DNA of 64,000 nt from the NCBI GenBank assembly GCA_964036155.1, contig OZ038422.1, positions 10,997,201 through 11,061,200 on the forward strand, written 5' to 3'. Of the stretch, positions 1 through 64,000 are shown piece by piece (the first letter of the stretch is position 1; every line of letters starts with the position of its first letter). The notes under the pieces were generated by a model, which was not told where the DNA came from, searched no databases, and was given only the letters and a program-made list of their open reading frames with translations. The DNA comes from Diploscapter coronatus (taxonomy: Eukaryota > Nematoda > Chromadorea > Rhabditida > Rhabditidae). Both the position numbers and the translations under genes were made by a program.

Positions 1-1648
1 GGCTTTTGAAACGTGAAAACGTGGAGGAGGGAAAGTCGGCTGAGATAATCAAGAAACTCTCAGAGAAGCTGAAAAGTCAGGAGAAATGGAAGCAAGTGGT
101 CGAAGGAAATGAGGTTCAGAATCAGGCCAGGGAAACGGTAATTTTTCAATTTATCTTCATTTTTGAGAATTTGAAAGAAAACATATTCAATAATAAGATC
201 CCTTTTTGAAAATATAGATTTTTCTTTAAAATGAGGTTTTCTAGTAAAAGAATCGATTTTCATCGAGGGTGGGTAGAATTTAAGATTGTTTAATGTGCTC
301 ACCTAAAAATTTTCAGAACGTGCCTCCAACCTGCCTACCCACGTTAAATGTCTACATCAAAGCGGGTCAATGGAGAAAACTCGGCCAACAATTCAGAACG
401 ATGAGCCAAAAAGAGGCGGTCAAAAGTCCAGGTTTGATTATCTTCTTGAAATTATTACTGACAAAGATTTCAGCGTCTTCGATCTTCCATGGAGCCCTGA
501 TCCAACAAGCAAATGGACTGATTGAGGAAGTTTCAAGGAGAAAGGAGGAAATCAAAAGGTTGGAATTTTAACTTTATTTTTCAGAAAATACAAATTGCTT
601 TTAAGAACCTCATTTTTTCAGACTTGCCGCTAGACTCGAAATCCTGAGAGCTAATAAAGAGCAGAGATTGAGGAATCTGAATGAAGGCATAGAGGATGAA
701 GGAGACTTCGAGGTGAACATTTGAAAATACAAGTCCCGCCCCTATTTTGTCAGAATATTCGAATTTTCAGAATTCGGATGCATTTTCTGATGCGAGCACA
801 GTGTCGAATGCGAGCAGAGGTACGGGAAGGAGTAGGTCCAGTAGAGCGAGCACTACGGCGACTATGAGAAAAAGGAAACAGGTAGGAATAAAAACAACTG
901 AAATCGTTAAAATTAAAAGGAAGTCGTCCGTGATTTTAAAAATTCTTTCTGACTTTTAAATTGTAGTTTGATTTTGCTCTATTTCAGATTGAAAAGAAGA
1001 AACAGTCCCTGAAAGAAGGCGGTCAATACGAGGACTCGGCGATTTTGCTCGCTTTGAAAGGGCATTGCGAGTGGATTAATGGGCAGTTTGGTGAGAAATT
1101 TTTATGAATTAAAAAAATTTATTTTTAATTTTATCGTTTTCCACGTTCTTAATTTTCAGGCGAAGTCTCTCAGTTCCTCTATTGCCTGGTGCGATTCGAT
1201 GGTTACGAGCTGGCCGCAAAACTGCAAAATTCGTTCGATGATTTGATCAAAACGGCGAACTTCTGGACTCCACATGCTTGGCCTCACAGAATCCATCCGA
1301 GACATTTGCCCGGACCCATTCAGACTTTGGTGGGATTTTTAAAATTACTTTTTGAAAGAAAAACTACATAATTAAAAATGGAGATTTTTTCGCAAATATC
1401 CTTTTCCAACAAGTAATTGTTTTATTTGAAGAATATACTGATTTTTAAAAATTGAATTTTGTTCAGTATCTCAACAAAGATGATATCTTCGAATACCCAG
1501 AAGGAGGAGGCATGCCCCAATTTTTGGTCCTCGGTAAGTCAAAAATAACGTTTTCGAAGCTCAAAAATACATTTCAGAACCCGAAATGATCCCGCCGGCG
1601 ATAACGAGTGATGTCAATTGGAAATTCCATATGCTAGAGGGAATATGA
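1..1648 (+). CDS. elpc-1: Elongator complex protein 1 (ELP1/IKAP), C-terminal part
   Basis: This is the 3' end of the gene for the scaffold subunit of Elongator, the complex that modifies wobble uridines in tRNA; the 5' part lies before the window. Exons inferred: 1-137, 317-431, 474-558, 622-712, 771-881, 988-1090, 1160-1329, 1467-1533 and 1578-1648, about 315 residues in all. Three marks identify it. A Ser-rich stretch after an acidic segment (DAFSDASTVSNASRG) is followed by a basic patch (RKRKQIEKKKQSLKEG) that matches the conserved KKHSLKEG region of ELP1. The protein ends in IPPAITSDVNWKF, like the family terminus IPP-x-I-x-x-x-x-x-WK. The intron at 432-473 is only 42 nt and has no in-frame stop, so retention would add 14 residues. 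KRTCAP2 starts 233 nt downstream on the same strand. Family assignment is firm; individual splice sites are less so. Confidence 0.9.
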
Positions 1649-1861
1649 ATTTGTTTTTTTCTTGTAAAATCCAGTTTTTGGATTTTTACAAATTGTTGGA
1701 TCTCTTCTCGTTGTTTTTATTGATTGGTTTGTTGATTTTGAAAATTTATCAATCATTGTTGATTTTGAAATGAATTTATTGATTTTTTTTATTTTGAAGA
1801 TATGGATTACTCGGTTTTAGACCGTGAATATTTTAAATTTTCGAATTTTTTAAATTTTGGG

Positions 1862-1871
1862 CTAATTTTAG
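1862..1871 (+). promoter_or_regulatory. Candidate trans-splice acceptor of the KRTCAP2 gene
   Basis: GCTAATTTTAG ends ten bases before the ATG at 1882 and about 220 nt after the upstream stop codon. That is the arrangement expected for a downstream operon gene receiving a spliced leader. This is inferred from sequence only. Confidence 0.45.
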
Positions 1872-1881
1872 AAAATTGAAA

Positions 1882-2692
1882 ATGGCTGGAGATTCTTTCG
1901 GCCGAAGCGCGTTCATCAGTTTTGCTATCACTCTGGGGCTTGTTGGAGCGGGACTTTTCTTCAAGGGTAAAACTTTTAATTTGCCCATGTTTTTTTTGGA
2001 AAAAAACTCTTACCTTTTCAGGTGAAAAATATTTTTAAAATTAGCTTTTTATTTATTCCTTCTAATTAGGTTTAAGTAAAATAAACTAGAAAAAATACAA
2101 ATTAGAAAAATAATTGTTAAAATAAAAATATTTGTAAAAATCAGCCGATCTCGCCTCGTCTCGTGGTGGCACTCTGATTGCGGGTTGCATGGGTGCGGCC
2201 GAGTTCGTCTTCCTGCTGACCGCCATCAGCAACCTGGAGATGAGTTATGGGGGTGAGGACGCCAAGTCGGGATGGATCGAGGTGATTTTCCATTTCTTTA
2301 ACGCCATTTTATTTTTAATATTTTTTATTGTTATATTTATAGTTTCCCTATGAATTATTTACTTTTTAATCACTTTTACTATGCTCCTAGATAAGCTGAT
2401 AAATTATTCTTTTAATAACATTTCCGAAAGTGCAAATAGCGAGTATCTTCGAAGCACAAATGTTTAATTTTGATTTAGGTTTTAATCGCGCTTCTCGGAG
2501 CCCTGGTTTCGACGATTTTCGTTCACAGAATTGCAGCCTCAATTTGTCTTTTGGGATCAGGTTTTGTTTTATTTTGAAAAATCGCAAATTGCAAATTAAG
2601 GAGCCCTGCTCTTTTTCCTAACCTCGATTTCTAATCAGACCTATGGAAATTATAATCAAGCTACCCTGGCTTCTGGAAAGAAGAGAAAATAG
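1882..2692 (+). CDS. KRTCAP2-family oligosaccharyltransferase subunit
   Basis: A small multi-pass membrane protein of 131 residues (human KRTCAP2 has 136). It belongs to the family that joins the STT3A-type oligosaccharyltransferase in the ER membrane and helps couple it to the translocon. Exons: 1882-1966, 2145-2281, 2479-2560 and 2601-2692. Hydrophobic segments lie at about residues 11-28, 38-52, 74-92 and 95-110. Two segments match the family: the core EFVFLLTAISNLE, like the family's FVFSLTAFNNLE, and FVHRIAASICLLGSG, like LIHRVCVTTCFIFS. The tail is short and basic (GKKRK). The last intron (2561-2600) is 40 nt with an AAG acceptor; using it restores the conserved C-terminal segment, whereas reading through stops after VLF. 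The gene lies between ELP1 and TM2D3 with gaps of about 235-240 nt. Confidence 0.88.
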
Positions 2693-2826
2693 ACAGCACT
2701 TTTATGGGAACTTTGTCTCTGTCGCTTTACCTTCGTGATATTTTATTTATGGGTTTTGTAAATTACCAAATTTCTGGGACATTATCTTACATTCAGGGCG
2801 TATTTTATTTATTTTTGTAGCGAAGT

Positions 2827-2832
2827 AATAAA
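2827..2832 (+). terminator. Poly(A) signal AATAAA of the KRTCAP2 gene
   Basis: A canonical AATAAA lies 135 nt after the KRTCAP2 stop and about 100 nt before the next ATG, the usual position for an internal 3' end in a nematode operon. Confidence 0.5.
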
Positions 2833-2933
2833 TTTAGATTTTCAGACTATTTTTATTTGAAGTGAAGAAGGTTCTAGGCCTTTATGATATTTTAAAAATT
2901 GAAATGTGATTTTTAAATTTTTAAAGTGTTTAG

Positions 2934-4129
2934 ATGATCCACCAAATTTTGTACGCATTCCTGGCGACATCGATAAACGCGCAATGGCAATACTACAATA
3001 CTCCTAAGTCCAGGAGGATTCCCAGTATTTAGTGCGTTTTTATGAAAGAATGAATATTTTAAATTGAAATTTCTCAAGTTGAGTCTGAAACTGATTTATA
3101 TAAATCAAAATTATTTTTAAAACTTAGTTTGAAAAAGTTGGCAAATTAAAATTTCAGCTGCAACCAAGTCGACTGCACCCAGGATGCGAGTTGCATGAAG
3201 TGCGATTTTCCCCAATTCTGCGAGTTCAATCAGGCAGAATTTCAAAAGTCAACGTTTTATGAAAATCGCAATTTTCAGACCTACACCGTAAGTTGCACGA
3301 CTGTAAAGGATTGCGGTGGACATGCGGTTTCTTTTCTGAAAATGGCTAAGTGCCGGTAAAATTTAAGAATTAGAAATTTTAAAATTAATCTCAATTTTTC
3401 GAGAAAAAAAAATGCCCATTTTCAGGTACTGCTATCAAACGGAGCCCTCCGAATACACCTGCCAACCACTTGCGAATTGCACGACGACCACGAGAGTCCC
3501 CAGGCGAACCATCTGCCAGGTCCATCCTAATATCATTTGCATGGGACGACGGCAGTTTCAGAGGAGTGAATTGTGGGTTCTTTGATTTTCTGAAATTATA
3601 TAATCCGTTTTTGAGGCTTATCCTCTAACATATGATTTCAGTTTTCTAAATGCTATAGTAATCTACAGAGTGTTCACTTATATATTTTCCCATACATTTT
3701 ACGGATAGCTTTACCTAAAAAATGTTTTCGATGACCAATCGCAGGCTTAATGTAAAAAAAAAACTTAGAAATAGAAATGAGTACGCTGTCAATTTTATTT
3801 TCGCTTTTCAGCTGCAACTGGTCGTCCGGAATTAGCTGGTCGAAGTCGATGATGCTTTCAATTTTACTGGGTAAGGAATTTGAAAAGTTAAAACTCCTTA
3901 AAAATATACTTTGAAAATTAGCATATTTCTTAAAAATTGCTTTTTATTTCAAGATTCATTTGTTACTCTTCCAGGCGGTTTCGGGGCAGATCGATTTTAC
4001 CTGGGCCATTGGAAATCTGCGATGGGAAAACTGTTCAGTTTTGGAGGCCTAGGAATTTGGACTATCGTGGACATTATTTTGATAGCAACCGGATATCTGA
4101 GACCAGCCGATGGGTCGGTTTATATTTAA
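2934..4129 (+). CDS. TM2 domain protein, TM2D3 / almondex type
   Basis: A predicted type of membrane protein of about 203 residues with a signal peptide (residues 1-16, cleavage after SINA), a Cys-rich extracellular part and a C-terminal TM2 hairpin. TM2D3 in flies (almondex) acts in Notch signalling; the nematode role is not shown here. Exons: 2934-3031, 3158-3233, 3279-3355, 3426-3572, 3812-3870 and 3975-4129. The TM2 domain is diagnostic: [12 protein letters not shown], then [16 protein letters not shown] with the DRF motif, and the terminal PADGSVYI matches the family's PADGSLYI. The Cys-rich part includes [10 protein letters not shown] and [14 protein letters not shown]. The intron at 3234-3278 appears to use a GC donor (CAG|GCAGAA). 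It is 45 nt, a multiple of three and stop-free, so it could instead be coding. A TTTAG acceptor abuts the ATG, suggesting trans-splicing right at the start codon. Confidence 0.9.
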
Positions 4130-5031
4130 TGATGCAAGGTTAGTTTGAACTTTATCTTTTGAAAAACATTAATTGACTCGGAAAATTTAGGAAGAAATGA
4201 TATTCCCAATATTCCTATGAAAAAACTAAAACTATGATAAGATGGATGGATATTTTGGAATAAACACAAGAAGATAATAACTCCCTCTTGCCTTAAAATT
4301 TTGCTCACACTTGAAATATTTTCTATTCTTTTTCTTCGGAATACCCCCTCTTTAAAATTCACAAAGCACTGGTAATTTCATAACTTGAACTTCCTTCAAA
4401 CATTATGAAATTTCTACTTACGGTTCTGAAAGCAGCAAATGTTTCAAATTTGATCTCGAAATTTTGAATTTTCGTGATTTTTCCTTTCCAAAAGATTTCA
4501 GAAAATTCCTGACTTGACTTTTTCTAGTCTAAAGCTTTGTAAATAATAATTTATCAGGGTAAAAGTGATCGATAATAATAAATTAGAAAAGATGAGTAGT
4601 TACGTAACGCATGACATATCAGAGTGACACGATTAACATAAAAGGAAAAGTGACGTAATCAAAGGAAGGAGAATATGATAAACGGATAGATTTAATCCGA
4701 TAACAATAAGGAAAATGATTGACAAATAAATAAGAGAAAGAGTTGATATCAAAAATAATATCTGTCCCAGCTTCATTAAATTCGAAGTTGAAGTTAAAAG
4801 TTTTCACAACAATAGACCTGATTAGCAAAAAATGGAAGAACGAAAACACACTTCATTATATTTGAAGTTAAAGTAAAAAAGCAAGAAAAATATGGAAATC
4901 CGATCAATATGTAAACCAAGGAAATGCAGTCACGAGGTTAATTTTCATAATGACCGCCACGAAGACTCTCCATCCATTGTTTGGTGAGAGCTTCCTGAAA
5001 TATGGTATAGTCTAGGACCCGTAATGGCGAT
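4130..5031. other. Convergent intergenic spacer, no gene seen
   Basis: AT-rich sequence between the end of the TM2 gene (plus) and the end of the small minus-strand gene. An AATAAA at 4259-4264 is a reasonable poly(A) signal for the TM2 gene. The short open frames here have no family resemblance and no codon bias. Confidence 0.6.
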
Positions 5032-5475
5032 TCAAAATCCTACTTGCTCGACCCGGGCCTTGTTTTTATTTTCGTATGATACCGGATCGCGACGGCGGAT
5101 TTTCCCCTTCTCATCCACATCCTCATAGCCCTCGATTCGGGTGTCTGTTTTTAGTAGCTGGTTTTTCCTTGTTCTTCTTTGCTTACCGTTATTCCAGGGC
5201 GGCCGATTGTCTAGGGAGCTCTTCTGAACGATTCGCTTCTTTTTTCGAGGTTTCTGATGGGTTATTCTGTCCGCCAAGTCGGTGAGGTCTTCATCAAGCT
5301 CTTCGAGAAAGTCTTTGCTCTGAAAAGTTCGCTTTTACATTTTGTTTTTTCTCTATTTTTAGTTATTTCGATGTTTTCTTGGCTATTTTGGGTGAAAACA
5401 ACCTACCCTTCGTCGCTCAGCAGTTTTTGGCGCTGGCGTACTCTTGGAGCGATTATGACGGGAATAAGAAGACAT
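5032..5475 (-). CDS. Small basic protein of unknown function
   Basis: A three-exon minus-strand gene (5407-5475, 5187-5319, 5032-5144) predicted to encode 104 residues. I do not recognise the family. The protein is polar and highly charged. It has a Ser/Arg-rich N-terminus (MSSYSRHNRSKSTPAPK), an acidic helix-like stretch (SKDFLEELDEDLTDLADRI), a lysine/arginine cluster (QKPRKKKR, a possible nuclear localisation signal), and the motif PPWNN before a charged C-terminus ending KARVEQVGF. It has no signal peptide or membrane segment. Codon usage and phase-consistent splice sites support it as real. The intron between exons 2 and 3 (5145-5186) is 42 nt, stop-free and in phase, so a 118-residue form without that splice is possible. 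The start is the first ATG after an upstream in-frame stop. Confidence 0.65.
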
Positions 5476-5727
5476 GTTAAAAGGCCGAGAATAGAGCTCC
5501 CAGAATTTCAATTGATCTAGCACTTTGAATAAGTAAGGTTTTTACGAAACGTGTTGTCAAGTTGTTTGTGAGTGTGTTCAGGTACGAGGACTCACGGGAC
5601 GGCACAGACGACGCGAATTTTCGATGGATGCTTTTCAAATTCGGCTCTTGGAACCTCACTTTCTTCCCTTTTCTTTGTTTGAGGTTTGCTTCATGCAGCC
5701 CAGGGCTACTAGGAGAAAATTGTCAAC

Positions 5728-5763
5728 GCCTAGGCATCTACGCGCCGAAAGGCGTTACTAGGC
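5728..5763. repeat. Hairpin with GAAA tetraloop in a GC-rich island
   Basis: GCCTAG at the left pairs with CTAGGC at the right. An inner CGCC-GAAA-GGCG stem closes on a GNRA-type loop. The hairpin sits in the middle of a 300-bp GC-rich island in otherwise AT-rich DNA. It could be a structured RNA or a remnant of an exon or mobile element; the sequence alone does not decide. Confidence 0.4.
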
Positions 5764-6149
5764 AGCTGTGCGAATTGGGAGAAACAACCCGAGGAATCTT
5801 CCGGACTTCCCCCGGATTCGCGAAAGACCAAAGTTCGGGGAAGACGTGGAAGGAACACAAGGTTGGATGAACGGACGCTTCTTTATCGCACTTCGACAGG
5901 AATGAATGCAAGTGCGGAGATGGTGCGAAAAGTGTTTGACAATTTTTTCAGCTTTCCTAGGGACGAGGTTCCTGAGAAAAACTCATTAAAATTTCTAAGT
6001 TACAGTAACAAAAGTTAAATCCTGAACAATTTGACAAATTCTCTGATGCAAACATTCTATCATTCACATGAAAAAGTGAAAATAACTTTGGCAAACACTG
6101 ATTCGTAGTTCTAAAAAACCTCCCCATCATTTTACAGAAATCATATCAG

Positions 6150-6215
6150 CAGAGATGCGCAACGCAGTGCGATTGTAAATGATCGTTTCCTGCGGGGACG
6201 CGTCGCGCTGTTGAA
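6150..6215. repeat. Possible decayed MITE terminus
   Basis: The stretch with GCGCAACGCAGTGCGATTG and, further on, TGCGGGGACGCGTCGCGCT resembles, in rearranged and diverged form, the right end of the inverted-repeat element at 39871-40143 (AATCGCGCAGTGCGCAC and TTGCGGACGCTCCGCGCT). The similarity is imperfect and was judged by eye. Confidence 0.3.
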
Positions 6216-8114
6216 ATAACAAATTGGTGATGAACGGCAGAGAAGGCACGCCACATAAAAACGATAATATTATCTTTGCAAATCATGTAACTGATAAATT
6301 GATAAGGACGCGCCTCGATATTTTACCGCTTCCTTTGACAACAACCGTTCAGTTTTTCAAATTTTTTTTGGTAAATTTGGACAGGTAGGGATTGTTATTT
6401 TAACATTTTAATTCAGAAATCTCTTTATATTCGTAATTTTTAAGTTTTCACTTTTAACTTCTCAGTCTTATCATTCTTGTCACGCCATTTTGCAATACAT
6501 CTAATTCTTTCCTAAATACAACACGGTCAGTGGTAGTTGTGGAATGCGAAAAAACCATCACTAGAATGATGATTCTCTCGTGAATGAAATACGGATGATG
6601 AATGACAATATGTCGCTTGGTTCAGGCAAAAATTCAAATAGTGATCTCCAAATACACTTATCTTTCTTCGGTGATCGATTTCCGGTGGGCCATAAAAATT
6701 TGCGCGTCCCCTGTGTTCAATAACTTTTGACATGCAATGACAAATCGACATAGTGCAATGCAGAACTTATCCAATCTATCATAATTGCGCAAGTCAACCC
6801 GCTGTAAACTTTTCTGAATAACTTGGACTAATTCATTAGGAAATAATTAGCTGATAAAGTATGCTAACTTTTGCCAACCCTAATACCTTTTTCTTGCCAT
6901 TTCAGATGACCTTAGGATGGGTCATTAAATCTAGCTGATTTCCGTTAGTTGGTTTTATCGACTTTCTCCCAAGAGCCATATACTGTAAGATGGTGGGCAT
7001 AAAATTGCGTAACTTGTCAACAGAATATTAGAACATAGTTGATTTAAAAGCGACTAGCTTTGTAGATAAGAATTATGGTTAGTTGAGATTCGAAATATTG
7101 ATATTCTTCTTTGTCAAACAAAAACACTTCAACTATTATAAATTTATTAATTTTCTGTCAAAACTCATAAATTCTCGACTTGGATATCGAAAACAAAGGA
7201 AAATAAATGCGCATTTTAAGTGGTGGGTGCGTAAATTATAAATTGACAAAGGTTACATAAAATACCTAAAATTAAAACTTTGCTGATGGATAGTGATTTA
7301 ACGGGGATGAGATAAAATGTGATAATACAATAAATAAAAATATGCGTTTCAGACAATCAAAATACAGTTATACGAAATTGTTAAATTCAAGCTAAAAAGT
7401 AAAATATTCAAATTTGTATGATGAGAGAAGAGAGAAAGGAGGAAAAGCTCAAAGGTAGAACCCTATAGAAACGGTAAAAGGACAATTGTTATTTTTCAGA
7501 TAAATGCATATCATATCGTAACTCTTATAAAATAAGCCGTCCGTCTGTACTTTATGTCAAAGTGATTATGGCATTAAAAATTTAGAAGAGAAATGGGTAA
7601 AAAATTTTGGACTATGATGGGAAAATAAGAAATACTGTGTAGTTTTATCACTTCAATTCATTACGAAATACTTTCGAAAGTCATGATAATTATGGAAAGG
7701 GGTTTCGATAAATTGAGACGAAAAGTTTCAAAGTCGCAAATTGATGATGCCAATTTTTACAAACAATAAAAATGACGAAGAGAAAAAATATTGCGTAGTC
7801 AGTTTAGGTTTACAGGTTTTCTGAATAAAATGATGATTTTTATCGAGATTAAGAACCAAATCAAAATGCAACAATATTTCTCAGTTTTCTTGCAACATTG
7901 TTAGATGACTCGATAATTTTGCTAGAGGCTGCCATTTTGACTAAGAAACTGATCAGTTTGGTAAAAGTTGAAATTTTAGCAGCCAGTCAAATGGTCGTAT
8001 CTCTTGTACGAGGCAGATAAGGATAATTGGTGGTTTTAGCAGAAATCTTCAAATTTTATCGATGAAAAGGAACTTTTTAGACTTGAAAGATAAAATTTGA
8101 TGTTTCTGACGATT

Positions 8115-11100
8115 TTAGTGGGTTGATGTTGAGAGGTTGACGGCTCCAGCTGAAGCGCTCGTAGTTGGTGTGGCTAGCGGATTCTGTGATGCACCGTTGG
8201 CATTATTGACATTCGCTGTATTGGGCGATGGCGTGCTCGACCCGTTTTTGGAAGATGGCGCCGGCGATGGCGAGGACGAAGCGGCGAGTTCTGAGGGTGC
8301 AGCGCCTAAAATATCATCGTAATTTACTCGACTCGAGCGGCATTTTATGTTTTAAAGGCAGTTTTTGAATTCATGGATTGAGTTCCGGGAAGGACACGAC
8401 TAGGTAATTATCTAATTAGAGCGGTCCGAGAGAAAGGATATGCCATGTCTATGCTATTATAAGAGGAATATTTGACAAGGTCGTCTGTCGCTAGTATAAG
8501 TGATGGCTATCTGAACGAGTGTCAATGGTTTGTCAAAATAATGAGCAGAATTTGGAATTTTCTAAATTTCCTAGTTAAAAGGGCAAAGTTCTTATCAAAT
8601 TGTCAGTGTATCATGGTCAAAGCGACAAAACTCGCATGTCGTTCAAAATCATTCGAACAAGATTACAATCGCTAGATTCGAGACATTACAAGTGATAAGA
8701 AACACTTGTCATTTTTCGGATAATCCACGTTTTATCTTTAGATTGAACCTTGCCTCTTCGTGTATTTTGCTCGACAGTTTCAGAGAAGCCAATTATTCGG
8801 CGGTTTGCGTGATCAAGTTAGAGTTTTTCGCGCCGAAAGACACCAAAATGTCTAGATTTCGCATTTGACTTCTTGGTTATTAGGGGATTAGCAGCGAAAA
8901 TGATAACGAATTACATGCAATCGAAAGTTTTAAGCATAGAAATGGTGAAAGCTACGTTGTAACTTTGATTTTTTATTAATTTTTTCTTACCGTTGGCTAG
9001 GTTAGCCGGTGCAGCTAAACCCATCAATGCTAGTGGGTTAAACATGGCAAATGGGGGTGGTGCCGGTCCGTTCGGTGGGCGAAGTCCCTAAAGTTTCCGG
9101 ATAAATGGGGCTTTGTTTGGTCATCTTTACCTGCATGGCAGCGAAAAACTGCGTCGGGAATCCTTGAGGGAACCGAGCAGCCATCGTAGCGAACATTTGC
9201 TGCTGAATGGCCTGCATCTGCTCTGGAGTCAGACCCTCGACGGCCGGCTGTCCCTCCTTCTTCGAGCTGCCAGCCTCCGACGTCTTCTCGTCATCGTCCT
9301 TCACTCTGCTGGCATTGGGCGAAATCTGATCAGCAATGCTCCAAATCTTGTTGCCAACAAGCTTCTTCGATGGAGAATTATCGCCTTTGAGATTGTTGTT
9401 GATCGATGCCAATGAGATCTCGGAGTCTAAAAATGGTTGAGTTGACCGATTTTCAATGAATTGAGTTTTTCTTACCATCTTTTCGGTCTGATCCTCCACT
9501 CGTGCTGCTGCTCGGTCTGTCAATCGCATCGATATCAGCCAAATCGTCGTCATCGTCGTCACCTCGTCGATTCTGAGGAGACCAGGTCATCTTGTTCTCC
9601 TTCTTCAATCGACGGCGTGCATTCGCAAACCACGTTGAAACCTAAATTTGCTAGAATAAGATCTTTGTTCCCCAGCAAATTTCACTGGCGTGAGAGTGGG
9701 TTTTATTGCTACACGATCGACATCGATATTTTAGCGGCCATATGTTATGTGCTGATTTTGAGATAAGGTTGGTTGATGGGTCTGTGGGACTGTTACCATT
9801 TGCACTGGCTAGTGCGTCCTTGGGCACATTAGGTAACTTGCCCCGACCAGCATTTCTAGCGAATGAAGTCATTTCCCGTTACACGCGGCATAAATCTTCC
9901 CCCACTCCTGATTGCTGGTGTGTAGGTAAGACAGATTCGTCGCGACTCGCGCAATAATCAGATTTTGGCATCTTTAGTGGATGAGATAGTGGGGAAATTT
10001 ATGAGTGTGTACAGCAAGAGAAAGGACAACTGACAAGGTGCTTGGGGGTAATGAAATCGCAAGTGTCACTGATCGTACAGAAAGATATGAGAAAAGGGGT
10101 ATGCGATTTTTTCGGGGTATTTCTCCCTAGAACTATGTTAATGAAGGTCTTGACATTGCATTCAAGATTTACAAAATCCCCACTTGTACTTGGCATTTTC
10201 GAATGGGTAACTCTCAAGGGTCTGATACAGTGACAGTGGTCGCTAATTCTCTAATTGCTGACTACTGTCGCGGCGATAGCTTTACAACTCACTGTCTTAC
10301 CCTCCATCGCTCGGTGCTTGGGGGAAAGCAATATCCTCTTTCTGCGTTCAATAATCCGATCATCAGATCTTCTAAGGTATTTAGGTATTTACTGTCGGCC
10401 TCTTTCTCCTCTTGCGTCTTTGCCCTCTCAGAACTTCAGCGCTTTGCTGCAATCTCTAGTGAAAAAGACGAAACACACCATATTCAATTTCAACCTGGCC
10501 TTAATCCGGGCTGTTGCTTAAAGACGTCGCTGTCGTTGTCGCAAAACTTTACGATTTTGTAAGTAGTGTTGTAAAACTGGGTGTAGTTGAAAACATGGAG
10601 GACAAAAAATTTGGAAAGCATGGATACTGTATGTTTTACCAGATGTTATTGTTCGCTTTTGAGTAATTGATCTCATACAGCTATTTTGTGCAGATTTCCG
10701 CGCGGGCGTTCTCTTGTAGACTCACTGACCCATAGGCTAATAAGTGGTCGATTCATCAATAGTTGCCAAACATGGCATTTTCGCTCCCATCGTTTCTCGC
10801 ACTTTTGACTATTGGCACCTGCCTTTAGCGCGCCCTTTGATCCCAACCGCCCAATATGTGTTATCTCAAATTCACGCACTATTTCTCCCACACCAACATG
10901 TGAGCACAATATTCTTCACTTCTGCTAATAGGCAGATGTCCTAATGATAAACGATGCGATGGTATTATGACACTAGAGCAAATCGTAAATAGGATAATTG
11001 TCGGAAGTACTGGAGTTGAAAGGAAGGACGCTGTGCTTGTAGGCGGAATTAGGCATATCGCTTTCAAATTAGCCCAAGATCTCTGAGAGCTAGATTACCT

Positions 11101-14100
11101 GAGTCAATGTCATCTTTGTCATGAGAGCCAAGACGAGTTTTTCGGCCTTGGTCGGATAAGGGTTCTTCCGATGTTCGGTCAGCCAATTCTAAAACGAGAT
11201 TTTTCTTGGAGCAGGAATTTATTTGCAAACCTTCAACGGCGCGGTAGTCTCCCGAGTAGCATTTTTGCGACGAACTCCGTCAAATCCGCCATAAGGATGG
11301 TATCCAGTGCTGTCGAATAGCAGACCCGGATACGGTCCACCTCCTAGCGACAGGAGATCAGATCGATTCTCCTAAAAATGGTACTTCGTCAGAATTGTAA
11401 CATTTTGCAGAGTTATCAACGTTTCTTTGTCTAATTATCTTGTTTCGCACTCGCCCCTCCTGATTAGTTGATATAATAACTGATAAGGCGACTTTAGCCG
11501 TCCCTGTCTTGTGGAGATATCGATGAAGATAAAGAGCGACGATGTTTCGTATGATCGGAAATATGAGAGAAAGAAAATCCCCATATTTGAAGAGGGTCAT
11601 CAGCATCCGCAGCAATGAAATGATAGATTTGTTTCGGTTCGGAATTCGATAGTCGTGAGAGCGTAAAGCGGGCACTTATGAGTGTGTATGCGGATAGGGC
11701 TGCGGGCGCGATTCGTAGATAAATCTCGCACGCAAATGATTATTCGAAGACAAGCATATTGGTGTCATATCACCTGTCTTATCATCTCTCGACGAGAATC
11801 TTGTAAATTATCTCAGGAATCGCGAAAATGTTTGCAAAATCTCGAGAATGATGGGAGATTTTTCTGTGAAAATTCGCGCATGAAGTCAATGTCAGAGGAG
11901 GGGTAGTCTCGCAATGAACAAGATAAATGTGTCTTTATTGTCATTGAGTTCGTCTGTATCACTGACTTTTCAAACGTCGAAAGATATGGTATCTCACTTC
12001 TCTGGCCCCCGAAGTTCCTTTCATTCGATTCATTCATTGAATTCTCGCAAAAAGAAACAATTCTAGTGCGCTGCGAAGGCGAGAATAAGACAAATGTTTC
12101 GCGTTTAGTTTCATGTACTTTTTCAATTTAGTTCAACGAAGAGAAAGACGGAAATTGAAGTGAGAGGGGAAGATAGAGAGACTGACTCGGACCTCAAGAA
12201 AACTGACAACTTGATAGGTTGTTTTAGCAAACAATAACTTGACCTTGGGGTGTAGAGTTAGCTGATTGAATCTAGTAGAGTATCGGAGTTGAATTTTGCA
12301 TTTTACATGCCAAATTTGAATACTGTAATGTACGCCTTCTATTGATATGCGATGAGTTGTGAAACAATTGTGTATACAAATCGAAGGCTATCTCGCCATT
12401 TGCCTCCCTTTTATTGCTAATTTTTGACCCGGATGCCGCAATGTCAAGGGGACAAAAATGCAAAATAGGGCTGACAAAAACTAAAGACAGCCTTAGCATT
12501 GTATTGAAATAGTAACATTTGATGATGTATAATGAACGTCTGACTCAATCCATCTCCTAATGCCTAAAATGAGACTGACAATGAAAGAATAGAAGAAGAA
12601 GAAGAAGAAGTACCCTGGGGTTATTTCTATCTAATATCATTGTGATGGTCAGGGGCGAACTTTCAGTGTAATGAATAGACTGAAATTCTACATTTAGGGC
12701 TAGTAAAAATAGGCATTTTGTCGAAAGAAACGTATCAAAATAGATCGCATAATCAGTAATTTGATTACATTTTGGTCAATAGTTTCAACTTTCTAATTTG
12801 CTAACCTAGTACCCTTGAGCAGCTAGTACGACTATGAGTCAGTCGTGGTCACACAATTTTAGGCAGGGGTTAAAACAAGAGACCCCTAACACAACAATGC
12901 AGTCATGTCCAAAATGGAAGAAGGGTGGGGAGATGAGTAGGACCGCGCAAAGCAGTAGAAATTGTCAAGACTCGATGAGAATACAATGCACTGGGGCAGG
13001 AGTTCATATTGAATTGAGACCAATATATTGATTCTCGATACAGTATTAATTGTTGTGTTGGATCGCCAGAAATTTCAATTTCTTTCTGCTGTTGAATTAG
13101 ATCGGCGACAATAACCGAAATTTTCGCGAGGCTTTGTTCGAGGATCGTCAAAAACAATGGTAGACAGGGATTTGCTGGTTGGAAATTTTACAGGATCACA
13201 TAGAGACTGCGGCGAATCGAGAGGGGTAGATATCGCGAAAAGCTCACTAAAGAGTGCTAATCGCGGGTGCCTCTTTCAATAGGGGTGTTTGGCAAGCAAC
13301 CGCCGCGATCAGATGGATCCCTTTTGCACAAGATTGTTGGACAAATAGAGAAATAAATATGATTGGCTGTGAGAGAGATCTCATTGAAAGTGAGAAGGTT
13401 CTTATCATTTTTGCCGAAATATTTCTCCATCTGTCATCTTTATGCTTTTGCTCGAGAAGTTGTTCACTCAGAGAAGAAATTACTTTGAGCGCAGCGCTAG
13501 CAGCGACTGCGTGCTTGTTGACATGTCGCGTTGACACGATTGGAGCAAGAGAAATAGTGCAAAGATGAAGGAGGTCGCAAGAAACTAGAGGGAATACGGT
13601 AGCAGACAGAGAAAGTTATTGAAGAAAGGACCCTTGCTGCTGCCCGTTTTTAGGCGATTAGCTGACAATCGTCTGTGAGAAAATGCGAGTCAATCTTATT
13701 CGGTCCTTTTCTCTAAGCTGCTCAATGTCTATACTATTTCTGCGCTTTCGAATTTCTCTAGTGCCTTTTATGAACCGCTACTATTTCATTCGCACTCTCT
13801 CTTTTCAGTGCTATTTCAAGAATTAGTTAGATGCTACTGAAGAAGCTTAACGTCTGCAATCACTGAAATGAGAAGTGTTAGAATTGCGCGCGTAGTTAGA
13901 CCATTGAAATTGGTTCAGAGTTCGGAAATAATTTAGAACAAACCCCTGATTTGTACAATGGAAATCAGATAAAGACTTTGATTGACAGGCAATTTTTTCT
14001 CAAAACAATGCTTCCTTTGATATTACGGTTCGGTATTTGACAAAAACGAATCCTTTTGGCAGCTAATTATACAGAAAGAAAGGGCAAATACAGAGATAGT

Positions 14101-16447
14101 CTTGTCTGATAGGATCTGAGTGAAATTCTTCCAAGATTTCTAGAGTTATAAAAGTTACGATGAGATTTGTTGCATCAGATAAGCGAGTCGGAGGCGCCAA
14201 ACGAAACGTAAATTTGAACTTGTAAACACGCGTGTCGCATTTGAACTAGTAGAAGGACGCGACATAGTTCATTTCGAGTTGAAGAAAAGAAACATTGATA
14301 CTCGGGAAGATGTCGAAAGAGATCGATAAACTTACGGATTGCATTCCGCCGGAAAACAAGACTGCTGCCGGATAGGGCAGACCAGACGCTGCTGCGCTGG
14401 CAGCCATGGCTTGCATCGCAGCCGCTTGCGGCAGTCCGCCCGGAAACGGAAATTGACCAAATAAAGGCGATCCTAGAATTTTTCGGATTTAATGAAGATC
14501 CTCGGCCTTGAAATGTTTACCTCCAGGCAAAAGCCGAACTGCCTCAGAATGACCTTCTTCGCTGATTATCGGGGTCGTCGATTGATTTGAGGGCATAAGC
14601 TGAAAACGATATGCCATTCTCTGGACCTTGCTTTGAGCTTGGTAATTTATAAAGACGTGGCTTTATCAGTTTTCATAAAGGAATGTGAAATTGTCCTGAC
14701 TAAAATAATAACCAGGTGTCTCCACCCAAGTTTGTGTTAGACTCGATATAAGATAAGAATGGAATTTTATATCTCGTAGATACAAGAGAAGTGGTGTCGT
14801 TATGAGTTGAAAGATACGGTTTGGATATTCAGAGGTGTTTCAATAGAGGGTGGACTGTAAGGCTCGCAGCTAGCAAGCTAGGTAAATAATTATAATTAGG
14901 AAGGTGGGAGAATCGATAAATCCGGATGAATATCTGTATTTTACGACACGTTTATTACGAGCTAAAGTATTAGCCAGAGCAGCTACGATGATGATGAAAT
15001 GACTCTGAAACAGCAGAGGGAAAAAGATGGAGAAACGGGGTTCGCGATTATGTTGATGAGATGGTAGATTAGAGAAAGAAAGGGGCGGAGTCCGAGGAGG
15101 GGAATGAGTGCTGCGCGAGACGAAGGATACAGCGACGAGGTCGAGAAATAGTACGGCCGACTTAGAGATGCCCGAGAGAATTGTTGAAACGGTTCTTTTC
15201 TCATTTTATGAAAAGGGCGGGACAAAAGTTTAGTGACGGAGCGAGAGTGATGAGACAAAATTAATGAAACAGTGGAATATCATATCACACGATAGGATGG
15301 GATGAATTTGGTGTTATTGAAAATCTCATGTGCGGATGATTTTATTGGATTTGAAAGATGCAATTTTCGCTAGCTTGAGATAAATTTGGATTCCACACAA
15401 TTTGAAAATTGTGCAAATTTTGTACTCACATGTAATATCCATTATGCTTCTGCAGATAAGCACATATGGAATGGGAGAGAATGAGATAATTGTCATATTT
15501 TCGCGTACCTGGCAGCTATACGCTCTTATCCGAACAGATATAACGAGCATCCGAGAAATAGGGTAATAAATAGAGATAGCAAGGAAATCGAGAAAGGATG
15601 TGCTAAATCGAAAAAGCTGCCTAAGGGTCATTAGCTTCGGAGACAATTAAGGGTAACAGATACGGGTGAAAATTAAAGATTATGAAAAATGAATAGTAGC
15701 ATGTTAAAATATGATTCATTTTTCTATGATTGAGTGAATCATCTTGTTCATAAATAAAGACAGCGCGCATCCAAGTTCGACTATTAGTAAATCGTAAATT
15801 GATATTTACTACGTGCGAACAAGCGTTATGGAGGAACATGGAAGATGGTAAAAGAATGCGAAAGTTTGCCATTTCGACAATAGTATGTCGTGACCAAATT
15901 AATTTACGGCGGTTAAAAGTCGAAAAAATCTACACGCAAGAAGTTTAATCGACTGTGTTGATGAAGTCGGTTAATTTTGACGCATCTTGCGATTTATTTA
16001 GGCGTGTGTTTGACCAATGTAATTAAGCAAGGGCCTCCAAGCAAAGACGCGACCTTTGTTGAATGAAAAACGCTTCGAGTATTGACTATGGGGTTGTAAG
16101 GTGAACGAACTTGTAAATTATTGCGGACAGTCGTAGTTTTCATATCTTTCAACACGTGGAGGGAGATTTCAATGTGTTTGAAAATCATGGTATGGGTACG
16201 CGCAGGGGGTTGTCGAGAAGAGAACCGTAAGATTTATGGCTATCGAAATATGAGAGCGAGAAAAACAGTCAAACAGTCGTCGGGAGGACGAATGATGACA
16301 CGGAAATGGATACAGAATTGGCTATCTTATGGGAGATTTATCGAACATGATAATCAAACATAACCGATATTTATGGGAGACTTGTTTTCTTTTTAGTTTT
16401 TCCAGACTTACCGAATTGAAAGCCCCATTTGCATTGAACGCCATCAT
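8115..16447 (-). CDS. irx-1: Iroquois-class TALE homeodomain transcription factor
   Basis: The nematode Iroquois homologue, about 410 residues from the chosen start. Minus-strand exons: 16412-16447, 14521-14599, 14336-14472, 11231-11371, 11099-11188, 9476-9641, 9131-9426, 8991-9087 and 8115-8305. The homeodomain (about residues 115-180) is split over three exons. It has the Iroquois signature [14 protein letters not shown], the TALE loop [15 protein letters not shown], and recognition helix [20 protein letters not shown] with the DNA-contacting Asn. An acidic run ([15 protein letters not shown]) follows immediately, as is usual for the class. The C-terminus is Pro/Ser/Asn/Ala-rich low complexity. 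The start is uncertain. I used tandem ATGs at 16442-16447, but the frame stays open upstream to a stop near 16574, and a further 5' exon is possible (see 19437-19711). Introns of 3.0, 1.8 and 1.5 kb stand out against neighbouring genes. It is head-to-head with the SOWAH-like gene. Confidence 0.93.
12591..12610. repeat. (GAA)n microsatellite
   Basis: Six to seven AGA/GAA units within the largest intron of the Iroquois gene. Confidence 0.8.
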
Positions 16448-18221
16448 CGATTTTAGCTTTTCCTGGATCGATCCCGAAGAATCCTGATCAGTGGGAGTAT
16501 CGATTTTAGCAATGTTTTCCAGCTTTTCGCACAAAAAATGGGCTTTTAGCGAGAATACCAAGGATAGTGAGGTCTAACTGAAATTAACTTATTTAGTTTG
16601 TCGTTGGATCGAAGAAAATCGAGAATATGGTTGAACGGTAGCGAGCGCGAAGTATAAAAATTAGGAAATGTAGCATTTTACGACTCGGCAATAAAATCAC
16701 GCCTTAGTAGGACGGGCTGACAACACTGGCAATAAAGTGATTATTCGCTGGAATGATTGAGAGAGGAGCACTGATAGGAGCAAAGAAGGAGCTACTGATG
16801 GCTGCTTAGAACTGATAGGCAAAAGTACCCAGGATGGGGCTTAGAAGGAAGAAATTAGTTGTTTGACAGCGGGGATTAACGAAAAATGTGAACAGATTCA
16901 GATAACGGAAGCGCTGAACTACACATTTTCGAATGCCCCTGTGAGGTTTGACAAATTGATTGATGAACTGTCTACATCAAACATGTAAATGACAAAAAAT
17001 TTACACCACGTTTTCGTCTATTCGCGAATTAAACAAAAAACAATTTGCTATTCGGCAGAACTTGATGAAGATACGCTATATGCTATTGTTGAATACCAAC
17101 GCGCTCTCGCGTGAACATTTTATTGAAATTTATACAATACGAAATGGAGAAAACTGAAAATTTCGATACGCGCGTGTGGCGCGTTTTGCCTAATTTGAAA
17201 TCGAGAAAGATACGAGAGACAATGAAAAATGCCATTGAACGCGGAAACAAAAGGGAGGGTTACTTTTACTTATTTACAAAACGACATAAATGATGCGAGT
17301 AACATTAGTCTCAACTGATGAAATTCAGTCTTTAATTCATGAAACAAGAGAAAAAGATCGTTTACAAGATAAACTTGTACATTTTAGTCAGATGAGTTTC
17401 GAATTTGACAAAATGAAATCATAGAATAATCAAACTTATTTCGATGACTAACAGGGTGATTCTTGGAAATAAGTAAACTTGGTACAAAGCGATGACTATG
17501 AATATTTGATAGGCTGGGAAGAAGAGTGATGTGGATGAGACAGAAAGTGGGCGGAGTCTGGAGAATTTTGATGCGGTACCTTGTAGAACAAGCTGCTTTG
17601 GGGAGTATGGCGGTTGTCAATTTCTTTGGATGTCTCTCGGTGTGTCTCGCTCTCTAATCCCCCCAAGCCACGCCCCTGGACTAGCTAAAGAACACGCGTT
17701 ATTGGAGGAAAACATGGGTTAGAGAAGAGAGAGTGTAGAGCAACTACAAGCCCATAGCTTGTCTTTGCAGAGAGAGAGCAACATGTAGGCGGAGTCATGT
17801 CTCTCGTTCTCCCAGATGCGAGTGTGTCGTATGTATGTTGGGAGGTGTATACGGTAACAAATGAATGAGCGCTATAGCTTGCTATAAAAGCTCTAGAGCA
17901 AATAGATGGCGAAATACTAGGCAAAATCGAGAGCGCTCCACCAGATTAATTATCGATTATCTTTAGAAGGTTATTTACATGGTTAAAATTAGAGGCGCGA
18001 CGACGAAATAAACTCAAAATGCTACCAACTTCCAATTTCTAAACAATGGAAACTGCCGACGAGATGATGTTTTTGTGCATAGGTAGAATTAGCGACTTTT
18101 ATGATTCTTCGAAAAATTTAATGAAACGAGAGGAATTCCAAATTCATATCGCCAAAAACGACGTGAAAAGACTGGTAATCTAACAAGTTATAGCAAATTA
18201 TCTAAATGAGGGAGCGCCCAT

Positions 18222-18237
18222 AGCAGCAGCAGCAGCA
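18222..18237. repeat. (AGC)n microsatellite
   Basis: Five AGC units in non-coding DNA upstream of the Iroquois gene; no open exon accompanies it. Confidence 0.7.
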
Positions 18238-19436
18238 AAATAGTAACGATGAAATATAAAAATAATTGAAACAATGGGTGAAATGGCTGATGCCCACTGC
18301 AAAGCAATGCTTTGCAAAAATGGCATTTCGACTGATACAAAAGCGGGGTGGTTGAATCTATTTGCGTGTCACTAAATGATTATTTCTATGACCGGTAAGT
18401 GGACAGAAGGTGAAAAACGGCGACGAGAGACTATTTGAAGCCTCAGGCGTATACAGAAATAATGCATAGTGAAACACGTATGCGCAAGTAAAAACACAAT
18501 AACCATTTATGGGAGGAGAGGAGGCAAGAGTGAACTGTGTAAGGGCGTAGTAGAGGTAATGTGTGTGGGTAAATGGTTAGGTATTAGGAAAAGAAATCAT
18601 TTAGCGAGAGAATGAAAATTGACAACAATCAAGAAATAGTGCGTCATGTAGAGAGACAATCACACAATGAAACGGTCAAGCAACGGTCGACTGGCGAAAA
18701 ACCTTGTCGGTCAAAGTGCCGACGGGCAAAAACGCCCAGAGCGACCGATACGCGGCAGAACGAAATTTGTGTAATGACCTTTTCAGAAGAGGCATCAAAA
18801 GGAATAGATGCACGTACACGTGCGTCGCTTGCCTAGAGAAATTAAATCAGACTATCAGAACAAAATGAAACAAGTATTGTTGTTAAATGAGGCACTCAAA
18901 CAGACACCGAATTAGGTTAAAAGACCCCCGAAATAGAAACGAATAGGCTAAATATGTCCTGCCATTGTGATGTGATTAGAAACATTTGGACGAAATTAGG
19001 CGCACATTGGTTAAAAAATGACGAAATTCTAAATGGCTAGGGGAATTTTAGATCAAGCAATTCGATAACGTTGTTGTGTCGACGATAGTTCTGGAATTAG
19101 AGTAAACGAGGCGAAAATGAGAATGTCTGACATCGAAAATAGTTTATTTTCACGGCACACGGCGGTTTTTTGGTGTATTGTTTCGTTAAATGATCACATG
19201 CGTTTGCAAAACATGCATTTTCCATGTCGTACGCGTGTTGAATTTTTAGTGCCAAACTTGAGTGAATGGACTGGTAGTAGTGCGATAATGACGATGATGA
19301 TATGGTGATGATTATGATTGTTTTTGATGAAGGGTCGTCCGTGGCCACTACTCATGCGAAAAGAAGAACGAGAACGGTCAAAACATATGTCCTGTTCGAC
19401 AATTTGCTACTCCGATTGTATTACTTTAACGAAATA

Positions 19437-19711
19437 TTATTTGCGTTCAATTTCGTCAGTCCCTTTGAAGGCTGAATTGGAGTGGTTGAAAACCCATTTC
19501 AGAGTGAATTGAGATAAGCTACTGCTGCTACTGCCAGAGCTATGTGAGGAGCGGCTCGCGCGATCTCTTTCCGGGGGTAATTCTAGAAGGGTGTGTGGTG
19601 GAGTCATTTTCGCACACAATCACTTGGAGAGCTTAGAGCGCTTCTTCCTTTCTCACAAGACACCGGAATAAGTGCCTGCTAACACCTCACTTTAGTGACA
19701 CCCGCCGCTCT
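19437..19711 (-). other. Candidate upstream exon of the Iroquois gene (Ser-rich)
   Basis: On the minus strand a 35-nt pyrimidine-rich tract ends in TCTCTTGCAG at 19712. It is followed by a 104-nt leader, then ATG at 19607. The frame runs to a stop at 19437 and encodes MTPPHTLLELPPERD, then a Ser-rich stretch (HSSGSSSSSLSQ). A phase-0 donor could be used after LKW, joining in frame to the Iroquois exon near 16.5 kb through a GCGAAAAG or GATCAG acceptor. This would supply the missing N-terminus. The donor (GTTTTC) is weak and nothing here is diagnostic of Iroquois, so it could also be chance or a separate small gene. Confidence 0.3.
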
Positions 19712-22165
19712 CTGCAAGAGAAGAGGAAGAGGAGGAGAGGAAGACGGAAAATAAAAGGAATCGCAGCATCGCATCGCGCGCGCGGCTTTATCTTTCCTTG
19801 CTAACTAGTCCTCTCTGCATCCCTTCTCTTGTTCATTTTCAACACACACACCCAGAGAGATGCTACGACAAATATTACTGTAGAAAATGTGACTAGGCGC
19901 TTCGCGTATACAATGAAATCGAAATTGACAGTTTTTGTAGTGAGAAAATGTTATGGAAAACTGGAATGACGGAGTAAAGGATAAAAGCAAAATGTGGGAA
20001 AGGTTTGACTTGTAGGAATAAAAAATGTGCAAAGCAGAGTTGATTTGAGTCGTAGGTGTGAAACGTCGCGCACACTTGATTGCAAATGTCAAATGAACCG
20101 AGCCGATTGACAGTTTACTGTTTGCTCGTTTGCAGTCGAGGTACGAGTTGGCCTTTGGACAGCGCGGATATTTCATCCTTCTCTTTGTTTTGAGGTGATC
20201 AAGTAGTGTATCGTTTGATGAAGAAGGAAGGGTGATCAAATCGTAGAAATGTCGGGATTATAGCGAAGTCAGAAATCTTGCACAATAAGAAATCGAACCT
20301 GCACCTCAAGTCATAGGTTAAGGATGTAGAGGGACAATAGAGGATTTGCCTTTGTGACAGAACGTTCCGAGCACTTGGCGGTATATTTTTTGTGATATAC
20401 ACTTCGAAATGTAGCCGATAGGAATACGTATACTCAAAAATGTCGACAATTTTAAATTAGGCGATAAGTTCTTCAGTCTTTGGTGTAAAAAATGCGCCAT
20501 ATGAATGAATGGAATGAATTGTAGGGGAGAAAAGTTAATGAAAAACGACAAGTATAACGCACCCATTATAAGTAGGTACATGCAAAATTATGTTGGACGC
20601 CGCGTGTGAGAGATAGGAGGCATTTGGAAATATGAAAATTTTACATCGTGCAGTTGAAATTTATAGGACAAGCTGCCATTTTCTCGTCATTAAATGTCGA
20701 GGGCTCATTTGTGAAAATGTTTGTATGAAACATCTCATTTTGAAATGTTTTGATCAATTATTCTTGCTAGTCTCAAACTTGAGGAAAACATTAAGAGATA
20801 AATGTTGGGACCAACCAGATAAATTTCAAGGGTAATTAGCATGAAGCCAAAAATAACACCGAAGAAATGTATACTTTTTACGAAAAATATGGGATTTTGT
20901 AAACTATGAGAAATGATGAAATTTTTTGAGGATCACAGAAATTCGAAGCTCGTAAAACTACAATAACAAACGCGGCGATTGTTCCAAATGAACGAGACAT
21001 GTGTGAAGCTGGGGAAATAGTTAGGCGGACAATGGATGAAGTTGAGAGATACTGAGAGAAACAGACGAGCCCACAGACTCGCTCAACGAAGAGGAGGGCG
21101 GGACTTCGACGAAATAGTTCGCGATTTGGGGAGAGAACAAAGATAAATGAGGATTGTGACGCGGAAATCGTCGAATGTGCAAAATTAATGATTGATTAAT
21201 CGAATCGGAAAAGTGCTAGATCATATCCAATCGAGGTGTGGTTTTGAGATTTCAAGCTAGAAAATTGATTCAAGAACGAGAGTCGAAGGTTATTTCTGAC
21301 AAATTATTAGTGAAGCAAGAATAACACTCTAGGCAGGGTCGTGTGTGCTATCATGTCAGTGTTGCTGTCTTAGAGAGGATCTGGTAGCTATTGAGATGAT
21401 AATCAGTTGTAAGTGATACTTGACATTGTTTGCGAAATGTTACTCTGGAACAAGTTCTTGTCAAACGCGATCATGATAGGTCGTGTGTTTTCAACTTTGT
21501 CCAGATTTGAAGTTTACCAGGAAGCTCCGGTGTTTTGATTTTGGTTTTTGAGTCAGAACTCGATGACTTTCCCATGGCAAAAAGAACCCTTCTGTCTTCT
21601 TATTGCACGAGGATTAGTCGAAGAGCGCCCTCTGGCACTAAGACCTCGGGTCGGTAACAGTGATTAACATGGCTTTTATGCGAGGAAGAACGCGCAGTTG
21701 TTGCCCCAAAAATATGTACACGAACGAATTCGGACAAATAACAAATGGAGTGGAAGTATATTTTGGGGCTTATAGGGTATACTGTAACTTACGAATGTCC
21801 GGACTAAAAGTACTTTCATGAGAGCAGATGTAATATGGAGTCCGTGAGATTTTCGGATGGCCACGATTAGTCTATGAGAACGAGATGCTGGCGGCGGACC
21901 CTAATGAAATGGATATTTGTATAAATATTAGTTAGAGCTGATGGGGTGTTAGGAAGAGAGGGTGGACGGTGGGGATATTAAATTTGTGCTAAATATCCTC
22001 ATATCTCTCGATCTCTGCAAATCTCGTTCCGTGCTCTAAAACCTATGATGCATCCAGACACATTGGCAATATTCTGGGGCTTGTCCCCCCATATAGAGAC
22101 GCGGAAAATTGTCGAGAGCACATGCGCTAAGACGTTCGGCAAACATTGTCATAGATCCGAGCGTA

Positions 22166-22181
22166 TCTCTCTCTCTCTCTC
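22166..22181. repeat. (CT)n microsatellite
   Basis: Eight TC units in the divergent non-coding block; CT/GA runs of this kind are common in nematode promoters. Confidence 0.7.
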
Positions 22182-25100
22182 GATTATAGCGAAGAAACTT
22201 GAACTATTTCTCGAGTTTTTCTGCGTCCCTACCGAGTATTCTCAACTTTGTACATTCCTGTAAATGCGCTCGTTCCTTATGCACATTTGAGGACGCGCTT
22301 ATCACAGAAAATACACAGGATTTGAGATGATAGTATGCAGAAAAATGGGATTATCGCACCCAGAATGAGTGATAGGTAAATAACTTTGCCAGAAAATTGA
22401 TTGGCCGAGAAGGACTTCAGAGAAACACTCATAGAAGAAAGTTAATTTCCTGAGATATTCTTACTTTGGTCAAGGAATCTAGACATAAGGAAATTTTGCA
22501 CGAAGAATTAAAACACGAACGGATTTCGGAAATGACAAAGGAACTTTACGCAAATGTAAAGGGAAATGTTCATTTATGGATAGGAAGGAGACTGAGTGAA
22601 AAAGATTTAATTTCTCGATCGTGTAGGTAGGATAAATATGGCATCTAAAGTGATTTGAACGAGAGAATCTGTGTTTCTCAAGACAAATTGGTGTTCTCAT
22701 CGGTTGACAAGTTTGGGAAATTCGAAAGGGCACGAGTCTCTTTGCTCGAATGTGGTGTGAGGTCAATTCACTCACTGGAATCCCTTTAAAAATGGCACTA
22801 TTTCATCTTCACAACTTCACACCTTCATACAATTTTAGATGTTTGAGTGGAAACAATGAAATTCTCCTGTCGAATGCGGCGATTATCAGCACTTTCATGG
22901 GAGATGTCTGACTAGTTTGTGAACATTTTCTTAAGTGATTTTGAAAATGAAATATGGTAGCCTTCAATTATATATCGTAAAGTTCAAAAGGGGATTAGAT
23001 GGACCTAACCCTATCAACCTGTTGGCATGCCGGTGGATAATTCTTGTTTCGAGCGACTATCTCATATCCGATCGGCCTCTAATTAACCTCTTAGTCTCAA
23101 CCATATCTTTGCCGATTCGATTGTGAACGACATGGGCAGATGTTTCTGTCTGATTTCATTCGGAAATTCGATGGAATTGCTCCGAAATCGTGAGAACTAA
23201 ATTAATTACGAATGAAACACGTGTCAAAATGGACATCGATAATCTATGCGCATTTCGTCTTGTTTAGAGGGGATTTATTAGCAACAACTCTCGGGGATAG
23301 ATTCAAATGCGCTGAAGGACCTAATATGGGCAGGCAGACTTATGCAAATTAACTAAGGCCATCCTAGGGTATTTGGAGATTTTATAGTGGACTTGAGTAG
23401 GTATTCAAAGAAGGATGCACTTTTGAACATCTTGTGATCAAACAGATGATCTATCCAATTTTTCCCGACTACCCGGTATTATCATTAATCATTCGAACAC
23501 AGATAAGCACCTTGGAGGTAGACCAGCGTGTTGAACAAACCTGGCGCCTGTTTGAAAGAAGGATTACGAAAATGCTCAAGTTTTCTTGCGTCAATGTCCC
23601 ACTTCGATTTGATGGTTTTTCTCGGCTCGATTTCTGTCATTTCTCAGCAAGCAAACCTCTGTTTAGTGTGAAAAATGGCACTTCTCACCCGCTGCGGGTT
23701 TGATGCTGAAAAATGTCAAAAAGTGTCAACGAGATGTGAGCTGCGGTGACTAGTTATTTGATGGGAAAATCGTTTTGTGAAAAAGTAATAAAAGCAGTTT
23801 GAGGGACCTGTAACAAGCACTTTGATGGCATTATGAACAATTGGGTAAATTTTTAGTTTTCTACAGTACCCAAGACTTGCATTATTAATGATTTTACAAT
23901 CTCCTTATTTTCGAACCACCAAAATGGACCAGTTGATATGATCTAGTGCTGTATTACAAAATCTTGGGGAGATGATCTAACCTCGATAATTTGACATATT
24001 AATCTCGGGAGGGGGAGGGCATGTGTATGGATTGGATAAATGAATAAGTGGGGATAACCTTTTACCTATTCCTGGATTGTAATAATATGAGTTATACGAT
24101 GATAGACTCGGAGTGTGTTGCACAATTTAGAGAGGTCGAGAGATGGGAGAGGGGGGGGGAGAAATTATGAGATCCACAATAGAGAGATGTGTTACGTTCC
24201 CTTTTAATCTGTATAAACAATGCATCGCTTGGATTTATCCGGAGCTATATGATATCCCCCTGCTGTTTTGCATGGATGCGGTCTAAATTGACACCTTTCA
24301 GTCACACAGCCAGATTTGGACAGTTGATTGATAGCGGATGACCGAATTAAAGAGCCATACAAAAGGTGTGAAACGGTCCAACAGATGGTCTGGAATATTG
24401 ACATTCACATGAAGATATGGGCTCATAATGAATTTTTTACACAAACTACAAAGGACTCTCCATGTATGACAAATTTGCAGCCACCCATCTTTCGTGGGAA
24501 CTTCCAGCGATGAAACAAAGCAATCCGCCGCAGTTTTGGTACATAAAACGGCGCGTTTGTAGGCGATAAATAAAAATTTAGTGTGACATAAAATCGGATA
24601 AATTTGGGGACAAATTTGATTACGATCTATTTTTGTACAACATTTGCTTCACCTCCTTTCAAAAAATCTGTAAACTCATAACAGTTCTTCCTGGGCTCGT
24701 TTTTGGCCTAACGCAGCTCTGCTTCTGTAAACCCAGTGCTGCTTTACCAATTCCTTATTTTCACCGTCAAAAAATAGACCCTCCCCGCTTTTGAGGTGAA
24801 ATATACCACCCTGCATTGAGACCACTATGCATAAGGAAGTGAGAGATGGGAAAGAGCGGAAAGTTGCACATTATTTTATGCTTTTTCCTCTGGCCAAAAA
24901 AATCTAGGTACTCCACTAATTTACACCCTTTACTCGACTGTTCATAATTATTCATCGACTTTGAAAAGGGGAATCGCACGTGTACAGCAAAGTTTATAAG
25001 CAGTGGTATTTAGTGCAAAATTCGGCTGTTTATAGTATCTTGGACAACACTTGTTTAGTTCGTTTAAACGATGATGTGCAGGAAATTTGATATGGTAACA

Positions 25101-25861
25101 ACTCGCGCCGCTGGGTGAACAATGTGCTGTGGGAACCAAATTGCAAAAACTTCGAGTCGTTTTGTACCACTTTTGACCGAGGGATAGTTTACAGCGGCGA
25201 TCTTCAACCTATGTGTAGGGAATTAGTGAATGGTCGTAATGAGCAGCAATTTTGAGGTGAAATAAGCGAGTTCAAAATAGAAGAGTAGAAGGGAACAAGC
25301 ATCGTGTGTTTACGTCAGTTCTTGTTGCCGTAATAGAAACTTATAATTTTCAATACTTGAGTAAGATTTGCAAACTATTCCCCGAGGACTTCACCGATGG
25401 ACAGAACCCATCTAATAGCCTGCTAAGATACTCGCTATTGAGATTTGCTGCAATAACAAGACGAAGCATTGCGAATCAAGCGAAGCAAGACTTGTTGAAA
25501 GTCAGATCAACCCGAGATAAACCACACAAGATGCATGTGTCAAGACTTTAGTTGGATAAAATTGAAATAAGGAAATAGAAATGTGGAATTGAAAGAACGG
25601 AACACTACAAGAACAAATGTTGTCATGCTCCTTTAATGGCAATAAATGGGCATAAAACGCATTGGGGATGATGGCTATGCAAATGAGCCGTAACAGGGCT
25701 TCATACAAACGTAGAAAATATTGAAAAATTAATATTTTCGCGTTTTTCTCTCAAATTGATCTTTCAATCTCTTCTCATATTGTATCTATTTCATCCTCTT
25801 ACTCGCGATTCATTTTTTTGCAACATCTTTTGTCGAACTTCAAAATTCAGGAGAGGCAGCA

Positions 25862-28800
25862 ATGCAGCGCCGATCGAACGACCCGCGTGATTCTGATGGA
25901 CTCAAAGATACCATCCTCAAGGCCATCTACAACAATGTGGTATGAAATTAAAAAAAAAAAATTTTCAAAGCCAAAGAAATTGCAGAGTGAAGCCTCCGAG
26001 GCCCTGTCGTATCGCAATCCGTCCGAAAACACGACGACGCCTTCGTCGTCTAACTACGATGTGCATCGTGCGCAGTCGAGTCGCAGCGACGGTAATGTCT
26101 ACGGACATCACTCGCCGTTCTCCTTCAATGCACAACACTCGCTCAAAAGGTATCAAAACTTGTACAACAACCCAATAGGCTTTCATGCAAAAAAAAATCG
26201 AGAAAAAAACGACGAAATTTGCAGCGAGAACTTCAAGACGCCGCTGGTTTTGGACGTGCTATCGCCCGGATGCTCGGCGCCCCTCTCCCCATGCGTGCTA
26301 TCTGAAGCAAATCTCAGCAACCGCCGAACTAACGACTCGTTGATCAGTGGAAAGGTAAAATTTTGAGATTTTTGTGTCAAATCAATAATTTCCTTGTAAT
26401 TAACCGATTGTTGTTGTTCGGTGGGCAATTTTCGTCGGGGTAACGTGTGTTTTAGGCTTTGTCGATTAGATGAGACATTTGGCAGGCGGGCAAGTTGATG
26501 CGCTGTTAAGCGAGATTTATGATGACATCGGGAAATTAGAGGAGACATCGAAGAGTCTTGAGAGAATCAGAGGAAAATTTTATCAGGGATAATGGGTTAT
26601 TGAGACGCGGAAGAGAAAGCTAAGCCATCTTGCACCCACTGATATTTATTGCCACCTCGGCAGTGTAGAAATGTGCGCTCATTTATCGTCGCGAGCAGCA
26701 GAGGAAATATCTACATGTGTCTTGAGGGTAGAGCAGCAATGAAGAGATAGAGAATTGTCAGCCGAGAGTGTGATTTTGATTGGTTGATTGTAAAGAGGCA
26801 GGAGAGTAGAAGGAAGAGAAGAATGATAATGTGATAAGACATCATCGCTGCGATTTGTGGAATCCTCTTACTCCATGGTTTTTGAGAAAAATCTTGCTTC
26901 GATGAAGAATTGATTTATTTGAGTTTTGTACAATGACTAACCTCTTCCTTTGGAACAAGTAAACTATGTGAATAGGTAGGGAGAAAACAGGAAAGACAAT
27001 CTCTCGATGCTCGGTGCTAGTGCTAGCAGAGGTGATTTGTAATCCAACACCTCGGGTACGACACCTCTGGGTGTCAGGAATGGACGCGTCCAAAAGACAA
27101 GACGAGAGAAGCACTGCTCCTGCTCCTACAACTGCTGCTGCCTGGCACACTCAGCATATCGCTACTGTCATTTGACATGTCGAGTCAAATCGCGGTCGTC
27201 GAAATTTGACACGTTTAACACTTCGTTAGACTAAACTATGAGTGGCAAGTCGAATTTCTTTGACGCTCAAGAACGCGGAATTTTGCACAAGCAAGGTGTG
27301 AGCCGAAACCCTGCACCGCACCGCATATCGCAGCGGGCGAAAATCTCGATTGTCTGTTACAAAGAGGTGTTATTAGTGCAACAGCAGCAGGAATTTTAAC
27401 ACAGATATGATTGATAAGCGTAGAATGTTGCAGACTACGGTAGCACACTTGCAAACAGCTTTTACGAAATGCTATTTCAAGAAGCGATTATTTCGTTCAA
27501 AGACCCTCATGTCGATTACCGTAGTTTGAATTTTGTTCAATTCCCCAGAAAAGTGCTTGTAAAAGATAAGTGGTAAGCCAGCAGAGCATCTTTCGCACTA
27601 AATATGGCTATTCTGTTGTGAACAACAGTGAGCAGAAGAAGAGGTCGTCCATTTTCAGCCCACCGAATAAATAACCTTTGATGGGCGCGCTTCTCCTTTC
27701 GATGTGGAATAAAAACTCGAATGAAATTAGAGCGCACACTGAAAGAGAAGCGCCCGGAGTGAGTAAGTGAGAAGACAAACTTTTCACTACACGAATTACC
27801 GGAAAAATTATTGAGTACGACGAAAAATACGGGCAGGCGAATAATTATACAAACTCTTTTCGAACCTTTGTAAAGATGAGGGACTTTGAAAAGGAGGAAG
27901 ATGTTTAGAATTATTCGAGAAGATAGAGGAATTTCGAACCACAGATTGTTTGAGCCGATGTATTGTGTATGTTGCAGAGGTATGGAGACAATTAAAAGTT
28001 GCCACTACATATGTTTCGAAGCTTAGAGCGCTGGTTTATGAGTTTTGAATGGGATGTTTGGAGATTGAGTGGATAAAGATAGGGAGAAATAGAGTGACCT
28101 AAAGAAACGAAGATAGAGGGAAAGAGAGCGAATAAGATTCATTGGCCGGCTCAAGCAACTGTTCCACTTGTAACCATTCGAAAGTCGTGGAAATGTTATC
28201 GAAGTTTGAAAAAAAACAAGAAAATTAGAGGATCCGACTACTCATGATGCCATCAAATAATCATGAGTGACTTCTCGGAACCAAATTTAGCCGAATAATC
28301 GAAATTTCGATTAAATGGTCCACATTTATGTTAATTAGATGTGGTTTCGGCAGGATATGAGGGTGGGACCGAAAGAGATAATCACTATTCTGAGACCTTA
28401 AATTGGAGGACCATAAATTTTGTCTTCCTTTGAGCTCGAAAATGGCGAAATTACAGCCGCACCCTCAACCAATTATGAAATTACAATCGAGTTCCTGCAA
28501 AAATGTCTATGTGTTTCAGTTACGCAAAGTTCGAGAATAATGACATGTCATAGATGAGAAAAACGATTCGCCCTCGATTATCGGCCGGAAAGCCTTGTTA
28601 ATGAAATGAGTGAGGGTGGTTTCACTTGAGGTTTTGGTCTCGGAATTCGCCGCTGATCGACTGAAGTTTGTAATTGAGGAACGATAATTATGCGTGATAA
28701 TTGTCGCATCCGAGTAAATTCGGCTATTTTGAGCGATTAGCGTGAGGGTGTAACGTGGGCTTGTTTTCGAATGTTTTGGATGGATTTGAATTACAGAAAT

Positions 28801-31800
28801 TTTGCAGGGATCAATTTTCAATTGGCCTGAATTTCTGTGGATTGGTTCTCTATTCCAATTTATACGCGCAATCTAACCGACCCTCCCAAAATGTGCTCCG
28901 AAATGGGTCAGATAATGTAGATAATCTTAATGAAGTGGGGAAGCGACTGTCCGTTCTCCTAGTGCGCATTCGGTATGTGAGAGAGCTTCTATGGCAGCTT
29001 TTACTCGGTTAAGTGGTCGGTCGGAGAATTTAGGGGGATCTAATGACTCAGTCGCTGTGTGAAAGAGCGTACGTGTTTACTTGTGTTAGGCAATCTCGAG
29101 TGGAGTATAGAAGGCATATCATCTGGACTTATTGTTGGAAAAAGTAAAAAAAAAAGATCTTTCCTGGAATCCCCAACACTTCTACTTTTGGCCGCATGAA
29201 ATTATGCTTTTAAAATGTCATCATAAAAATTGCGAACTATTATATGAAAAGATGATAACACATCTTTAGCTCGTTCTACCTATGGTAGTTCCCAAGTTCT
29301 GCAGAAACTAGGCTAAATTGGCGAGGGAGTGAGACTGGGGAGCATGTTGAGGGTGTTCATTTTCTTGTAAATTACTATGGAGGACAAGTAAAACCGCTAG
29401 TTGAACTCGGCAAATTCTGGGGAGCAAAACTAAAACTACTGTCTCAGGGCATAATTGCTTCTCTAATTGAGGAAAACTGTGTCCGATATTTCAAAAAGTC
29501 AACTGTAAAATCGAGGGGTTTTGTCGCAGATTTATTGGTGGTTTTGATTGATGAGTTGGATTGGGAATAGTGAGAAAGATATCGTAAATAAATTAGAATA
29601 TACGCTCGACATGTGGTTGGTCACAAGTTTCTTAAGACTTTAGGACGCATATGGAATTCATTCTAAATGCGGAGAAGACACTGATTTTGTTTATGTTACA
29701 AGTTTCGTCGATAGGTTACTGTATAGTGAAAGTTCCTTCATTCTCGCGGATTCGAATGTGTGGACCTTGGGATGATCGCGCGTATTTGGTGTCATGAATG
29801 GATTAGGATAATCTCGTTTTGTCCTCAATCACTCGAACAATAGCGTAACACACTTGACTAATCTCAACTTTTCGAGGATATTCATGCCATTACGCAATGA
29901 GAATGATGAATATGGTATTTTGAATGAATTTGTTTTTGATTCTACGTCCTTGACTCGGATCATGGGTAAAGACCGGATAATTGTGGTAATGATAGATGAA
30001 TAACATGTGGCAGAGTTCCCTAACCGAAATCAAGACTACCCAATGTTTTGGCTGATTGAATAACACTTACCTCCCCTCGCGCAGCATCTTAGACGGTTTT
30101 GTTTCCGCGTTTCTCAGGCTCTCTCAGTTCCTAGGGCTATTTTTCGAGTCAATTTTTGTCCAGATGATATGCTAAGTGAGCGATCTCGTATAATAATAAC
30201 GCATTATAAACATGTGTGAAGAAAGATGAAGTGGCATAGAGAATTGAGAGAAGGGACTCAGAGACACTTTGTTATATTTGAGGGGGACCTAAATGATGAA
30301 ATTATGAGGTGGAAAATGATGGATTGCCGGTGGCAATTTTTAGGATATTGCAAGATATTATTTGAAGTCTACTTGGAGTTCATATTTTAACCTCATTAAA
30401 TCTACAGTATTCTTTCCTTGTTAGTGTTTCTGCAACGTGATGAAGCTACATCAGCAAGCCTTCGGTTACTAAAACCAGTCTAATCTAGTATGCAATCCAA
30501 TGCGCTAAAAGTAAAATGCCGCGGCCGCCATTATACGCGTGTCAAATAAATGTGAGTAAATCTACGCCGAAATGAATGGAATAAGCGAGTTTGACGAGGA
30601 TTTTTCGAAGCTTTAAACGTTTCAAAGCGACTCAGATAATTTGAATGGAGTGTCGTGTGACAATTTAGCGCTAGTGAATGAGCGTTATATGGTAGTCTAT
30701 TCAAGTCGAGAATTACTAATGTGGCACTTTTCTGAGGAAGTAAAAAATGGTGTTTCAGTATCAGAGCATCTTTATGAGAGTGGGAATTTGACCAGGGTAC
30801 TAAAATCACGGAGTAAAAGCTGATCTTCAGGGTGTGACGGCTTACACCTAGATGATACAGGTGCAGTTAAATTAAAAAAAAAAAAAACAAAAACGAATTT
30901 TATAATGAGATTTTCGTCATCTAGGAATCTTTTAATTGAATAGGTTTCATGGGTAATTTATTTTTGCAAAGTTGTGAGCGACGGACAGATGAACAACTTT
31001 CTTCCTTTGATATGTCCCCAACTCGAGACAAAATCCCTCAAATTGGAGTTCAAAGTTTTAAAACGTTAATTAAATAACATTAGACATCCGTTCAATCAAG
31101 TCCCCAATCTTCAGATGATAGAATCGAATCTTGAGAACATTTCTGACAAAAATTATGCTCCTAGGGATCTCGCCGCAAGGCATAGTACCGATTACCGATT
31201 TTGTTTTTCCGCATTATAAGTGAAAATTTGGATACGTTAATTCGGCACTGAAATAAGCAATCAGTCAGTTTTCATTCATTTCTGCAATAGCTCCGCGAAT
31301 TCTTACCGCTCTTTTTCAAATGAACGAGAAATTATGATTTTGGATAACTTACAATCGTTTAAATATGTTCAAATTCTGACTGCAAATTCAATTGATGAAA
31401 AGAATGTTAGTAGAAATGAAAGTTCGGAGGACGTTTTCTCGACGGTATAACTTTTGATGGGATTATCCATTTTGAACACGGTAAAAAGTTCCAGCATTAA
31501 CAAAAATCGATATTTCACATGGACAAATTTTTTCTATCCACCAGTCTTCTTATTTCAAAATCCACTTGCGCACTCTACTTATATCCTCAGTTCTTATTCT
31601 TCGGCTATTGAAACGATGAATCGAATTATTTTGCAGACAAGTACCGTAATCCTATAGAGAAAGATTTGTAGAGAATAAGAAAATGGGGCTGCGCACGCCG
31701 CGCCGATCTTGTTACATACATAGAGGAGCGGCCCGCGAAAAAGTATTAAGAGGCAGGAAAATAGAGATTGAAGGCGAATTAGACACTGAGAAGTTCTTGA

Positions 31801-34800
31801 AATGAGGCGCACTGCACTCTTCAAATGTGAATTATTATTTTTGACAACTTTAAGAGGGACTAACGCTCGATCGGTCGGCGGGTCGTCTTTTGCGATGTGA
31901 ATTTGTTGACCTCAAATACAACAACGGCTGTATTTTGGGGATTACTGTAGAAATGAATTTGATCGTAATTATCCGAGTTTTTGTAAGAACGTATAAAATT
32001 GAAAGGACGACCGAAATCTTATACCCAATACACCCATGTGGGCGACTATTTACCTTATTAGGTAAGAAAAAGCGGAGAAAAAGGAGCCGCGCAACAATTA
32101 GAGGCATTTTTTCATAAAGAAAAATGACTGAGAAATATGAATGGTCAATAAATGAGTGAAATTGTGGTCATCTTGAAGATTATTTGTGGATGAAATCATG
32201 GAAATCAAAGATTTGATGTAAATTTCAGTTGACAATGGTCCAAATTCGAGAATTGTAATTGGCGAGATCGGGAAGAGCGATAGGTTTGTAGCGAGGAAAA
32301 TTTGCCGCCAGTGTTGCGCAGGTTTCGTGAGAATGAAAGATAACCGAAAATTGAGAGGCAAAGGAAAACGGGCCGAGCCTATGAACTGTCGGATGAAATT
32401 AGACGATTTCACACGTGATGAGCCGCGGAGGGCACGAAATGGAAGTCGGATCGAATCCATCGATTTTGCATTACATTTCGACAAATCTGAAACAAGGGAT
32501 TTTCGGAAAACGAAGTTCTTTTCTCGATATCAGTTAAAGAATGGAAATGGTTCAATGATAGATCAGAATAATTACGAGAAATGACATTAACCTAGAGCGA
32601 TGAGCTAGTAAATGATACATCCTGTTATGTATGCACGCCAAGATAATTCGCGCCAATAATACAAAGCTCAACTGGAGGAAATTACAAGCTCGAAAATAGT
32701 GAGAGACATGAGAGGGCGCAAAGATAATCCCTAAAATTGTAAATTGCTAGACGAGAGCATGTGCCGATAAATTACGCTATGTTAATAAATTTGACCCCCC
32801 TATGAATGGGGATCAAGTTATGAGACAATATGAAACAGGGGGACTACTGTAGCCAAGGATTAATAGGTGGAACATAACTAGATCGGCGCGGAGAAATCGT
32901 GTAGATTCGAAAAAGTTACTGCTGCGTGTGGATGAAACAAGGCAAAAACTAGACACAACCGTGTATGGGCATTATACACATAATTGGACGACGAAATCCG
33001 TGTGTGTGTGTGTGTGCGTGCATTAAAGTTGAAATGAATTGTGGATACGGTAATTTGTTGGGCAGAAATGGAGAATTTTATGAGCCGAATTCGACATGAC
33101 AGGGACAAAATAATAATCGTGATTTGATATTGTCGAGAGGAATTGTGAGTCAGGTCAAAACATTAGTCGATATCGAAAAAGACATTTTCGAGATGATATT
33201 TGGAAAAGAAAATGGTTTTGGGAAAGAAACATTTGTTCCAAGATTAGGAAAATGATACAACTTAAAATTAGAAAAAAAAAAAAAAACGTTTTTCAGGAAA
33301 ACCGCTTCTCGTTCTCCGCCTTCGATAGGACGATCTTCGAGTCGTATGGTATCAAGTGGTTCCGCGCCTGCAGGACCGGCGACCTGTTCACCGCGAAGAG
33401 TCTCCTGGATGCGCATGTAAGAAAGGCGAATGAAAGCGCGGATACAAAATCGATTTCCAGCCGGAACTCATCTCGTTCGGCATCGGCATTCACCACGAGC
33501 ACACGTGCGTCCATCTGGCCTGCTCCGGATCGTACCTCGAGCTGATGTCGCTCCTCAAGAGTCGCGGTGCGGACTTCAATGCGAGAACTTCGGTGTGTTC
33601 ATTTCTTTACTTGTTTGCTTCATTTCTCAACAAATCCCTTCAGGCCGGCTACACGGTGCTTCACCTGGCTGCTATCAGAAACGACAAGCGCATGGTGAGG
33701 ATGCTGGTCGAAAAATACGGTAAGGAGAAACTCCGATTGAACTTGAGAAATTGATATACGACGAATCGAAGAGATTAGTGCGAAAGCTTCATTAGATTGT
33801 CGTATATTTGCTATCGTTCAAGTCATAAAGAAATAGAAGGAGAAATGAAGAGAGGAAGGGGAATGGAGTCTTATTATTTGACTATTTGTGCTCATATCAG
33901 CAGCAGGTAGTCGGTGCGCTAGAATCTCTTTCGAGCAAGAGAAGGAAAATAGAACAGGAAATTGAGAGACCAACGCAGAACAAGCCGCGAAACGGCTCTC
34001 GACTATTTCTCCGATTTGATCGAGAGAGGCTGTTAATCTGTGTAAGCTATCGTATCGTATCGGTCTGGTGAAAAGACGGCGAAGGATAGAAGAACTTGAG
34101 GAGGGAATAAAGAAGATGAAGCTACTGTCAACAAGATCATTTCCCCTTCCACTCTTCAAATACTGTAGCGAATGATAAGCACGAGGGACTGAAAATATGA
34201 TTTCAAAAATAATAATGAAATTGATTTTCAGGAGTCGACCCGACGATCACGGACATGCTCGGATACACGTACGAACACTACGCGCCGTGGATCATCGAAC
34301 ACGCCTACAAATGCGGTAGGTATTTTCGACCGCACAAAATCAAAGAATGACTATGTGATCTAAGAAATGCGCACTTTTCGCGTCAATCTAATGTTTCCGC
34401 ATGTATGTGCAAGCGGTGAAGCAGCAACGTTCGCGCGGATTTGACAGCTCGCGTTTTTCTTGCGGAAGCGCAAAGCGTGGACGTTTGTTGCGTCATCGCG
34501 TCAAGATGCGTCAATGGAAACATTTGTAGAGCTGTCATTTGACGTTGTTCTTGGAAATCTAAAACTTGGATATCTGGGGGATAAAGGAATATCCTTGGGA
34601 ATTTATTTGACGACTCTGGAGGAAAGATCTGACGCTCTGATATAACTGTCTTGTGATAGTTGATGAGCTAAAGACAATCGAAAATGAGAAATGTTGGTCG
34701 TCGGCCTCTTGCAAAAGCAGGAATTCACTCTCGAGTGGACGACGACCGTATCATCAAATCGCAATCATTTTGCGGGCCCCGATTAGCAATGATAGTGCTA

Positions 34801-35588
34801 GTTTTCTCTGAGCACTATTGGAATTAAATGCTATTTCCAAGGTGTCCGCACAATTTGTTCGCAAGCAGCTGCGGTGATTTGATCGAGATTCGAGAGCACG
34901 ATTAATGAGCGTCCGATCGGTCGGTGAAAAATGATGATTACGGGGACCGAAATGGGGGAAATTCCTATACAAGACGATTTTATAAATCTAAGTTCATAGT
35001 GAAATGTGAAAGGTTCAATTGGCAAAATTGCAAATTCATTTGTGTTTACAGAATTTTAACCGACGAGATTCACAAAGTATGGGATAAGGGAGCAGCGGGT
35101 TTGACAAGTTTTGACAGCTGCATATACAGGCAGTCGGAGGTCTGTTTGACGCTCTGTAAATGAGACGAGATATTGTTGAACTTTGAGAGAATTAAAGAAA
35201 ATGGGTATAATTGTGAGAAAATGAGGTAGAGATGGAGATTTTGAAGAGGGTAAAGGGCAGAGAGTACTGTGACATTGGCGTGTTGTTCTAGCACAGCGGA
35301 TTGACGTGAAAAGTGCGCATTAGAACAATAATAGAGGGATCATACGACTAGTGGGACGTAAATGTACAAAATCATGATGGAATTTTAGGTGACAACAGAT
35401 TTTCGCCCAGATGTACCACACCATCGACTGGGTCTACTGATACGGGCTCGAATAAGGTTTTTTTTTAGAAAAATCACATTTTATTGAGATTCGAAGTTCA
35501 GGTTTCGAATCTGTTTCGGATTCCCTCGACGATTGCCGACCCTCTGCGTCAGATCGTCAGCTACGCCGAGTCGAAGCTCACCAAATAG
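25862..35588 (+). CDS. SOWAH (sosondowah)-like ankyrin repeat protein
   Basis: Predicted 291 residues from exons 25862-25939, 25986-26149, 26225-26354, 33297-33416, 33461-33592, 33644-33719, 34232-34315 and 35497-35588. The start follows an acceptor-like CAAAATTCAG by 11 nt, fitting trans-splicing. Residues 1-124 are polar, Ser/Asn-rich and unstructured. Residues 125-235 form a compact ankyrin region: GIKWFRACRTGDLFTAKSLL, then EHTCVHLACSGSYLELMSLL, then NARTSAGYTVLHLAAI with MVRMLVEKYG. The NARTSxGYTxLHLAA core with the following VDxxxxDxxGYT matches SOWAH family proteins, whose function is poorly known. The last junction is the weakest: the first acceptor in phase is GAAG at 35496. The intron between the N-terminal and ankyrin parts is 6.9 kb. 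All phases agree across it, but it rests on phase alone, so the 5' exons could belong to another transcript. Being beside Iroquois strengthens the family call. Confidence 0.72.
26355..33296 (+). other. 6.9-kb intron of the SOWAH-like gene
   Basis: By far the largest intron in the window; most others are 40-400 nt. No nested gene is evident; open frames up to about 130 codons here have no codon bias or recognisable motifs. It carries AT-rich homeodomain-type sites (TTAATTAA near 31066-31072, GTTAATTAG near 28330) and a (TG)n run at 33001-33016. The sense strand is purine-rich in long stretches, for example 28021-28140, unlike the T-rich introns of the other plus-strand genes. By analogy with other bilaterians it is a candidate home for Iroquois enhancers. 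Confidence 0.55.
33001..33016. repeat. (TG)n microsatellite
   Basis: Eight TG units near the 3' end of the long SOWAH-like intron. Confidence 0.8.
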
Positions 35589-38500
35589 GTCGATATTTTA
35601 AAAATCTGAAAGGAGCGAAGACGCAATTTTAGAAAGTATTGCTTTAGGATGATTTTATCATTTGTTTCTATAAAAATTTTTTGGAAAAAACAAGTCTACA
35701 AGCATTGTATGGTTAAAAATCATTGACCTGGAAACTTGCTGTCAAAAATCAAAGGAGAACCGGCTAATGAGTGAGCGAGAGGATATTGTAAAGATATCGG
35801 TAGATAAAGAACGGATTTATGAAATCTGGATGCTAAATCGAGCGGACAATGACAAGGTGTTGGACTAGACCAAACATGGATAATTATGCTAATTTTCGGG
35901 GGATATTTTAGGGACCGAATTTTCATGTTAATCGCTAATTAGGTGGTCGTATTTTGGGATGACATTAGGATCAGACACGTTTTGCATAATTTTCAATTTA
36001 GATGCGTGGTTAGAACATTACCAACTAGACTAGTCATAATTGGAATGGGAGAATTAGTGTTTCGGACATATTGAACATGCCATATTTGAAATTTAAGCCA
36101 AGAAGCATAAGAAATGACAAAAAATGAAGTTCAGGGTGTATGGTTGGTTTCTTGACTTTTTGCTCCATCATATGACAACAGGATTTATCATAGTTCGAGA
36201 ACAGGCCAGAAACTACAGTACCTTTCCTTGCGTAGGCGTATTGATTTCGTGGTTTTCGTGCTCGAATTCGAATCCTATCAGTTCGTTTTAGTTGAGACTG
36301 CTCTGTTCGCAACGATTGTTTGCACGAAACGCTACTCGGATTTTCATCGGATTATCTATCTTCCATCTCTTCATTTCAAATGATATTTCCTAGCTTCTCC
36401 TCAATTCTTATCACGATATCAAATCAGACTGATTTTTCGCAAATACACCCCCCGTGCAAAGAATGAGAGAGTGAGAGAGCACAGAGGCTTGTTCGCACAA
36501 AAGTTTTGAGGTAATTGGGATGCGATTGATGAATCTGGCTGGAAAACGATGAAGAAATGGAAGGTTTTACGAGTGGGGATCTAGTTTTTCTGATAATATT
36601 TAGAATCGTTCTATTTTCTAGCTCTACAGTAATCCGAAACCCCGGAATATCTCCTCTCCCATCGATGTCTGTCTGCTATCGCGTGAATTAACACGTGTCA
36701 GGACGCGTTTTTGCGTACGTCCTTTCAACTCTGACGAGTGAATGCCCCTTGTAGTGTATAATCAAATCCGTATTGTACAGAGAAAGTATAGACCCAAATA
36801 GCATATTACCGTAATTATATGCGTGAAAAGGCCGGGAGAGAAAGGGGTTTTACCGCAAAGGGCCGAATATAACAACTTTCTAACGAGTCGACAGACACAC
36901 ATGTGGTGTCGAAGAGAGAAAGATGGGATGAGATGATCCCATAGGCCTTTAATGTGAAGATAATGAGACTATTGGGTAGAGATTTGAAAATGACGATTGA
37001 TTTTTGGGACTTTTACCAAAGCTCGTGGTAACGCTATCATTTAGCTAGTGTCCATTGCGTATTTCATTTCTGCTGGAAAGAACGACTTACCATGGGCTTA
37101 TCTACTTGGGGCCCCCTACGTTTGGTATCTTCAAAATTGTCTATGCTTTGGCATCAAAACCTATATTGATTTTGGCACACGTGCTCCATTCTCTGATAGA
37201 TGATGGATCATGAAGAGCCGAGAGCATGGAAAGAATCAGACAAAGACTTTTGGAGAGGAAATGTTTTTGCTTTTTGCGTCAATGAGAGGTCCGAGCTGTC
37301 AGAAATTATCATTATCATTTTATCAGGATGTGCCAGACGGCTTTCGAGTCCTATCTTTCATCAATAGGCGAGTGAACATCACTTATCTCCCTTCAGTATC
37401 AGTTAACACGTGTCGATAATTGTGTAAAACGGGCCGAACAAGAGGTGGATGAAAGGGATGGGCTACCGTAATCCCCTTTACTCGAAGATATGATTGAGGG
37501 ACCAAAATTCTTGATGAAATTAGATTCTTTCATAGACCATACGATTTATGCAACTTTTCTGATTGATATGTATGTTTTGAATCAGAACACGGTCATAATC
37601 TCGATGACTAAACTGTCTGATAGTGGAAATAGCACTTGACAAAGTGTTGGCATGAAATATTATCGAAAGACGTGGATGTCTGTATTTGCACTATGTAAAT
37701 CAGAATGTTGGAATGTTTAGAACTGGAAAAGGTACTTGGCAGAAATAGTTTTGTAAATCGAGACAGAGCAAAAGAAGTTAGAATCGAGAAATGCAATGGA
37801 GTAGAGAGGACAAGTTTTGCCGATAGCATTAGATAGTGCTTGTTGACAGCTGGGATTAGCATTCAAGCACTTTTTGTAGGTTTAGCTGACAAAACATAGG
37901 TTTTCTGGAAAGAAAAACTCAGGGGTTTAGAAATCGATCGATTTGGATACTGTCAACTTAGATGATAATCGATATGAAAATGTTTACTATCGCAAGTCGT
38001 AAATATCACAGAGCAAATCATTTATAATCGTATAAAATCCGAGAGGTATCGACACAAGATTTAGACTAATGAATGTGCTAAAGGTTAGGCCAGAAAGATG
38101 GAGGATTTTAGGAGAAGAAAAGAAAGAGGGATAAATGAAGATAAAGACCTGGCGATATGTCATCGCTAGGTGAGCAGGAACGCGCGAGAGCTTGGACACC
38201 TCATTAATTAACGACTGGCCAATCGATGGGTCAACTTTGAGGTTGGAATAGATTGGGAGAATTTTTCCCCAAAATGAGAACTTTTTCCCAGGAATGGGAG
38301 GAAAGTACTGAAGGACGCAATATGATAGAGGAATTTTGAAAATAAAAATAACTAGGAAAAATTCGACATGCTCCAAATACGGTCAAAATTAATGCCATGC
38401 CGATCGACTATATCAGGTTACGATCTCGACAAATAAAGCTAAATACCGCTTAACGGGTCATTGGAGCTCGGATTAAGAGATTTTACTAAAACATTGGAGA

Positions 38501-41500
38501 AGAAGAGAAAAAGTCGAAAAGCTTAGATCTCACTTGATGTATCGTCGACTAGTCGCGTAATGGCAAAAAGGAAAAGGTTGACACATTTTCGCCATTCAAA
38601 GGGGCGCAGTTACGGTAATCAATCATTAGCGAATAAAGACCTAAAGGTTAGTGGAATGAGGCTTTATCCTGGACTTTTGGTGTAATGAAGGATAGGACAG
38701 GAATACAGGCTGTCATATGAAAGTTAACTTTTAAGTCTAAACCAACACACATATGGTCAACGACAAAAAATCACTGTTCGAATGAGAGAAAATGCGTTTC
38801 ACGAATGAAATATTTCCACAACAATGAATGCGGAGTTTGAATGGATTTTGGATCGAAGTGAAATTGATTAATTAGGATTTCACTGGGTTTATTTAAAATG
38901 AATAACTTTTTATCGATTCTATGAAACAATAAAAAATCTTTAGGTGTTTTCAAGGATAGTTGGAGATTTTCTTTATCTTGATCCGGGATCTTTCGAATTT
39001 GGTCCAGCGGAATTGACAGATTTTTGCCAAAATTAACGCTGTCTGCGAAGAGTGTTTGGGTGATGAATTACCTGTGTTTTTTCTATGTTTCTCTCTCTTT
39101 CCTGGGCTATTTCTCTGTTGATCTGGTAGTTCGATTAGCATTCAGGGAGTTATCAGCGAATGAGATCAAAACAGGTGTTCGAGTGGTTCAGTAGATTGGA
39201 TAGCACAAATGTTAGAGGGTAGAAAGAAATGGATATGAACAGCTAGCTGATGATTGGCTAAGTGAAAAAATGTATGTTTTCAAAGCGAGGGATTCGGAAA
39301 ACTTCATTCGATTTGGCGCCTGGATTGACCTTACAACTTGAAATGTACAGAAAATCCGAAGGGAAAGGTAAATCCAACCTTCGAAATGACTACACAACTT
39401 TGGTCATAAAAGTTCTTAGATTTAGAGCTTTATTATTTATATGTTTCCAAACAGAACAAGAAACACTGTCTAAGATAAGAAATGACGAAAAATCCGGCTT
39501 GAGAGGTCATATTAGGTTAAAGATGGATGATCGAGACTTGGTTTTACGACAAATAGGCTTATTTATGCTCACCGACAAAGACTCCGGGATAAGGCGATAG
39601 TCTTGAGAGCGGCAAAACGACTGAGCGGATTTATGTGGAGATAAAGGCGATTTGGCAGGTCACAAAAGATCGACCAAATTCGTCCGGTGTTTTGCAACTG
39701 TTTATTCGGAAACCCGAGTCGCGACTCGGTGTGGTCGATTAAAAACGGTCCGAGAGAGTCTCGGTACACAAATTACATAACCAAAGGAGCGGCATGGTTA
39801 TGGAGATTCATTTGAATGGGAAAATCAGACATATAGTGAGATGACAGGATACTGTTGTTAATGCTTTGTGAACGTGGAGCGTTCGTAAAAAGCGCACATT
39901 GCGGTTGAACTTGTTTTTTTTTTTTCGAAAACTTGAATTCATTAATAAATGCAAAATAACTCGCACCACTGCAGACAGCTTTCTTATCCATTCTTTAATT
40001 ATGCCTTTTCCCCTTGTTGCGCTAAGATGGAATACGTGGGTAAGAGCATTGAGATAGTTAGTCACTGAGTGGAGAGTGCAAAAAACAATGGGAAAAGTTC
40101 AATCGCGCAGTGCGCACTTTTTGCGGACGCTCCGCGCTCGCTAGGTATTGACAGTAGTTTTTAGCCTTTAGAATTGGGTAATATGGGTGGTAGAGAATTA
40201 CAGTAGTACTGGATATGAGATAAAGATTACAGTAATCTAATTTTTAAAGTAAAATGAATTGTGTTGAAGGAGATGTTGAAATTTTATGACGTTCAAATGT
40301 GAATGGCTTGTTTTACAGGCGCTATGCGCCTTTGCTCGGAGTTTAATGGATCGTTTCGAGATCATATTTTATGTCGGCAGAGGAGGCGTTTTGTGTTTTT
40401 GCTGCACGCCCCTTTTAAAGGAAAAAGGCACCGCGGCTTTGTGCGCTGCGTAATTGCAGACCAAATGTCGTCGCGATATGGGAAAGTTTTGGAGAGTGAG
40501 ACAAAAAGTGGGAAAATTTGAGAGTGAAAGATACAAAAGTCATGAAACAGTACATAAAATCGAAGAATTTCCTGACCAAATAGACTAATCAAATCTGATT
40601 CATTATTTAACAGCTATAAATTTACGTATGAACATCCATAAAAGCGTGAATCAAGGGTTGTCATAACATTCGCAAATGGAACACTTATGTGCAATTTTAG
40701 TGGCTATATACAAAACTGACATGTTTTATTGTGGATGACATTTTCTGACAAGAAATGCTGAACTTCAATGTCATTTTGAGATTTATGTGTCATCGAATGA
40801 GGCGTTTATTTTGCAATCAATGTTCAGATCGGATTTTTAACACGATCCAAATATACTGCGATAAATATCAAGTGATCTTTCTGAAATATCATGCCACACA
40901 TAAAAGGAATCAATTATTTTTATGAAAGAAAGTTTGATTTATGAGAGATGTTCAAGTTTTATGTCTGATAATAACATTCAATTTCATAATCATGGCAAAT
41001 TTACGATTCTATTTGATTCCTCTTTTCGCCTTGTAAGTACGAACTCATAAATTTGCATCAGAAAGGCTCTTATTAAATCGCAAATAGCATGTGCTCAAAT
41101 TGAGAAATCGAAAGCGACATTTTTCATTTGAATGGACTATAATTTGAGTAACTAGTGAAATTTCAGCTACAAGAAAAGGATATCGTAACTTCAAATGCAA
41201 ATCGGGTAATTAACGATAATTTTTGAGATTGATATCTGAAAATCTATTTCCGTCTTGCAGAATTTCTTGTTCTCTAAAATTTCAGTACTATTTCCAAGAT
41301 TTCTCTATTATATCTTGATTTTCTATGATATTTTGCCCAGGCTTTGGGAAGAGTTTCCTCTCCTCCTTTATCAATGTCTTGACATGTAGTCAATCATATT
41401 CACACTAGTTCGAGTGGTGTAGGAACAACTGTTAGGCGAGGCGAAGATATAAGGAAGAAATACAAGCACTAAGAGAAAAGATGTAATTATTGCTTTGCAC

Positions 41501-42002
41501 ATTCCAAAGTTGACGAGGGGTCAAACTTCCGCATACCCATCAGCAAAATTGAATAATACAGACCATAAATCATAAGTGATGATCGAAAATTGGCAAAAGA
41601 AAACGAAACAATAATTCAGACAAATATTGTATCTGAAGAAGAATTCTATTAAAAAACTGAACTTATAAAAACTCAGGATTCAGTTATATTTATTCATTTT
41701 GATTGTTTTTTTCTAGAATTAATTAATCTTTTCTTCGCTACTATTTTATTCCCATTCTTCATAATTTCCAATTCTCCTGGGTGACGGACTAATAAGCGAT
41801 GTGGCCTTTATTTCTAGAGGTAAGGAACGGGAGACTGATAATTTACTCCGAGTTTCGAAGAAGCGAGTCTGCGGAATCGATATCAGAGCTCTAATTTATT
41901 CAGCTCTGCACCTGCACAGACACAATCTTCTTCTTCTTCATTTTTGGTAAAAACTTTATCTTCAAGTATTTTGCTAATCTTTTGAGTTTTTAGGCGAAAC
42001 CC
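35589..42002. other. 6.4-kb non-coding region downstream of the SOWAH-like gene
   Basis: No supported exon on either strand. The left three quarters shares the G-over-C bias of the preceding 20 kb; the last 1.5 kb is AT/T-rich, like the rest of the right half of the window. It contains a TTAATTAA site at 38203-38210, the MITE-like element at 39871-40143 and a short CTT run near 41929. It could contain 5' exons of the zinc-finger gene or further regulatory DNA. Confidence 0.5.
39871..40143. mobile_element. MITE-like element with about 40-bp terminal inverted repeats
   Basis: The left end (GGAGCGTTCGTAAAAAGCGC, then ACATTGCGGTTGAACTT) is the inverted, slightly diverged counterpart of the right end (AAGTTCAATCGCGCAGTGCG, then CACTTTTTGCGGACGCTCC). 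The interior is AT-rich, about 190 bp, with no transposase frame. Size, structure and GC-rich ends fit a non-autonomous DNA transposon. Exact outer borders and target-site duplication are unclear. Confidence 0.65.
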
Positions 42003-42574
42003 ATGTTCGCCTGTACGCTATGTGGCTTTGAAACCTCTCAAATCGACGAACTCCAACTCCACGCGGAACGTCATGAAAGGGATTATCAGATCCAGACGAC
42101 GTTCAATGCTATCAAAATGACGAGTTCGAAAAGGCGAAGAAGGGAATCGAAGCAGAAAATCGTATTTGTTCTTGAGGAAATTATCTTTGATCAAATAAAA
42201 TTTTTAGATCGAGATCCTGAAAACCGAATTATTGCCCTCAGAAGAATTCAGCTTGAGAACGAAGTTCTACGAAGACATCAACCAGATGGGCAAGTGTGGA
42301 TCGGTAAAGGTATTTTCTTTGATTTTCCCTTTGAAAATCAATTTTCAAGGCCTGCGTCCACTGTCTGATGATTTTCAATGACGAGAAGCTCTACAAAATG
42401 CATGTTTCTCTTCACGCGACGTCATCGGATTCCGACGAAGCTACTACGCCGTTCAGGTATCGTAATCTTCTTCGTCAATTAATGCAGTTGAGCTTCAGAT
42501 GTGCGTGCTGTGGGCAGGACTGCCCAGATCGAGGTTCCTTTCATCAACACCTAATTTTCTCATCTCATTTGTGA
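42003..42574 (+). CDS. Short C2H2 zinc-finger protein with Hunchback/Ikaros-type C-terminal finger pair
   Basis: Four exons (42003-42161, 42208-42303, 42350-42456, 42499-42574) encode 145 residues. The N-terminal finger (residues 4-24) is CTLCGFETSQIDELQLHAERH (C-x2-C-x12-H-x3-H in pieces), followed by a basic patch SSKRRRRESKQK. The last 60 residues carry two fingers: CVHCLMIFNDEKLYKMHVSL ending in His, and CACCGQDCPDRGSFHQHLIF with the last His five residues on. The spacing of about 15 residues with PFRC between them and the Y/H and R-x-x-F-x-x-H positions match the C-terminal dimerisation fingers of Hunchback and Ikaros. Such finger pairs mediate self-association. The protein is much shorter than Hunchback and has only one other finger. 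The start follows a TTTTTAG acceptor by nine bases; GCGAAACCC before the ATG is also open, so upstream coding exons are possible. Confidence 0.75.
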
Positions 42575-42593
42575 AACCTCTTTACTAGAGGTG

Positions 42594-42916
42594 TTCACGT
42601 GTCCGCCTCTGATTTGGCTGAGTTTCACGTCAAGGGATATTTTATGATACTGGTCACGATGCTGAAGTCAAAAAGTGCCCGATTAGACCCGTTTGTGCAG
42701 GAAATTCCGGCAAGCGTTTTACGAAATGCAGAAATTGCATGCAAAATTGAAATTACAAATTAGCATACATTATTTCCCTATGCAATAAGACGATTTTTGG
42801 GGATTTCCTGTGCGAACCCTCTCAAATAGGGCACTTTCTGATTTCGGAGCCGTGATCAGCGTCATAAAATATCCCTTGACGTGAAACTCAGCCAAATCAT
42901 AGGCGGACACGTGAAA
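42594..42916. mobile_element. 323-bp fold-back element (long inverted repeat)
   Basis: Two arms of about 115-120 bp are near-perfect inverted copies. The left begins TTCACGTGTCCGCCTCTGAT and continues through TTTCACGTCAAGGGATATTT. The right ends with the complement (AAATATCCCTTGACGTGAAA, and GGCGGACACGTGAA at the border). The arms continue inward through GGAAATTCC / GGATTTCC, leaving a central AT-rich loop of about 90 bp. There is no coding capacity. It starts 19 nt after the stop codon of the zinc-finger gene, with a poly(A) signal beyond it, so it probably lies in that gene's 3' UTR. Confidence 0.8.
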
Positions 42917-42935
42917 CGTTTTCTTAGTTAGTTTG

Positions 42936-42941
42936 AATAAA
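42936..42941 (+). terminator. Poly(A) signal AATAAA beyond the fold-back element
   Basis: This is the first canonical AATAAA after the zinc-finger stop codon. It lies about 20 nt after the inverted repeat and 88 nt before the next ATG. Confidence 0.45.
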
Positions 42942-43028
42942 GTTTTGGAAAATTGAAGTTTGCATACATTTGGATACGTTGAAACATTGTTTCAAGGAAG
43001 GATCATAGTTATTATCTCGTTCGACTGA

Positions 43029-45502
43029 ATGGAAAACGGTCCACCGGCTCCAGACCAAAGCCTGGGACAACAGCCGAGTCAACAAGAGGCTCCGCCTGTT
43101 CAACAAAGCGTCCCGCAACAAGCTGCTGCTGCTGCTGCTGCACAAGCGCCCGAGTTCGTCGATGCCGCTCAATTGAACCAGCAAAATGCGCCTCAAGCGG
43201 CGTCTGGTAGGAAAAAAACTTGGAAGGCTCTTGAAATGAGCATTTTAGTGCCCAACGCTCCCGCACTTCCACCGGATTTAAATGTGGTTCGAGGCCGACC
43301 TGCGGAACAAGCCGGCACCAGACGTCGCTCCGATTCGGGATCCAGACGCAGACGCCGATCTCGTCGACCGAGCAGCGGAGAAAGGAAAGCGCTTCCGGGT
43401 AAAATAAAAAATGATTATCATGGTGCATAATAATATTGCAGAAAATACGATTGCCTTCGTACACACGTGGCATCTGGAAGACGTCAACGAACGTCATCTG
43501 CCGCCGATGCGAGGCAACATGCGGGACGCCGAAGTGATTACTACCATCTACAACAACATCTGGTTCGAGTGGTACGATCCTTTCCTTAAATTTTTTTTTT
43601 TTAAATAATGAAATTTCAGGAACGTCTATTTGACGTGTAATAGGCCTCGTTTCGATGAAGAGATGCGCATCGCCGCGGGACGTCAGCGCAGCGTCCAGAA
43701 GATTGTCGTCGTCGAGCCGTCGTTCCGCGCCGTTCATGTCGAAACCCCACACGTTCATTGCGTCATGATTTCGCTCAAAGTCAAAGACAGCCGAACTTTT
43801 CGAGGTGATCCAATTTTATAAACTAAAGAACTAGAAAGATCTTTAGACATTCTCAACATCGGTCCGACCGAAGCGCACGCGGTGACGCAAAACGACGGCA
43901 TCTTCCACGACATCTCCTACCAGACGCGGGCCGAATCGCAACTCGGACAGACGCTTGCCAAACTGAAGACCGCACAGTTGAATAGTATTCCTGAAAGAGC
44001 TAATGGTGATCACAATTGATTGCCACCAATGCTCTGGAAAGGGAATAATGAAGGCACAAATTTCAGGTGGCATCATCGAGCTCACAACAACATTGTTCAT
44101 GGACCCGGACAGCTTCAAGATCGGCGACATTCCCAGAGCCGCCAAGCCGGTTCCTCCAGTTCAGGACTTCCGATTCAACTCCATCAATCAGAAGTGTGCA
44201 TATTTGGAGATAATCATCCAATTGCCTAAATTTAGAGCCAGACACGACTTCACTTTCAAATGCTCTGGCGGCAAGACCTACATGGCAAGCAAAGAGGCGC
44301 TCTACGTTTCGGCTGCGTATTTCAGGTTTTCAAAAATGAGAAAAAACACATGGCGAAGATAGAACTTTAGGAATCACTTCAAAGACATCGACACGCCGAT
44401 CAATGAGATTGATGAGACGACGAAGAGCGTCGAGGCGGTACATTCGGTGGCAAAAATGGCATTCTTTTGGGATTAATGAAAAATTTCAGGTGGTTGTCTT
44501 CATGGTAACCGGCTTTTTCGACGCGCCCAAACCACTCACACCTGCGCTCTGCAAGGAAATTCACGACCTCTGCGACAAGTAGGGAAGACTTGATAATTCT
44601 TTGAGCAAGCTATGGGTAAAATCAGATACCGCCCGATCGCACCGGCCTGTCTGCGCTACGCATTGGAGAAGGAGGCCTGCAACTACCTGCCTGAGGTGGG
44701 TTAAAATTGAATTTTTGGAAAATCTATCTAATCTGAAAGTAAAAAATATCGATGAAGCAAAATAGCAGAAATTTCAACAAAAAGAATAGTGCGTCACTCT
44801 ATAGATTTTTCAGATCGGTAAATCGCTGAAATCGCTCGTCCAGTGGCTGATCGTCTCGAACGACTACGACATGCAGCGCTTCTTCAACAGCTGCATGGCC
44901 ACCATCGTCTCCAGATACTACAACGAATACCTGCAGGAATATGGGAGGGTACGTGGAAGATTTTTTATTCTTGGAGCAAAACTCGAATTTTGTTGTTTTA
45001 TTAGATTTTTGGATTTTGCCTTAGAAAATTGAAGTAAAGATCAGCCTTGTCATTTCAGGAAACTAGCCGAAACGCGACCGAATTCCAAGACCTCCGTCGA
45101 CGTATCGGCTTCTTTCGACCGGCACTTCATGTGGATGAAAAGTCAAACTTCTGGATGAGACTTGAATTTTCAGACTCGCATTCTGGGAATGCGTCGCCAC
45201 TTGGAGAACACGCGTCTGGTGACGAGGACGGTCGTGTCCAGGACGACGACCGCCGTAGCACCGAGCGATCGCGCCAACCAATTGCTGGAGGACGAGAATA
45301 TCGGGGTGGGAAAATATGTACCTGTTCATCATTTATGCATATCTTCTCCATGCGACGTAATTTTGAAGAAACTTATCTCTCTTGATGAAAGGAAAATTTT
45401 CAGACGAGCCCTCTACAAACCTCCCCACGCCTGAGCGGAAACGAGAACGCGCTCGCAAGAAGCGTCACGCCGCCTGTATCGAATCGAGATGGGGATCGAT
45501 GA
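43029..45502 (+). CDS. BTB/POZ-domain protein with a divergent N-terminal domain
   Basis: About 588 residues from exons 43029-43398, 43442-43571, 43620-43804, 43847-44005, 44067-44325, 44371-44437, 44490-44578, 44626-44695, 44814-44948, 45059-45130, 45174-45305 and 45404-45502. Residues 1-125 are low complexity: Gln/Pro-rich, an Ala-8 run, then an Arg/Ser-rich basic block. Residues about 125-290 form a folded region (FVHTWHLEDVN, WNVYLTCNRPRFDEEM) that could be a divergent MATH-like domain. Residues about 335-440 read as a BTB domain: DFTFKCSGGKTYMASKEALY, SAAYFRNHF, VVFMVTGFFDAP and IHDLCDKY-x-x-x-x-x-CL. BTB proteins commonly dimerise and act as CUL3 substrate adaptors; that role is inferred. 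The 3' end is uncertain: another frame just past the chosen stop (DREILHQLINSPRKWR) looks coding, so the final exon may differ. The gene begins about 90 nt after the zinc-finger poly(A) signal. Confidence 0.7.
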
Positions 45503-46847
45503 TGATCGTCTGGATCGAGAAATTCTTCATCAGCTCATCAATTCCCCCAGAAAATGGAGAACTCACGCAAACCCAAGAGCAAGCGAGTAATAAAAACTTG
45601 GACGACAAATCGTTTTTACTTTGTGAGTCACTTTTTCATTTGTAAAAGAAGTCTTTCATAGGCTTTCGTAGGTCAAATTTTGCTCAAAGTGATTTTTCAA
45701 CGTTCGTCGCTTTAGCTTTTCCCACCCCTTCTCTAACTCGCACTCTCTCACCCTCTGGGGGAAGGGGTTCTATTGACATAAACGTGTAAGAGCAATTTGG
45801 GAAAAGCTGAAAATAACACGGAAGTTCAAGAGACTCAAAGAAATGACACGTAAAAATAGGGAAACAGGAAATTTTCCGCGCATTCTCTAAATTTTTTAGC
45901 TAATTTTCTCTCTAATTCCCTGAAAAACTCCGAAAATCGATTCTGCATTAACCTAGGACTTTTTTAATCTGATAATTTTAGGTGCAAAAATCGGATTAGT
46001 TTTTTGAAGTCCTAGATTTCGAGGGATAAAACCTCGAAATCTCTACGTCTTTGCCTCGAGGGCGGATGTCATATCCCCTCAAATCTCATAGGGGTCGACA
46101 TCTCAAAAATTTCATCCCTGCTCTTTAGTTTGCATCCTTGCATCTTTCTGAGTGCTTTTTTTTCATATCCGAACACCTAAAATATTGATTCTTTCTCTGG
46201 GATCTCTGGTATGTGTACTAACTTGTGATAAATTTAAAGGGAGTTTGCAAATTTGAATACATTTTTAGTAGAATTTTGCAAATGTTTTGATGCGAGACAT
46301 TTATTTTTCAGATGCAAAAGTGCTTTGAGACAAAGTCAAAGCATATCGAATATCCAAATGGCTTGTTCCGCCACATGCAAACTCAAAATGAAGATATCGA
46401 TTTTTCACTAATTTCAAAAATCTATTTGACTTACCAAAAAATCAATTTAGGAAAAATTAAAAAAAAGTTTTAGGTCCATCAAATTTTCTATCGGAATTCC
46501 TTGAAAGGAATAATTTTATGAAACTTCTTCAAATTTTAGAAGACGAGAAAACTTTCCATTCACTGAAGTTTCTTGAAGAGAAATAATATGAAATTTTCTA
46601 AAATATTCATCATTTTGTGAAATTCTCCTAAATTTGCATCACGTTTGCATCATCGTTTCGTAAGAGTCGCTCTTTCTCTTGCCAGATGTGGGCTTTTCCG
46701 CGCAAGGCTAAATAGCCTAGAGCTCAAACATGATGCAATTCTTGTTCTTTCATATTCTATCCTCGAGTTTTCTACTGTAATCCGCGATTTTTAGTCGTAG
46801 TTTTCGTCAATTACATTGATTTTATTTATGCTAATTTCAGTTTATCG
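45503..46847. other. Intergenic spacer with stacked hairpins
   Basis: AT-rich sequence between the BTB gene and the candidate upstream exon of hexokinase. No exon is supported apart from the uncertain 3' end of the BTB gene (to about 45640). The main structure is the series of inverted repeats at 45952-46102. Confidence 0.55.
45952..46102. repeat. Three consecutive inverted repeats
   Basis: First pair: CTAGGACTTTTTTAATC (45953-45969) with GATTAGTTTTTTGAAGTCC (45994-46012) plus TAG. Second: GATTTCGAGG / CCTCGAAATC (46015-46041), a perfect 10-bp stem with a 7-nt loop. Third: GATGTC..CCCCT / GGGG..GACATC (46065-46102). They may be one decayed fold-back element or a structured 3' UTR. Confidence 0.55.
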
Positions 46848-46955
46848 ATGCCTCAAGATGAAGCACAAAAAACGAAACGATGTCCTATGAAAGCTCTAGC
46901 ACATTTGAAGGACTTGTCCATAAGAAACTCGATCGACTGCACTAATTTGGATTTG
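46848..46955 (+). CDS. Candidate alternative first exon of hexokinase
   Basis: The ATG at 46848 lies 7 nt after a strong acceptor (CTAATTTCAG), the layout of a trans-spliced start. The 36-codon frame (MPQDEAQKTKRCPMKALAHL, then KDLSIRNSIDCTNLDL) ends in phase 0 at GATTTG|GTTAGT. The second hexokinase exon (49148) begins in phase 0, so the two could join directly and skip the exon at 48953. That would give a hexokinase with a different N-terminus, a common way to change localisation or expression. It could instead be the only exon I can see of a small separate gene. Confidence 0.5.
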
Positions 46956-47898
46956 GTTAGTATTCTTATTTAAATCATGCTAATTTAGCAATTATTTGGT
47001 GTTAGTTGGGGATTTTTAATTCGGTAACTTTAAAGACTGCAAAATTATGCCTTGTGCACAAAGTAATTACATATCACTCCACGTGGGGTTTATATTTTGA
47101 ATTCGATAAGGCTAAAAACTTTTAGACTTTATAGCTTCTAGCCCATTTTTACCCGGTAGATAATTATTTGTCATTCAAAAATGGTAAGATTACGTATAAA
47201 AAACGTGATTTTTGAATAGTAGACAGAAATGAGTAAGTTTCTGTAGCCATTTTGAAAGCGAGATCATTTTTACAAACTATTTCTGCGGTAAATTGAATTA
47301 GTTCAGCCAAAAAATAGTGGGTGGTTTCAGAATAGTTTCTCCGTTAGAAATAGCGAAAAAATGAATCACTTTACCCTTTCTATTTCCGGGTCTATTGACT
47401 CTTTTTGTATGTACCATCTGGTCTTTCATTTAGACGAATTTCAACGAGCACTTATTTTGCCTTTTCTTCGTTTCGTTTTGCCCATTTTTACTGAATCTTG
47501 ACTCTTCTGCTTGTAACTTTTATAAGGGTAGTAATCTTAATCTAGGCAAATTTGATATCAACATGATCCTCAGGTTTTGCCAATTCATCTGATACCAAAT
47601 TCATGATGGTTTTATCAGACTTAAGATAGAAACTTGGGATCTAAGTCTGTAAATCAATGATGATATGATATCAAAGCATGACTATCATTTCGCGTAGTCT
47701 ATTAGCGAATTATGATGACGTCGTTGGTTTCTAATTTCGGCCACTCGGCGGTCACATGGCCGATCTTTCTTGTTTGTTTATGATTTTATATTTGTCCTCC
47801 TTTCTCTTTCGTTCGAAGCCCACTCATATCAATCATCTCTTCATACCGTTCTTTAAAGATCTCTCTCTTGCAAAACGATTTTCTGCATAAAATATTTT

Positions 47899-48010
47899 CT
47901 TATCATCTATCACTAGATATCGATATATAAGTGATAAGATATTAGCGAAATATTCTTATCAAATTGATAAGAAAAGCTGTGACATAGATAATGATAAGAT
48001 TCGATTTATC
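47899..48010 (+). promoter_or_regulatory. Cluster of GATA-factor sites upstream of hexokinase
   Basis: Within about 110 bp there are at least five TGATAA/TTATCA cores: CTTATCA at 47899, TGATAAG at 47932, CTTATC at 47955, TGATAAG at 47965 and TGATAAG at 47992, plus TTATCAAA at 48006. Two of them form a perfect 21-bp palindrome at 47953-47973. TGATAA is the core site of intestinal GATA factors such as ELT-2 in C. elegans. The cluster lies about 950 bp upstream of the main hexokinase ATG, inside the intron that would follow the alternative first exon. Confidence 0.5.
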
Positions 48011-48952
48011 AAACTTAGAGACTTTATTTTTGCTAATTGTCGAAATTATTTGGATTTTTGGGAATATCTTTTGAATAAACCTCTTTTCCCCATATCAAGA
48101 TATGAAAAATCGATAAAACACCCATAAATCACCACTTTATCCGATGATGATGACATTCGTAATTTTACAAGTATACGTTTCTTCTCCTAAGATTTTCAAA
48201 TTTTTATTTTTGCAATTGGTTTTTTTCGTACGAACAAATTCCCGGACATGTTAGCGATTTCCATTAAAACTTTCATTTCTTTTCCTTCTTGCAAAAAGTC
48301 TATGTTTTTCTTTCGGTTGATTCACATTTCACATTGAGCATTTCTTCTCAATCAAAAATCCAACCCAATGTTGAAGCATAGATCAGTAAATCCGACTGGA
48401 GGACACGGTCCAAATCTATCCGCACATCAACGAAAATGCCGCATAAAAAATCGCGATGGGAACGGTTTTGTGTTCATTCTTTTTTGATCAATCAAAATGG
48501 AGAAATAGTATGAATTTTTGGGGGAGATTTTCCTCTAACTGTCTGACAGCCATTTGGCTAAATGTTGTTTCATAACACAATTATCTGCGCTTTGTGAATG
48601 CCGCTTCAATTTTATTTTGACACATTTTTACCCCCACGTGTCGGAGACAAATGTCGGGAATAAAAAGGGGGGAAATGCCTCCCCAAGCCTCGCGAATCGT
48701 TTTCTTCATTTCTCAAAGGAAATTGTCACGTCTTGAATCGTCATCAATTCCCGTCCTCCCAACCACTTCCTGGTTTTTTGTTTTCAAATGCACCTTAAAA
48801 ATTGAATTTTTTTTTTTATTTATCATCGAATAGTTGCTAATTTCGTGATTTTTGAATACATTCTATTCTTTCGGAAACATTGTGTCGAGCTCTCGAGAAC
48901 ATTTTCGATTTTCCGGTAACATTTTTAAATTTTCCTATTTTGGGACCCAAAA

Positions 48953-51900
48953 ATGACCATCACGACAGTCCGCTGCGTTTCGGCCGAGAAATTACTCGAA
49001 TCCCCACCCAGACAGAGACATTATGAGCCGCGACGCCCTCCGAGCCTGTTTGAAATCAGGGAAATGGTACGGGATTTCCTAAGGGTTAATTAGAAATAAA
49101 ATTCTCAAAAATCTCGCTATTTTGACGAAATATGGGGAAATTTTCAGATCCAGAATGTCTGCAGCGAGCTCGTCCTGGACAACGGTCAGCTTCACAAAAT
49201 GATGACCGCCATGGAAAAGTCTATGAACGAAGGGTTGGCGAAAGAAACAGGTACCTGCTCAACATTTTTGATTTCTGTTGAGACCACAACTTGTAAAGTT
49301 TTCTTGAGAAGATGCCGTAAAATATCAAAAATCAAAGGAAGATTTATTCCAACATTCCAAGGCATCGAAAAGTTTCAGCTTCTACCGCATCCGTACGCAT
49401 GTTGCCCTCTTTCGTTCGATCGGTGCCGAATGGCAGTGAGCTCGGCGATTTCCTTGCCTTGGATCTGGGTGGCACGAATTTCCGCGTTCTGCTCGTCCGA
49501 CTGACCGCCGAGGGCTCGACCATGATGAGCAAGATCTTCCGCGTCCCCGACAATCTCATGAAGGGAACCGGAGAGGCGGTAAGATTTTTGTGCCCTCAGG
49601 GAAAACCTTTGAAATTAAATCAATTATGCAATTTTTGAAGCTTTGAATGAATTTCTATGGAAATTTTCTAGAAAAAGGTTATTTTTGAATTTTCAAAATA
49701 GATTTTTAAAATTCCAGCTTTTCGACCACATCGCCCATTGCATGGCCGTTTTTATAGAGGAGAACAACATCGACAAGTCGAAGAAGTTGCCGCTCGGATT
49801 CACGTTCTCCTTCCCCTGCAAACAAGAAGGTCTAACTAGGTAATTAAAAGATAATGACCCAGATTTAATTGTCATTTATCTTAATTCAGAGGCAAGCTGA
49901 TTTCTTGGACGAAAGGTTTCAAGGCGTCTGGAGTCGAAGGCATGGACGTGGTTGAGTTGCTAAGGGAGGCCTGTCATAGAAGGAAGGTACGGAAAATTGA
50001 GATTTTTAGTACTTTTCTCACAAAAATGAAAGAACTTGACTTGATGAAAAGCACTCGGGATCTAAAGTTGAGACTCTGGATTATAGTTGTTTTTACGGTC
50101 ATTTTGACATCTTCAGGACATCGACATCGACGTCGTGGCGCTCCTGAACGACACTGTCGGCACGCTCATGGCTTGCGCCTTCAAAGAGAATAACTGCGAG
50201 ATCGGAGTGATCGTCGGTACGGGCACGAATGCGTGCTACATGGAAAAGCTGGATCGATGCGGAAAGCTCGAGGGAATCGTCGACAAAAATGAGAGACCGG
50301 ATCAGGTAGGGAAAGCTTTAATGAATTAATTTTATTTTTACTACCAAGTTTGGGAAAAATATGATCCCAATAATTTGAAGTATTGGAAAAATTAACTCTA
50401 ATTCTTGGGGAAATTTTCTCGAGTGATTTTAGGTTCCAGAAAAATCAACTTGAATTTCATATGATTTTATTATATCCTCGGCTTTGGGAGGAAAATGTTC
50501 CCACACAATTTTAAGTCTCAGAAAAATCTATAATTCAGATGATTATCAACACGGAGTGGGGCGCGTTCGGCGACGATGGCGCAATGGCGTTTCTAAGAAC
50601 TGAATTCGACGATATCGTTGACAGGGAGTCAATCAACCCGGGGAAACAATTGTAAGATTGATCTATTTTAAAAATCGAGAGTTGATCTTCAAGGTCGAAA
50701 ATTCAAATATACTGAAATTCGCTAGGAATGAGCTTCGATGTTGAAGTTATTTTTAATGAAGCATTTTTAGGTTCGAAAAGACTATCTCCGGCATGTATAT
50801 GGGAGAACTGACTCGCGTGATCCTCGAGAAACTCGCCAGGGACAAGCTGCTGTTTGGAGGACACTACGAAGCCATTGCGCAGCCTCACATCTTCCCCACC
50901 AAATATGTTTCGGAAATTGAAGCGTGAGAATTTTGCTCATCTTCCATTCATTTTTGGCAAAATAATTGTTTAATTGATTTTTTATCAGAAATTTAAAAGA
51001 AAACCTGAATTTAGTTAAGCAACTTGAGATTTTCAGAAAATAAAGTTGAAATTAAAAAAATCAATTTTCAGCGAGCTCAAAGACGACCAAGAGCAGACCT
51101 TTTCGAAAACGTATTCGATCCTGGAGGACATTGGAGTTGAAGGCCTATCCACTGCTGATTGCGCTAACGTGGCCTACGTTTGCTCCGTCGTTTCTTCGAG
51201 GTATTTTTAATCAATATTTCTAAAAAAAATCTACAAATTAAGTCTTTCATTAAAATTAGTGAAATTGCCTGGGAGCTAATGGATTTGCTCACAGATTGCT
51301 AAAACAGTATTTATTTTTTATTTGAGAGCCGCCTTCCTAACCGCAGCTGGCATCGCCATGTTGATCAAAAGAATGGGCAAGAAGGAGATTGTCATCGGCG
51401 TCGACGGTTCGGTTTACAGGTGAGTCAAATGTTTGCCAAAATCGACAATTCGAACATTTCGCTCTTGAAAAATCAAAACTGAGCATTGCCTTATTTTACG
51501 GCAACATAAATTCGAAGTGTCCATATGTAAAATTTCTGAATGATGACAAAAATCGAGAAAATCATGAAATAATGATTGTTTACGTTAAATCGAACGAATG
51601 AAATTTGAAACTTGATGGCGGTTTTCGATGTTTTACATTAGATTCCACCCGACTTTCCCGCAACTGCTCGATGAGAAAATCGGCGAACTGCTTGGCAACC
51701 CGAATCAGGAGGTAAAGATTAAAAAAAAAGTTATAGAATAGTGGCGTAAGAAAAACGTGACGTCTTTAGCTAAAAGTATTTATTTTAAATGACGTCGTAT
51801 GATGACACTAAATAGTGATAGAAATAACAGCACTTCCCAAAATGTCGGGTTTCTCTTAACTTTGAATGTTTCAGTACCGTTTGATGCTTTCTGAAGATGG

Positions 51901-51970
51901 CTCTGGGAGGGGTGCTGCGTTGGTTGCCGCTGTCGCCACCAGACTGAAGCAGGAAAGAGGAGAAAAATAA
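48953..51970 (+). CDS. hxk-1: Hexokinase
   Basis: A single-domain (about 50 kDa) hexokinase of 492 residues; it phosphorylates glucose to glucose-6-phosphate with ATP in the cytosol. Exons: 48953-49066, 49148-49250, 49379-49578, 49718-49839, 49890-49986, 50117-50305, 50539-50651, 50771-50923, 51072-51200, 51327-51419, 51642-51711 and 51875-51970. Key motifs: [20 protein letters not shown], then phosphate-1 loop LDLGGTNFR (about residues 100-108); sugar-binding LGFTFSFPC (165-173) with [12 protein letters not shown] with the catalytic Asp at about 224; [12 protein letters not shown]; and the adenosine-site part AAVATRLKQ near the C-terminus. The length matches one catalytic half of vertebrate HK1. 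An alternative first exon may exist at 46848-46955. The symbol follows the C. elegans chromosome I paralogue from memory; which of the three nematode hexokinases is orthologous needs a tree. A distant AATAAA is at 52766-52771. Confidence 0.93.
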
Positions 51971-53450
51971 CCGATTTTCGTCTTTTACCTAAGCCATTTA
52001 TCTAAATTACGTTTTAAAATAGGGCATTACTCGATAGAATTTTCACTCTCATGTTCATTAACGAAAAACGTTTCCCCGACAATGGTTGCGCATAACGCTA
52101 GTGGGCGTGGCTAAAGTGTTATACCGTATCGATTACTAGGTCCATTTCGATCTAATTTTCGAAATGACCTATTTAGTGTATATACCGCCCCTTTTCATAA
52201 TTATGAATAGCTCTGCAGCATTCTGGACCATGTCGCGCTTCTGCTTTTCTTCGCTAACGAACATGATCGAGTGATTTTAGCCAGATTTAATTTTGACCCA
52301 AGTGATTTCACAATCATGCTCTAAATATAGCCCATTTATTGATTTCAGTGAAATGACTTGATTTTTGCAATTTAGTTAGCAGTTGTTTCCTTTGAATTGT
52401 ATGATTTTTGCTCATAGATAGGTCATTTAATTCGATTTTCGTAATTTATCCTAAATCTCATATCAAAACTGGTTCAGCGTTCTGTATCATAAATCATAAT
52501 GTTTGCTAAATTATATCTTAGATCGGAAAATGCTATTTCTGATCTAAAGTTTCTTCAAAACAGGGTGATAGTTTTCCTATGTTTTCTCGATTATTTTTGA
52601 GCTCTTTCATAGGATTTTTGGAGATTTTATTAGGGTTTTTGAAAGATTATTTTTGAAAACATGCAAAAGCCCTAATTTTGACACTTGCAAACCGCAATGT
52701 ATTTATCCCGACGAGAGATTATTTCGTGATCTTGTATTTTTCTGTGAATTGTATCCGGAGTGAAAAATAAAATATTCCTGTAAAAGTGAAGCAAGATAGA
52801 AAAATCACGGTTTATGTTTCCGTAGTTTAGATTATTGTTCGATACTCAGCATCCCCAAAACCAATCGGCAATCTTTGAAAAAAAAACCGGTCAGTGGCGA
52901 TTGATTCGTTTCTCAAAGAATAACTACTGATTGTTAACGAACTAGTACTGACTAATTTTTTTCAGTACCAATCGGTTACCATTGGTTACCAACTGGTATT
53001 GGGAATGCTGAGATACGCGACAAGTATTTTCATTATTTTGTCCGTCGTTTAGCGCGCAAGATTTGCGTACTTTTATTTTCACCTTTCGCCATTTTTATTT
53101 TCATCCGTCTATTTTCCGATTTTCTGTTCCAGAAATCCCAAAATTTGCATTTCTTCTTCCAGAAAGTCTATCAAAAATGATATCCTTTCATCGATCGCTT
53201 TTGAATTTTCAAAAATTTGCTAAATTCGTAAGATTTCTTGATGAATCATCATTGTTTATTCGCAATTTTCCAATTTTTTTTATTTCAAAAATAATATTAC
53301 TGTTTTCTCAATTTTCTCTCCAGGAGAAACTTTCTGAAATTCTCGTAAATGCCTTGTTCCTGTTTCAAATTTTCTATTTCTTCAAAAAACCAAAATTTCA
53401 GCAAATTTCTCGAACCGGTAGAAAAAATCTAGGAAGGTCGGTAAGACGAC
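51971..53450. other. Intergenic spacer between hexokinase and sorting nexin
   Basis: AT-rich. It contains an AATAAA at 52766-52771 (possible hexokinase 3' end), the inverted-repeat element at 52843-53015, and an acceptor-like AAATTTCAG ending at about 53402 that could be the trans-splice site for the sorting nexin. A long open frame at 53063-53461 is Phe-rich and without codon bias, and is not considered a gene. Confidence 0.55.
52843..53015. mobile_element. 173-bp MITE-like element with TA borders
   Basis: The left end TA-CTCAGCATCCCCAAAACCA and right end TGGTATTGGGAATGCTGAGA-TA are inverted copies over about 25 bp with a few mismatches. They are flanked by TA on both sides, as expected for the Tc1/mariner type of target duplication. 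The interior (repeated ACTGATT/GGTTACC motifs) has no coding capacity. Confidence 0.6.
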
Positions 53451-56400
53451 ATGCTGCGTGAAGAAGACAACCTGGACGGATTCGAGGGCGCCGAAACCGG
53501 GGGCGGCGAAAATGGGACCAACGGCACGAATGGCCACAGGTCCGAGCAGTACGGAAGGGAGCAGGTTCGGAAAAATAAAATTCTCAAAAACGCAACTTTT
53601 GAAATAATCTGAAAGTCATTTGTGAAAACTATAACTGGGCTCGATCAGTACTAAAGGCCCAGGTATTGAGACGAATCACCAAGAATAAAATAAAACCGAA
53701 AAATGGACGATTTAAAAAATTTTAGAAATCCATAATTTTTTTTAGAAGGGTAAATAATAGAAAATATAATAAATACGAAAAGTTGAATATTTTCCGAAAA
53801 AATCGAAATGCCGATTTTTGAGTTACTTTCAGCCCCCGCCAATTCCCCTGCTGGACGAGGACGACTGCGAAGAGATCAACCTGGGCGGAGAGACGGTCGC
53901 CTCCAAATTGAGATTGGACACCAACATCCTGTCCAACAAGTAAGGGGCTAAATTAAAAAAAAAATCAGGATTAAAAATCCTGAACTAATTATTTAGGCTC
54001 AAGTTTGCCTTTATTGGAAAACAATTGCATGTTTGTTTGAAAATATTAGTCAGCCTTTATCACTAGTCACTGCTCACCTTATCACGTTTTGGTCCATTCC
54101 AAATAATACTGGTTCACTGTTCGTATTTTCCTTGCACAAAATTAACCAAAGCATGAGCATCTAGCTTTTCACACGCACATTTCCCCCATTTCAGTGACTC
54201 TTCCGCGCCCTTCGTTGACCCCCTGCAGTCCATCATTGCTGACTCGAACAAGTGGGAGTCGGTGTCGCTCGCTGATGACGCTCCCCCGAATCTGAAGGGC
54301 GTTCCGCATGATGCCTCTAAGCCCTCGGATACCGTCGATGGCGTCGCGTCGCTGACGATGAAGACGTCGCGCTTCTGCTGCATGACGACGGCTCTCCCGA
54401 GAATACGCCCGGATGACGTAACTCCGCCCTACGTCAAGTCCACGGAGTACAGCATCGTTAATGGGACTGGGTAAAATAGGAAAATATGGATTTTTGGAAA
54501 TTCCATTAGAAAAGCTAAACTTTCACGGGTTCAAAAATGGCGCATGAAACTACTAAAACGAAGAAAATAATTATGAATGTGTACCTGCACGGCTGAGTTT
54601 TGCTCTTTTCTTTAAGATAAAACTTTTTATGAAATTTGAAAAGCTTGATTTTCGGAAAGAAAAACCATTTTTCAGTTTCTACAATCCGGACGCTGACATT
54701 AAGCATACGGGCAAATCGGTAACGCCGCCACCCACCGAGGACAATTCGAAGGCCGCAAATCGGTATTTCGATTTTTTTAGAAGACACATTCGATCATTTT
54801 TAGCCAATTCTCCTCCCCTTTGGTTTCGTCTATTGGAGACTCCTCAAATACGGCCTCGATTTCGCCTCCTCTGGAAGAGCCGAACAAGACTTCGGAAGTA
54901 AGAATATTTCTTTGTTCTTTTTAAAGAAAAGAATCCCTAGTAGTATTAAAAACTCGACGGAAGTAATAATAATAATAATAATAATAGTGAAAACTAAAAA
55001 CGAGATGAAATTTCAAAGAAAATAACTTTACTTCAGGCGGCTAAAGTCGTCATCTCACCATTTGGCGCGGACACTGAGAGCGAAGAAAAGAAGATGGCGT
55101 CGAACTCCAGGGCAGGAACGTCCAATTCGGAGCCCGCGACAGTGACTGCTACTGCTTCGTCCTCGCGCGCTGCGCTCTCCCCTATTCAGGAGGTAAGCAA
55201 TTCTAATTCACGTCTTTTTTTAAAGAAGACTACGGTTTACTTGCAGACGTTTGAAAGTTGTACTGAAAAAACGATAAGCAATTTATCTCATACTTGTTTT
55301 ATGGGGATTACGAATCGCAAAAAAAAAACCTAATAAGCTATTTTCTGTTACAATCTGTTGCGAATATTTCAAGTTTTTCGAATCTTTGTTGTTACAACTT
55401 TTCTGGAAAATAGGAGATATGATTGTGGGCCTACTTTTAGCAGGCCAACTATACGATGAACGTGAGCATCACGGAGTTCGAGAAGCGCGGCGACGGCATG
55501 AACGCCTATATCGTCTACAAGCTGGTCTGCATTGTGGCCGGAGTGCAGGGCTATCAGGACCGCACCTACGAGGTCTGGCGCCGCTTCTCCGATTTCCTGG
55601 GACTCCACGACAAACTGATCGAGAAGTACCTGAGCAAAGGCGTCGTCGTCCCTCCCACTCCTGAAAAGTCGATCAGTGCCATGACTAAGACCAAGGTCTA
55701 ATTTTTTAAATTTATAAAAATGAGCTTTTAAAATTAAAAGTACAGAAAAATTTTAACTGAGTTGTAAAGAAATTAAATTATTTTCCAGACTACCTCCGAC
55801 CCGAATTTGTCGCGCGATGTGGCAGTGCGTCGTTGCCGTCAGCTGGAGCGCTTCATTCGCCGCGTCGTTCAACACCCGCGCATGCGTGTCGACTGCGACG
55901 TCAGAGATTTCTTGACTTTGGAGGTCAGCCTTTAATTTTTACAAATTGAAGATAAAATTGAGGAGGATCCAATATTTAAAAGTTGAAATGGTACAGTTGT
56001 AAAATTTCATTTTAGGCGGAACTCCCCAAGGCCATCAACACATCTGCTCTGTCGAGCGCCGGTGTCAAGAGAATGTTCAAAACAGTCGGAGAGGTGAAGA
56101 TTTGAACTTGTGAAACAGTCATCTAAAATTCGAATAATTTCTAGTATCAGAAACAAGCATGCGTTTTTATGTTAGAGATTCAGAATTACTTTTATAATAT
56201 AGATTTCTTTTTTGCAGGTGTTCAACAAAATGGCCTTCCACATGGAGGAGGGCGATCGCTGGTTCGAGCAGGCTCTCTCCCACATTGATGAGCTGGACGA
56301 GGCTTTGAGAAGATTGCTCTCGCTCGCTGAAAAGATGGCCGGTGACAGAAAGGAGTTGGCCCACTCTGGGGAAATGCTCAGCAAGGTAAAGGATAAAACC

Positions 56401-57685
56401 ATTCTTCTTCTGAGAGAACGATTAAATTCGTAATATTTGCTACAACATTTTTAAATCAAATCTATCTGATCCTCAAAGTGGATGAACATCTCAATAAGCT
56501 AAATTTGCTTTAAAAATATTTCCGAAAAGAAAAACATTCTTAGGGCCTCTCGATGCTGGCCTCCTGCGAGGAATCTACCGCCCTGTCCCGCGCCTTGTCG
56601 CATTTGACCGAAACCGAGGAAAACGTGGCTGTTCTCTGGGAGAGGCAGGCCGAAGCGGATACGGTGGTTTTCGTGGAAGCTGTCCAGGAATACGTCGGTC
56701 TGATCGGCTCGCTTCGCGACGTCTTCGACGAAAGAGTCCGGGTCTGGCAGCAATGGCAGACCGCGCAACAGAACCTTGCCAAGAAGCGAGAGCAGAAGGC
56801 TAAGTAAGGGCATTCGTTTATTCTTGAAGAAAATGTAGAAAATCTAATTTTCTCAAATACGCCATACAGAGCATTAGAAATTGAACTTTTTTCTTTATTA
56901 AAAATCATTAAAAAAATTTATTTTTTCAAATGTTTTGTTTAAATTTGTACCTCCTTATGAAGATGACATTGAAGATGGAAACGTTTAAACGAAATGGAAA
57001 ATTTCTATTAAATATGAGATAGGAAAAGTAAATTTTGAATCTTGGATGGATTATGAATATTTCAGACTGGAACTCTCGGGCAGAAACGACAGAGTGGCGC
57101 AGGTGCGCGACGAGATCGATGAGGCCGTGAGGAAGATGGACGCACTGGAAGCGGAGTTTGGGGAACTCAGCAAATTGATTCGAGAAGAGGTAAGAGACTT
57201 ATTCTTCTTCTTCTAAAAAAACTATTTTTGAAGTGGTGGTAAAATTTTGAAGATGAAGTTTCAGAGATACAAATTTTTCACGGAGTAGGTTCGGGATTTT
57301 ATAATTAAATAAAATAAATCGTTAGATGACTGCCAAAAGCTGAGAAAAAGACTCGATGTTTGAAATGAAACGATTCGCGAGCTCGAACTAAAATTCATGA
57401 TATTTATGAAATAACTTTGTTTTTATTTTTAAGCAATAAAATTTTCAGGTGGCCCGCTTCGAGTCACAGCGTCGCGCGGACATGAAGAAGATCATCATCT
57501 CCTACCTGGAATCGCTTCTCAAAACTCATCAGGAGGTGGGCATTGTTTAACTTTTTAAGTTGTTTATTTTTAATATAATATTCTTTTAGTTCCCTTGTAA
57601 AAATCTAATTTTTATTTTAAAAATCTTTCAGATCCTCAAACTCTGGGAGAAATTCGAGCCCGAGACCCACGCCATCATCATCTAG
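53451..57685 (+). CDS. snx-1: Sorting nexin 1/2 (retromer PX-BAR protein)
   Basis: About 663 residues. Exons: 53451-53564, 53833-53939, 54195-54470, 54676-54762, 54804-54897, 55037-55192, 55444-55695, 55789-55923, 56016-56093, 56218-56385, 56544-56803, 57066-57189, 57449-57535 and 57632-57685. Residues 1-280 are acidic, Ser/Pro-rich and probably unstructured, longer than in human SNX1. The PX domain (about 283-405) has YTMNVSITEFEK, YEVWRRFSDF with the phosphoinositide-binding Arg, the VVVPPTPEK loop and RRCRQLERFIRRVVQHP. The C-terminal BAR region (about 435-655) is strongly helical, with EEGDRWFEQALSHIDELDEA and LWERQAEADTVVFVEAVQEY, and ends LKLWEKFEPETHAII. SNX1/2 bind PI3P-rich endosomes and shape retromer tubules for endosome-to-Golgi recycling. 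At 55441-55444 two acceptors lie in tandem (TAGCAG), allowing one Gln to be included or skipped. An unusual AAT microsatellite lies in the intron at 54964-54986. Confidence 0.93.
54964..54986. repeat. (TAA)n microsatellite in snx-1 intron
   Basis: About seven TAA/AAT units between two sorting nexin exons. Confidence 0.85.
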
Positions 57686-59427
57686 AGGCCAACCGCCCTA
57701 CCAACTGTGCAAAACGGTCAAATTCCAAAGTCAAGTTGCGGGAAGTGAGAGGTGAGGTTCGTGCAAAATCGTTGGATACATTAATCGTGACTGCGAGTAC
57801 TTTCTTCCCAAATTCTACTCCTTTTACTATTTTGTGAAGAATTTATTCACTTTTGAGAAGATAGTACTTGGTGCCATCATTTTTCTACTTTCACAAATAG
57901 TCTAAAATTTTTTTCGGTTTTTTTTTTTTTTAAATTTTCACAACGTTTATGAGAATTTTATCAGTAAATAGGGCATGTATACTTTCCTAAACTTCTTGAA
58001 ATGTATACAAGTTACGAAATTTGTATTTTTACTCTAAAAAACTAATTTATGCGGCGCATTATTATCTGTCTCGTTTAGAAGTACTTTGCAAAAGGGAATT
58101 TTTATTGAAAAGTACTCGCAACTTATGTTTTTTCTTAATTTAGCAAAGTACCAGAGTATCTATCATTGCCCAGAATATCCAAGTTATTTATCTGATTTTA
58201 TCCTATCATATCATTTGTGATATTTTCTGATTTTACCACCATCGACTCCGTTAGAATTGTTCCTAATTATTATAGGAGATTTCGTATCTCCAGTCGGTTT
58301 TACTGATTTTTCTCCTTTGCTTCATCACGTGAAAGTTAAAGGGAACAATTCTAATTAAAATTTTGATTAAGTGAATCACTTGCTGAATTTATATCTTCGA
58401 GTCGGATTTTATCGAGTTTCCCATTTTGGAGTTGTAAAATTTACGGCTTTTTATTTATTGAGTGATGTTTTATCGAGAGGTTTTTACTTAAATTTTGAAT
58501 ATCGATTGAATTTGTAAATGTAATTTATCACAAGCTAAATTATATGTGGCAAAATCGTTGTCAGAGTTTTTATGTGAAGAGAAATAAAGTTTTATCAAAA
58601 ATCAGCACTTATCATATGAGATAGCCAACTAAGTATGGTATTAAATCAGAGTGAGGATCAGCCTGAATAATATCTTCAAAATTAGGTAAGGCACGAGCGA
58701 GATTTTAGAAAGTTCAAAAATCGATTAAAATTACCTATTTAAAGGTGAATTTCCCTTGGGTAAAACCTGTCGAAATGGCTCAAAATGTCATAAACCCTTT
58801 CAAGTATCCATTTATAGTTGCTTTCGCTTTATTATTTAGATATTTTAAAATTTGAACAAATTTTGTTAGACTATCAAAAAGTTTTCAATTCTTCCGAAAA
58901 TTGCCAATTTTCAAAATTATCAACCTCTTATCATTGTCTTCGTGTTTTTGGCAGATCTTTATCCCTGGGATTTTGTTGGATATTGCCAGAATCTACCCGA
59001 GGCAGTTGGTTTGCTCCGTTGTGTGGGATGAAGACATTTCCGAAAAACACTAAGAAAACCGAAAAATAGTACGGGAAAATCAGAGGGAAAAGATGCAGAG
59101 AAAGCAAAAGAACATTGAAGAATCCGATAAAGAGGTAGAAAACGGGGAAATAGTATGGAATTTTAAGAGAAAACGAAAACAATTAGGCTCTCTGACGTGG
59201 TGTAAACCTATAAGCATTATCAGTATCGCTCTCTGGGACGTACTATTTTTGAGAGGTCTTTTTCTCTGTGCTCTCTCAGCTTCGCGTTGTATTGCGGGCT
59301 ATATCTCTTTCTCCGCCCCCTCAGAGTCTCTGTTTCTCTCGAAGAGCTGAGACTTCCAGCTTTTCGTATTCCGTCTTTTTCCGCAGCAACACTTCTCTCA
59401 TTCGACGCCCCAACTCCACAGTGCATC
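57686..59427. other. Intergenic: snx-1 3' region and troponin C promoter
   Basis: AT-rich up to about 58.6 kb, with AATAAA at 58583-58588 as a possible (distant) snx-1 poly(A) signal. From about 59.2 kb the sequence becomes CT-rich toward the troponin C start. A MEF2-like CTATTTTTGA lies at 59243-59252. TTTTTCCGCAG ends about 40 nt before the ATG and could be a trans-splice acceptor. No gene is supported in this stretch. Confidence 0.5.
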
Positions 59428-61516
59428 ATGGTGAGTCGCTATTTTTAATTTTTAAAATTCTTAATAACTTATTTTTTTTAATTAGCATTATTTCTGGGAT
59501 TTTTAAAGACGAAATTTTTATAGGGGATTCTAGGGCCTTTATTTTGCACCGTGAATAGCGAAAATCGTTTTTTACATTAGTTGTTATGGCGTTATCTCAA
59601 GATTAAAATAAGTTTCAGTTGATTTCATTAGCATCATGAATTTTGGAAACTTGAAAATCTAACGCTAGGAAAATTTTCATCATGAAGATCAGCTTTCTAT
59701 TTACTTGAAATGTCTTTATTCAAGCGATTTAAATTTTCCAGCTCCTTCGTGGTCATTTGATTTTCGAATAATCTTATCGATTATTCAAATTTCCAGAAAG
59801 TTCGGTTTCTTGTAAATACACTGGGGAGAAATTCAGTGCCCTTTGGCATATCTTTTTCCCTTTCTCTCACAATTCATACTCTCTATCAGTTTTCTGCGTT
59901 CCTAGCTCACGTTGTAAAGCACTTGCGTCTTTTGCCTGTGGCATTTGTATGGCTTCTCTGGTCTCTTAATTTCCTTTAGTCTCTCATTCTTTCTCCATCT
60001 TTTCCTCTCTGCATGACTTCTCTGCAGTCTCTTTGATCTGCTTTATCTCACGCCCGGAAAACATATGCTCACGGACGATATGCAGCAAGATATTTGAGAC
60101 GAGGTTTTCTCAAAATTTTGGATAGCTTTATCACTTGATTATTGATTATTGATTTTGGATCAAGAAAACAAAAGAAGTACTGCAAGAATTTCGCAAATCT
60201 GAAAATTTCATTTTTTCAATTAAAATAGTAGAATAAAAACCTAAATAAAAATCAATTAATTTAATTTAATTTAAACAAAAAATTAAATTTTAGGCTGAGG
60301 ACATTGAAGAGATTCTCGCTGAGATCGATGGATCCCAGATTGAAGGTGAAAAGGCGTCACTTTTTGAAGACGTTGAAAATTGACGTCACTTAAAAAGGCG
60401 TTAAGATGACATCCCAAATTTGCAGAGTACCAGAAATTCTTCGACATGTTCGACAGGGGCAAGCAGGGCTACATCATGGCCACCCAGATCGGTCAGATCA
60501 TGCACGCCATGGAGCAGGACTTCGATGAAAAGGCCCGTAAATTAGAATAATTGAAATCCCCTCAAATGTTTGCATTTCATTGAAAACTACTTGAAACGAA
60601 TCAATAATTGATGTCGTTCGAAAGTTTGAATATCCAAAAATGAGCTTTCATTCATGGATATCAAATGTTTGACTGCAATTCCTTTAAAAATGCTACATAT
60701 AAATTTTCAGACCCTCCGTAAGCTGATCCGCAAATTCGACGCTGACGGTTCAGGAAAGCTGGAGTTCGATGAGTTCTGCGCACTCGTGTACACTGTCGCC
60801 AACACCGTCGACAAGGAGACGCTCGAGAAGGAACTTCGCGAGGCGTTCCGACTCTTCGACAAGGAGGTTCCATTGAGTTTTATGAAGTCTTGAATAGTTT
60901 ATCACCACCAACTGATCGACTCTCATTATATCATCGATATTTTTGAATCTATATGAATTCGGTCTCATATGAATGAATTGTTCGACATATCTGAACACGG
61001 ATGAAAGCTCCAATGAATCCGTTCAGTACTTGATGGCCTCGATAAACTATTGTGCCAAAGCTAGTGCGAAATAAAACAAATACGGTCTTTAAGGGCAACG
61101 GCTACATCGCCCGACCAACCCTGAAGGCCCTGCTGAAGGAGATCGCTGATGACCTCACCGACCAACAGCTCGAGGAGGCCGTCGACGAAATCGACGAGGA
61201 CGGTTCGGGAAAGATCGAGTTTGAAGGTAAACGGGGGCTCACTTAATTCAATAGTCTACTTATGATTGGGAGCGTTTCTTGATACGTTTGGTAGCATGCA
61301 ATTTCTTCGAGATATTTTGGAACTTCAAGATTTGAGCAGAATTTCATGTTATATCAATATCATTATGATTTTAATTTTAATTACCAAAATTTATTGAGTG
61401 GAAGTGTAAAATGGTTTTAAACCGTTAATAGTTAGTATATGCATAACGCTGATAAATTTGAACTAATAACTTGACTTTCAGAATTCTGGGAACTGATGGC
61501 CGGAGAATCTGACTAA
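59428..61516 (+). CDS. pat-10: Troponin C, body-wall muscle type
   Basis: The calcium-binding subunit of troponin on muscle thin filaments: 161 residues, four EF-hands. Exons: 59428-59430, 60294-60345, 60426-60532, 60711-60866, 61094-61226 and 61482-61516. The first exon supplies only the ATG and is followed by an 863-nt intron. Hand I (DMFDRGKQGYIMATQI) and hand III (RLFDKEGNGYIARPTL) have substituted loop positions. Hands II (DADGSGKLEFDEF) and IV (DEDGSGKIEFEEF) are canonical, so calcium is probably bound mainly at II and IV. The protein ends WELMAGESD. The intron after exon 3 seems to start with GC (GAAAAG|GCCCGT), since only that junction restores the invariant DEKTLRKLIRKFD. The near identity to PAT-10 as I remember it, and its chromosome I location, favour pat-10 over the pharyngeal tnc-2. 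A poly(A) signal is at 61554-61559. Confidence 0.95.
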
Positions 61517-63565
61517 GTTCAACAAGATCATCACATTGACTTTTTGATCTAATAATAAAAACTCCAAATGATTTTCCATAAAATCGAATATTAACGTGGT
61601 ACTTTCCCCTGAATTTGCCAAACTTCTTCCTACTTTGATAATTTTTTCTTGATTCTTGCCCCGAAAAACATTGTGTTGTCACAGCGTCGTTATTGATATT
61701 GATTGGAACAGCCGAATACAACATTTGACGGAAAATGCTGGATTTAAATTTGAAAATGCATGAATATAAGCTTAATATATCCTGAGTTCGATGTTCACTT
61801 TAGAAAATCCGAGATAGTTTGTAAACATTAACTTTTTCTACAAATAACATGAAGGCTCAGGAAAAATATGTCATTTCCATATTTTTAGCTAATTCATGTA
61901 GTTTGAAAATGCTTATTTTTAACCTTTTCATAGTCACAAATATTTATCGTCATGCGCCGGCATGTGATCAATCAATATTTTATATTTCGTATTTCATCAA
62001 CACGATTCAAGTGTCTTGTCGCAATAATATAACAGTTAAGATAACTGTCTGGCTCAATTTCGTTTCCATAACTAAGGAACACGTCATGAAAATGATAATG
62101 GATGAAATATTGCATTTCGGAAGGGAGTGTCTCAAATAGCATAATTTAAAGTATATCAAATATTTCGCTACAAAATATGATGACGTAAAAATAGGATGCA
62201 TTGAAGATAACCATTCAAAATAGCGTTCTTATAAAATATCACGACTTTAAAGTTATCATGGCCGAAATCCAAAATCGAAGCACAAACTCGGGTCGATTTC
62301 ACAGTCCGAGAAAAATCCACCGCCCATCCAGACCTAAAATCAATATTTAAATTTAAAATATGTCAATTTCGAAACCTTATGATGACATCAGGACATGATT
62401 GGACTAGGTGAATGAACTAAGGAGATATCACGAGTGTTACTATGATGTTTTAGTATCATAGGCATCAAATTTTTCCATAAAACCGTAAAGCTTACAGTAG
62501 AATTTGTCAAATGTATATTTATAGCGACTATAATAAATAGTATAAGTAGAAGGAAGTTACATAGCATTTTATTTAAATATATAAATATCGCAAAATAATC
62601 AATAACCAGAACAATAAGTGTGATCAGTTGAGATAGTTTCGAAGAAATCGAGTACAGAGGCACTTTATGTGAGTCACAACTTCTTTCTCCATTCTATTTT
62701 CATTTTTCTGCTTCTTTGACACTGATATTGTCACTGTCTATGATTTATTGGGCGAGTTCTGGTTCTGTATTTTTGCAGTATTGCGTAACGGGTCACTTAG
62801 TCCACTTTTTATTTTATCATTCAGAAAGAATAGGAAATATTTCGTAAATATTTTATTTTTCGCCTTCATATTTTAGACGATCTATAACCCATATATAACC
62901 GAACTAATGCAGATTTTCACGATATAATAGCGATGAAAAATTTACGATGAATGTAAATGAAAAGAGTATGCACAGATGAGAGTATAAATTGATATACAAA
63001 GATAGCATTGGACTTTGTATAGTAATTATGCTTGGCATGAAGAACGAATTCAAGAAAAGGACGAGCAGAAACAATTTCAAGAATATGCTGAAAGATGTTG
63101 TGAATTTTGTAAGTAAGATGAATTTTTAATTTCTAATTTGACAATGCCTAATTTAAATGTACATGAATTTCGAGAAAAATTGTGGATAAAATCAATTTTT
63201 GGGACATCATATCAGAGGTAAAAAATTGTGGGAATAATCTAAGATTAAAAAATTATTTTAAGATAAACTTGGAAAGCACCATAAGTTGGGGCAGCGAGTG
63301 GAGATTTTCGAACTGGGGGGTTATGAAGTTTTTTGAAGATGCTTAAAGTTCTCAATCCAAGTAAATGTAAGCATCTTCAGATAAAGTGGTGTTTTAGAGG
63401 ATAAAACCGGTGTGTGATCATAATAAAAGGCACATTTTTGTAGAGAAGTCGTTTGTGGGATCAAAGTGAAAAGATGAAGAGAAGTCAAGAAATGAAGAAC
63501 TTTCACTTCGATAAGATAAATCTGATATGTTTAAGCATGAGAAATTAGAATTTGAAATTGACGGG
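61517..63565. other. Convergent intergenic spacer between troponin C and the IP3 kinase gene
   Basis: AT-rich. Apart from the troponin C poly(A) signal nothing is recognisable. Open frames of up to 99 codons are Ile/Lys/Phe-rich composition artefacts. Confidence 0.55.
61554..61559 (+). terminator. Poly(A) signal AATAAA of troponin C
   Basis: Canonical AATAAA 38 nt after the troponin C stop codon, at the usual distance for a highly expressed nematode muscle gene. Confidence 0.7.
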
Positions 63566-64000
63566 CTACCGATTTTCCATCGAATTTATCGATTTCTGAC
63601 TGCTTTGTTCAAGCTCTTCCTGCTCATTTGGGTAGAAACCATACGCGGGTAGTTCTTCGAGAATCTAAATTAAAAAATTAGAAAAAAAAAAAACTTTTAA
63701 AATGTCTAGTTTATTGAAAATTTGTCGCAATATCAAACTTAGCCTTATATAACTTATAAAAATTCATTAGCAAAACTATTAATAATTGAATATTTGATCA
63801 TTTTCTAAATTGACTATTTTTACCTGAAGAAGGTTATCAATGCCCGTCAAATATCCGTCTTCATTGTTCCCCGGAATCCATGGAGTTCGGTGGTCCAGAG
63901 TCCGGAAATCTGGCACGGGAGAGGATTTTGCGAAATCGATCATCCAACAGCCGACTTTCTCAGAATCGTAGACTATTAGGAGACTGCTTCCGACGACCTA
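63566..64000 (-). CDS. lfe-2: Inositol 1,4,5-trisphosphate 3-kinase, C-terminal part
   Basis: The last two exons (63824-63997 or beyond, and 63566-63664) of an IP3 3-kinase, which phosphorylates Ins(1,4,5)P3 to Ins(1,3,4,5)P4 and damps calcium signalling. The rest lies outside the window. Diagnostic kinase C-lobe sequence: VVGSSLLIVYDSEKVGCWMI followed by DFAKSSPVP; the Asp of MIDFAK is the metal-binding DFG-like residue of the inositol polyphosphate kinase family. This is followed by LDHRTPWIPGNNEDGYLTGI and DNLLQ, matching PW-x-x-GN-x-EDGYL-x-G. The last exon encodes ILEELPAYGFYPNEQEELEQ and a short tail to a TAG at 63566. The first three bases at the window edge (TAG on the minus strand) are best read as an intron acceptor, not a stop. 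The symbol follows the C. elegans chromosome I gene. Confidence 0.9.

Follow-up and report, generated by a model that had tools for sequence, protein, structure and literature searches.

A probable nematode version of the Irx–Sowah block with a highly divergent Sowah-like gene in Diploscapter

Linkage of Iroquois (Irx) genes to CG10632 is described for most bilaterians except vertebrates in passages of Kerner et al. (2009, PMC2674049), with CG10632 located 5′ of or within the Irx cluster; these passages also attribute a single Irx gene to several nematodes. According to passages of PMC5585340 and PMC5803294, the block is conserved across bilaterians apart from tetrapods, and the latter source presents Irx–Sowah as a leading example of regulatory DNA keeping gene order for more than 600 million years. 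In Drosophila, an excerpt of PMC12311624 places regulatory DNA of ara and caup within the sowah introns. For irx-1 of Caenorhabditis elegans, the presumed orthologue of the Irx gene described here, one conserved noncoding element is tabulated in a section of PMC1852409.

The locus that we describe resembles the bilaterian Irx–Sowah (Irx–CG10632) block in that an Irx gene adjoins a probable Sowah on its 5′ side, the Sowah-like gene has a large intron and the noncoding DNA shows lower divergence. It differs in that Irx is single rather than clustered, the Sowah-like protein is highly divergent and the enhancers are candidates. Similarly, whereas the sowah introns of the Drosophila Iroquois complex house ara and caup regulatory DNA, the nematode intron is a candidate for such a role. 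Most bilaterians are already known to have Irx and Sowah linked, so the locus probably adds a new nematode example to an established arrangement; it is notable mainly for how far the bystander protein has changed. The key paper on the block is reportedly that of Maeso et al. 2012. The passages of the literature searched contain no statement of nematode Irx–Sowah linkage or of its absence; other papers, Maeso et al. 2012 above all, may contain one. Neither gene name occurs in PMC8851819.

We analyzed a 64,000-nucleotide stretch of Diploscapter coronatus DNA, hereafter the window (C1:10997201-11061200), from an assembly of 169.7 Mb in three contigs: C1 (87.7 Mb), C2 (82.0 Mb) and C3 (∼13 kb). 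The karyotype of Diploscapter consists of one chromosome pair, with which two long homologous contigs, C1 and C2, agree. According to BLASTN, C2 carries a colinear allelic copy of the full window, 92–96% identical and with one gap near 31.0–31.3 kb. An Irx gene on the minus strand and a Sowah-like ankyrin gene on the plus strand lie head-to-head in the window. That the two are adjacent and divergent, as originally predicted, was borne out by gene models of eight and nine exons, respectively, and by the same arrangement on both chromosome copies; on C2, exons 1–7 of the ankyrin gene are intact. These are two copies in one genome, not two lineages. Provided that the neighbour is Sowah, Irx and Sowah are thus adjacent on both copies.

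The Irx model runs from 14617 to 8115 on the minus strand and encodes 404 aa in eight exons without an internal stop, with GT/AG borders and matching phases throughout. Exon 1 (14521–14617) carries the predicted start codon at 14617, splices in phase to exon 2 and is near-identical on C2. GT/AG borders also flank the open frame of exon 2 (14336–14472). Three exons share the homeodomain, which begins in exon 3 (11231–11371), continues through exon 4 (11099–11188) and ends in exon 5 (9476–9641). Exon 6 (9131–9426) and exon 7 (8991–9087) are open frames, the latter with a fitting phase, and exon 8 (8115–8305) carries the stop codon. An exon near 16.4 kb, with a start there, was dropped, as the gene is open and in phase from 14617 without it. 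The homeodomain is of the TALE type, with a three-residue loop, and matched Pfam Homeobox_KN in exon 4 at 3e-18, in agreement with the predicted Iroquois homeobox gene on this strand. The best 19 of 35 solved chains that matched it were TALE proteins (TGIF, PKNOX, Meis, PBX and extradenticle). A genome search with this homeodomain, exon by exon, yielded four matches at E ≤ 0.01, all of them to two exons of this gene and their counterparts on C2. The acidic region is followed by a KIWSIAD stretch, which looks like what we take to be a conserved Irx segment. Across 309 codons of exons 1–6, the alleles are separated by 12 synonymous and 5 nonsynonymous changes (pN/pS ∼0.13), a pattern that looks like purifying selection.

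The ankyrin gene occupies 25862–35588 on the plus strand and encodes 312 aa in nine exons, consistent with the model in GenBank. Exons 1–3 (25862–25939, 25986–26149 and 26225–26354) match a D. pachys protein, P0001. They are followed by a 6942-bp intron 3 (26355–33296), a candidate site of Irx regulatory elements. Exons 4–7 (33297–33416, 33461–33592, 33644–33719 and 34232–34315) encode the ankyrin core and have Pfam ankyrin matches; exons 8 and 9 (35389–35456 and 35502–35588) match the C-terminus of P0001 and contain the stop codon. Over the query, exons 1–7 are 98% identical to a hypothetical protein in GenBank, 'WR25_16124 isoform A [Diploscapter pachys]', which is identical to neither allele of the ankyrin gene. 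The motif originally taken to be of the SOWAH type, NARTSAGYTVLHLAA, was found in the ankyrin protein. The alleles differ by 21 synonymous and 10 nonsynonymous changes over 313 codons, a count in which the last exon is out of phase; in exons 1–7, which are in phase, the figures are 17 and 6 over 261 codons. With a pN/pS of ∼0.15, this gene too has the look of purifying selection.

The interval between the predicted start codons (14618–25861) comprises 11,244 bp of candidate shared regulatory DNA. It is longer than the originally predicted 9.4 kb, the distance being 11.2 kb with the Irx start at 14617 and with both starts predicted. The accompanying statement that no gene lies between the starts agrees with our screen, in which we found no clear sign of one: the 54 ORFs of at least 60 aa, which partly overlap, pooled 115 synonymous and 258 nonsynonymous changes. 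Four of the 54 passed a crude screen for purifying selection, on 3–4 synonymous changes each. At gathering thresholds, Rfam had no match anywhere in the window.

To characterize the noncoding DNA, we compared the two chromosome copies. C1 and C2 differ at 341 of 11155 sites in the interval (3.1%), at 213 of 6521 sites in intron 3 (3.3%) and at 2.6% of sites in the Irx introns; overall, noncoding DNA at 8.3–33.3 kb differs at 694 of 23012 sites (3.0%). By contrast, 22 of 386 fourfold sites differ when both genes are pooled (5.7%; Fisher p 0.006 versus the locus noncoding DNA), although the unequal rates in Irx (9/227, 4.0%) and the Sowah-like gene (13/159, 8.2%) make this internal control noisy. 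Divergence, with coding DNA included, is 4.7% in the right flank at 36–64 kb (1298/27622) and 5.4% at 1–4 kb. A comparison of 500-bp blocks between the locus and the right flank gave a p of 7e-12, for blocks that are not independent and come from one locus. The lower noncoding divergence agrees with a regulatory block under constraint, but is not proof of one; base composition or gene conversion may also be responsible. In particular, the low values lie together in a single wide stretch, roughly from 4 to 35 kb, which would suit gene conversion acting locally or a low rate of mutation in place of selection. We regard this explanation as somewhat doubtful, since fourfold sites within the stretch differ at a rate that does not look like a low mutation rate throughout, albeit on 386 sites and with a lower figure for Irx alone.

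Overall, we favour the view that the locus is the Diploscapter version of the bilaterian Irx–Sowah block, in which candidate Irx enhancers in the interval and the intron would probably keep the pair together. On this model, Irx is transcribed to the left and its neighbour, a Sowah orthologue that is evolving fast, to the right, 11 kb away; cis-regulatory elements of Irx would occupy both the 5′ interval that the genes share and intron 3, the large intron of the Sowah-like gene. Irx expression would suffer if the two genes were separated, which would keep the Sowah-like gene in place as a bystander. The original prediction that constraint kept the pair together is plausible and draws mild support from the lower noncoding divergence of the locus, whereas the enhancers that it invoked are candidates, in intron 3 as in the interval, and may be what holds the genes in place. 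Alternatively, the gene could be Sowah in its ancestral linkage with nothing holding the pair now, either because the two are unbroken so far or because only a shared promoter region matters. That the data come from one genome and that the enhancers are candidates leave room for this explanation, yet we consider it unlikely, as fourfold sites and the flank are more divergent than the noncoding DNA across the interval and intron 3.

To evaluate the identity of the ankyrin gene, we assembled Sowah and other ankyrin proteins in a bait search. The profile contained the ankyrin protein and Sowah baits; 7994 candidates were scored, of which 2023 proteins were retrieved and 120 listed. The search brought back genuine Sowah proteins, and our reference set of 22 comprised 19 of the 120 listed, selected by a motif filter, and P0080, P0108 and P0112, added by hand. 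In one alignment, the ankyrin protein was colinear with the Sowah ankyrin core over positions 13–123/124, from the N-cap tryptophan to the final tyrosine. When it was compared by BLASTP with 118 proteins, gathered with the profile that included it and the Sowah baits, the best 8 matches and 17 of the best 22 were Sowahs; the margin was small, at 62.8 bits for the best Sowah versus 55.1 for the best other ankyrin. In a six-fold contrast of Sowah and other-ankyrin profiles, the ankyrin protein scored +5.0 and +3.9, on the Sowah side. The 22 Sowahs scored from +64 to +123, whereas all 52 windows from other ankyrins were negative (maximum −7.3, median −68), as were all 10 ankyrin ORF windows from the same genome (−11.4 to −40.8; six distinct after joining allelic pairs). 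Finally, when 15 Sowahs were searched against the window alone, the ankyrin exons of the gene were the best or equal-best match for 14, and for the fifteenth, P0098, they also matched first in the window; the E values were weak, from 2e-5 to 0.12.

Grouping with Sowah in a tree with other ankyrin proteins, as originally envisaged, depended on the tree. In that of 48 rows, the ankyrin protein was sister to 20 Sowahs with support of 86/82, not starred and with a bootstrap that had not fully settled, on a long branch of 2.4. By contrast, an earlier tree of 53 rows, which included more long rows, gave a target–Sowah support of 18/44; a single clade was not rejected (AU p 0.53).

Other data pointed away from Sowah. 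Against a Sowah profile of 19 cores, the window allele scored 64.5 bits and P0001 59.5 bits, compared with 163–207 for the 22 Sowahs; other ankyrins scored up to 63.0 bits, level with the ankyrin protein. After in silico decay had brought both classes into a similar range of scores, the Sowahs stayed near +45 in the contrast and the other ankyrins near −36. The range of the ankyrin protein, 0 to +10, was reached by 0 of 355 decayed Sowahs and ∼4 of 542 other ankyrins (0.7%). This range being near-empty in both decayed classes, the protein resembles neither. Of the 26 columns that are invariant among eight Sowahs, 16 are conserved in the protein by hand count, most of these being general ankyrin positions. 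The Sowah signature residues (D...G.T.LHWA.K.G and RD..G) are altered, with VHL in place of LHW and TD in place of RD. The gene was also absent from the 54 exon matches that the Sowah core of P0062 produced in the genome, its own core being split over short exons.

No winged-helix domain was found for the gene. Pfam PF25877, which we take to be the N-terminal winged-helix domain of Sowah, is listed for 12 of the 22 Sowahs and not for P0001; the domain is common rather than universal, and some of the other 10 sequences may be partial. Searches of the genome with the winged-helix part of the fish Sowah P0072 and with that of P0085 revealed nothing convincing (E 1.8 and 0.27), nor did ten Sowah N-termini match the window convincingly (best E 0.41). 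The silence of Pfam on a winged helix was disregarded, as the Pfam search was also silent for proteins that carry PF25877. Two protein searches in which the Diploscapter sequence was the sole query gave three and two matches, all from the same gene or near-copies, and are thus uninformative about other nematodes. Among the 60 of 377 solved-structure matches listed, we found ankyrins, designed ankyrins and other ankyrin-bearing proteins, none of them named Sowah.

Taken together, we consider it likely that the ankyrin gene is a very divergent Sowah, a judgement based on its sequence and, equally, on its place beside Irx. The latter is a prior that the literature supplies and does not test the linkage independently. 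The identity first proposed is favoured by the best BLASTP matches, the colinear core and one tree, and weakened by the profile score, the signature residues and the missing winged helix. An unrelated ankyrin-repeat gene lying beside Irx by chance, with Sowah lost from the lineage, would explain the profile score equal to that of other ankyrins, the fit of the decay simulation to neither class, the missing Sowah-specific residues and winged helix, the weak support in the first tree and the absence from the P0062 matches, but appears unlikely, given the eight best BLASTP targets, the position beside Sowah in the 48-row tree, a positive contrast where the ankyrin windows of the same genome are negative, and a probability of ∼1% or less that a given neighbour is an ankyrin gene, if 15,000–20,000 genes are assumed. 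This probability is based on at least ∼41 ankyrin loci on C1, as counted by hand with 150 of 382 candidates scored.

If the gene is indeed a divergent Sowah, we tentatively suggest that the Irx–Sowah linkage may have persisted while much of the Sowah protein was eroded, with the winged helix and many family-specific residues lost but the intronic and intergenic DNA alongside diverging slowly. If true, the block would be held by regulatory DNA rather than by the function of the bystander protein, and would reach into nematodes. Such a nematode locus, with just one Irx gene, would offer a small version of the block that can be tested in relatives of C. elegans; the extensive drift of its bystander would allow the contributions of DNA and protein to be told apart.

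No canonical Sowah was found elsewhere in the genome among the 54 exon matches of the P0062 core at E ≤ 1. The gene that ranked first in this search, ahead of other ankyrins, is presumably that of integrin-linked kinase (ILK), as identified by sequence. ILK was rejected as a rival Sowah after its exons were read; in the contrast of Sowah and other-ankyrin profiles, it scored −35.5.

The top match in the genome to the conserved ankyrin part of a Sowah protein was L046/L047, on the two long homologous contigs (C2, 31.88 Mb; C1, 33.89 Mb), which we take, from its sequence, to be the integrin-linked kinase gene. Its segment LHWAAKEGH resembles the Sowah signature.

Within intron 3 of the Sowah-like gene, 637 of the 1000 bases at 31001-32000 aligned between the two chromosome copies. 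The counterpart of ∼345 bp of this intron, at 31001-31345, was absent from the other copy. By raw length, the longest run without differences between the copies also lay in intron 3 (303 bp, 30437-30739), and a GT microsatellite was found 5′ of exon 4, at 33000-33016. The second-longest such run, again by raw length, comprised 258 bp at 14906-15163, on the 5′ side of Irx and ∼290 bp from its start codon.

To the left of Irx, the plus strand carried an exon of a TM2-domain gene at 3902-4129 (TM2, 5.6e-13) and an exon matching keratinocyte-associated protein 2 at 2138-2353 (Keratin_assoc, 4.1e-8). An exon of a hexokinase gene was identified at 49321-49638, also on the plus strand (Hexokinase_1, 2.7e-20).
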